Positions 1-33,774 of a stretch of 33,774 nt of DNA are shown here, in pieces. Position 1 is the stretch's first letter. Each line of letters starts with the position of its first letter. The position numbers were made by a program, and so were the translations under genes. The notes below the pieces were generated by a model that was given only the letters and a program-made list of their open reading frames with translations, was not told the origin of the DNA and made no database searches. The stretch is from a virus: positions 1-33,774 of the IMG/VR virus record IMGVR_UViG_3300035660_001488; one strand, written 5' to 3'.

Positions 1-321
1 TCAATTCTTGTCAAGTGCTTCCCTGTGGATAACTTTTAGGGAGTGTCTAATCTTCTCTCTGGTCGCTTCTGAATGCTTCCGACCCTTGTTGGCATCGCTA
101 ATTTTTTTCTTGTGATGGAAGCTTAAATTCTTCCCCTTCCAATAATCTCTTTTTTTATAAGGCGGGGTCTTCCCGGTCTTCTGAAGCTCACGGTAATATA
201 TTTGCTTCACTCTCGTTTCCGAAATATTAAAAAGCCGAGCTAAGTTTTCAAAAGTCATTTTAGCTTTTAGCTCGACTAATTTCCTGTTTCTTGCATTTTT
301 GGTTTGTGGTGTCTTTGCCAT
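1..321 (-). CDS. HTH / NUMOD3-type DNA-binding protein
   Basis: Small basic protein of 106 aa, probably DNA-binding. Residues about 20-50 form a helix-turn-helix resembling sigma region 4 (LARLFNISETRVKQIYY). Residues about 70-95 carry a NUMOD3-like motif (KKISDANKGRKHSEATREKI), a module usually attached to homing endonucleases. No GIY-YIG or HNH nuclease is present, so it is either a stand-alone regulator or a remnant. I chose the ATG at 321 because a good promoter ends 11 bp upstream; the longer frame from 387 would run through that promoter. The stop codon is the first three bases of the window. It is the last gene after the integrase and could be an excision or lysogeny regulator, which is inference. 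Confidence 0.7.
   Translation of the reverse strand: MAKTPQTKNARNRKLVELKAKMTFENLARLFNISETRVKQIYYRELQKTGKTPPYKKRDYWKGKNLSFHHKKKISDANKGRKHSEATREKIRHSLKVIHREALDKN
9..32 (-). repeat. Second copy of a DnaA-box plus -35 module
   Basis: TTATCCACA (24-32) followed by GCACTTGACA repeats the arrangement at 354-377 (TTATTCACA, then GCACTTGACA) with the same spacing. This copy overlaps the last codons of the HTH/NUMOD3 gene. Its -10 would lie outside the window, so it may be the promoter of the next gene to the left. Confidence 0.5.
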
Positions 322-331
322 ACTATCTATA

Positions 332-359
332 AGTATAATCAAGCAAAATATCCTGTCAA
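332..359 (-). promoter_or_regulatory. Sigma-70-like promoter for the HTH/NUMOD3 gene
   Basis: On the minus strand a perfect -35 TTGACA (354-359) is followed after 16 bp by TATACT (332-337). The predicted transcript start is near 325, only about 4 nt before the ATG, so the mRNA would be almost leaderless. Just upstream (369-377) lies TTATTCACA, which fits the DnaA-box consensus. Confidence 0.65.
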
Positions 360-397
360 GTGCTTTGCTGTGAATAACTTCAGGCAACTGAATACAG

Positions 398-425
398 AAG
401 GCAGGGCAATTAGCGTGCCTTTTTT
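398..425 (+). terminator. Plus-strand rho-independent terminator
   Basis: AAGGCA (398-403) pairs with TGCCTT (416-421), followed by a run of six T on the plus strand. On the minus strand there is no T run. It therefore stops plus-strand transcription, although both flanking genes are on the minus strand. Confidence 0.55.
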
Positions 426-448
426 AACTTTCTGATCTGCAGTTTATC

Positions 449-1357
449 TCATGATCTCAAGACTAACTTTCTGTATTCTCCTTCCAGCTCTTTATCATTC
501 ATCATCGTATAAATATACGAACTGGTGAGAGCAGAATGTCCGAGTATGTTTGAGATGATGGAATTATTTGCGCCTTTCTTTGCCAGCTCATGCCCCAGAT
601 GATGTCTGAAGCTGTGGGCATTAAGTGTTGTGATTTCCGCCTTTGATGAATACCGCCTCAGAAAAATGGATACTGCGCCGTTAGTCAATCTTTTTCCTAA
701 TTGCCACCTGCAAGCTCCAACAAATAATGCTTCAGGGTCTTGGAACTCTGTTCTCTGAAATAATTCCTCTCTTTTTTCTATCCATTTGTTGAGATTTTGG
801 CTTGTGTCTTTTGACCAGAATATCTGCCTGAAAGGCTTCATCCCCTGACTTTTTTCGGTTTTCACTATCCCTTTCATTCCCTCCAAATCTACATCATCCA
901 TGTTGAGCGATACCAATTCGCCGACTCTTGCCCCTGTGTCCCACAGCATGTTCACGAGTGCCAGATTGCGAATGTGTCTCGGGTCATTTGAGCGCTCTGG
1001 GATCACGTCTAATAGCTTTCCGTATTCTTCTTCTGTCGCAACCCGTGCCGGTTTGTACTCTCGTTTTGGAATCGGAATCAATTCGTAATCCAATACCTTA
1101 TGTCCTTGCCTGGCATAGAATTGAAACATCTTTCTCAGTGCTACGCTTTTTGTGAGAAATCCGTTCCACTTCCAGCCCAATTCCGCCATCAGATTGAAGT
1201 ATCCCGTGACGTCTTCCAGTTGCACGCTTTCAATGTCGGGGTTTCTCATGTAAAGGCAGAAGCCCCGAAGATCAAGCTCGTAACCCTTAAGCGTTCCTTT
1301 TGAGGAATTTATTTGTTTCCATCCTACAAATTTAGTTATTGCTTCTTTAAATAACAT
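449..1357 (-). CDS. Tyrosine recombinase / phage integrase
   Basis: Tyrosine site-specific recombinase of 302 aa, the usual size for XerC/D-like and phage integrases. The N-terminal SAM-like core-binding domain spans residues about 1-95 and the catalytic domain about 105-300. Catalytic residues are visible: Arg144 in TGARVGEL, His248 and Arg251 in HSFRHHLGHEL, His274 in ILGHS, and the nucleophile Tyr283 in SSYIYT. It would integrate or excise the element by strand exchange through a 3'-phosphotyrosine link. The ATG at 1357 keeps the complete N-terminal domain and sits only 2 nt after a strong hairpin with no Shine-Dalgarno, so expression is likely controlled by the structured leader. No attachment site could be identified. 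Confidence 0.93.
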   Translation of the reverse strand: MLFKEAITKFVGWKQINSSKGTLKGYELDLRGFCLYMRNPDIESVQLEDVTGYFNLMAELGWKWNGFLTKSVALRKMFQFYARQGHKVLDYELIPIPKREYKPARVATEEEYGKLLDVIPERSNDPRHIRNLALVNMLWDTGARVGELVSLNMDDVDLEGMKGIVKTEKSQGMKPFRQIFWSKDTSQNLNKWIEKREELFQRTEFQDPEALFVGACRWQLGKRLTNGAVSIFLRRYSSKAEITTLNAHSFRHHLGHELAKKGANNSIISNILGHSALTSSYIYTMMNDKELEGEYRKLVLRS

Positions 1358-1480
1358 AAAACTGCCCGCCGAGTTTGGGGTCGACGGGCAGTTCTATAAA
1401 GGCGAACTGGTCTCCCCCTCTATCGCCAAATCCCAAACTCGGGCATTAGTCGCCCATTGGCGATACGACCTTTTCGCCTT
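1358..1480 (-). promoter_or_regulatory. Highly structured 5' leader RNA of the integrase gene
   Basis: The leader can form four nested helices and one tertiary pairing. P1 pairs 1467-1478 with 1401-1412 (GGCGAA and GGUC, separated by a 2x2 internal loop). P2 pairs 1457-1465 with 1421-1429 (9 bp). P3 pairs 1452-1455 with 1441-1444. The terminal hairpin P5 pairs 1385-1393 with 1360-1368 (9 bp) and is followed by UUUU and the AUG. The P5 loop holds 1369-1379, perfectly complementary over 11 nt to 1432-1442. This allows either a pseudoknot or a switch. The class of RNA is not one I recognise. Confidence 0.6.
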
Positions 1481-1494
1481 CCACATTACCACCC

Positions 1495-1522
1495 ACACTA
1501 TCGCACCCAAAAAACAAGTCAA
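1495..1522 (-). promoter_or_regulatory. Probable promoter of the integrase transcript
   Basis: TTGACT (1517-1522), a 16-bp spacer and a weak -10 TAGTGT (1495-1500) on the minus strand. A transcript from here would start just upstream of the first helix of the structured leader. The -10 is poor, so activation by another factor is possible. Confidence 0.4.
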
Positions 1523-1605
1523 GCGAAATCTTATAGATAGAGTGGACAAGTAGAAGGTCTTTTATTATCTTACTTCGCCGGCGCTTGCTTCACCATCAAC
1601 AAATT

Positions 1606-1632
1606 AAAAAACCCCCTAAATGATGGGGTTTT
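1606..1632 (-). terminator. Rho-independent terminator after the PIN-domain gene
   Basis: On the minus strand AAAACCCC pairs with GGGGTTTT across an 8-nt loop and is followed by a run of T. It ends the protease/127-aa/PIN cassette and insulates it from the integrase promoter. The remaining bases from about 1523 to 1605 hold nothing I can identify. Confidence 0.8.
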
Positions 1633-1664
1633 ATTGAAATTTCCTCTAAATCCTAAAATTTATT

Positions 1665-2150
1665 TTAGGTCAACCCATTTTCTCCTTCGGGAGTTTTGAC
1701 TGCTGTATCGCCGACGAATAATCTCGCAGCCCTTATAAGATTACTTCCCTTGTCGGAACAGACAAAAATTAAGTCAGGGTAAATTTCTTTTGCAATTAAA
1801 AAAGCTGAAAGTTGAGCTAAATCAAAAACCGAGTTTACCCATGCTTTTTCAAGGATCTCGATAGATTTTTCTACCATTTCATCTGTGAATTCAATTCTTT
1901 TCATTGTCAATAGGTCAACAGCAAATTGCGATTCCAAACTTTGAAACTCTTCTTTTGTTACTGGTGTATCATTTTCTAAGTTTTGAGTCCATTTATACAA
2001 ACGATAAAAAACCTTGCGAATTTCTATAATGGCAAGGTTTAAGTAGAATAATTCGTGTTCTTCGGTAAAAACTCTATTCACAAACTCCGAACCCAATTCT
2101 GTTTTATACCGCTTAGTAAAAGCGCTAGTTTCAAAAAAATATTTTGCCAT
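1665..2150 (-). CDS. PIN-domain protein (VapC-like ribonuclease)
   Basis: Protein of 161 aa with a PIN-fold pattern, a metal-dependent endoribonuclease family common in toxin-antitoxin systems. The N-terminal motif reads YFFETSAFTKRY, where the first catalytic Asp is replaced by Glu7. Other acidic positions fit the family: Glu43, Asp110 (SVFDLAQLSA) and Asp133 (FVCSDK). The Glu substitution may keep, weaken or abolish metal binding. It is somewhat longer than usual VapC (about 130 aa), with an inserted stretch near 55-75. It is the last gene of a tight three-gene operon, 12 bp after the 127-aa gene, and is followed by a terminator. No classical VapB is adjacent. RNase toxin is family inference. 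Confidence 0.75.
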   Translation of the reverse strand: MAKYFFETSAFTKRYKTELGSEFVNRVFTEEHELFYLNLAIIEIRKVFYRLYKWTQNLENDTPVTKEEFQSLESQFAVDLLTMKRIEFTDEMVEKSIEILEKAWVNSVFDLAQLSAFLIAKEIYPDLIFVCSDKGSNLIRAARLFVGDTAVKTPEGENGLT

Positions 2151-2162
2151 TTACACAAGATA

Positions 2163-2546
2163 TTATTCATTGTTACGTTCTTCAAAGAGAAGTTCGGTCA
2201 AAGAAGGTAAATTTTTTGTAATTTCCCAAACTTTCTCAATTCCTGGTGCTTGTCCTGCAAGTTTTTGCAAATTCAATTCAAGCTCGGCACTTCCATAGTG
2301 CGGATTAATCAATCGTTCTGGCAAAACCAAAGTTCCCCTTTCTTTTAAGGGTTCTACTTCGGGTCTAGCAACAGAAGAAGGATAAACTTCCCAAAATGTT
2401 GGGCGTGTCAAAATTCCCCACACCTCTGTGATTGTACTTATTAAATCTCTTTTAGTGTCAGCAACTTCTTCTCCAGTGTATTCTTTCAACAGAGGAAGCA
2501 ATGGTATCCCCTTTGTAATGTCTACTGTTGTTTGGTAAATTGCCAT
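2163..2546 (-). CDS. Hypothetical protein between protease and PIN genes
   Basis: Protein of 127 aa that I do not recognise. It has no membrane segment or obvious catalytic motif. The middle holds an LKERGTLVLPERLINPHYG stretch and the C-terminus is acidic. It lies 13 bp after the SDH-type protease gene and 12 bp before the PIN gene, so the three are almost certainly co-transcribed. Position before a PIN gene suggests an antitoxin or adaptor, but it lacks a visible AbrB, ribbon-helix-helix or Phd-like DNA-binding domain, so that role is only a hypothesis. Confidence 0.75.
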   Translation of the reverse strand: MAIYQTTVDITKGIPLLPLLKEYTGEEVADTKRDLISTITEVWGILTRPTFWEVYPSSVARPEVEPLKERGTLVLPERLINPHYGSAELELNLQKLAGQAPGIEKVWEITKNLPSLTELLFEERNNE

Positions 2547-2559
2547 AAAATTTACTTTA

Positions 2560-3528
2560 TTATTTTATTTTTTCCCATTTTTGAGACTCAATTTGCATAT
2601 CAATTGCGGGCTTGTTATCTCTGATAGTCTTCTGGACTTTACCTTTGAAAACAAATTGATCAGATAAGTTGTCACTTTCTACATATGCTCCAGTATATCT
2701 AAGCTCCGCCATTTCTTTACCTTCCAATATTTCTAAGGGGTGAAAAGGAGCACCCAACTTCATTTCTTTAGCATAAACATCATAAAGTCCCCACATATTT
2801 TTTTCTAACTCTGTATCAGATTCTTCAATTTCAAGACCTAAATCATTGGCTTCATCTCGGGTAATAGGATACCCATGAATACAAATATCGCTTGTAACTG
2901 CTTTAACGATTTTTTCGATCCTTTCTTCATCTTTTATATGAATCCTCAATGACTTTTCCGCTATTTGTCTTGCCATTCGAATCGCTCGATAAGCATTCCC
3001 AAGAGATAACGGGTGGATTTTTTCTCCTAATTGCTTGTAAATTTCAAACATCTGTTCATCTTTTACTCCTGCTTTCTCTTTTGCTAAGAGAAAATAAGAA
3101 TTAATATCCTCTACACTAATCTCTAGTTTCTGTTGGGGCATTTGTGGATTAACTGGATTGAATGGGTGCATTGTTGAAGGATCGGTGGGACTTAATTCTC
3201 CTAACTTTCCCATTATTATTTTATTCGCTCCAAGAGCAATAAGTGTGCCTGCGCTGTGACATCTATAAGGTATTAAAACTTCAAAGTCGTTACAATGACT
3301 TCTTATTAATTTTATCAATCTTAAAGGAGCAACCATATCACCTCCTCTGGTATAGAGAAACAGACTTATCTTTTTCTGAGGCCCCATGCTTTCCAAATGA
3401 CGATTAAAAATAGGAATTACATCGTCAGCAATTCTTGTAGTAAAGGGCTGACGATCGCCAGTAATATAAGTGATAACTCGAGAATTACGAGACTCTTCAA
3501 TTTTTTTGATTAAATCTTCTTTATTCAT
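2560..3528 (-). CDS. SDH-type ClpP-fold serine protease
   Basis: Protein of 322 aa resembling the SDH proteinase family (ClpP/crotonase fold; the name comes from serine dehydrogenase proteinase, a protease). The oxyanion-loop glycines lie in YTRGGDMVAP (residues 59-68). The likely nucleophile is Ser92 in YRCHSAGT, followed by the family signature GELSPTDPS at 110-118. There is no signal peptide or N-terminal membrane anchor, so it probably acts in the cytoplasm. The second half (about 130-250) is helical and charged, and the last 50 residues look like a small beta domain. It is the first gene of the cassette with the 127-aa and PIN proteins and has its own promoter. The substrate is unknown; cleavage of the neighbouring proteins is one possibility. 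Confidence 0.8.
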   Translation of the reverse strand: MNKEDLIKKIEESRNSRVITYITGDRQPFTTRIADDVIPIFNRHLESMGPQKKISLFLYTRGGDMVAPLRLIKLIRSHCNDFEVLIPYRCHSAGTLIALGANKIIMGKLGELSPTDPSTMHPFNPVNPQMPQQKLEISVEDINSYFLLAKEKAGVKDEQMFEIYKQLGEKIHPLSLGNAYRAIRMARQIAEKSLRIHIKDEERIEKIVKAVTSDICIHGYPITRDEANDLGLEIEESDTELEKNMWGLYDVYAKEMKLGAPFHPLEILEGKEMAELRYTGAYVESDNLSDQFVFKGKVQKTIRDNKPAIDMQIESQKWEKIK

Positions 3529-3560
3529 AGGTAATTTATACTTTATATTTCCTGTTTTTT

Positions 3561-3589
3561 AGCATAGCCGATTCTTTAGAAAAATGCAA
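3561..3589 (-). promoter_or_regulatory. Probable promoter of the protease/PIN cassette
   Basis: Minus-strand TTGCAT (3584-3589), 17-bp spacer, TATGCT (3561-3566), about 33 bp before the ATG at 3528. The gap between this cassette and the Res gene (3529-3631) holds no other signal. Confidence 0.45.
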
Positions 3590-3631
3590 GTCCAGTCATT
3601 TTCTTGAAGATTACTCCACAACTCTATCATA

Positions 3632-5800
3632 CTATAAATTCAAAACTTTCCAACTAGACAAATCATTCGGGTCGTATTCGTATTTTTTGTTATCGTTATA
3701 TCTCCAACTGCCATTGACATAAATCGCAATTCCGCCAAAGAGTTTCTTGCCTTTTCTGTTTTGCTCTTTAATATATTTTTGCAAACCTTCCGCCCTTTCT
3801 TTTGCGTTTTCTGCCGTCATCCCGCTTTTAGTATCGAATATCCCAATCGTTCCGTTTTTAAACTGGATGATAAAGTCGGGGTAAAATGATTGCTTGTCGG
3901 TGCGTAAGACGGCGAAGTATTTTATTTCGGTTTCGCCGTTCTTAAACCACCACTTAACTTTTGAGGAATTATTTAGTAGCTCTATAAATTTTACTTCTGG
4001 GTCGCTCGGTTTTGCCGTATAAAACGGCTTCATGGTCGACTTAGAATGCTCCTCTCTTTTGTATCTGCTGTTGTAGCTTATAATTACAGGCACTTCCCAT
4101 TTAGGAACTTCCTGCAATTCTCTCTTTTCGTTGAGTTTTTCGACCACTTCTTTTTTGTATTTCTCTTTCGCTAAATTTATCGCATCGACAAAAGTTTGAA
4201 CATTTTCCTTGCCTAAAACAATTCTTTGGGCCCCTGGTTCGTATTTTCCTATTTGATATCGTTGTTTTAAAAATTGGTAGATAGCGGTTTTCATCCTGTC
4301 GCTTGAATCGCCGGGAGCGTAAGGAGTGCAATTTTGGATTATGAACCTGTCAAACCTTTGCTGTAACTCACCGTCACTTAGAGCAACCTCTATCGTTCCC
4401 TTCCGTTCTATTTCTCCCGATTTATCGACATCTATAATTTTGCCGTCGGCAATTATGGGACTAACCACTTTTGACGGATTCATTTTCAGTTTTATTTTCT
4501 CCGCAACTTTCATAAAAATTTTAACGAATTCTCCAGACAAACGAGTTCTCGCCCTTTGCCTTTTTAAGAAGACCGAAGGCAGGGAGATTTCTTTATATAA
4601 TCTGCTGTCTCTTTTTGATTCGTAGATTGTTACGTAGTCCCTTGCGTAATCTTCGGTTATTTCTATATTCGGAAGGTTGGTAAATACAAATCCTTTATTT
4701 AATTCGGGCTCTTTCAAATAATATTTTAATTCTGGCATTCTCATTATTCTGCCGATTGTTTGAATCGTGAAAACAAAACTCTTTGATTCCCTGAAAATTA
4801 CGAGAATTGATGCTCGAGGACAATCCCAACCCAATGCTATGGCCTGCTTGAAGACCAAAATTTCTACCTCATTATCGTTTTTTTCTATGTTGGGAAGCGT
4901 ATCAGACTTATCTTCGGAGAGCCATATGGCTAGTTTTCCGTTTTTTTCCGTTATTCCTTTTTTCTCTAAAATTTTGACAACATCCTCTTTTTTATTGATT
5001 AAATCTCCCCTGCTGTCTGGGAGCTGAACAAGAATAAGTGGGTTCACGTCAGAATTTTCTTTTTTATACATTTTGATTAACTCCTCTCTTTTGTTCAGGG
5101 CTTGTTCGATGACCAGCTCATCGGAACTTTTTGTTCCAACTTTTATATTTAGAAATTCTGGATTTACGGCAATCTCGGATTTTATCATTTCTTCTGCTTT
5201 GACGTCTGCCAAATGGACTTTTTCAATCTCGGAAATATTCTCCTTCAGATGAGGAGTCGCAGAAACTTCCAATGTGATTTTGGGACCGATTATTTCAACT
5301 AATTCTTGGGATTTTTCCGATCCCGCCGTGTGGTGACTTTCGTCTATGATTAAAATAATGGCTCTGCCGTCTTCTTTCGTGTTTTTGATTACGGCGTTTA
5401 AATTATTGTCTTGCTCGTTTTCTCTGACAAAGATGTTGATGTCTTTTTTGTTAATGCTGTGCCAATTTATGAAAAGTATTTCATTCTCCCCTATCTTTCT
5501 GTCTTCCAAGTCTTCAAAGTGAGAACATTTTAACAGCCTGTCGTCTTCGTAGTATTTTTCTAACTTGTCTTTGCTTTGTTCGTGCAACATCCTCACGGAT
5601 ATCCAAACAAAGGAAAACCTCTTGTCGTCTTTTCTGCTTTTGACAAGTTTCTTCAGTAAGGACGAGACCATTACCGTTTTGCCTGATCCCGTCGGGGCCT
5701 GAAATATTACCACCTCATTCTCGGAAGACCTTAAGCAGTTTTCCATCTTCATTTGCAGATTCTCTACCGCCTCTTTTTGATAATCTTTTAAATTTATCAT
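3632..5800 (-). CDS. res: Type III restriction enzyme Res subunit (helicase/nuclease)
   Basis: Restriction subunit of 722 aa that pairs with the Mod protein. It is an SF2 translocase: Walker A APTGSGKT at 35-42, DESHH (motif II) at 153-157, SATPH (motif III) at 180-184, and motifs V and VI as QAIALGWDCPRA and QTIGRIMRMPE near 320-355. A PD-(D/E)XK nuclease lies near the C-terminus, with Pro641-Asp642 and Asp656-x-Lys658 in FDTKSG. All key motifs are intact, so it is probably active, but it is shorter than typical Res proteins (about 900-1000 aa). Its ATG overlaps the mod stop by 4 bp (ATGA), indicating translational coupling. It would cleave invading DNA lacking the matching adenine methylation. 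Confidence 0.9.
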   Translation of the reverse strand: MINLKDYQKEAVENLQMKMENCLRSSENEVVIFQAPTGSGKTVMVSSLLKKLVKSRKDDKRFSFVWISVRMLHEQSKDKLEKYYEDDRLLKCSHFEDLEDRKIGENEILFINWHSINKKDINIFVRENEQDNNLNAVIKNTKEDGRAIILIIDESHHTAGSEKSQELVEIIGPKITLEVSATPHLKENISEIEKVHLADVKAEEMIKSEIAVNPEFLNIKVGTKSSDELVIEQALNKREELIKMYKKENSDVNPLILVQLPDSRGDLINKKEDVVKILEKKGITEKNGKLAIWLSEDKSDTLPNIEKNDNEVEILVFKQAIALGWDCPRASILVIFRESKSFVFTIQTIGRIMRMPELKYYLKEPELNKGFVFTNLPNIEITEDYARDYVTIYESKRDSRLYKEISLPSVFLKRQRARTRLSGEFVKIFMKVAEKIKLKMNPSKVVSPIIADGKIIDVDKSGEIERKGTIEVALSDGELQQRFDRFIIQNCTPYAPGDSSDRMKTAIYQFLKQRYQIGKYEPGAQRIVLGKENVQTFVDAINLAKEKYKKEVVEKLNEKRELQEVPKWEVPVIISYNSRYKREEHSKSTMKPFYTAKPSDPEVKFIELLNNSSKVKWWFKNGETEIKYFAVLRTDKQSFYPDFIIQFKNGTIGIFDTKSGMTAENAKERAEGLQKYIKEQNRKGKKLFGGIAIYVNGSWRYNDNKKYEYDPNDLSSWKVLNL

Positions 5801-7248
5801 TTGAATATTCTTTTATACACGTTTAATATTACTGCGGGAATCGGTTTTAGGTCAACTAATTTTTTAACATCTTCAAATTCTTCTTCTCTTGCGCTGTCAT
5901 CAAGGGAGAATACGTAGACGATGAATTTCTTATTCATTTTTTTAACCTCCTTTTTGAACGGCTCGATTCCCTCGTCGCTGTAAATTATACCTAAATGCTT
6001 ATTCTGATTATTTTGGAAAATTCTGAAGTGGCGTGCTTTATTAATTTCATTAAAGCAATCTTCCCTCAGGCAGAGCATTTCCGTTGATTTATCGACGAGT
6101 TTTTTCTTGTTTATGTCGGTTGGCTCGGCGTCAACAAAACCAGTCTTAAAATACTTGAGATTCCCCTTGAATCCGTTTATTTTTTTGCCGTTATTTTTCT
6201 TGAAACCCTTTATTATCTTTTTTAATCGAGGATAACATATCTTTGTGCAAATATTGTTTTCGTTATTGGTGCACAGGATAAATTTTCTGTTAGCTTTGTT
6301 TTCACGATTTAAGTCTAAAATAGCGTGTCCAGTCGTTCCAGAACCTGCAAAAAAGTCCAATATTACTGCATCAGGCCGGGTTAGTATTTCGATGAGATAT
6401 TTAATCAGTCCTATCGGTTTCTGTGTAGGAAAATCCTCCACTCTCTCGCTTGATAAATTTAAAACTGGCTTTACGTTTATTTCTTTGTAAAATTTACCCT
6501 CTTTAAAGAGAGTTATTTCTCCCTCTATTACGTCTCTTAAATTTACGTCTGCATAAAAATCGCCGTTCTCGTCTTTTTTCGCTCCAAAGAAATCTTTTTC
6601 GTATAATATTTTTTCTTTGAATCTATTGAAAAAATACTCTTTAGAGCGTGAGTAGAATAAAATATAATCGTGTTTGCTGGAGAAAACATCATTTCTATGG
6701 GGGGCGCCACCCGTACGATATGCCCAAATGATTGTATTTCTGAAGTGGTCTTCTCCAAAAATTTCATCGGATAACAACCTTAATTGAGCCACTTCGTTAT
6801 CGTCGATGTTGATTAGGATGGTTCCGTCTTTTTTCAAAAGATTCTTGGCGAGCCTTAATCTTTTGCCCATGAAATTAAGCCACTTACTGTGCCTGTAAGA
6901 ATCTTCGCTATTTACGATTTTGTCATTATACATAAAACCTTCGTTGCCAGTATTGTAGGGAGGATCAATGTAGATTAAGTCTATTTCGCCATTATGTGTG
7001 TAATTTAAAACCGACAGGGCGTGGTAATTATCCCCCTCAATGAGAATGTTTACGGGTGCATTTTTGTCTGTTTCAATCTCTTTGCCTTTGTTCTCCGCAA
7101 GTATAGGAAGTTTTTCTTTGCATAATTCAACGACATTCTCTGGCTGGTCCTCCCAGATTATTCCATACTTCTTTCTTTTCTTCAGTTTCTTTATCTCTTT
7201 CACCAGCTCTCCTTTAGACCAATTTTGGTAATTGTTATTTCCTGCCAT
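5797..7248 (-). CDS. mod: Type III modification methyltransferase Mod
   Basis: DNA N6-adenine methyltransferase of 483 aa. The catalytic DPPY (residues 95-98, IYIDPPYNTG) precedes the AdoMet-binding FAGSGT (300-305). This beta-class order is typical of type III Mod. The region about 170-270 between the motifs should contain the target-recognition domain; it is compact compared with EcoP15I-like Mod proteins. I chose the ATG at 7248 because the longer frame from 7335 runs back through the HTH gene; this start overlaps the end of the HTH gene by 14 bp. It forms an operon with the HTH gene and res. It methylates host and phage DNA at the recognition site so that Res does not cut it. Confidence 0.9.
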   Translation of the reverse strand: MAGNNNYQNWSKGELVKEIKKLKKRKKYGIIWEDQPENVVELCKEKLPILAENKGKEIETDKNAPVNILIEGDNYHALSVLNYTHNGEIDLIYIDPPYNTGNEGFMYNDKIVNSEDSYRHSKWLNFMGKRLRLAKNLLKKDGTILINIDDNEVAQLRLLSDEIFGEDHFRNTIIWAYRTGGAPHRNDVFSSKHDYILFYSRSKEYFFNRFKEKILYEKDFFGAKKDENGDFYADVNLRDVIEGEITLFKEGKFYKEINVKPVLNLSSERVEDFPTQKPIGLIKYLIEILTRPDAVILDFFAGSGTTGHAILDLNRENKANRKFILCTNNENNICTKICYPRLKKIIKGFKKNNGKKINGFKGNLKYFKTGFVDAEPTDINKKKLVDKSTEMLCLREDCFNEINKARHFRIFQNNQNKHLGIIYSDEGIEPFKKEVKKMNKKFIVYVFSLDDSAREEEFEDVKKLVDLKPIPAVILNVYKRIFK

Positions 7249-7432
7249 GGTTTTTTTTATAATTATTAATGTTTGCGTTGAAAAATCGTTCAAGGTCTTC
7301 TTCTTTGATGCGCCACTGCCCCATTTTAGAGGCACGCAGTTTCTTCGCTTTTATATAACGCATAACTGAGCGTTCGCTGACGCGTAGTTTCTTGGCGACT
7401 TCTTTTATGGTCAGAAAGTTGTCCACAAGCAT
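7235..7432 (-). CDS. Excisionase/MerR-type HTH protein leading the R-M operon
   Basis: Protein of 65 aa consisting almost wholly of a winged helix-turn-helix of the excisionase family: LTIKEVAKKLRVSERSVMRY, followed by IKAKKLRASKMGQWRIKEED. Such proteins bind DNA as small regulators or as Xis directionality factors. It is the first gene of the Mod-Res operon and overlaps mod by 14 bp. It could autoregulate the restriction operon like a C protein, although C proteins are normally Xre-type and go with type II systems. Alternatively it is the phage excisionase separated from the integrase by accessory genes. Context favours regulation of the operon, but I cannot decide. Confidence 0.85.
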   Translation of the reverse strand: MLVDNFLTIKEVAKKLRVSERSVMRYIKAKKLRASKMGQWRIKEEDLERFFNANINNYKKNHGRK

Positions 7433-7443
7433 GTTCTTTTTTC

Positions 7444-7472
7444 ATTATAAGCTATCTGTCCTGTTTTGTCAT
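7444..7472 (-). promoter_or_regulatory. Strong promoter of the HTH-mod-res operon
   Basis: Minus-strand ATGACA (7467-7472), 17-bp spacer and a perfect TATAAT (7444-7449). The predicted start is near 7437 and the ATG is at 7432, so the leader would be about 5 nt. Confidence 0.75.
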
Positions 7473-7492
7473 CTACAAATGAGGGGATAACT

Positions 7493-7522
7493 AAAGACCC
7501 CATCGAAAACGACGGGGTCTTT
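7493..7522. terminator. Terminator-like hairpin closing the lysis operon
   Basis: AAAGACCCC and GGGGTCTTT form a near-perfect stem with extra TCG/CGA pairing around a short loop. The T run is only three bases on either strand, so it may work in both directions with moderate strength. It separates the late genes from the promoter of the restriction operon. Confidence 0.6.
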
Positions 7523-7532
7523 AACAATGCGA

Positions 7533-7631
7533 CTACTCCTCGCCTTCCTCTTCTTTTGATTCTTCTTCGTCCCCTTCTGGTTCTTCTGGGGTTTCTTCGT
7601 CTTCAGTTTGATTTTTGATTTCTAAAAGCAT
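7533..7631 (-). CDS. Possible small acidic protein after the second holin
   Basis: An ORF of 32 codons from ATG at 7631, almost entirely Glu/Asp/Pro after the first eight residues. The frame is open further upstream without a stop, back to the TAA of the 68-aa gene at 7689-7691, and that extension reads as a plausible basic amphipathic helix. A non-ATG start such as CTG near 7664 would give about 43 aa. No ribosome-binding site is visible. It is followed directly by the hairpin at 7493-7522, as expected for the last gene of an operon. Coding is uncertain. Confidence 0.4.
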   Translation of the reverse strand: MLLEIKNQTEDEETPEEPEGDEEESKEEEGEE

Positions 7632-7688
7632 TATAATGCAACGCCTGATTTCGATTCTCAGACGTTCTTTTATTTTTTCCGACCTTGT

Positions 7689-7895
7689 TTATAGCGGTTG
7701 GTTCGCCGGCTGATTCCTCTTGCTGTCTTGCCATTCCCTGATTGCTTTCAAAACGGCCGCCACTACTCCGATGAAAATCGGCGGTATTAAACTCGCCAAC
7801 TCTGTCGACTCTAACAATCCCACCGCTCCGCTGATGATGAAAATTTCCACGAACCGCATCGCTATTCTTTTTGCGGTCGTGTTGTAAATGTTCAT
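7689..7895 (-). CDS. Holin-like membrane protein
   Basis: Protein of 68 aa with two hydrophobic segments (about residues 14-32 and 36-52) and a charged C-terminus (KAIREWQDSKRNQP), the layout of small class II phage holins. Its ATG overlaps the amidase stop by 4 bp, so the two are translationally coupled, supporting a role in releasing the endolysin through the inner membrane. The stop codon is followed at once by ACAAGGTCG, a variant of the element seen upstream of many late genes. Its function rests on topology and position, not on sequence similarity I could check. Confidence 0.7.
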   Translation of the reverse strand: MNIYNTTAKRIAMRFVEIFIISGAVGLLESTELASLIPPIFIGVVAAVLKAIREWQDSKRNQPANQPL

Positions 7896-8431
7896 GGCAG
7901 TTTTTGAATTTCCTTTTTTAATTCCTCGACCTTTTGCCCCATGGATTCGGCTAAATCCAAGAGCACCTGTCTTCTGTTTTCTGGTCGTTCTGGCCTGGCC
8001 CGGTAGGTTCTAATAAAGGGCATGAGGTTTTTGCCTGGACAAGCCGTTGACGCCGGGATCTCCTGGTGCCCCAGCACGTTTGTTCTGGCTATGCCAAATT
8101 TTGCCCTTTTATCGCTCAAAACCGCTTCAAGCGTGGAGATCTGCTCTTTACTGGGTTCTTCTATCTCAAAGTTCCCTGCGAGGCAAACACCCAGCGATTG
8201 GTAGTTCATTGACAAGCCGTCTTTTAATGCCGATGCATGGGCCCCCACCCATTTCTCATCTCTGCCCTTTTGCAGCTCTCCTTTGCCGTTAATGAACCAA
8301 TGGTATCCAATGTCTTCCCAGCCCTTTTCTATGTGGTATTTTTTGACCGCTTCAAAAGTAGTCTTGTCTCGGCTGGTTGCCGTGTGGTGGATTATCAGAT
8401 ATTTAATTTTTTCTGGTTTTAGTTCTGTCAT
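7892..8431 (-). CDS. N-acetylmuramoyl-L-alanine amidase (endolysin)
   Basis: Protein of 179 aa with an Amidase_2/PGRP domain over residues about 5-140. Zinc ligands are visible as His15 (IIHHTA), His122 (LGHQE) and Cys131 (TACPGK), with the catalytic Tyr43 in IGYHWF, as in T7 lysozyme. It cuts the bond between N-acetylmuramic acid and the stem peptide. There is no signal peptide, so it needs a holin for export. The C-terminal 35 residues are a charged helix. It lies between two holin-like genes, overlapping the second by 4 bp and starting just after the first. The C-terminal amidase domain of the protein at 18228-19868 is a clear paralogue. Confidence 0.92.
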   Translation of the reverse strand: MTELKPEKIKYLIIHHTATSRDKTTFEAVKKYHIEKGWEDIGYHWFINGKGELQKGRDEKWVGAHASALKDGLSMNYQSLGVCLAGNFEIEEPSKEQISTLEAVLSDKRAKFGIARTNVLGHQEIPASTACPGKNLMPFIRTYRARPERPENRRQVLLDLAESMGQKVEELKKEIQKLP

Positions 8432-8433
8432 TT

Positions 8434-8676
8434 TTATTTGTGATTACTATGTTCCAGCCAGCGAATCAGCTGCTCAATCATGTCCGCCAATCTCTGATGG
8501 CTTCTTTCTAATTGACTTCTGCTTTCAATATCATGCTGGAGATGATTTTTAATCACCTCTGTGAATTGTTGGTCTTTCTCTCTGGTGGATTTCAAAAACG
8601 CCTTGACTATCATTACGATGGCTGCAATAGCTACGATACCTATCCCAAATTGTGCGTAGTTTAATAGTTCGCTCAT
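8434..8676 (-). CDS. Holin-like single-TM protein (BhlA-like layout)
   Basis: Protein of 80 aa. A transmembrane segment at about residues 8-28 (FGIGIVAIAAIVMIVKAF) is followed by KSTREKDQQ and a long amphipathic helix or coiled coil. That architecture recalls BhlA/UviB-type holins. I chose the ATG at 8676; the longer frame uses TTG at 8700 and adds only polar residues. It stops 2 bp before the amidase gene, so it belongs to the lysis cassette. A spanin-like or membrane-scaffold role is also possible. The plus-strand TM ORF at 8716 starts divergently 39 bp away. Confidence 0.7.
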   Translation of the reverse strand: MSELLNYAQFGIGIVAIAAIVMIVKAFLKSTREKDQQFTEVIKNHLQHDIESRSQLERSHQRLADMIEQLIRWLEHSNHK

Positions 8677-8715
8677 AGACTTGACTTGTCCCCTTGGCAA
8701 GTTAAACTACCGACG

Positions 8716-8868
8716 ATGAAACCTTTTTGGATTAAATTTTGGCTAATAGTGGTCATCATGCTCTTGTTGATTAATCTCGGCATAGGTCTTTTTTTGATTT
8801 TTCGTTCTCCCGAATCTTGTTTGCCTGGCGACTGTGTTTCTCATCCTGACGCTTACTGGTGCCGGTAA
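8716..8868 (+). CDS. Small TM protein on the opposite strand
   Basis: ORF of 50 codons, the only plus-strand candidate gene. It has a very hydrophobic N-terminal segment (FWLIVVIMLLLINLGIGLFL) and a short tail with three Cys (SCLPGDC...WCR). It ends 2 bp before the minus-strand 1448-aa gene and starts 39 bp from the holin gene, filling a gap of about 190 bp that has no convincing minus-strand gene. No Shine-Dalgarno is visible, as is common here. It could modulate the holins or be a superinfection-exclusion peptide; both are guesses. It may also be a chance ORF. Confidence 0.5.
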   Translation: MKPFWIKFWLIVVIMLLLINLGIGLFLIFRSPESCLPGDCVSHPDAYWCR

Positions 8869-8870
8869 TT

Positions 8871-11800
8871 CTATCTCCAATAGCCCGCTATTGGCTGGAC
8901 CGGAAGCATTTCCCCCATTGTTGTTGGGACTGATTCTGCTCCCCAATATCCTTCTTTTGACGTCGCTGCCGGCGTCTTTTTTATTTCCGCAATTTCTTCT
9001 TGAACCGTCTTTTTTAATCTTGCGATGTCGCCTGATTGGAAGGTTACTTTTTGGGCTATTTTTTTTGCTTCCTCTGGATCGTCTTCGGCTATGATTTTTG
9101 TAATGTCGGGAATGACCGATTCCGCTTTGCTGTTCCATTCTTTTATTATGGCGTCGGCTGCTTCTGGCTGTCCCTGTTCTATGGCTCTTTTTGCCTGCAG
9201 ACGAACCGTGTTGTAGCCGACGGTTAAATCGTCCAGTAAATTCCACGCTTCGTTTCTTTTTTCTCCGCCTGAAGTTCTGTAAAATCTCTTGATGGTCAAA
9301 TCTAAAATCTTGGCTGGATCCATTGCTTCCCTGCCGAATCCGCCCAGCAGTCCACCTACGCCGTATGCCAGTTTCATTGGCGAGATTCCCAATGCCCGTC
9401 CTATGGTTATGGCTAATTGAGGCGTCTTCTCATTGTATTGCTCGCTTGGTGCTACCATCCCCAATCCTCTCGGCACGATTGGATAACCCATAAAAAAGGA
9501 TTGGTTGGTTGCCAGTTCTATTGGTGTCCTGATTACTGGCGGTAACGCTCCTGACAGGAATGAGGTTGCCGAAGGTTCGCCGTCTCTGGTGAATGGAATT
9601 GGTGATAACTGGCTCATCCATTCCAATGCTAATTTAAACCAGTTTTGTGGCTCTCCTTTCCTCACATACTCTAAGGCGTATTCGATTGGATTGTAGAAAA
9701 TCTGCCCGACATCGCCTTTTGGTATCTGGATAATTTTTGGCACTCGGTTTCCTTTCTCGTCTATGTCCTCTCCGACGATTAAGGTGAAGTAGGTGTCTTT
9801 CGCCCACTGCGGAATGTCGTCGTAGAGGTCTGGGTAATTCATTGTGTTCCAGAGGTAGGTGGCGACTCCTGGCGCTACGACCAATGCCATCGCTCTGGCC
9901 GCTGACCTGAACGGATGGTCTTTGAAAACCCTTGCGGTATTTAAAAGTGCCTGCCATCTGGCGTTCACGAATGGAATCCACATATTGACGATTCTGGCTT
10001 GCTGTCCTGCTCTGGCAAAATCAATGGTGACCCGTCTGGCTTCAAATGCCGCCTCTAATGGTGTTACTCCTTTTTTGAGCCCCTTTGCATAAACTCCTAA
10101 TCTCGGTGCTAACTCTATTGTCTCTGCAAAGTTGCTGATTAAATTAAAGGGATTGATTACTGCTTTTGTTTTTGTCCACCATGACGGCATGAACAGGGCT
10201 TTTTTTGTTCCGCTTATTGCTCTGGCGGTTTGAATGAATCCGCCGTATCCGCCTGCGTTCCGATGGAATTCATTGAAAAGTTTTGATTCCCAGCCAAATG
10301 ATCCTTTGAGTCCTGCTCCGAATCCTTTCAGCCAGTCGACAGGATTGAATCCCCATTTGGAACACATTATTGCCATTTGGGCATCTCGGAAGGCATTGGA
10401 CAGGGAGAATGGAATATAGAGGGAAGTTGCTCCTTTCCTGAAGGCAGACGAAGTGAATCTCACGAAGCCACTAAGCATTTCCGCTTCCACTGAACTCATC
10501 TGGTGCATTGCCCAGCCCAAATCCTGTGGCACCGCCCACTTGGTCACCTTGCCCTTAGTAAATACGCTGATTGAATCCCAATCTTTTGGTGGTCTCACAT
10601 CCCAAACCAATTCTCCTTTTTTGCCCATTCTGGCTAATGGCTTGATGAGTTCTTTGGCTTCTGGGAATTGTTTTCTTAAGGCAATTAATTTTTTGGCTAC
10701 TTCGTTTCTCTTTGTTAAACTCACCGATTCACTCAATCTATCTATGATTGCTTCAAATGGGTCTCTGATGGTCTTCTCTGTGCCTTTTAGGGCTTTAATG
10801 ATTCCTTGTTTCGTTACTGAAAAAACTTCGCTTCCCACTGGAATCAATTCTGCTTCGGCACTCGTTGGCAAATAATCTAAAACTTGGAAGGGCATCCAGT
10901 GTTTGTTTTTGGTCACGATTGCATCGTATGCCTTCTGGGAGATGATGCCTGTGTTTAATGCTGGTTTCAGGATTGCTTTGTCTGCCCAGTTCTGGATTGC
11001 TCCTTCCGTTGTTTCAAATAATCCGTAGACCTTCTCGCCTACCTTTGTTTTTATTTCTACTAAAGCTCTGGTGGCTTGTTCTTCGGTCACTCCTGCTGGA
11101 TTTTTAAATCCTCTGGTCGCTCTCTCGGCCGCTCTTTTTGAGAGAGTGAATCTGGTGAAATCTGCTCGGTATTTTCTGAGAGGTGCTACGATTTTTTGTA
11201 AATCTGCGAGGTTCATTTCGATTGTCCCGATTCTGCCTGCATACATTCTGGCTTCCACATAGGGGCTGGCGTTTATGTCGATTGCCTTGCCTGCCGTCTT
11301 GCTGATGTTGTCTTCGAATGTTTTCATTGCTGAAAATCGGTCAGTAAATAATTCCTTGAATGCTTTTGGTCTGCCTTTTAACCACTCCCAGAGTCCTCTC
11401 ACCTTGCCTACCTTCCCTACCATTTTGTCTATGGCTTCTATTCCGCTTCCTTTTGGCGGTTCTGGTGCTTCGGCTAATGGTATTTCTTCTGACATAGGCG
11501 GTTTGCCTGGCGGAGGAAGTTTTGCCTCATCCAATCTTAATTGTTTGGGTACTATCTCTTTACCTGCTTTTATCACTGGTTTGGCTTTTTCATTAATGAG
11601 TTCTAATTGTTTTTCTTCTGAAGTTTTTGGCACTGGTTGTTTCTTTTCTGCCATCTTGACTATTTTTTCTGTTTGTTGCGGAGTTATTTTTTGGGCTGCT
11701 TTGGTTGATACTGCTGGCGGTCTTGGGATTGACGGTGCTACTTTTATTTTTGGTCTCATTATTTCTGCCACTTTTTTGGCTGGCTCTGTTATTTTAGTCA

Positions 11801-13217
11801 CCATCGGTTCAATTCCTTTTAAGGTTGCCATCACTTTTTTGTAGCCCTCGATGTTGTAATCGTGGGCTTTGAACATTGCATAAAGTTTTCCGTATTGTTT
11901 TCGAGTCATCGCCTGCCCTACATACTTTTCCGTTAAGGGTGCTAATTCTCTTTTGCCGCCTTCTAAGGTGTCAATGATCCAAGCCACCGTTCCCCTGTTA
12001 TTGGTAATGCTTTCGCCGAATTGGTTTGTTTGCCCGAATTGATTTCTCATTGTGTTCCAGAGGATTTTGCTGTGCTTCCAAGTGGGAAGACCTCTGACTG
12101 GCATTAAGTTAGCGGGCAGTTCGTATTGAATTATTTCTTTTACTCCTTCTGCTCCTTCTTTAGCCACTGCTGGAGGCACTACTGGCTTCATCGGCGTGGG
12201 TTTTATGCTCAGTCCCATTGCTGGCTCGTAATAAGGTTTGAATGGTTCTTCTGGGATGTAGCCCGCTTTCTCTGGTAACATTTTAAATGGCAAGGTTACT
12301 GTCGGTTTTGGCAGTTCCATTATTTTTGAAATCGGGCTGATCATCGCTTGCCCCACTCGGGCTGCTTTTGCTGTCAGCAATTCTTTTGCTGTCGGTATCC
12401 CGCCTTCGGAAGAAATAATTTCGTAGGCATTATTGAGTTGTTTCATCGCTACTTCGTCTCCTCCCAATTTGTCGGGATGGAATTGATGAGCCAGCTGGTC
12501 GTATGTCTTCTGTGCTATTTCTGGTGTGTCTGGTTCTCCCAGTAATTTCCAAGCAGCAACCTTTTCCTGCAATTCTGGAGTGAGTTTTTTTGCCACTGCC
12601 TTTGCCCCTGATTCCAGCCAGCTCGCCACTATCGAGACGTCTAAGATTGCTTCACCGCCTACTCCTAAAATTGTGGCGATGGCTGCTGTCCTGTCATCCA
12701 TGCCCTGATCCTGCAATTCTTTTAATCTTTTTTCCGTGTCTTGGGCATAGGATGTAATTTCTCCCAGTCCTGGCACTTTCCACTCTGGCTCTTTCTGGCG
12801 GTAATAAAGGGGATGATAGGCAAATGTTTTAGTTATTTTGAATGGCGCTTTTATTAAACTTTTTGCAATCTCCACCGAAGTGGCGAATAAATCTTTGCCC
12901 AATTCTCTTGGGAAATAATACCAAAATCCTGGCGGCTCTTCGCCTTTTGCGATTGCTTCTTGCAATTTCTTTTCTTCTCCCTGTTTAAGGAATTCTTCCA
13001 TTGTCTCTTTTGGCTTTTCCAAAAGCTTCTGCGTGGTTTCCTTGAATGCCGATTTTCTCTTGCCCACGCCGAAGAGTTGTGCCACTGTTTCCACTGGCAA
13101 GCTTTTGAATGGCCGGTATCCTTCGTCTATCGGCTCTTTGTATTGCTCAAACCAAGAGGCGACGGTCTTGCCCGCCTTTTTGAATGGCTTTGTTATTGTT
13201 TCCCAAAATCCTGGCAT
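8871..13217 (-). CDS. Large polyvalent internal virion/ejection protein with J-domain
   Basis: The largest gene, 1448 aa. Residues about 220-272 resemble a DnaJ domain, with the HPD signature as HQFHPDK (245-250) and a helix ending NNAYEII. The middle (about 300-600) is Pro/Lys-rich and low in complexity. Residues about 925-1130 resemble the LPD38 domain of large polyvalent phage proteins (IPFSLSNAFRDAQMA, then FARAGQQARIVNMWIPFVNA). Such proteins are packaged in the head and injected with the DNA. It follows the tail genes and the 346-aa coiled-coil protein, the usual place for ejection proteins in podoviruses. No tape-measure coiled coil is present. The J-domain could recruit host DnaK. Role is inferred from domains and position. 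Confidence 0.8.
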   Translation of the reverse strand: MPGFWETITKPFKKAGKTVASWFEQYKEPIDEGYRPFKSLPVETVAQLFGVGKRKSAFKETTQKLLEKPKETMEEFLKQGEEKKLQEAIAKGEEPPGFWYYFPRELGKDLFATSVEIAKSLIKAPFKITKTFAYHPLYYRQKEPEWKVPGLGEITSYAQDTEKRLKELQDQGMDDRTAAIATILGVGGEAILDVSIVASWLESGAKAVAKKLTPELQEKVAAWKLLGEPDTPEIAQKTYDQLAHQFHPDKLGGDEVAMKQLNNAYEIISSEGGIPTAKELLTAKAARVGQAMISPISKIMELPKPTVTLPFKMLPEKAGYIPEEPFKPYYEPAMGLSIKPTPMKPVVPPAVAKEGAEGVKEIIQYELPANLMPVRGLPTWKHSKILWNTMRNQFGQTNQFGESITNNRGTVAWIIDTLEGGKRELAPLTEKYVGQAMTRKQYGKLYAMFKAHDYNIEGYKKVMATLKGIEPMVTKITEPAKKVAEIMRPKIKVAPSIPRPPAVSTKAAQKITPQQTEKIVKMAEKKQPVPKTSEEKQLELINEKAKPVIKAGKEIVPKQLRLDEAKLPPPGKPPMSEEIPLAEAPEPPKGSGIEAIDKMVGKVGKVRGLWEWLKGRPKAFKELFTDRFSAMKTFEDNISKTAGKAIDINASPYVEARMYAGRIGTIEMNLADLQKIVAPLRKYRADFTRFTLSKRAAERATRGFKNPAGVTEEQATRALVEIKTKVGEKVYGLFETTEGAIQNWADKAILKPALNTGIISQKAYDAIVTKNKHWMPFQVLDYLPTSAEAELIPVGSEVFSVTKQGIIKALKGTEKTIRDPFEAIIDRLSESVSLTKRNEVAKKLIALRKQFPEAKELIKPLARMGKKGELVWDVRPPKDWDSISVFTKGKVTKWAVPQDLGWAMHQMSSVEAEMLSGFVRFTSSAFRKGATSLYIPFSLSNAFRDAQMAIMCSKWGFNPVDWLKGFGAGLKGSFGWESKLFNEFHRNAGGYGGFIQTARAISGTKKALFMPSWWTKTKAVINPFNLISNFAETIELAPRLGVYAKGLKKGVTPLEAAFEARRVTIDFARAGQQARIVNMWIPFVNARWQALLNTARVFKDHPFRSAARAMALVVAPGVATYLWNTMNYPDLYDDIPQWAKDTYFTLIVGEDIDEKGNRVPKIIQIPKGDVGQIFYNPIEYALEYVRKGEPQNWFKLALEWMSQLSPIPFTRDGEPSATSFLSGALPPVIRTPIELATNQSFFMGYPIVPRGLGMVAPSEQYNEKTPQLAITIGRALGISPMKLAYGVGGLLGGFGREAMDPAKILDLTIKRFYRTSGGEKRNEAWNLLDDLTVGYNTVRLQAKRAIEQGQPEAADAIIKEWNSKAESVIPDITKIIAEDDPEEAKKIAQKVTFQSGDIARLKKTVQEEIAEIKKTPAATSKEGYWGAESVPTTMGEMLPVQPIAGYWR

Positions 13218-13237
13218 GTTGTTTTAGGTAGTTATTA

Positions 13238-13300
13238 TTCGACTGCCCTCAAAACGCTTCACACAAGGCAACCTGGTGCGCCATTTTGGGGGCAAATTGG
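13238..13300 (-). repeat. Intergenic element, copy B (upstream of the 1448-aa gene)
   Basis: On the minus strand, about 41 bp starting ATGGCGCACCAGG match a block at 31664-31704 at 31 of 41 positions. Here it can also fold: TGCCCTCAAAA on the plus strand pairs with TTTTGGGGGCA, with an adjoining CGC/GCG. It fills the gap between the 346-aa and 1448-aa genes and ends in GTCGAA, related to the element found upstream of other late genes. Confidence 0.5.
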
Positions 13301-13314
13301 CTGAAACAGACTTA

Positions 13315-14355
13315 TTAGTAGCCACCGGGGAGCCATTTAAGGAATTTGCCCCACCACCCTGTCGGATGGGCTTTTGCCCATTCTTCTTCCACTATCTGAG
13401 TTGCTGTTTTGGTTGATGGCGGTTTAATCACTATACTCGCCGTCTCTGGATTGTCTCTCATGGTTTCCAGCGATTCTCCTGCTTTTATTTTGGTCGCTAC
13501 TTTGCTTCTGAAATCTCTCTCAGCGAAAGTCATTGCTGTTGGGGCTGTCGGCATCTCCTCTGGTGTGTAGTAAGAAGTTTTGCCTGTGCTTGGGTCAAAG
13601 TATCCGACTACATTACCTTCTGCATCTTTGATGTATTGCAATGCTCGTTCTGTGGGTTGCTCTGCTTTGTATTTTTCTAATTCGTATGTCTTCTCCCACT
13701 GCGTTTTTGAAGTTTCTATCTCAGCCAGTTTGGTAGCGAAATCCATCGCCCATTGTTCTTCTCCTTTCGAGGTTGCCAGTTCCTGGCTTCTGATGGTCTG
13801 GTAAGTTCCTAATTGGTTAGTCATCCAGTTCAGGTCGTATCTCAATCCTTCTATTTCTTTTTCTTTGTCAGCGGTCTCCAGTGCCACTTTTTTGGTCACC
13901 TCGCCCAATGCTGAATTGTATTGCTCTGCCGAGCTGTTTCTCTGGTCTACCAAATTGTTGATGTTGGCATTGGCTAATTTTTCTATCTCTGCCGACTCTC
14001 CTGTGATGTTGGCCGCCGAATAGTAAGGGTTCTTTCTGACCTTGCCGATGGATTCATCTCTTTTTGCTTTCTCGCTTGCGATCTGGTTGTCGATGTCTGC
14101 CACTTTGCTTTTGATTGTCTCAAGCCCTGCGTTGCTGTATTCCTCGTCGTATCTTTTTGACTGGTATCCTTTGAGGGCATCTTCTGCTGTCTGCAGTTTG
14201 GTTCTGGTGGCTTCTAAGTCAGTCTGCAGTTTAGGGATGTCATAAACCCCGCCAGTTACGGATGACGCTGACGGAGTAGCGACCGCTCCTTTTAATATCT
14301 GGAATTGTTTGACAAATGCTTCCCAATCTACTCCCGTTGTTGGTTCTATTGCCAT
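13315..14355 (-). CDS. Coiled-coil internal virion protein (putative)
   Basis: Protein of 346 aa, largely helical. Residues about 45-240 are rich in Ala, Glu, Lys and Gln with heptad-like coiled-coil character, and the C-terminus is aromatic and Gly-rich (HPTGWWGKFLKWLPGGY). No signal peptide or enzyme motif is visible. It sits between two small proteins downstream of the fibre and the giant polyvalent protein, where podoviruses place injected core proteins, so a partner of the 1448-aa ejection protein is likely. I do not recognise the family. It is too short for a tape-measure protein of a long-tailed phage. Confidence 0.7.
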   Translation of the reverse strand: MAIEPTTGVDWEAFVKQFQILKGAVATPSASSVTGGVYDIPKLQTDLEATRTKLQTAEDALKGYQSKRYDEEYSNAGLETIKSKVADIDNQIASEKAKRDESIGKVRKNPYYSAANITGESAEIEKLANANINNLVDQRNSSAEQYNSALGEVTKKVALETADKEKEIEGLRYDLNWMTNQLGTYQTIRSQELATSKGEEQWAMDFATKLAEIETSKTQWEKTYELEKYKAEQPTERALQYIKDAEGNVVGYFDPSTGKTSYYTPEEMPTAPTAMTFAERDFRSKVATKIKAGESLETMRDNPETASIVIKPPSTKTATQIVEEEWAKAHPTGWWGKFLKWLPGGY

Positions 14356-14359
14356 GGTT

Positions 14360-14590
14360 TTATTGTCTGGGCATCATTGTCGGAGGATTTTTTACCTCTT
14401 TGATTTTGCCCGCTTTTAATTCGATGTCATAGACCTTGTTTTCATCCATTCTGTATTTGGAATACCTGCTGGAAATAAACAGCTGTTTCTGCGTCTGCAG
14501 TGCCTGCGTGATTAATTTCAGCGATTGAATCAGCTTCTCTCGTTCCCTCAGTTCCTCTAAATCTATTTTGTCTAATTTTTTCTCGAACAT
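14360..14590 (-). CDS. Hypothetical small charged phage protein
   Basis: Protein of 76 aa with an N-terminal helix rich in Glu, Lys and Leu (residues 1-40) and a short beta-like C-terminus. No recognisable domain. It stops 4 bp before the 346-aa gene. An AAAAGGTCGAG element lies 31 nt before its ATG, inside the end of the preceding gene. Given its place in the tail/ejection block it may be a minor structural or chaperone protein. Confidence 0.65.
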   Translation of the reverse strand: MFEKKLDKIDLEELREREKLIQSLKLITQALQTQKQLFISSRYSKYRMDENKVYDIELKAGKIKEVKNPPTMMPRQ

Positions 14591-14592
14591 TT

Positions 14593-14808
14593 TTATTGGT
14601 TGTTGTTTGGTTGGATTCTGACTCGACCTTTTAGCGATGGCTCAAAATAATAGCCATCTTCTCTTTGTTGGAATTTTTCTTTTTTAATAATGTTGGATTT
14701 CGAAGCCAGCCCCGCTTCGGCTGGTTTTTCCGCTATTTTTTTTTGCGGTGCTTTCTTAATTTCTTTTTCTAAGTCCTGATGTTTAGTTTTTAAATCGATT
14801 TTAGACAT
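14593..14808 (-). CDS. Hypothetical small basic protein
   Basis: Protein of 71 aa, Lys-rich, with a Lys/Ala/Pro-rich middle that looks disordered and a C-terminus ending LKGRVRIQPNNNQ. I chose the ATG at 14808 because it overlaps the fibre stop codon in an 8-bp ATGTCTAA junction; a longer frame from 14901 runs through the end of the fibre gene. Function unknown. Confidence 0.6.
   Translation of the reverse strand: MSKIDLKTKHQDLEKEIKKAPQKKIAEKPAEAGLASKSNIIKKEKFQQREDGYYFEPSLKGRVRIQPNNNQ
14622..14632 (-). promoter_or_regulatory. AAAGGTCGAG element inside a gene end
   Basis: AAAAGGTCGAG on the minus strand, 31 nt before the ATG at 14590. This copy lies within the last codons (LKGRV) of the 71-aa gene yet keeps the standard distance to the next start. 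Confidence 0.45.
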
Positions 14809-16159
14809 AGGCGATTTGTTTCCAGTTAGCCCCATCGTAAATGTAAAGTTTGCCGTCCTGACCGAAATACATTGTTCCCATACCTGGGCTTGATGGAGCA
14901 CTGGCTTGGGCTGCGAAGTCGATGAAATCTGGATTGATGATTTCGTCTACGTAAAGCCGCCTCCAGTAAGCGGTTGACCTTCCTAAATCGCAGTTGACCA
15001 CGTAAGGTGCGATGGTTTTACCGAAGTCTATTCGGTCTGAATACCAGTCCATGTCTACTCCGCCGTTCCAGATGATTCTTCCGCCTGATGACGGGAATTT
15101 TATAAAGTAGCAGTAGACGTCGTTCCACTGGTAGCTCGGCGATCCGCAGTCCATTGCGTTGTTTACCATTGGTGCGAAATGCGTCCCGCCAACATAGACC
15201 GCTCCTTGTCTCAATCCTGCCTGCCCTAAATCAGCCAGCATGACTTCGGCCGCTGCCTCTTCGGAGTCGTATCTGTAAATTTCCATTCCGCCGTCGCTGT
15301 GACTATTTCCTGGATCGTAACTCACTCCCTGCCAGAGCTCTCCTGATTGGACATTCGAATCTCTCTGGATGATTTTTCCAGTGGAAGTAATCTGGCATCT
15401 GACGATAGCACTGGCGTCTACGGCTAAAAAGGAATGGTAGGTCGCATCCATTTCCACTCTTTGGTTTCCTTCTGGTAAGGTTCTTATTGTAATTCCTGTC
15501 AGAATTCCTGCATTAATTTTAACTGCACTTAAATCGTTAATTTGGGCGTTAGTGACAGCGAGGTCTTGAATCTTGGCTGTGCTAATGGCTGCATTCATTA
15601 TCTTGCTATTTCCTACTGCCAAGTTTCCAATCTTTGCCCATTCTACGGCGAGATTATCTATCTTGGCTGTCTGAACCGCAAGGTCGTCTATCTTTCCCGT
15701 GCTAACGGCAAGGTTCATTATTTTGCTGTTGCCCACTGAAAGGTTGCCGATTTTTGCCCACACTACGGCGAGGTCTTGAATGTGTCCCGTCTGAACGATT
15801 AATTCTTTTATCTGGGCTGACAATGTTATAACCGCTCCGCCTGTCCAGATGTTGTTTGCTTTGACCGCCTCGTTTGCTATCTTGTCCCACTCTACGGCTG
15901 CGGCCGCTATCTTTTCTTTGGTCACCGCCAATGAGTGAAGGTGTTCTGTCCAAATCGCATCGTCAGCTACCTTATCTTTGGTCACCGCTCCGTCCTCTAA
16001 TGCCAGCTCTCCGACCGCTCCTGTTTTAATCTGAAGCGTGTCTATTGATTGCGGAGCTAATACTGGCGAATTTATCCCGTCGTGGGTGTGGGGCGTAATT
16101 TCTGGAAACGGCAGGTCTGGAATCTCTCTGTTTTTGAAAATTCTTATTTTTTCTTTCAT
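14801..16159 (-). CDS. Tail fibre with decapeptide repeats
   Basis: Protein of 452 aa. Residues about 40-215 are a run of ten-residue repeats of the form x-x-K-I-x-x-L-A-V-x (for example STGKIDDLAV, QTAKIDNLAV). Such repeats are common in the shafts of phage tail fibres and tip proteins and probably form a trimeric beta structure. Residues about 220-452 form a Gly/Asp/Tyr-rich globular region that probably binds the receptor, ending GKLYIYDGANWKQIAYV, a motif frequent at fibre ends. The N-terminal 40 residues with THDGINSP likely attach to the particle. It starts 1 nt after the stop of the nozzle-like gene. Confidence 0.8.
   Translation of the reverse strand: MKEKIRIFKNREIPDLPFPEITPHTHDGINSPVLAPQSIDTLQIKTGAVGELALEDGAVTKDKVADDAIWTEHLHSLAVTKEKIAAAAVEWDKIANEAVKANNIWTGGAVITLSAQIKELIVQTGHIQDLAVVWAKIGNLSVGNSKIMNLAVSTGKIDDLAVQTAKIDNLAVEWAKIGNLAVGNSKIMNAAISTAKIQDLAVTNAQINDLSAVKINAGILTGITIRTLPEGNQRVEMDATYHSFLAVDASAIVRCQITSTGKIIQRDSNVQSGELWQGVSYDPGNSHSDGGMEIYRYDSEEAAAEVMLADLGQAGLRQGAVYVGGTHFAPMVNNAMDCGSPSYQWNDVYCYFIKFPSSGGRIIWNGGVDMDWYSDRIDFGKTIAPYVVNCDLGRSTAYWRRLYVDEIINPDFIDFAAQASAPSSPGMGTMYFGQDGKLYIYDGANWKQIAYV
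15521..15760 (-). repeat. Tandem 120-bp repeat within the fibre gene
   Basis: Residues 134-173 (DNA 15641-15760) and 174-213 (15521-15640) are two 40-residue units, each beginning WAKIGNL and made of four decapeptides. The match is visible at DNA level, for example shared GCCGTAGAATGGGCAAAGAT-type segments, suggesting fairly recent duplication. Confidence 0.7.
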
Positions 16160-16160
16160 G

Positions 16161-17606
16161 TTAAAGGATGCCTAATGTTTCAAAATAAGTGGTGACGGCT
16201 TTTACTTCTGGCGTCTCGTTTCCTGCGGGATGAAGATTTACTGCCATTTCAAATTCTTCCCCTTTGCCTTTTTCTTCTTCATTGTCCTCGTCTCCTGTTT
16301 CAATTGTGAAAATTGCTTTGGTAATTCCTTCCTTGTCGAATTGCTCTGCCCCGTCTTCCATCGTTGCCAGAAGCCAGCCGCCTTCTTCGTTCACTTTGTA
16401 AAAAACTTCTACGCTGCAATTTTTAGGCAGGGGCTTGGTCAGAAGCTTGATGTGCCTGAATCCTTTCTGGCTGAACGGCTCGTCGGCATCGAACACCATC
16501 CCTTCGTATCTGGCTTCGGCTTTGCTGTTCTCGTCGATGGTGTCCACTCCGTAGCTTGAGCCGTCTTTCCATGAAACATAGGGCTTATCGCTATACATTC
16601 CGATTGCTCCTATCGTAACGTTTTCCATTTTTCCGTGCGACGGAATGTATTCTAGGTTCAAAGCCGAAACTTCGTTTTTGCTCAATCTGCCGTAGGAATA
16701 AACACCGCATTTATTCGAGCCGTTTACTCCCAAAAGAGGAAGCCCTTTGAAGTTTGTCGCTGCTCCTGGATTGACCCAGCCCCCGCCTGGAAACTGCTTG
16801 ATGCGAAGCAGGTTTGCCGTGTCCCAGAAATAAATTGCACCGTTTATCCCTGCCTGGATAAGCAGGAACTCTACTGAAATCATTGCGTTGACTCCTTTCT
16901 CGGCTATCATCTTTTTCTGAATCCATGAGGGCTGAACTTTATCCCAAGTCCAGAGCCATCCTTCTTCAACCTGGTCCCCTTTGGTTGAACCAATAATTAC
17001 TAGCTGGTCTGCGTCCAACAGGCATTTTGACCGATGGGTTGGAACTAAATCTAATGCTTTGTTGTTAAAGTTCCCTTCATAATCTACCATTGCGATGTAT
17101 CCGCCGTCGCAAATCATCAGCACTCCGCAGGCGATTCTCATTGTGTGCCACGCAGGATCGCCAGTAAGAGCTCCGAAGGTCTCGACATCGGTTGCCCAAT
17201 CCCCAGTGGTCTTGATTCTTTTTACTTTGGTCTCTGTCGCCCAATAAAGGTAGCGTCTGTATGTGCCTGCGCCATCGTTGTTTTCGTATTCGACTGCTCC
17301 TGTTATTTTGCCGTCAGCATCGGTGTATTTCAGTTCCCAGCTTGACGTCGGCGTTGCCTTGCTGTAAATTTTCCCCGTATCACCAAACCCGTAAAGCTTG
17401 CCGTTGCTGCATGGCACGAAGAAAAGAATCAGATCGGTCACTACGCTTCCCGAATCTTTTTTCAGTGCCTGGTTACATTTTAAGGTATTCGCTCCCGACC
17501 GGATGTCCAACCCGTAACCAAATCTGAATGCTCCTTTGACTCCTTCATAGGCGTCGTCGGCGATTCCGCCACGAAACCCCCGAATTTTATAAGCGTTTAA
17601 TGCCAT
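16161..17606 (-). CDS. Putative tail nozzle / beta-propeller structural protein
   Basis: Protein of 481 aa, rich in beta strands, Gly and aromatic residues, with repeated short blades such as GKLYGFGDTG, RRYLYWATET and GAIYFWDTAN that suggest a beta-propeller. The N-terminal phrase on a DIRSG core resembles proteins that coat or stabilise packaged DNA below the portal. It follows the adaptor gene and precedes the fibre, where podoviruses encode the tail nozzle. The C-terminal region includes an acidic linker (about 440-455). Identity as a nozzle is inferred from position and composition. Confidence 0.65.
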   Translation of the reverse strand: MALNAYKIRGFRGGIADDAYEGVKGAFRFGYGLDIRSGANTLKCNQALKKDSGSVVTDLILFFVPCSNGKLYGFGDTGKIYSKATPTSSWELKYTDADGKITGAVEYENNDGAGTYRRYLYWATETKVKRIKTTGDWATDVETFGALTGDPAWHTMRIACGVLMICDGGYIAMVDYEGNFNNKALDLVPTHRSKCLLDADQLVIIGSTKGDQVEEGWLWTWDKVQPSWIQKKMIAEKGVNAMISVEFLLIQAGINGAIYFWDTANLLRIKQFPGGGWVNPGAATNFKGLPLLGVNGSNKCGVYSYGRLSKNEVSALNLEYIPSHGKMENVTIGAIGMYSDKPYVSWKDGSSYGVDTIDENSKAEARYEGMVFDADEPFSQKGFRHIKLLTKPLPKNCSVEVFYKVNEEGGWLLATMEDGAEQFDKEGITKAIFTIETGDEDNEEEKGKGEEFEMAVNLHPAGNETPEVKAVTTYFETLGIL

Positions 17607-17611
17607 GGGTT

Positions 17612-18226
17612 TTATAATTGCCTGCTTGAAATTGCCTGCCCTTTTGAGACGCCCGACGGTTCTTCGTTCTCCCTGTCTTTTATTTCCTGAAGCATGGAGT
17701 TGGCTTCCAGAACTTGTTCTTTGGCGTCATCGTCCCGTCCTTTCTCTTTTTTCAGGCAAATGGCTAATGCTAATTTAATAATCGGTTCATCCATTTCTTC
17801 TGGCGTGACCGGTTCATCTGTCGGCTCTACCAGTTTCACTGGTCTTCTCTGATAATAAACATCGATGATTTTGCCGTCCTCTCCTATGGTCGGCTTTATT
17901 AAAAATTGGTCTCCGATGATTGTAAAAACTTTCTCCCAAGCGTAGTTTCCACCTTCGTAATCTTCTGGGTCTGTGGGATGGTAGGTCTCGCCGTCCACTT
18001 TGAGAAAAATCATCGATTTGTAATCGAATGGATTGTAGTATGCTTCCCTGTCTTTCTCGGTCAGAATGGTGGAATGTTTTCTCAGGAATTTCCATCTGGC
18101 GTAGTTGCAAGCCCTGATGATGGATGTATTTATCCATCTTTTTTTGCTTTCCTCACTCCAAAATCCTGTCGTCTTTGAAGCCGACATTCTGCTGTTTAAA
18201 TCTTGTAAAAATTCTTGGAGTTGCAT
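17612..18226 (-). CDS. Head-tail adaptor (SU10-adaptor-like)
   Basis: Protein of 204 aa with an N-terminal helical half (LQEFLQDLNSRM, then RWINTSIIRACNYARWKFL) and a middle beta segment (KVDGETYHPTDPEDY), followed by an acidic helical tail. This layout matches the adaptor proteins of SU10-like short-tailed phages that join the portal to the nozzle. The SU10-type capsid protein in the same operon supports the call. It lies between the amidase-bearing tail protein and the nozzle-like gene with almost no spacing. Recognition rests on pattern and context rather than an alignment. Confidence 0.65.
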   Translation of the reverse strand: MQLQEFLQDLNSRMSASKTTGFWSEESKKRWINTSIIRACNYARWKFLRKHSTILTEKDREAYYNPFDYKSMIFLKVDGETYHPTDPEDYEGGNYAWEKVFTIIGDQFLIKPTIGEDGKIIDVYYQRRPVKLVEPTDEPVTPEEMDEPIIKLALAICLKKEKGRDDDAKEQVLEANSMLQEIKDRENEEPSGVSKGQAISSRQL

Positions 18227-18227
18227 G

Positions 18228-19868
18228 TTAGGTTAATTTGCCCGTGCTTCGGTATTTCCGAACATAGGGCAATAAATTTAGACCTGGACAATTGGTGGCT
18301 GTTCCTGGCACTTCGCCGTGTCCGAATACTTTCTCTTTTGAAATTCCTTTGCTTTTGCAGATGTCATCCAGTAAGGTCTGCAGGGTTGCCAGTTGGGCTG
18401 TCGTGGGTTGCTGGGTCTGGAAATCTCCGCAGAGGCAGATTCCTATGCTTCGGTAATTCATTTTGTTGTCTGGACAATGAGCCCCGATTTTGTTTTCTGG
18501 TCTTCCCTGAATCAGCAGTCCGTCTCCGTCGGCTGCTCCTGCGATCCATTTGTGGTAACCAATATCTCCCCAGCCGATGCCGATGTGGTTGTTTTTAATG
18601 GTCTGGAAATGAGTCGTGTCTCGGTCTGTGGCTGAATGATGGACTATAATAAATTCTGGGTAATTTGATTTTTCCCATCTCGGCAAATCTTTTGACGTGG
18701 TCTGGATTGTTCTTTTTCTCTGCCAGGCAATCACCAGCAGAGCTGGAAATTCTCCGCTATTTTTTATGTAGTCCCAAATCATTTTGAATTTCCCTGACCC
18801 GCTTTTCCAATCTTCCAAGACCAGACCTATTTTGTTGTTTTCTGCCCAGCCCGCTCTGTCTACAATTTCCTGAATGATTTCTTTTAAATCTGGCGATTCG
18901 TAGACGCTTTCGGCTGACCAGTGTTCGCCCACTATCACCCCTGACTCCTCATGCCCGATGAACCATTCTGCTTGGGCGGTTGTTTTTGTTCTGGTCGATG
19001 GTCTGTTTGAGCCGCCTGATTGGAATACTGAAGCGTTGTCTTCGGCGAATCCTTTGATGAGCAGGTTCGGGTAGCCGTTGTTCTGGTTTGATTCGGTGAA
19101 TAATAATACTGCCGAGATGATTTCCGCTCCTTTGGGAATGCTGATTCCGCTGAAAATAAACCCGCCGTCGCAAGAACCGCTTCCGTCATTTCCTATGGTG
19201 ATGACGTTCCCCGACCCGTCTGGCAGCCAGGTTGTTTTGTAATCTTCTTCTCCGTCCCTGTCTGTTCCGCCTAAGTAGCCGATGGTTATTTCTGTTTTGT
19301 CATCTGCGAACCAAACCTCTAATTCTGCCTGGTATCCTTCTCCTTTGCCTTTATCCCAGCAGGTTTCTGCCTGCCCGTCGGTTGAGCCGTTGTCTTCAAT
19401 TACAAAAGCAATAGCGTTTCCTGGTTTCCAGTCGGCTTGGGCGACGATTTCTTCCACGATCAGTTGGAGATTCGGCGTCTGCGTCCATTCGTGAACTTCC
19501 CATTTTTTTATGATGTGCCATGCCTTGCTGTTTGCGGTTTTGATTCTTGACGAAGGTCTGATGGCTTGGCTGAACGGCTTTGTGTCTGCTTCCTTGATTC
19601 CTTTGATGATTAATTTCACATCAGGGTCTGTGCTGTCAGTCACTGCTGGTCTTAATTTTAATCGTGCCAGCATTATCTTTGCGTTTTTGGGAATGTTCAC
19701 GTCCCTGAATCTGAACGCTCCGTGCTGGACTACGCCGTCGTATTTTCCGAACGTTATGACGCTTCCTGTTCCGCCCTCTGAATACCAGGTCTCGTTATTT
19801 TTTTCTCTGCCGTCATCGTTGTTCTGCCCGATGCTGGCTTTGAATTTTAAGACCTGATGCTTTGGCAT
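18228..19868 (-). CDS. Tail protein: two beta-sandwich repeats plus C-terminal amidase
   Basis: Protein of 546 aa. Two related domains of about 180 aa (near 20-195 and 200-385) share the pattern ipKgA.I..A.L, a W-E/H turn and LKEIIQEIV..A.W, and look like carbohydrate-binding beta sandwiches. Residues about 402-546 form a PGRP/Amidase_2 domain with His410 (VHHSAT), Tyr438, His517 (GHGEVP) and Cys527 (NCPG). It probably digests peptidoglycan during DNA entry, anchored by the sandwich repeats. The amidase domain is paralogous to the endolysin at 7892-8431. It lies between the head decoration-like and adaptor genes. Confidence 0.85.
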   Translation of the reverse strand: MPKHQVLKFKASIGQNNDDGREKNNETWYSEGGTGSVITFGKYDGVVQHGAFRFRDVNIPKNAKIMLARLKLRPAVTDSTDPDVKLIIKGIKEADTKPFSQAIRPSSRIKTANSKAWHIIKKWEVHEWTQTPNLQLIVEEIVAQADWKPGNAIAFVIEDNGSTDGQAETCWDKGKGEGYQAELEVWFADDKTEITIGYLGGTDRDGEEDYKTTWLPDGSGNVITIGNDGSGSCDGGFIFSGISIPKGAEIISAVLLFTESNQNNGYPNLLIKGFAEDNASVFQSGGSNRPSTRTKTTAQAEWFIGHEESGVIVGEHWSAESVYESPDLKEIIQEIVDRAGWAENNKIGLVLEDWKSGSGKFKMIWDYIKNSGEFPALLVIAWQRKRTIQTTSKDLPRWEKSNYPEFIIVHHSATDRDTTHFQTIKNNHIGIGWGDIGYHKWIAGAADGDGLLIQGRPENKIGAHCPDNKMNYRSIGICLCGDFQTQQPTTAQLATLQTLLDDICKSKGISKEKVFGHGEVPGTATNCPGLNLLPYVRKYRSTGKLT

Positions 19869-19872
19869 TTTT

Positions 19873-20448
19873 TTAGGACGCTTTCCTTAAGGCAATTAAT
19901 GGGACGTGAAGCGACCAGTCCGTTGGGCTGCCTGGATAGGTTGTTGGCAATGCTCCGTAAGTTTGGGTTACTGCATAGCCCAAAAAAGCAGAAGTGCCGA
20001 GAGTATTATCTAATCCATTAATCGGGTATGCTGCTCCTCTATCGATTGCTCTTACCGTCGTTCCTGTTTGAACACCTGTTATTACTGCAAGCCAGTAAAG
20101 TTTTCCGCCCTGCAATTTGATGCTGATTGTCAATTCCTTCACCCCAGTGCTGTCTGTTGCGACCTCGCCTGCATCCAAAACCAGAGCCCCTGGATAGCAT
20201 GCTCCGTTGTCGACGTAGATGCCCATCCTTGCCACTCCGCCCGATGCCGCTGCCGTTGTCACATTGATGGCGATGCGGTCGAACGTCATGGTCTTTGGCA
20301 CGAAAAATGGGAATGCCCGAAGCGAATTGACCGATGAGATTGACTGCGTGGTCAGGGCGACTCCCGTCAGGAATCCGCCGTAGTATTGCCCGTTCTTTTT
20401 AAACCTCTGAATGTTGAGGTCTCCTTTTTGCTGTTTGAAATCTGCCAT
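19873..20448 (-). CDS. Phage structural protein, beta-sandwich, possibly surface-binding
   Basis: Protein of 191 aa, poor in charge and rich in Ala, Gly, Thr and Val. It carries a pattern common in phage tail or decoration proteins: MTFDRIAINVTTAAASGGVA, then GIYVDNGACYPGALV and GGKLYWLAVI. This suggests a jelly-roll or carbohydrate-binding beta sandwich. It lies 4 bp before the amidase-bearing tail gene and 6 bp after the 98-aa gene. A fibre-associated or head-surface role is likely; the precise role is unknown. Confidence 0.65.
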   Translation of the reverse strand: MADFKQQKGDLNIQRFKKNGQYYGGFLTGVALTTQSISSVNSLRAFPFFVPKTMTFDRIAINVTTAAASGGVARMGIYVDNGACYPGALVLDAGEVATDSTGVKELTISIKLQGGKLYWLAVITGVQTGTTVRAIDRGAAYPINGLDNTLGTSAFLGYAVTQTYGALPTTYPGSPTDWSLHVPLIALRKAS

Positions 20449-20454
20449 AATTTT

Positions 20455-20751
20455 TTACGCTTCGGTAATAAATTCCACTCCTTCTCCGCTCACTGATGCG
20501 TCAATCCAAACTTTGACGGGCGTGTCCACTTTTAATCTGACCGAGTCGCCTGCTTCCAGCGAGAAATAATCTGCATTGGTCAGCAGGGCTGTTGCCGAGC
20601 TGTATCCTACGCCTATTATGCCCGTGTTTGTTCTCTTGGCCTTTACGACCAGATAGCAATCTTCTCCGATTTTAAAGTTCGGCAATTGGACAGGCGTGGC
20701 TGCAGTGGTGACGTTTTGCTGTCCCGTTTTTAAATTTGGTCTGCTTGCCAT
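20455..20751 (-). CDS. Small structural protein, decoration-like
   Basis: Protein of 98 aa with beta-strand character and the phrases AKRTNTGIIGVGYSSATAL, FSLEAGDSVRLKVD and KVWIDAS. Short all-beta proteins of this kind recur next to capsid genes in tailed phages and are often virion components. No enzyme motif or signal peptide. An AAAGGTCGAG element lies 32 nt upstream of its ATG. Confidence 0.65.
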   Translation of the reverse strand: MASRPNLKTGQQNVTTAATPVQLPNFKIGEDCYLVVKAKRTNTGIIGVGYSSATALLTNADYFSLEAGDSVRLKVDTPVKVWIDASVSGEGVEFITEA

Positions 20752-20783
20752 TTTTTCTGTTTTGTTGAATAGTTATTTGGTTA

Positions 20784-20793
20784 CTCGACCTTT
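20784..20793 (-). promoter_or_regulatory. AAAGGTCGAG element before the 98-aa structural gene
   Basis: AAAGGTCGAG on the minus strand, 32 nt before the ATG at 20751. It is preceded by a short GC-rich stretch and GGGCTTTTTATT that follows the stop of the 151-aa gene and could act as a weak terminator. Confidence 0.5.
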
Positions 20794-20817
20794 AATAAAA
20801 AGCCCGCTTCTAATTGC

Positions 20818-21258
20818 TTAGAATTTGGGCTTTTTCGGCTTTGTTGATTCAGTTCCCCGAATCCCTTTGGCGGAAGGTTTTGCCCCTTCCTCGTGTCCTT
20901 TCCCTGCCATTTCCTTTTTTCTCAGTTCTTCCTCTTTGGCCGCCACTGCTTTTTCTCTGGCTTCTAAACTCTTAAAGCGTTCCTCTCTGGCTTGCTGGGC
21001 GTCTTCATTTCCTTTTAATCTGTAGAAAAGATTGCCGAAATTCTGATGATTCTCCAGAAATTGAATCTCGTCTGGGTCGCTCGTCTCATACACTCCGTTG
21101 TGGAACTGGATTGACTTTCCTGACACGACCACGACTCTTCCTTCCACTTCTTTGGTATAGGACGCTTTGTTTATCAGTTTGAGTTCGGCACTTTGGGAAA
21201 TGTATTTTGCCTTTTTCGATTTAGTTTCTTTTGTTTCTTCTTTAGTTTTTTTAGGCAT
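20818..21258 (-). CDS. Hypothetical head-associated protein
   Basis: Protein of 146 aa from the ATG at 21258; a TTG at 21273 would add five residues. The centre holds a small beta region (residues about 32-80, with GRVVVVSGKSIQFHNGVYET and a DPDEIQFL motif) similar in style to phage proteins encoded after the capsid gene. The second half is a Lys/Glu/Ala coiled-coil helix and a basic tail. It may complete the capsid or form part of the head-tail joint; the function is not known. Confidence 0.65.
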   Translation of the reverse strand: MPKKTKEETKETKSKKAKYISQSAELKLINKASYTKEVEGRVVVVSGKSIQFHNGVYETSDPDEIQFLENHQNFGNLFYRLKGNEDAQQAREERFKSLEAREKAVAAKEEELRKKEMAGKGHEEGAKPSAKGIRGTESTKPKKPKF

Positions 21259-21286
21259 GATAATGTTACTCAATTTTTAATTTTTT

Positions 21287-21297
21287 CTCGACCTTTT
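21287..21297 (-). promoter_or_regulatory. AAAGGTCGAG element after the capsid gene
   Basis: AAAAGGTCGAG on the minus strand, 28 nt before the ATG at 21258, directly downstream of the interlocked hairpins in the capsid-gene trailer. Confidence 0.5.
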
Positions 21298-21307
21298 ACT
21301 TGTGACA

Positions 21308-21399
21308 GGCACTTCTGCTCGGCTCATCCGAAGTGCCGTTTGAGCCGAGCATCTTTGCCACAAGGCAGCGTCTCGGTTTTCTGTTGACAGGCAACCGAG
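21308..21399 (-). promoter_or_regulatory. Interlocked hairpins downstream of the capsid gene
   Basis: The 3' trailer of the capsid gene holds two perfect but mutually exclusive stems. GCTCGGCTC pairs with GAGCCGAGC (21317-21325 with 21342-21350, 9 bp), and GGCACTTC pairs with GAAGTGCC (21308-21315 with 21330-21337, 8 bp). A third hairpin pairs 21372-21378 with 21393-21399. None has a U run, so attenuation, RNA stabilisation or processing is more likely than simple termination. Confidence 0.6.
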
Positions 21400-21430
21400 A
21401 GCCCCGAATCTTATTCAGGTTTTTAGACGA

Positions 21431-22600
21431 TTAGAGGGCTGCGATTGACATTACGGCGTGTCTCTTATCCTGCTCCATCTGCAATCCGCACTCGCTTAAG
21501 TATTCGTCCACCCTGGAATCTTCGCCTGGTGCTTGTCTGTTGGTCAGAAGTTTGGTGTCTCGGTTGCTCAGGTAGCGGTAGGTCAGGCATTCCATGTCGA
21601 GCATCACTCCGTAGTTTCCGTATTTCGTTCCCGTAAGCAGTGGGTGTCTGATCATGTTCACCGTTCCGAACGGCGATTCGTATCTGTTGATTCTCATTCC
21701 GTAAACCTTTTCACTCTGAACGAGTTCCACCTTTTTCTTTGCCCAACTGTTAATCATTGAAATCACTGCGGACGAAGCGTAGAGGTATTTCTCGACGTTT
21801 CCGTGTGCGAACGCTTGAGCACCCAACCATTCCTCAAATTCCGCTTCGGTGTCAACGTTGGCTGTCTTATAAACGGTGATTGCGGGGATGATTCCGCCAG
21901 TATATCTCTTGGGATGAGTTCCGCCTGTATTGATTGCTTTCTTTCCGAATAGGAATGCTCTTTCGATGTCTATCATGTGTTCGATGGCTTTCTTTTTGCT
22001 CTGGTAATCAAAGTCGTTTTCTTTAGTCCATCCTTTGGTGTTTCTGGCGGTCTCGGTGATTCCGATCGGCGTTCTGAAAATCTGGCAGTAGTTGGACGGC
22101 TGGGTTACGGTGGTGGCCTTGATGTCTCTCAGTCCTGCGCCTTCCTCGTTGGCATTGCCGAGAATGACCACGTCTCCTGCGGCACTGGCCGCTGATCCTG
22201 TCGCTCCGCCGAGTTCCGCTCCGAGTGTTACTGTGTCACCATCCACGATGGCGGTAACCGGCATCACCCATCCTTGAACTGCGATTAAAAGCACGTCTCC
22301 CACCTGAACATACTGGCTCTGTGCCGTTATGGTCATGTTTCCGCCGTCTGGGTCAACGTTTCCTGAAGCCGTCAATACTTTTCTCTGATATTCGTCCTCA
22401 AACCATTTGAACTCTGGGTCGGTCGTCTCTTTCTTTTTCATCGCCTTGCCCTGCTTTGAGACAGGGTCTTTTCCTGCGTTAGTCAAAATCCCCAGTAAAG
22501 GATACTGGTTTACGTCCAATAGCGAAATCACATCGGCTATGTCGTATTTCCGAGTTACTCCCAATGAGGCAGTTCCTCTAATTCCTGTTGCTGAAGGCAT
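21431..22600 (-). CDS. Major capsid protein (SU10/DUF5309-like, HK97 fold)
   Basis: Protein of 389 aa. The C-terminal signature fits SU10-type major capsid proteins: a segment reading RDTKLLTNRQAPGEDSRVDE, then CGLQMEQDKRHAV. The N-terminal region (VTRKYDIADVISLLDVNQYP) is also typical. Residues about 95-150 form a Gly/Ala/Val-rich beta insertion. It follows the acidic scaffold gene, the standard arrangement for capsid assembly. No N-terminal protease delta domain is obvious. Its leader of about 150 nt carries several hairpins, and a hairpin-rich trailer follows, suggesting special control of this highly expressed gene. Confidence 0.88.
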   Translation of the reverse strand: MPSATGIRGTASLGVTRKYDIADVISLLDVNQYPLLGILTNAGKDPVSKQGKAMKKKETTDPEFKWFEDEYQRKVLTASGNVDPDGGNMTITAQSQYVQVGDVLLIAVQGWVMPVTAIVDGDTVTLGAELGGATGSAASAAGDVVILGNANEEGAGLRDIKATTVTQPSNYCQIFRTPIGITETARNTKGWTKENDFDYQSKKKAIEHMIDIERAFLFGKKAINTGGTHPKRYTGGIIPAITVYKTANVDTEAEFEEWLGAQAFAHGNVEKYLYASSAVISMINSWAKKKVELVQSEKVYGMRINRYESPFGTVNMIRHPLLTGTKYGNYGVMLDMECLTYRYLSNRDTKLLTNRQAPGEDSRVDEYLSECGLQMEQDKRHAVMSIAAL

Positions 22601-22627
22601 TGTTTGTTTTGTCCTTTAGGTTACTTT

Positions 22628-22652
22628 TGGGAGGTTCGACTAATTCTCCCAA
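22628..22652 (-). promoter_or_regulatory. Hairpin with GTCGAA loop in the capsid leader
   Basis: TTGGGAG and CTCCCAA pair around a loop of about 12 nt containing TTAGTCGAAC, on the minus strand. The ATG of the capsid gene follows about 25 nt later. The loop sequence resembles the GGTCGA core of the recurrent late-gene element. Confidence 0.45.
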
Positions 22653-22711
22653 GAGTTTTTTAGCACCCACTTGCGGGAACTTTCTGGAGTATTGCTCACG
22701 GAGTTTCCGAT

Positions 22712-22745
22712 GGGAAGCAGGGCTACTGCTTCTCCCGTTTTTTTT
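22712..22745 (+). terminator. Plus-strand rho-independent terminator before the capsid gene
   Basis: GGGAAGCAG (22712-22720) pairs with CTGCTTCTCCC (22726-22736) with one bulged T, and eight T follow on the plus strand. It points against all neighbouring genes, which lie on the minus strand. Confidence 0.6.
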
Positions 22746-22750
22746 AAATT

Positions 22751-23578
22751 TTAAACTCCCAATCCGCCGAGAGGCGACTTTGGCGTTCCTTCCCCGAAAA
22801 TCTTTTCTACTCTTTCCTGCTCTTTTGTCTTTTCTTCTTCTGAAGTCGGGGGCGCGCCTTTTCCGCTCTCTACTTGGGCTTTTGCTTTCTTAAGGCGGGC
22901 TTTTTCTTCTTCCGTCATTTCTCCCTCTTCTCCTTTCTGCTTACCAGCGAAGGCATCGACTTTTTCGCACGCTTCCTTCAGCGGGATCACCTTGCCCTTT
23001 TGGGCTGCGGTGTCAATCAAAGCCAATACTAACTCCCGATACTCTGGGCTGGTCTTCAGGAGAGGATGGTCTTTTTGGGCTTCTCTGATTTCTTTTAATG
23101 CCGCGTCTCTTGTCGAACTTTTTTCCTCGTAGGTTTTGTTTATTCTTTTTTCTATCTCTCCCAGAATCCACGTCGCAAAACCCTTCGGAGTCATCTTCTG
23201 AAATTCTTCGTCGTTGGGAATCTCCTCTTTTTTCTCTTTTTCTTTTTCCTCTCCTTCTTCTCCTTCTTTGGCTTTCCCCTTTTCCTTCTCGGCGAGTTTT
23301 ATTTCCAAATCTTTGACTTTCTTTTCCTGCTCATTAAATTCCTTTATGACATCCTCTCTCGATTTGCCGTGCCATCTGTCCTTCTCTTTCTTTTTGGAAT
23401 CCTCGCCTTCTTCTTCGCCCTCGCCCTTATCCTCGCCTTCCTCGTTTTCTTCTTCCTCGTCTTCTTCCCCTTCTTCATTTTCTTCTTTTTCCTCGTCCTC
23501 TTTTTTTTCTTCGTCTTCTTCCTCATCTTCGGGCGGATTGTTGAGAAGTGCGTCGAGTTCCTTATTTTTGTCTGGCAT
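22751..23578 (-). CDS. Acidic scaffolding protein (putative)
   Basis: Protein of 275 aa with an extremely acidic N-terminal third (residues about 15-65 almost all Glu, Asp, Lys and Gly), a Lys/Glu coiled-coil middle and a helical C-terminal domain (about 125-235). It lies immediately upstream of the major capsid protein, the usual place for scaffolds, which are typically acidic and helical. No protease motif is seen. The sequence is low in complexity, so similarity searches may be unhelpful, and the call rests on composition and position. Confidence 0.75.
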   Translation of the reverse strand: MPDKNKELDALLNNPPEDEEEDEEKKEDEEKEENEEGEEDEEEENEEGEDKGEGEEEGEDSKKKEKDRWHGKSREDVIKEFNEQEKKVKDLEIKLAEKEKGKAKEGEEGEEKEKEKKEEIPNDEEFQKMTPKGFATWILGEIEKRINKTYEEKSSTRDAALKEIREAQKDHPLLKTSPEYRELVLALIDTAAQKGKVIPLKEACEKVDAFAGKQKGEEGEMTEEEKARLKKAKAQVESGKGAPPTSEEEKTKEQERVEKIFGEGTPKSPLGGLGV

Positions 23579-23603
23579 AATAAAAATAGTTAATTTTAAT
23601 TTT

Positions 23604-23614
23604 CTCGACCTTTT
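23604..23614 (-). promoter_or_regulatory. AAAGGTCGAG element before the scaffold gene
   Basis: AAAAGGTCGAG on the minus strand begins inside the stop codon of the 70-aa gene, 25 nt before the scaffold ATG at 23578, and is followed by an A/T-rich leader. Confidence 0.5.
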
Positions 23615-23825
23615 AACTCAGCTGTCTTCTGAATTCTTTGCTTCTGGTGATTGAGCTTTTGCAAACCCTGATGGCTGCGGTCTTCTTGTCCTCGCCTGCT
23701 CTCGGATTGAACTCATTATCTGCCATCAGACTGTCCACGCAGGATTTAATTCTGTTGTCAGCTTCCTGACCCGTTTTTGTAGTTTCTTCCCACTTTTTTG
23801 TTTTGCCTTTGATTCCGTATGGCAT
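23613..23825 (-). CDS. Small phage protein with AxxxCK motif
   Basis: Protein of 70 aa beginning MPYGIKGKTKKW and containing EDKKTAAIRVCKSSI. Small proteins combining an MPY-G-x-GK start with a K-x-x-A-I-x-x-C-K motif are frequent in tailed-phage head operons, often near the scaffold. Function is unknown. It lies 4 bp after the 93-aa gene. Confidence 0.65.
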   Translation of the reverse strand: MPYGIKGKTKKWEETTKTGQEADNRIKSCVDSLMADNEFNPRAGEDKKTAAIRVCKSSITRSKEFRRQLS

Positions 23826-23829
23826 AAAT

Positions 23830-24111
23830 TTATTTTTCCCTCATGGCTTCGGCCGCTTCCTCTTTTCCTTTGATGGCGGTCTCGACCATTGAGAGGATTT
23901 TTTCGTAGGTGTTGGCATTGGCTCGGTGCTGGAGATACTCGGAAGCGATCTGCTCGGCGGTCTTGCCTGTAATTTCAAACTCCCGAAGCTCGCCGTATTC
24001 AATGCGGAGCTCCTCTTTGATTTTTTCTTCAAGCCATCTCCAGCCGTCGGTTCTGGTCATCTCCAGCACCGCCAGTCCAGTGTCAAATTTTTCCTCGTTT
24101 GTTCCTGCCAT
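23830..24111 (-). CDS. Hypothetical helical head-operon protein
   Basis: Protein of 93 aa, mainly helical (DGWRWLEEKIKEELRIEYGEL, the first 20 of which are typical). It includes a stretch SEYLQHRANANTYEKILSMVE resembling small proteins found between portal and scaffold genes in many phages. No enzymatic motif. It starts 12 bp after the 98-aa gene. Likely a minor head or assembly protein. Confidence 0.65.
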   Translation of the reverse strand: MAGTNEEKFDTGLAVLEMTRTDGWRWLEEKIKEELRIEYGELREFEITGKTAEQIASEYLQHRANANTYEKILSMVETAIKGKEEAAEAMREK

Positions 24112-24123
24112 TTTTATTTATTT

Positions 24124-24420
24124 TTAAGCAGTTTCTTCTGGCGGTGTTGCTCCTGACGGCATTCCCAATCCGCCCAGATTTGTTTCTTCTGCTCCTGCCA
24201 TTTCAGTCAAGGTGTCGATCAAGCTCTTAACTACATCACCGAGAGCCGACCCGTTTCGCAGGGCGTCTTTGGCTTTGTCTACCACTGCCTGAATCTGGTT
24301 GCATTGTGCTTCTATGTCGCCTTTCGGTGCTTCAGAAGGCGTTAAATTCGGGGCTTCGGGAAGTTGCCCTTCCTCTGGAGTTTCTTCTTTCGGAAGTTCC
24401 TCGTCTTTTTTCTTTGCCAT
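24124..24420 (-). CDS. Hypothetical Glu/Pro-rich head-operon protein
   Basis: Protein of 98 aa with a disordered Glu/Pro-rich N-terminus (residues about 1-36), one helical segment (about 36-75) and a Gly/Pro-rich C-terminus. No recognisable domain. It sits in the run of small genes between portal and scaffold, and an AAGGTCGAG element precedes it by 30 nt. Confidence 0.6.
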   Translation of the reverse strand: MAKKKDEELPKEETPEEGQLPEAPNLTPSEAPKGDIEAQCNQIQAVVDKAKDALRNGSALGDVVKSLIDTLTEMAGAEETNLGGLGMPSGATPPEETA

Positions 24421-24450
24421 GTTGGTTTTTTTAATTTGTTATTTTAATTG

Positions 24451-24459
24451 CTCGACCTT
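24451..24459 (-). promoter_or_regulatory. AAGGTCGAG element before the 98-aa head gene
   Basis: CAAGGTCGAG on the minus strand, 30 nt before the ATG at 24420, right after the stop of the 133-aa gene. The 15-bp block CTATAAACAAGGTCG is repeated exactly at the end of the 68-aa holin gene (7680-7694). Confidence 0.5.
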
Positions 24460-24461
24460 GT

Positions 24462-24863
24462 TTATAGGATTGGGAACGGCTTTCCCCAATCGCACAGAAT
24501 TCCGCTGATGTGGATTTCTGCTGACGGAGTTCCGCCCGGAGTGGTGAACGTGACCACTGCTCGCAGATATCTTTTCTTTCTGGCAATCTGGAAAGTATAG
24601 ACGCTGTCTGCCGCCACTGTTACTTCGTCTCCGCCTTCTGCCGTACTGGGTGAACTGAAACCAGAGTCCTCGTCTTCCTGAATTTTGATTTTGGTTGATG
24701 CCTGACTTCCCAAATCGCCCACTGCCGCTTTCACGAGGGCAGAGGGAAATGCGAATCCGTCTGGCAGATAGGTGTCTACTGCTGCTCCTTCGGTAGTTGC
24801 GTTTATCACCTGAATTGGCAGGAGCTCCGTTAATTTGATGTCGTTTTGTAAATCTTTTGGCAT
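24462..24863 (-). CDS. Phage structural protein of the small all-beta type
   Basis: Protein of 133 aa. The N-terminal segment (VINATTEGAAVDTYLPDGF), the central KIKIQEDEDSGFSSPS and the YLRAVVTFTTPGG strand match a group of small phage proteins often encoded beside the portal or capsid genes, where the sequence resembles a measured-response template of strands. Probably a virion component of the head exterior. It follows the portal gene with an AAAAGGTCGAG element between them. Confidence 0.65.
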   Translation of the reverse strand: MPKDLQNDIKLTELLPIQVINATTEGAAVDTYLPDGFAFPSALVKAAVGDLGSQASTKIKIQEDEDSGFSSPSTAEGGDEVTVAADSVYTFQIARKKRYLRAVVTFTTPGGTPSAEIHISGILCDWGKPFPIL

Positions 24864-24893
24864 GGTTATGTTTGATTCTGTTTAGTTAATTTT

Positions 24894-24904
24894 CTCGACC
24901 TTTT
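24894..24904 (-). promoter_or_regulatory. AAAGGTCGAG element after the portal gene
   Basis: AAAAGGTCGAG on the minus strand directly abuts the portal stop codon and lies 30 nt before the ATG at 24863. Confidence 0.5.
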
Positions 24905-26755
24905 TTATTTGCCTATTTTCCGCAGGATCGGAATCTTTGCCATTACTTTGCTCATGATTCCCTGGGGGGCCGGAATCGGCGACGGCGTCGGCTCCGGAGA
25001 CGGCGTGAGCGGTTCTTTCGGCGCTGTCGGTTGTTTTTCTTTTTCTGGTACTGGCTCTGTGCCTTCTTCTCCCAGCAGTATTTCCTCGTATGATTCTCTG
25101 TCCAATTCTTCCAGAATCATTTTTTGCAATTCTCTTTTTCTCTTTTGCCATTGCTTCACTTCCTCTGGGTTCTGCGGGTCTGGTTTGTCTTGGGCTACGA
25201 ATTTGTCGTAAAGCATCAACACCTGATTTAATCTGGTTTCCTGGTCTGGCGGTATAATCGGCTCGACTTCCACGATGGCATCGACATTCACTTCCTTGTC
25301 TTCTTTTTTGAATTCTTTAAAGTCCACTTCATCGCCGACTATTCGGTAAAGCTTATTTTCGCTGATGAATTCTTGGTTCAGTTCAATCAGATTGTTTACC
25401 AATTGGGTCAGCGATTCTGCGAGCTGATCTGCAAGGACGCCCAATCTCAGATTGCCCTGCCCCAATAACATAGCCACTTTGGCCGCCGGCTCTTGTTTTC
25501 CCTTGGGGCTGCCTTGCATGTATTCGCTTATCGCCAGCGTTCTCTCGATTTCGTTTCTCATCAGCTGGTCCTCGGTGATTCCCATTCCGCTAATTTCTGG
25601 CGGCCTCTCTATCGCCACGTCATCCAGTTTTCTCAACTCCCACTTTTCTCCTGGCGCGAAGATGATGTCGTGTTTTTCTATACCAGAATCTTTTCTGATT
25701 TTCACCACTGGGTCGAGCATCAAAACCACGTCGTCCATTCTCTGATTTCTCAAATCCGCCATTTCAAGAATGGTTGTTTCCACTGGTTCAATATGCCCTG
25801 TCGCCCACAATTCCCAGTTCAAGAAATGGTCTGGCAAGTCAATGAAAATGTTTCCTTTGTTGACTTTAAGGTATGGATTGTCTTCATCCCTGATCAGTAT
25901 TTTCTCGTTGCAGAGACCTATCAATTTTCCTTCTTCAAAATCCCAACATTCCCAAATTTCTATCTGTTTTTCTTTCTCCGCTTTTTGTTCGCTGATGCTT
26001 ACCGTTTCTCCCTCGTCTGTTTTCTTTTCGTCTCCTGCAATCTGCGCCATCTTTTTAATGTTGATTTCGTATCTCTCTTTCTTCCAGTCCTCGACTTGTT
26101 TTGGTTCTACGAATTCCAAATTTTTGTAAAGCTTCGGTAGTCCTGCTTTTTCTCTGGCCTTTTCTTCTCTTTCTATCGCTTCTTTGGTTTTTACGATTCT
26201 GTGTATGATCCAAGGGCAATCTTCCTGAAGGTCTGTGGTTTCGGGTGCCGGCAGGATGTCCCAGAGGTCTATGATTTCTAAGGTCGGGTCATCGTAATCT
26301 CCGCCGGTAGCCGTTCGCCAAAATACTTTTGCTATTCCGTTTCCGAAAATCGTTGCCGATTTCAACCATTGTTTTATCTTCTTTGCCAGCTTAATGACGT
26401 CGAAATCGTAATTGACTAAGTCGTCCCATGATTCCAGCGACTTTGACTGGACGTCTTTTTTTTCTCTGGGCAGGACCCTCGTTTTTCTTTTTGCGGTTGC
26501 CAATCTTGAAATCACCGTCTCGACAATTTCAAAGGCAATCGCCGGCATTAATCTGGTGTTATAGGCGTAATTCTTTTTTTCCTGGTATGCTCGGTAAAGT
26601 TTATACATCCGCAACCATTTCTTTTGGAATGGCGTGTGAAATTCTTTTGCTCTCTTAAATCTTTTTTGCCACTTTTCTATCAATGTTTTTTCTGTGTCGC
26701 TTGGGCTGTAGTCCGCCTCTGATTTTTGCGTTATTTTTGTTTCTTCTTCTGCCAT
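24905..26755 (-). CDS. Portal protein
   Basis: Protein of 616 aa and probably the dodecameric portal through which DNA is packaged. Features include an N-terminal helical region (KWQKRFKRAKEFHTPFQKKW), a membrane-free core with ATIFGNGIAKVFW near 135, a long stem-helix region (GMGITEDQLMRNEIERTLAI) and a C-terminal acidic/Pro-rich tail. It lies at the start of the structural operon with scaffold and capsid genes downstream. I chose the ATG at 26755; the longer frame from 26794 would translate the terminator hairpin. The exact portal subfamily is not resolved, but size and context suit short-tailed phages. Confidence 0.8.
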   Translation of the reverse strand: MAEEETKITQKSEADYSPSDTEKTLIEKWQKRFKRAKEFHTPFQKKWLRMYKLYRAYQEKKNYAYNTRLMPAIAFEIVETVISRLATAKRKTRVLPREKKDVQSKSLESWDDLVNYDFDVIKLAKKIKQWLKSATIFGNGIAKVFWRTATGGDYDDPTLEIIDLWDILPAPETTDLQEDCPWIIHRIVKTKEAIEREEKAREKAGLPKLYKNLEFVEPKQVEDWKKERYEINIKKMAQIAGDEKKTDEGETVSISEQKAEKEKQIEIWECWDFEEGKLIGLCNEKILIRDEDNPYLKVNKGNIFIDLPDHFLNWELWATGHIEPVETTILEMADLRNQRMDDVVLMLDPVVKIRKDSGIEKHDIIFAPGEKWELRKLDDVAIERPPEISGMGITEDQLMRNEIERTLAISEYMQGSPKGKQEPAAKVAMLLGQGNLRLGVLADQLAESLTQLVNNLIELNQEFISENKLYRIVGDEVDFKEFKKEDKEVNVDAIVEVEPIIPPDQETRLNQVLMLYDKFVAQDKPDPQNPEEVKQWQKRKRELQKMILEELDRESYEEILLGEEGTEPVPEKEKQPTAPKEPLTPSPEPTPSPIPAPQGIMSKVMAKIPILRKIGK

Positions 26756-26768
26756 AAAAAATAAAAAA

Positions 26769-26840
26769 ACGAGGTCACAACTTCTCGTCCTCAAAACTTC
26801 TCGTCTTTAAACGATTTGAGGACAGAAGTCGCAACCTCGT
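26769..26840 (-). terminator. Terminator-like hairpin directly before the portal start
   Basis: Arms 26771-26795 and 26815-26838 pair over about 24 bp (several G-U pairs and one bulge) and are followed on the minus strand by GTTTTTTTATTTTTT and the portal ATG. It lies downstream of a strong promoter, so it could attenuate the structural operon unless an antiterminator acts. Confidence 0.7.
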
Positions 26841-26848
26841 CTCTTTTA

Positions 26849-26864
26849 GTTCCAAAATTGGAAC
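26849..26864. promoter_or_regulatory. Perfect 16-bp palindrome (operator-like)
   Basis: GTTCCAAAATTGGAAC is perfectly self-complementary and lies about 30 bp downstream of the predicted transcript start. It could bind a dimeric repressor or antiterminator. Confidence 0.5.
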
Positions 26865-26897
26865 GCCGTCAGGTTACTGATTTTCTTCTGTTATTTA

Positions 26898-26927
26898 ATT
26901 TTAACGCTGTTTGAAAATGTGTGTCAA
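26898..26927 (-). promoter_or_regulatory. Strong promoter of the structural operon
   Basis: Perfect -35 TTGACA (26922-26927), 18-bp spacer and TAAAAT (26898-26903) on the minus strand. The predicted start is near 26891, leaving a leader of about 136 nt to the portal ATG. The -35 begins about 20 bp after the MltG stop codon. Confidence 0.7.
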
Positions 26928-26946
26928 GGGCTATTTGAAAAATTAA

Positions 26947-28266
26947 TCATTCCGTTCCCATTAAAATTTTGCCACACTTCGATTCGGCAGTTTCGGCTAT
27001 GTTTATTATGTCATCTATCTTTGGCTCAACACCATTGAGTTCTTCTCCCGTTTTCAGCTTTGCCATTACAGCCCTATCATGTGTCTGCCAGACGGATTCT
27101 GCTTCGCAATTATTGATTGCCTGCTTAATTAATTCCCATGATTCACTGGCTTGCCCTTCACTACTGATTTCTCCTTTCAGGTATTGTTCGACATTCGCCT
27201 GATGCTCCTCGTAAGTTTTGGAGCAGTGTATCTGTCCGCTTGAATCATGCAGGTAATACAGGCATTCTGTCTCGGTCGAGTTCAGCACGGCGTCGATGGC
27301 ATCAAGTCCTGGATTGTCGATCGGATGCGGAGGAAGTCCTTTATAGAGATAGGTATTATAGAGGGAATCGATTTGTTTGTCGGCGAGTGTAATCGGCTTC
27401 CACCAGTCGCCTTCGCTGATGTAGGTCGCTGTCGGCTGGAGAAGTTCTGGGTTAAAACAGAATCCTTCTTTTCTTGCAGTGCTTTCTGGGTCTTGACATG
27501 GATCGCCTTTGAAATGAATTTTATCATCCCGTGCGTATTGCACAGTGGCGTCGACTTCGAGCTTCATGTCTTTTAATAACCGATTCCAAAGGATACCTGC
27601 GATGAGGGGCATGTCATCTTTGCCTGCTGCTTCTCTCTGCACTATTGATGCGATTTTCAGTGCCGTAGTCCATTTGATGTTTGCCTTCAAGAATTTGTCG
27701 GTGTATGGCTGAAACTTTTCGTTGAATTTTGCCCGCAGGCGGTCGGCAACCTGAAGCGGTTCTTCGTCTTTCGGTATGAGATAAGTGTCGGGAAAGTAGA
27801 CGCCCTCGACGTAGTCGTATTTCATGGCGGTGAATTTTATGACCCAGTCGCTTTTCTGCTGGTCACTCCAGCCGAGTTCTTCGGCAAGCAATTCTGCGAT
27901 CTGCTCTTTGCGGAGTCCCTCAGGAATCACGACCCATTTCATGTATGGCTCGCTGGTCAGGACTTCGGCTAACTCCCACGCATTCATTCCTTTTGAAATT
28001 TTGTATCCGCCTGATTGAATCTTGTCTTGCCAGCCCTTTTTCTTCAGCACGTAATTGAATGCCCATTCGCTTCTTATGTAGCCCTGCTCTTTCAGTATAG
28101 GAATTAATTCTGCTTCGGTCGTGGTCAGGTTTACTACGATCCGTTCTGTCTCTGCTCCTTTCTGCGGTGCTGCGAATTGATGCTGGAATGCGAAGACGCC
28201 GATGCCAATTACCATCACGACGATTCCGCCTGCAATCCCTATTATGATTTTTTTATTTTTAGTCAT
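26947..28266 (-). CDS. mltG: MltG-type endolytic murein transglycosylase
   Basis: Protein of 439 aa homologous in pattern to MltG (YceG-like), which cleaves nascent glycan strands at the inner membrane. A signal-anchor TM helix spans residues 6-28. The LysM-like and catalytic core shows EGVYFPDTY (154-162), the catalytic Glu212 in ASIVQREA, GILWNRL and MKLEVDATVQY (224-244), then YNTYLYKGLPPHPIDNPG (303-320). It extends about 75 residues past the usual end with an unfamiliar tail. I chose ATG 28266, which overlaps the stop of the upstream 57-aa gene in an 8-bp ATGACTAA junction; a TTG at 28299 is less likely. An MltG between terminase and portal genes is unusual. Confidence 0.88.
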   Translation of the reverse strand: MTKNKKIIIGIAGGIVVMVIGIGVFAFQHQFAAPQKGAETERIVVNLTTTEAELIPILKEQGYIRSEWAFNYVLKKKGWQDKIQSGGYKISKGMNAWELAEVLTSEPYMKWVVIPEGLRKEQIAELLAEELGWSDQQKSDWVIKFTAMKYDYVEGVYFPDTYLIPKDEEPLQVADRLRAKFNEKFQPYTDKFLKANIKWTTALKIASIVQREAAGKDDMPLIAGILWNRLLKDMKLEVDATVQYARDDKIHFKGDPCQDPESTARKEGFCFNPELLQPTATYISEGDWWKPITLADKQIDSLYNTYLYKGLPPHPIDNPGLDAIDAVLNSTETECLYYLHDSSGQIHCSKTYEEHQANVEQYLKGEISSEGQASESWELIKQAINNCEAESVWQTHDRAVMAKLKTGEELNGVEPKIDDIINIAETAESKCGKILMGTE

Positions 28267-28432
28267 GATTGAAAATGTAGTATCGCAGGGCATCGGCAAT
28301 CTCTTTGTGCCAGTTCTCTCCCAGTCGCCATCCGTCTTGGTAGAGGGCGTAGGTGACCACTGCCATTCGGAAGCCGACCCAAACGATTGCTGCGATTAAA
28401 ATTCCGATGATGATTTTTTTGTTTCGGGTCAT
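28259..28432 (-). CDS. Small single-TM protein coupled to MltG
   Basis: ORF of 57 aa. Its N-terminus MTRNKKIIIGILIAAIVWVG is nearly the same as that of the downstream MltG (MTKNKKIIIGIAGG...), suggesting duplication of the signal anchor. The remaining 35 residues are amphipathic with two Trp and Tyr-Tyr. Its ATG overlaps the stop of the 329-aa gene (ATGA) and its stop overlaps the MltG start by 8 bp, so it is almost surely translated. It may act as a regulator or partner of MltG in the membrane; the function is unknown. Confidence 0.75.
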   Translation of the reverse strand: MTRNKKIIIGILIAAIVWVGFRMAVVTYALYQDGWRLGENWHKEIADALRYYIFNHD

Positions 28433-29418
28433 AATTTAGGAGTTTTACAATCTTTCAGGATTTCGGTATCTGGGAGGACGCTTCCATCTTCCCCTACGTC
28501 GTAGCAATAGCCATTCTCATCTCTGTAAGCCCTGAAGGTTTTGTAATCGTAAGATTCTGTTATCGTTTCATTTTCTCCGCTTTTAATTTCCCTCTGCTTC
28601 GTTCCGTAATTTATCCAATTTACGAAAGTGAATTCTCCCTCTGGTTTATTCAAAAATGTTCTTAATGCTGCAATGTCTTTCTTTTGTGTTTCTTGCCATT
28701 TTTGCATTATCTCCGTGATTTCTTTTTCGGTCAGGGCGGGTTTGTATTCGTAAGAGAATAATTCTCCACTAAGGTCGCAAATGACGATAGTTCTCCATTC
28801 GCTCTTTGCTAAACTTTGACCCTTTCCGTCTGGAATCAGATTGTAAAAATCTCCTTCGTGGGCTTTAGCCCAGTCGGTGTAGTATGTTCTTTCGTATGCG
28901 TCTGCTTGCCTTAATCTGTAATTCTCTGGGTCAGGCACTAATTTTGCCAGTAGGTTTTGGGCGGATTCTTTTGCTTGGTCAGCAGTAATCCATTTCGTCC
29001 CCTCTATGCAATCTTTTCCTCTATTTAGAATTTCGTTGTTTTCTACATCTACTTCTGTTCTGAATCCTTTGTTGTCCTCGTAGGTTTCAATCACTTTTAA
29101 TTGGGCGAAATCGGTTATTGTTGCTGGGTCGGGGATCCCGTAAGTATAGTATCTTGTTTTTGCTTCTTTGAAGGTTATTGCTAAATCTTCTCCGAAGATG
29201 GATTTGATTTTTTCCATCACTGCCTCTCTTTGTTCTGCGGTTCTGGTTTGATAATATTCCACCAAGACCTGGTCAGATGTTTGGGCTGTCTCGCTTGCTT
29301 TATTTGATTCTTCTGCGATAGTGGTTTTGGTATTTTTTATTTGTTGCAGTCCGATGGCTGTCCCGATTCCTAATCCTATAATTACCGCTCCTATGATGAT
29401 TAAATTCGCTTTTTTCAT
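28429..29418 (-). CDS. Membrane-anchored protein of unknown function
   Basis: Protein of 329 aa with an N-terminal signal anchor (residues about 5-25) and a soluble domain predicted outside the membrane. Residues about 155-235 (ITADQAKESAQNLLAKLV...YRLRQADAYERTYYTDWA) faintly recall PepSY-like modules. Two Cys occur near the C-terminus (YCYDVG, ILKDCKT). It has its own promoter, is coupled to the 57-aa TM protein, and lies in a three-gene membrane cassette with MltG. I do not recognise the family; a role in modifying the host envelope is inferred only from this context. Confidence 0.7.
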   Translation of the reverse strand: MKKANLIIIGAVIIGLGIGTAIGLQQIKNTKTTIAEESNKASETAQTSDQVLVEYYQTRTAEQREAVMEKIKSIFGEDLAITFKEAKTRYYTYGIPDPATITDFAQLKVIETYEDNKGFRTEVDVENNEILNRGKDCIEGTKWITADQAKESAQNLLAKLVPDPENYRLRQADAYERTYYTDWAKAHEGDFYNLIPDGKGQSLAKSEWRTIVICDLSGELFSYEYKPALTEKEITEIMQKWQETQKKDIAALRTFLNKPEGEFTFVNWINYGTKQREIKSGENETITESYDYKTFRAYRDENGYCYDVGEDGSVLPDTEILKDCKTPKL

Positions 29419-29447
29419 GGTTTTTTAATTTCTTAATTTGCTTTCAT

Positions 29448-29457
29448 TTCGACCTTT
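29448..29457 (-). promoter_or_regulatory. AAAGGTCGAA element before the 329-aa gene
   Basis: AAAGGTCGAA on the minus strand, 29 nt before the ATG at 29418 and within the first bases of the transcript predicted from the adjacent promoter. Confidence 0.45.
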
Positions 29458-29470
29458 GCCTTCTATTCTA

Positions 29471-29499
29471 ATTATGCTTTTACCCTGAAATGAAGTCAA
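29471..29499 (-). promoter_or_regulatory. Promoter of the membrane cassette
   Basis: TTGACT (29494-29499), 17-bp spacer and CATAAT (29471-29476) on the minus strand, with a predicted start near 29464. It drives the 329-aa, 57-aa and MltG genes independently of the terminase operon. Confidence 0.65.
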
Positions 29500-29521
29500 A
29501 TAAAAATGAGGGCATAACTCT

Positions 29522-29695
29522 TTAGTCCTTCCCCGTGTCCGACTCTGTTGTTTCTATCCTAATTGGGTAACCATGCCGAATGAAAATTGTAATCCTGCCG
29601 AATTTTAACCTGCGGGCATCTCGGTATGCCTTCTCAATGATTCGCCTTGTTCTTTCTTCTCTGTCTTCTTTTTTTCTTTTATCGGTTTGGTTCAT
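29522..29695 (-). CDS. Small basic protein after the terminase
   Basis: ORF of 57 aa with a highly charged N-terminus (KRKKEDREERTRRIIEKAYR) and a strand-rich second half (GRITIFIRHGYPIRIE). It overlaps the end of the terminase gene by 17 bp. No domain recognised; a DNA-packaging accessory or small DNA-binding role is possible from charge and position. The gap from 29522 to the 329-aa gene holds a promoter and an AAAGGTCGA element. Confidence 0.55.
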   Translation of the reverse strand: MNQTDKRKKEDREERTRRIIEKAYRDARRLKFGRITIFIRHGYPIRIETTESDTGKD

Positions 29696-31232
29696 ACTTT
29701 AGCCGTTTTTTCAGAGCGATGTGCCAGTAGATGAGTGCAGTCCAAAGGTGGTCTGCTCCCAAGTTCGCCCACTCTCTTTTTTCCTGCCCGTATTTGTCGG
29801 TGACGGTTCTGGCATAAATGGTCTGGGCGTGTTTTATTAATAATTGAAAAGTTGGGCTTTCTTTCGGCATTGCGAAGGTAAATTCTCCCCTCATTAACGC
29901 TGAAATGGTGTCGTCGTAAATCCTGTTCCTTGACGTGAACACCTTTATTTCGTCATCAAAGTTTTCTGGTCTCTTTTTCTTTTCGTCTCCGAATCTCGTC
30001 ACTTCCAACATTTTCGGGTCCTCTTTGAAAAAGTTGAGGTATATCCTGTATGGGAATTTGTTTGCCAATGCTTGAGCGTCTTCGGTGTATGGTTGGGCGT
30101 CCACAACTCCCACTCTCACGTTGTAAAACTCTATTAATTCTTCCATCTGTTGCCACCGGGTTTTGTTCGGTTTGTCTTTAAGCACCCCTATCCAGAAAAT
30201 CGCTTTTTCGTTACCGATGATTACGTGGTTTTCTTTGCCCGTGTCCGCTCCCATGATGTTCCATCCGCTTCGGTCTGGCTCTTTGTTGGTTTGATTTCTC
30301 AAAAATAAACTGGCTTCCACTTTTTGTTCGGCGGACAGGTATGGCAGTCCTAAAATAAAGTTGTAAAAATATTTTTCGTCCTTTCCTTTTACCCCTTCCA
30401 TCGCCTCATTGTATTCCCTAATGATGCGTTCTGCGTCCCAACACATCATTTGGGTTATCCAGTATCCGCTTATTGGCTCGCCTGGAAATCTTGCTTCCCA
30501 TTTTCCCAATTTTCTGATTTGCTCTGGCGTGATTTCTTTTTGGCATTTTTGACAGATGTAAATTCCTCGCTTCAAATCTACGTTTTTCTCCCACTCCATG
30601 TGTTGTCTGTAATGGCAATGCGGACAGTCGAATCTCCAGTGTTTTTGGTCTGATTGGCTGTAGAGCTTGTCGATTCCGAAATCAGGAATGGTCGGCGTTG
30701 AAATGTAAATCTCCTCGCCCATCTTTGAGTATGCCATTCTGGACGCGTAATCGCCGATGATATCTATCTTCGACTTGTCTACTTCATCGTAAATGTTCCT
30801 GTCGCTTGAAATGATGATTGGCGCTTTCTCGGTGAATGTGCCTTTGTAGTAGACGAATCCTTTGCCTATGCCCTTTATCTCGGTGCTGTCTTTGTCAAGG
30901 GTAATCCCGTTGGCCCTGATTATTCTATCCACTTTGGTTGGCACGAATTCCCAGACATCTTTGTCGCTTGGCAGCGTGTGAATTTGGTTAATCCCCAAAT
31001 ATTTTGCGTCGTGCAACTCTTTCAAAATGGCGAAGGTCGACACCCCGACCTGTGATCCTTTTCTGATGACTATCACCCGACTTTTGTCCGTGTAGACATC
31101 CAGTAAAAAATAATGGTAGTTGAACTCAATCGGTTCGCCCTTCTCGTTTTTTACTCCCTCGTTTTTTATCCATGCCAACGTGCTGTCGGAAACTATCTCC
31201 TTTTCGATATTGTTTTTTGAGTTCGTCTTCAT
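29679..31232 (-). CDS. Terminase large subunit (GpA type)
   Basis: DNA-packaging ATPase/nuclease of 517 aa of the phage GpA family. The Walker A-like RKGSQVGVST is at residues 57-66, the Walker B region IYDEVDKS at 147-154 and motif III ISTPT at 177-181. A zinc-knuckle-like pair CPHC (203-206) and CQKC (227-230) is characteristic of GpA. The nuclease domain begins near Asp330 (IMGADTG) and includes VGVVDAQ and DHLWTALIYW. It follows the terminase small subunit with a 107-bp overlap and precedes the capsid genes after a membrane cassette. Confidence 0.9.
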   Translation of the reverse strand: MKTNSKNNIEKEIVSDSTLAWIKNEGVKNEKGEPIEFNYHYFLLDVYTDKSRVIVIRKGSQVGVSTFAILKELHDAKYLGINQIHTLPSDKDVWEFVPTKVDRIIRANGITLDKDSTEIKGIGKGFVYYKGTFTEKAPIIISSDRNIYDEVDKSKIDIIGDYASRMAYSKMGEEIYISTPTIPDFGIDKLYSQSDQKHWRFDCPHCHYRQHMEWEKNVDLKRGIYICQKCQKEITPEQIRKLGKWEARFPGEPISGYWITQMMCWDAERIIREYNEAMEGVKGKDEKYFYNFILGLPYLSAEQKVEASLFLRNQTNKEPDRSGWNIMGADTGKENHVIIGNEKAIFWIGVLKDKPNKTRWQQMEELIEFYNVRVGVVDAQPYTEDAQALANKFPYRIYLNFFKEDPKMLEVTRFGDEKKKRPENFDDEIKVFTSRNRIYDDTISALMRGEFTFAMPKESPTFQLLIKHAQTIYARTVTDKYGQEKREWANLGADHLWTALIYWHIALKKRLKYEPNR

Positions 31233-31608
31233 AAAATTTTACCGCCTTCTTTAAGGTGGGGTCGGTCCTCAGTCTTTGCTCGAACTCTAACTTCAATCCT
31301 CCTGGAAACTCCCTCCTTTCGTATGGCCGCCATTTCTTGCTCTTGCATTGCAAATAGAATTTGATTGCCCAACCTTCGTTGTTAAAAATCGCCTCTCTCA
31401 ACCTGTCTTCAGTAAAAGGCGTACCGATCCCGTCCATTATGTGGTCTGCTTTTTTGGCGAACTCCATGTCTTCTATTCGGTGATTGTAATAACTCCAACG
31501 GTTAATTCCTATTGCCTCGCAGGTAGCACTGATTAACCCAATCATTTCTTTGAGTTTTTCTAAAAATTTATCCCATTGTTGCTTTGTGATTTTCTTGCCC
31601 GATGTCAT
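31126..31608 (-). CDS. Terminase small subunit-like protein
   Basis: Protein of 160 aa with an N-terminal helix-turn-helix (LISATCEAIGINRWSYYNH, residues about 29-47), a pattern used by terminase small subunits to bind the packaging site, followed by a conserved-style helix (EFAKKADHIMDG) and a basic C-terminus rich in Lys and Arg. It lies directly upstream of the terminase large subunit, overlapping it by 107 bp in another frame. The leader upstream (31609-31701) holds a hairpin and one copy of a duplicated intergenic element. Confidence 0.75.
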   Translation of the reverse strand: MTSGKKITKQQWDKFLEKLKEMIGLISATCEAIGINRWSYYNHRIEDMEFAKKADHIMDGIGTPFTEDRLREAIFNNEGWAIKFYLQCKSKKWRPYERREFPGGLKLEFEQRLRTDPTLKKAVKFYEDELKKQYRKGDSFRQHVGMDKKRGSKKREGRTD

Positions 31609-31649
31609 GGTGGGGGGGTTGTTGGGTTTGTTGGGTTTTTATTTAAAGG

Positions 31650-31704
31650 TATACTTCTTCGGCTTGCGCTCAGAAAGGCTCACGCAAGTCATCCTGGTGT
31701 GTCA
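31650..31704 (-). repeat. Intergenic element, copy A (upstream of terminase small subunit)
   Basis: On the minus strand, the block starting ATGACACACCAGG matches the element upstream of the 1448-aa gene (31 of 41 positions). It can fold a hairpin with CTTGCG pairing to CGCAAG. It overlaps the final codon of the ParB-methyltransferase gene. Confidence 0.5.
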
Positions 31705-33018
31705 TTTTTCGAGCTTTTTGGGTTTCTCGCCGGATATTAGCTCGTATCTTTTCAAAATCACGTCGCAGTAAGCGGGGTCTAATTCCATCAAATAACACTT
31801 CCTTTCTAACTTATGTGCAGCTACTAATGTTGATCCCGAGCCAGCGAATAAATCTAATAGCAATTGCCCGACTCGGCTTGATAATTTTATCGCTTTCATT
31901 ATCAACCAGTCTGGTTTCTCGGTTGCGTGAATCATTTTAATCGTTGCCTTCCTCGGCATTTCCCAAACATCGGCTTCGTTCTTTCCCCCGTAAAAGAAAT
32001 GTTTCTGTCCCTCTTTCCAGCCGTAGAGTATGGATTCCGCTCTCTCTGCGTATTTTTTTCCTGATTTGCCTTTTACCATCATTCCTATCCTTTGCTTTCG
32101 TTTTTTTCCTTTCAGTATCTGCTCGTATTGACACTTAAAATCTGCCCAGCTTACCGTTGAACCTTGTTTTAACCAGATGATGCAGTGAGAGAATTCAAAC
32201 CCCGAATTAAGCATCTGGTAGTAGAAAAGCGGAAAGGAAGAATATCCAGAGCAAATGTAGATTGTGCCGCCGGGTTTCAGTTTTAAGCTGAAGTTATTGA
32301 ATGATTTTCTTATAAGATCTGCGAATTGTTCTTCCGTTAGAAAATCTCCGAGTATTTTTCCTTTGTTGGGAAATTTTCCAGCAAGTTCCGTGCTTTCGTA
32401 TTTCACGTTGTAAGGCGGATCGGTAAATACCATGTCCGCTTTTTCTCCTTTCATTAATTTCTCTACATCTTCTGGTCTGGTGGCGTCGCCGCACATTAAT
32501 CTGTGCTTGCCTAATCCATAAATCTCGCCGTATTTCGTTTTCGCTTTCTTTATTTTTTCCCGTTCTTGCTCTGAATTAAAGTCGCTCTCCGTCATTTTGC
32601 GTAGCATTTGGACGTCTAAAAGATTGCTGATTTCAACTTCGTCAAATCCCGTGGTAACCAAATCTGCGTCTGCCCGATTTAATTTCCACATTATCTCTGC
32701 CAATTTTTCATCGTTCCAATTTCTTTTTTGCCCAATCCTGTTTAATGCCAAACTTAACGCCATCTCTCTTTCTTTTGTCAAATTGACAAAATCTACATTC
32801 TTTTGCGGAATGCTTTCCCAGCCCAATTCTTTTAAGGCCAGGACGGTCATGTTGCCTCCGACAATAATTCCCTCTCGTCCTTTGTATTGATTGACCGTGA
32901 TTAGCCCTCGCAACCCAAATTCCTGGATTGATCTCTTCAATGATTCCAGTTCTTTTCTGTCAATGTCTCTGGGATTATATGGTGCGAATTTTAAATTTTT
33001 AATTTGGACTTTTGTCAT
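31702..33018 (-). CDS. ParB-domain fused DNA methyltransferase
   Basis: Protein of 438 aa. Residues about 1-95 form a ParB/Srx-like N-terminal domain (YNPRDI, then IVGGNMTVLALKELG), and the rest is an N6-adenine or N4-cytosine DNA methyltransferase. The catalytic DPPY is at 200-203 (TDPPYNVKYES) and the AdoMet site FAGSGS at 391-396, in beta-class order. ParB-methyltransferase fusions are common in phages and usually stand alone without a restriction partner. It may protect phage DNA from host restriction or regulate packaging. It overlaps the upstream small methyltransferase by 20 bp. Confidence 0.9.
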   Translation of the reverse strand: MTKVQIKNLKFAPYNPRDIDRKELESLKRSIQEFGLRGLITVNQYKGREGIIVGGNMTVLALKELGWESIPQKNVDFVNLTKEREMALSLALNRIGQKRNWNDEKLAEIMWKLNRADADLVTTGFDEVEISNLLDVQMLRKMTESDFNSEQEREKIKKAKTKYGEIYGLGKHRLMCGDATRPEDVEKLMKGEKADMVFTDPPYNVKYESTELAGKFPNKGKILGDFLTEEQFADLIRKSFNNFSLKLKPGGTIYICSGYSSFPLFYYQMLNSGFEFSHCIIWLKQGSTVSWADFKCQYEQILKGKKRKQRIGMMVKGKSGKKYAERAESILYGWKEGQKHFFYGGKNEADVWEMPRKATIKMIHATEKPDWLIMKAIKLSSRVGQLLLDLFAGSGSTLVAAHKLERKCYLMELDPAYCDVILKRYELISGEKPKKLEK

Positions 33019-33532
33019 GTTTTTGAAAGATATTTAATGCTCTTACTCTCATGTTTGGGCCCGTTGAGACTCCTATCACAGCCCAACGCCTAGTTTGCTT
33101 TGGCGTGATGTAGACCAGCTGATGAAGGATGCAGACGAATCCTCCTTTTTTGCAAACTCTCACCGCTTCTCCAGTGAACGAATAAGGCCTGACCGCTTCT
33201 GTGCCATAAAGTTTCTTGCCATAAATCTTGAAGTCCGAATCGTATGGCGGGTCTGCCAAAACCACATTGAAATGATTGTCGGGAATTGGCAATCTTTTTC
33301 TGCAATCTCCGATAATTTCTGGACGGACCTTTGGGTTTATGTCCATCGTGACGTCTGTATGATTGATTTTGCTCGTTATGCCAGCGAATAAATGAAGGAT
33401 TTTTTTGTTTTTTAACCCGATGAGATTGTCTATTCTTTTTAGTATCCCGCCGGGGTATATGCCTTTATATTGTCCCATTGGTCTTTGGCACGCCCAAAAA
33501 TCCGTTATTACCCTCGTTTGATTTTCTGCCAT
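32999..33532 (-). CDS. Small DNA methyltransferase-like protein
   Basis: Protein of 177 aa with a Rossmann-type AdoMet fold: HLFAGI at 47-52, an acidic Asp64 region, and DPPY (94-97, VVLADPPYDSD) with the order AdoMet site before catalytic motif. It lacks a visible target-recognition domain, so it may rely on partners or recognise a short site. It overlaps both neighbours (25 and 20 bp) and precedes a second methyltransferase. DNA rather than RNA as substrate is inferred from the DPPY motif and the phage context. Confidence 0.75.
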   Translation of the reverse strand: MAENQTRVITDFWACQRPMGQYKGIYPGGILKRIDNLIGLKNKKILHLFAGITSKINHTDVTMDINPKVRPEIIGDCRKRLPIPDNHFNVVLADPPYDSDFKIYGKKLYGTEAVRPYSFTGEAVRVCKKGGFVCILHQLVYITPKQTRRWAVIGVSTGPNMRVRALNIFQKHDKSPN

Positions 33533-33774
33533 AACTTTTTAAACCAACCTTTCGTTCTCTGCCAAAATGAAAACTTGCCGTATCCTACGATTGTTTCCCT
33601 CATCATGTATTCTATTCTCCGTCTCTGGGCTTCTCTTAACAAATTGGCGGGAATCGGCACTCCGCCGATTATCCTGGTTTTGTTGTTTCTTTTTGCCCAC
33701 CAATCCTTTTTGGGATTGTTCAGCATCATTGCTCTTCTTCTTTCTTCTTTTTGTTCCTTAGTTTCATTTTGCAT
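33508..33774 (-). CDS. Small basic protein at the window edge
   Basis: Protein of 88 aa in the window, beginning with an ATG at the very last base, so a longer form may extend beyond it. It is rich in Arg, Lys and Trp and ends in a basic amphipathic segment (FWQRTKGWFKKLWQKIKRG). It overlaps the small methyltransferase by 25 bp. No domain recognised; nucleic-acid or membrane binding is possible. Confidence 0.55.
   Translation of the reverse strand: MQNETKEQKEERRRAMMLNNPKKDWWAKRNNKTRIIGGVPIPANLLREAQRRRIEYMMRETIVGYGKFSFWQRTKGWFKKLWQKIKRG

Follow-up and report, generated by a model that had tools for sequence, protein, structure and literature searches.

A short leader sequence about 30 bases ahead of structural genes replaces the usual ribosome-binding site in phages of Patescibacteria and is a candidate partner of 16S rRNA helix 26

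In phages of Patescibacteria a short leader sequence, AAAGGTCGA, lies about 30 bases ahead of the structural genes, where it replaces the usual ribosome-binding site. Its core GGUCGA is the exact complement of the UCGACC found in the exposed loop NNUCGACC of helix 26 (h26) of the 16S rRNA. The evidence, as far as sequences can give it, consists of the position of the element, its conservation, its alternation with Shine-Dalgarno (SD) sites, its presence in host 5' untranslated regions (5' UTRs), the covariation of a hairpin, and the exact complementarity to the conserved part of the h26 loop. We consider it very probable that this is a real 5'-UTR translation element. The more specific proposal that it would pair with h26, acting as an upstream mRNA-rRNA translation-initiation element in a 5' UTR or between cistrons, stands in our judgement at an even balance.

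The window, i.e., the whole stretch of DNA that was analysed, comprises a complete virus record of IMG/VR (33,774 bases), with all probable genes on the minus strand. It encodes an SU10-like capsid, a portal, a gpA-type terminase, amidases, and an integrase, and the hosts of its relatives suggest that its own host belongs to the Patescibacteria. Gene starts were set by simple ORF rules. An Rfam scan of the window revealed no known RNA family. A ResIII (type III restriction-type) helicase gene stands beside an N6/N4 DNA methylase gene (3632-7335), possibly forming a phage-borne restriction-modification pair, and a ParB-methylase fusion is found at 31702-33018. A gene for a YceG/MltG-like cell-wall enzyme (26947-28299), which gave no PHROGs match, sits among the packaging and portal genes, and its homologs keep the gene order in relatives.

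The exact sequence AAAGGTCGAG occurs six times on the minus (coding) strand of the window and never on the plus strand, and the core AAGGTCGA has eight copies on the coding strand versus one on the opposite strand. Order-1 (dinucleotide) resampling yielded a mean of 0.9 copies of the core and a maximum of 4, compared with the 8 observed. All eight coding-strand copies fall within the leader zone, which covers 3.3% of the positions (binomial p=1.5e-12), and every one of them keeps a restricted distance of 26-33 nt between the core end and the start codon. An earlier note on this DNA had described a recurrent element in one orientation at a fixed distance before seven starts; this description holds, also against the shuffled sequences, and an eighth start has to be added. 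In a de novo search run without any prior, AGGTCGA was the most enriched 7-mer ahead of the window genes, and either AGGTCGA or AAAGGTC was the most enriched upstream 7-mer in the closest relatives. Loose matches with two mismatches were at chance level in the window (40 found, 38 expected). The eight copies, with the relatives that keep them, are the following:

29448-29457, minus strand: element AAAGGTCGAA; core end 30 nt before start 29418 (329-aa gene).
24894-24903, minus strand: element AAAGGTCGAG, after the portal gene stop; core end 31 nt before start 24863 (133-aa gene); kept before the 133-aa orthologs in G012, G013, G031, and G032, and present before those of G019 and L045 in the form AAGGTCGT/C.
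24451-24460, minus strand: element CAAGGTCGAG; core end 31 nt before start 24420 (98-aa gene); kept in G012, G020, G002, and G003.
23604-23613, minus strand: element AAAGGTCGAG, overlapping the upstream stop codon; core end 26 nt before start 23578 (275-aa acidic protein, likely the scaffold); kept in 9 relatives.
21287-21296, minus strand: element AAAGGTCGAG; core end 29 nt before the ATG at 21258 (146-aa gene, post-capsid); kept in 6 relatives.
20784-20793, minus strand: element AAAGGTCGAG, preceded by the T-rich stretch GGGCTTTTT; core end 33 nt before start 20751 (98-aa gene); kept in G012, G013, G020, G026, G002, and G003.
14622-14631, minus strand: element AAAGGTCGAG, within the 3' end of ORF 14593-14901; core end 32 nt before start 14590 (76-aa gene); kept in G012, G020, G027, G032, and G003.
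7925-7934, minus strand: element AAAGGTCGAG, within the 3' end of the amidase gene 7892-8431; core end 30 nt before start 7895 (68-aa holin-like gene).

Copies inside a coding end keep the spacing, as had been noticed, but there are two of them (14622 and 7925) and not one. Similarly, an element does exist at the 68-aa gene, not at its stop as had been proposed but before its start, at the usual spacing. A variant AGTCGA (~13240), which had been pointed out before the 1448-aa gene, is not conserved in relatives. Hairpins directly 5' of the linear motif were discarded as a general feature of it; they occur at some sites (24863, 24420, 21258, and 14590), partly within coding ends.

Relatives of the window were pulled from IMG/VR using the capsid and terminase proteins. 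In 9 relative records the core has 4-12 copies in one orientation and 0 or 1 in the other, and the genes they precede are orthologs of those that carry the element in the window (133-aa, 98-aa, scaffold-like, post-capsid, 98-aa, and 76-aa genes). The orthologs that keep the element share 30-78% protein identity with those of the window. The motif that the earlier note had proposed to look for in related phages is indeed present there, before the same orthologous virion genes. A set of 73 instances was picked by the presence of AAGGTCG, and the selection itself accounts for the constancy of these seven bases. In this set the median distance from core end to ATG is 30 nt (mostly 22-43). The eighth base is A in 64/73 and the preceding base is A in 61/73, and the base after the core varies. 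Distant relatives (L052, L056, and related loci) show degenerate AGGTCGC and AGTCGA at similar positions in some leaders.

The capsid gene carries the element in another form:

22627-22652, minus strand: hairpin TTGGGAG-AATTAGTCGAAC-CTCCCAA in the leader of the capsid gene; the loop holds the GTCGA core (22636-22640).

This sequence had been listed as a variant of the linear motif; it is conserved, but as a hairpin. Across 7 phages, 48 of the 49 stem cells are paired, and two or more pair types are seen at each of the seven pairs; the loop GTCG is invariant, this capsid form being without AAAGG. The pairs were counted by a script from hand-placed arms, and MAFFT alignments of the capsid leaders did not hold the stems in register. 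Of four capsid leaders folded with RNAfold, three, that of the window among them, were predicted to form the hairpin and that of G019 was not; the two linear leaders tried were predicted to be essentially unstructured.

Element and SD sites alternate among the phages. In motif-bearing phages 0-13% of the genes have an SD-type site ahead of them, in motif-free relatives up to 32%, and the phages with the highest SD use (20-32%) are all without the motif; some motif-free relatives (L038, L043, and G003C8) are also SD-poor. In the motif-free G018 and G034, the start codons of the orthologs of element-bearing genes are preceded, at about 8 nt, by AGGAGGTGAAAG or AAAGGGGGTGA. The element resembles the SD:anti-SD system, which fills the corresponding leaders in sister phages, in that mRNA-16S pairing would set the start, but the partner of a classical SD is the 16S 3' tail, 5-10 nt from the start, and here it would be the h26 loop, with the element about 30 nt from the AUG. 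The host 16S tails are canonical (GGATCACCTCCTTTCT), which rules out an altered anti-SD tail that pairs with the motif. These tails give 5 bp with AAAGG, and the element might therefore be a non-classical SD or standby element whose AAAGG pairs with CCUUU of the canonical anti-SD. However, the predicted duplex reaches only -3.8 kcal/mol, the distance of ~30 nt is far beyond the SD range, the conserved TCGA is left unexplained, and the capsid-leader form keeps GTCG without any AAAGG. We regard this explanation as very improbable.

To find unrelated users of the element, IMG/VR was searched for contigs with two spaced copies and an ATG. L136 and L138 have no detectable similarity to the window proteome, yet they show the same architecture (TAAAAGGTCGAAAAAATAAAAAA..ATG), with the element before 10/29 and 8/23 genes, respectively, i.e., about a third. 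A Patescibacteria genome encodes a relative of the L136 capsid protein (34%, E=4e-36). Since the same architecture in unrelated phages needs no shared phage regulator, this result argues for a reader on the host side and not for a phage-encoded factor. Cyanophage Syn5, whose host presumably shares the helix 26 loop, lacks the motif and shows no enrichment of it, which speaks against the pairing.

Proviruses related to the window were found in Parcubacteria-type bins (Moranbacteria, Nomurabacteria, and Doudnabacteria) and in Microgenomates (Shapirobacteria, Gottesmanbacteria, and Daviesbacteria), the host genomes being mostly metagenome bins. Some host genes carry the element as well, namely the HU, GroES, and type IV pilin genes of G104 and the VirB2/TrbC-like protein and SSB genes of G216. 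Single host copies may come from a prophage or a contaminant, though HU, GroES, and SSB look like housekeeping genes. A search for TAAAGGTCGAN{21,35}ATG in 287 Patescibacteria genomes revealed no overall excess versus a reversed control, and host use is therefore sparse. In G216 (399 kb), AGGTCG is the top GC-containing leader hexamer, with 9 of its 48 genomic copies in leaders (0.67 expected), and in G314 (120 kb; loop UGUCGACC) AGGTCG/GGTCGA takes this place (6/20, 0.29 expected). The same hexamers are not enriched in the leaders of G009, G075, and G117, hosts without the UCGACC loop. The leaders of G216 (L185-L204) are also enriched in GTTCGA/GGTTCG (7/44), perhaps owing to upstream tRNA genes or to a related element, and in G003 (L076-L084) the top GC-containing leader hexamer is AAGTCG, a possible host variant of the element.

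Several host copies have sigma70-like -35/-10 boxes just upstream, so that in the host the element belongs to the 5' UTR, either inside the transcript or at its 5' end. A -10-like box stands 2-7 nt ahead of the element in some host leaders, where transcription could start within or next to it, and the T-rich stretch ahead of the window copy at 20784 is terminator-like; both observations would fit a promoter or an initiation-proximal DNA element for late transcription. Nevertheless, the spacing to the -10 boxes varies from ~2 to >20 nt, many phage copies come just after the stop codons of adjacent genes, often inside gene clusters, and no RNA polymerase or sigma factor was found among the window proteins scanned. 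The SD alternation across related phages and the capsid core in the loop of a covarying hairpin point to RNA, and a promoter role appears improbable. The same findings oppose the stoperator-like repressor sites that had been suggested together with promoters and gene-boundary recombination linkers. Many copies in one orientation at gene boundaries would be expected of repressor sites or linkers, but the distance is fixed to the start and not to the gene boundary, as seen in the two copies inside coding ends, and the element is found in host housekeeping leaders and in unrelated phages. A linker is also hard to reconcile with an element that stays with orthologous genes over large protein divergence and precedes unrelated host genes. 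We find repressor sites and linkers scarcely credible. Of the four candidates that had been offered, the translation enhancer is the one that the evidence supports.

The 16S rRNA of the hosts provides a possible partner. The 16S loci of G002 and G006 contain TCGACC at a single place, the h26 loop. Ten hosts have both the element and a readable h26 (G002, G003, G005, G006, G086, G118, G185, G245, G268, and G314); their loops are UAUCGACC, UGUCGACC, or CAUCGACC, on stems that differ in sequence. UCGACC is invariant in these ten loops, and the first two loop bases vary, like the motif base after GGUCGA. Four Microgenomates hosts have no UCGACC at h26 and show short, other loops, which fits the pairing proposal. 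In total, 90 of the 116 Patescibacteria genomes with a readable h26 have UCGACC. The calculated duplex of the motif with the h26 loop is -9.1 kcal/mol, versus -3.8 with the anti-SD tail. By our own estimate (4 motif hexamers x 3 loop hexamers / 4096), the chance of a complementary 6-mer between the 9-nt motif and one 8-nt loop is well under 1%; the 16S rRNA as a whole offers many sites, and thus the location of this one carries much of the weight. On the 30S subunit, helix 26 is close to where the mRNA exits. The bacterial SD duplex touches h26 (PMC4611024), and protein bS1 sits next to this helix (PMC11800381). In a Doudnabacteria bin (L071, G003:C1), the 16S rRNA gene matches the family model in several separated pieces, as if it were split by large insertions or introns.

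Several observations temper the pairing proposal. Among the 116 genomes, the association between loop type and motif leaders was not significant (Fisher), and host clade is a confounder of both loop type and motif use. AT-rich motif leaders are present in G044 and G148, which have no UCGACC loop, and may be there by chance. The predicted compensatory motifs are not enriched in the variant-loop hosts G075 (UAUCGACU) and G117 (CAUCGGUC), where the element may simply be unused. G003 has the UCGACC loop, yet its own genes favour AAGTCG over GGTCGA. The conserved AA(A) 5' of GG in the linear copies does not pair with the h26 loop. A further caution comes from the epsilon element of T7 gene 10, likewise a phage late-gene leader element, there upstream of an SD, which was once proposed to pair with the 16S rRNA: its pairing with positions 458-466 was refuted by rRNA mutation and bS1 was favoured instead (PMC8748333), which shows how complementarity of this kind may lead astray.

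A protein reader such as bS1 is also the main rival here. The element would then be a 5'-UTR translation or mRNA-stability element read by bS1 or by another RNA-binding protein of the host, and not by rRNA. Targets of bS1 typically have features like the flanking AAA and the A/U-rich leader, the binding site of bS1 is adjacent to h26 (PMC11800381), display in a hairpin loop suits a protein as well as rRNA, and one element serves both unrelated phages and host genes. On the other hand, a site read by a protein would have no need to be exactly complementary to the invariant bases of the h26 loop, nor would a protein call for the SD replacement in phages of Microgenomates, whose loop differs. We consider a protein reader rather unlikely.

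According to the pairing proposal, GGUCGA would be displayed single-stranded in an A/U-rich leader or in a hairpin loop and would pair with the NNUCGACC loop at the tip of h26. This contact would tether the 30S subunit, and the AUG ~30 nt downstream could then enter the P site without an SD helix. Under this account, hosts use the element for a few genes of apparently high expression, and phages for their late virion genes and their lysis genes. From these sequence patterns we infer that the two RNAs pair on the ribosome and that initiation or reinitiation is thereby increased.

To our knowledge, such viral use of h26 has so far been described only on eukaryotic ribosomes. A search of the open-access literature found nothing on Patescibacteria leaders or on h26 pairing in bacteria. 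The closest likeness is TURBS motif 1 of caliciviruses and influenza B, a short mRNA core complementary to the single-stranded tip of h26 near the mRNA exit, placed upstream of a start codon, sometimes in a stem-loop, in a polycistronic viral mRNA, and its pairing with 18S h26 was proven by compensatory mutation (PMC5972666). TURBS, however, acts on the eukaryotic 40S subunit, with a UGGGA core upstream of an overlapping stop/restart site, and serves reinitiation, whereas here a putative bacterial 16S element with GGUCGA follows the stop in many copies and occurs in host leaders that are apparently monocistronic. The 9-nt Gtx element and the HCV IRES domain IIId, for which mRNA-h26 pairing was proposed or shown to recruit the small subunit (PMC6316650), are eukaryotic too and differ in sequence and context. 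Among phages, the SAS/ESAS of cluster K mycobacteriophages is also a phage-wide repeat before starts, in one orientation, with a proposed role in translation initiation (PMC3203893), but it is an SD-containing 13-mer located 3-7 bp from the start of non-structural genes and absent from host genomes, and the element described here has no SD core. The best explanation of our data is that the element would be a bacterial counterpart of the TURBS/Gtx-h26 interactions.

How bacteria choose start codons in the absence of SD sites is a long-standing question, and the Patescibacteria are largely uncultured. A leader element that matches helix 26 is a concrete candidate for a second pairing site on the bacterial 30S subunit. 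Slightly short of an even balance, in our view, is the broader idea of a second mRNA-rRNA pairing system, independent of SD sites, in Patescibacteria and their phages. Host genes such as those for HU, GroES, SSB, and pilins would use it, and several phage lineages would have taken it up independently as the main start signal of their virion genes. The element would improve start-site prediction, help to assign phages to Patescibacteria hosts, and supply strong leaders for genetic tools in these bacteria.
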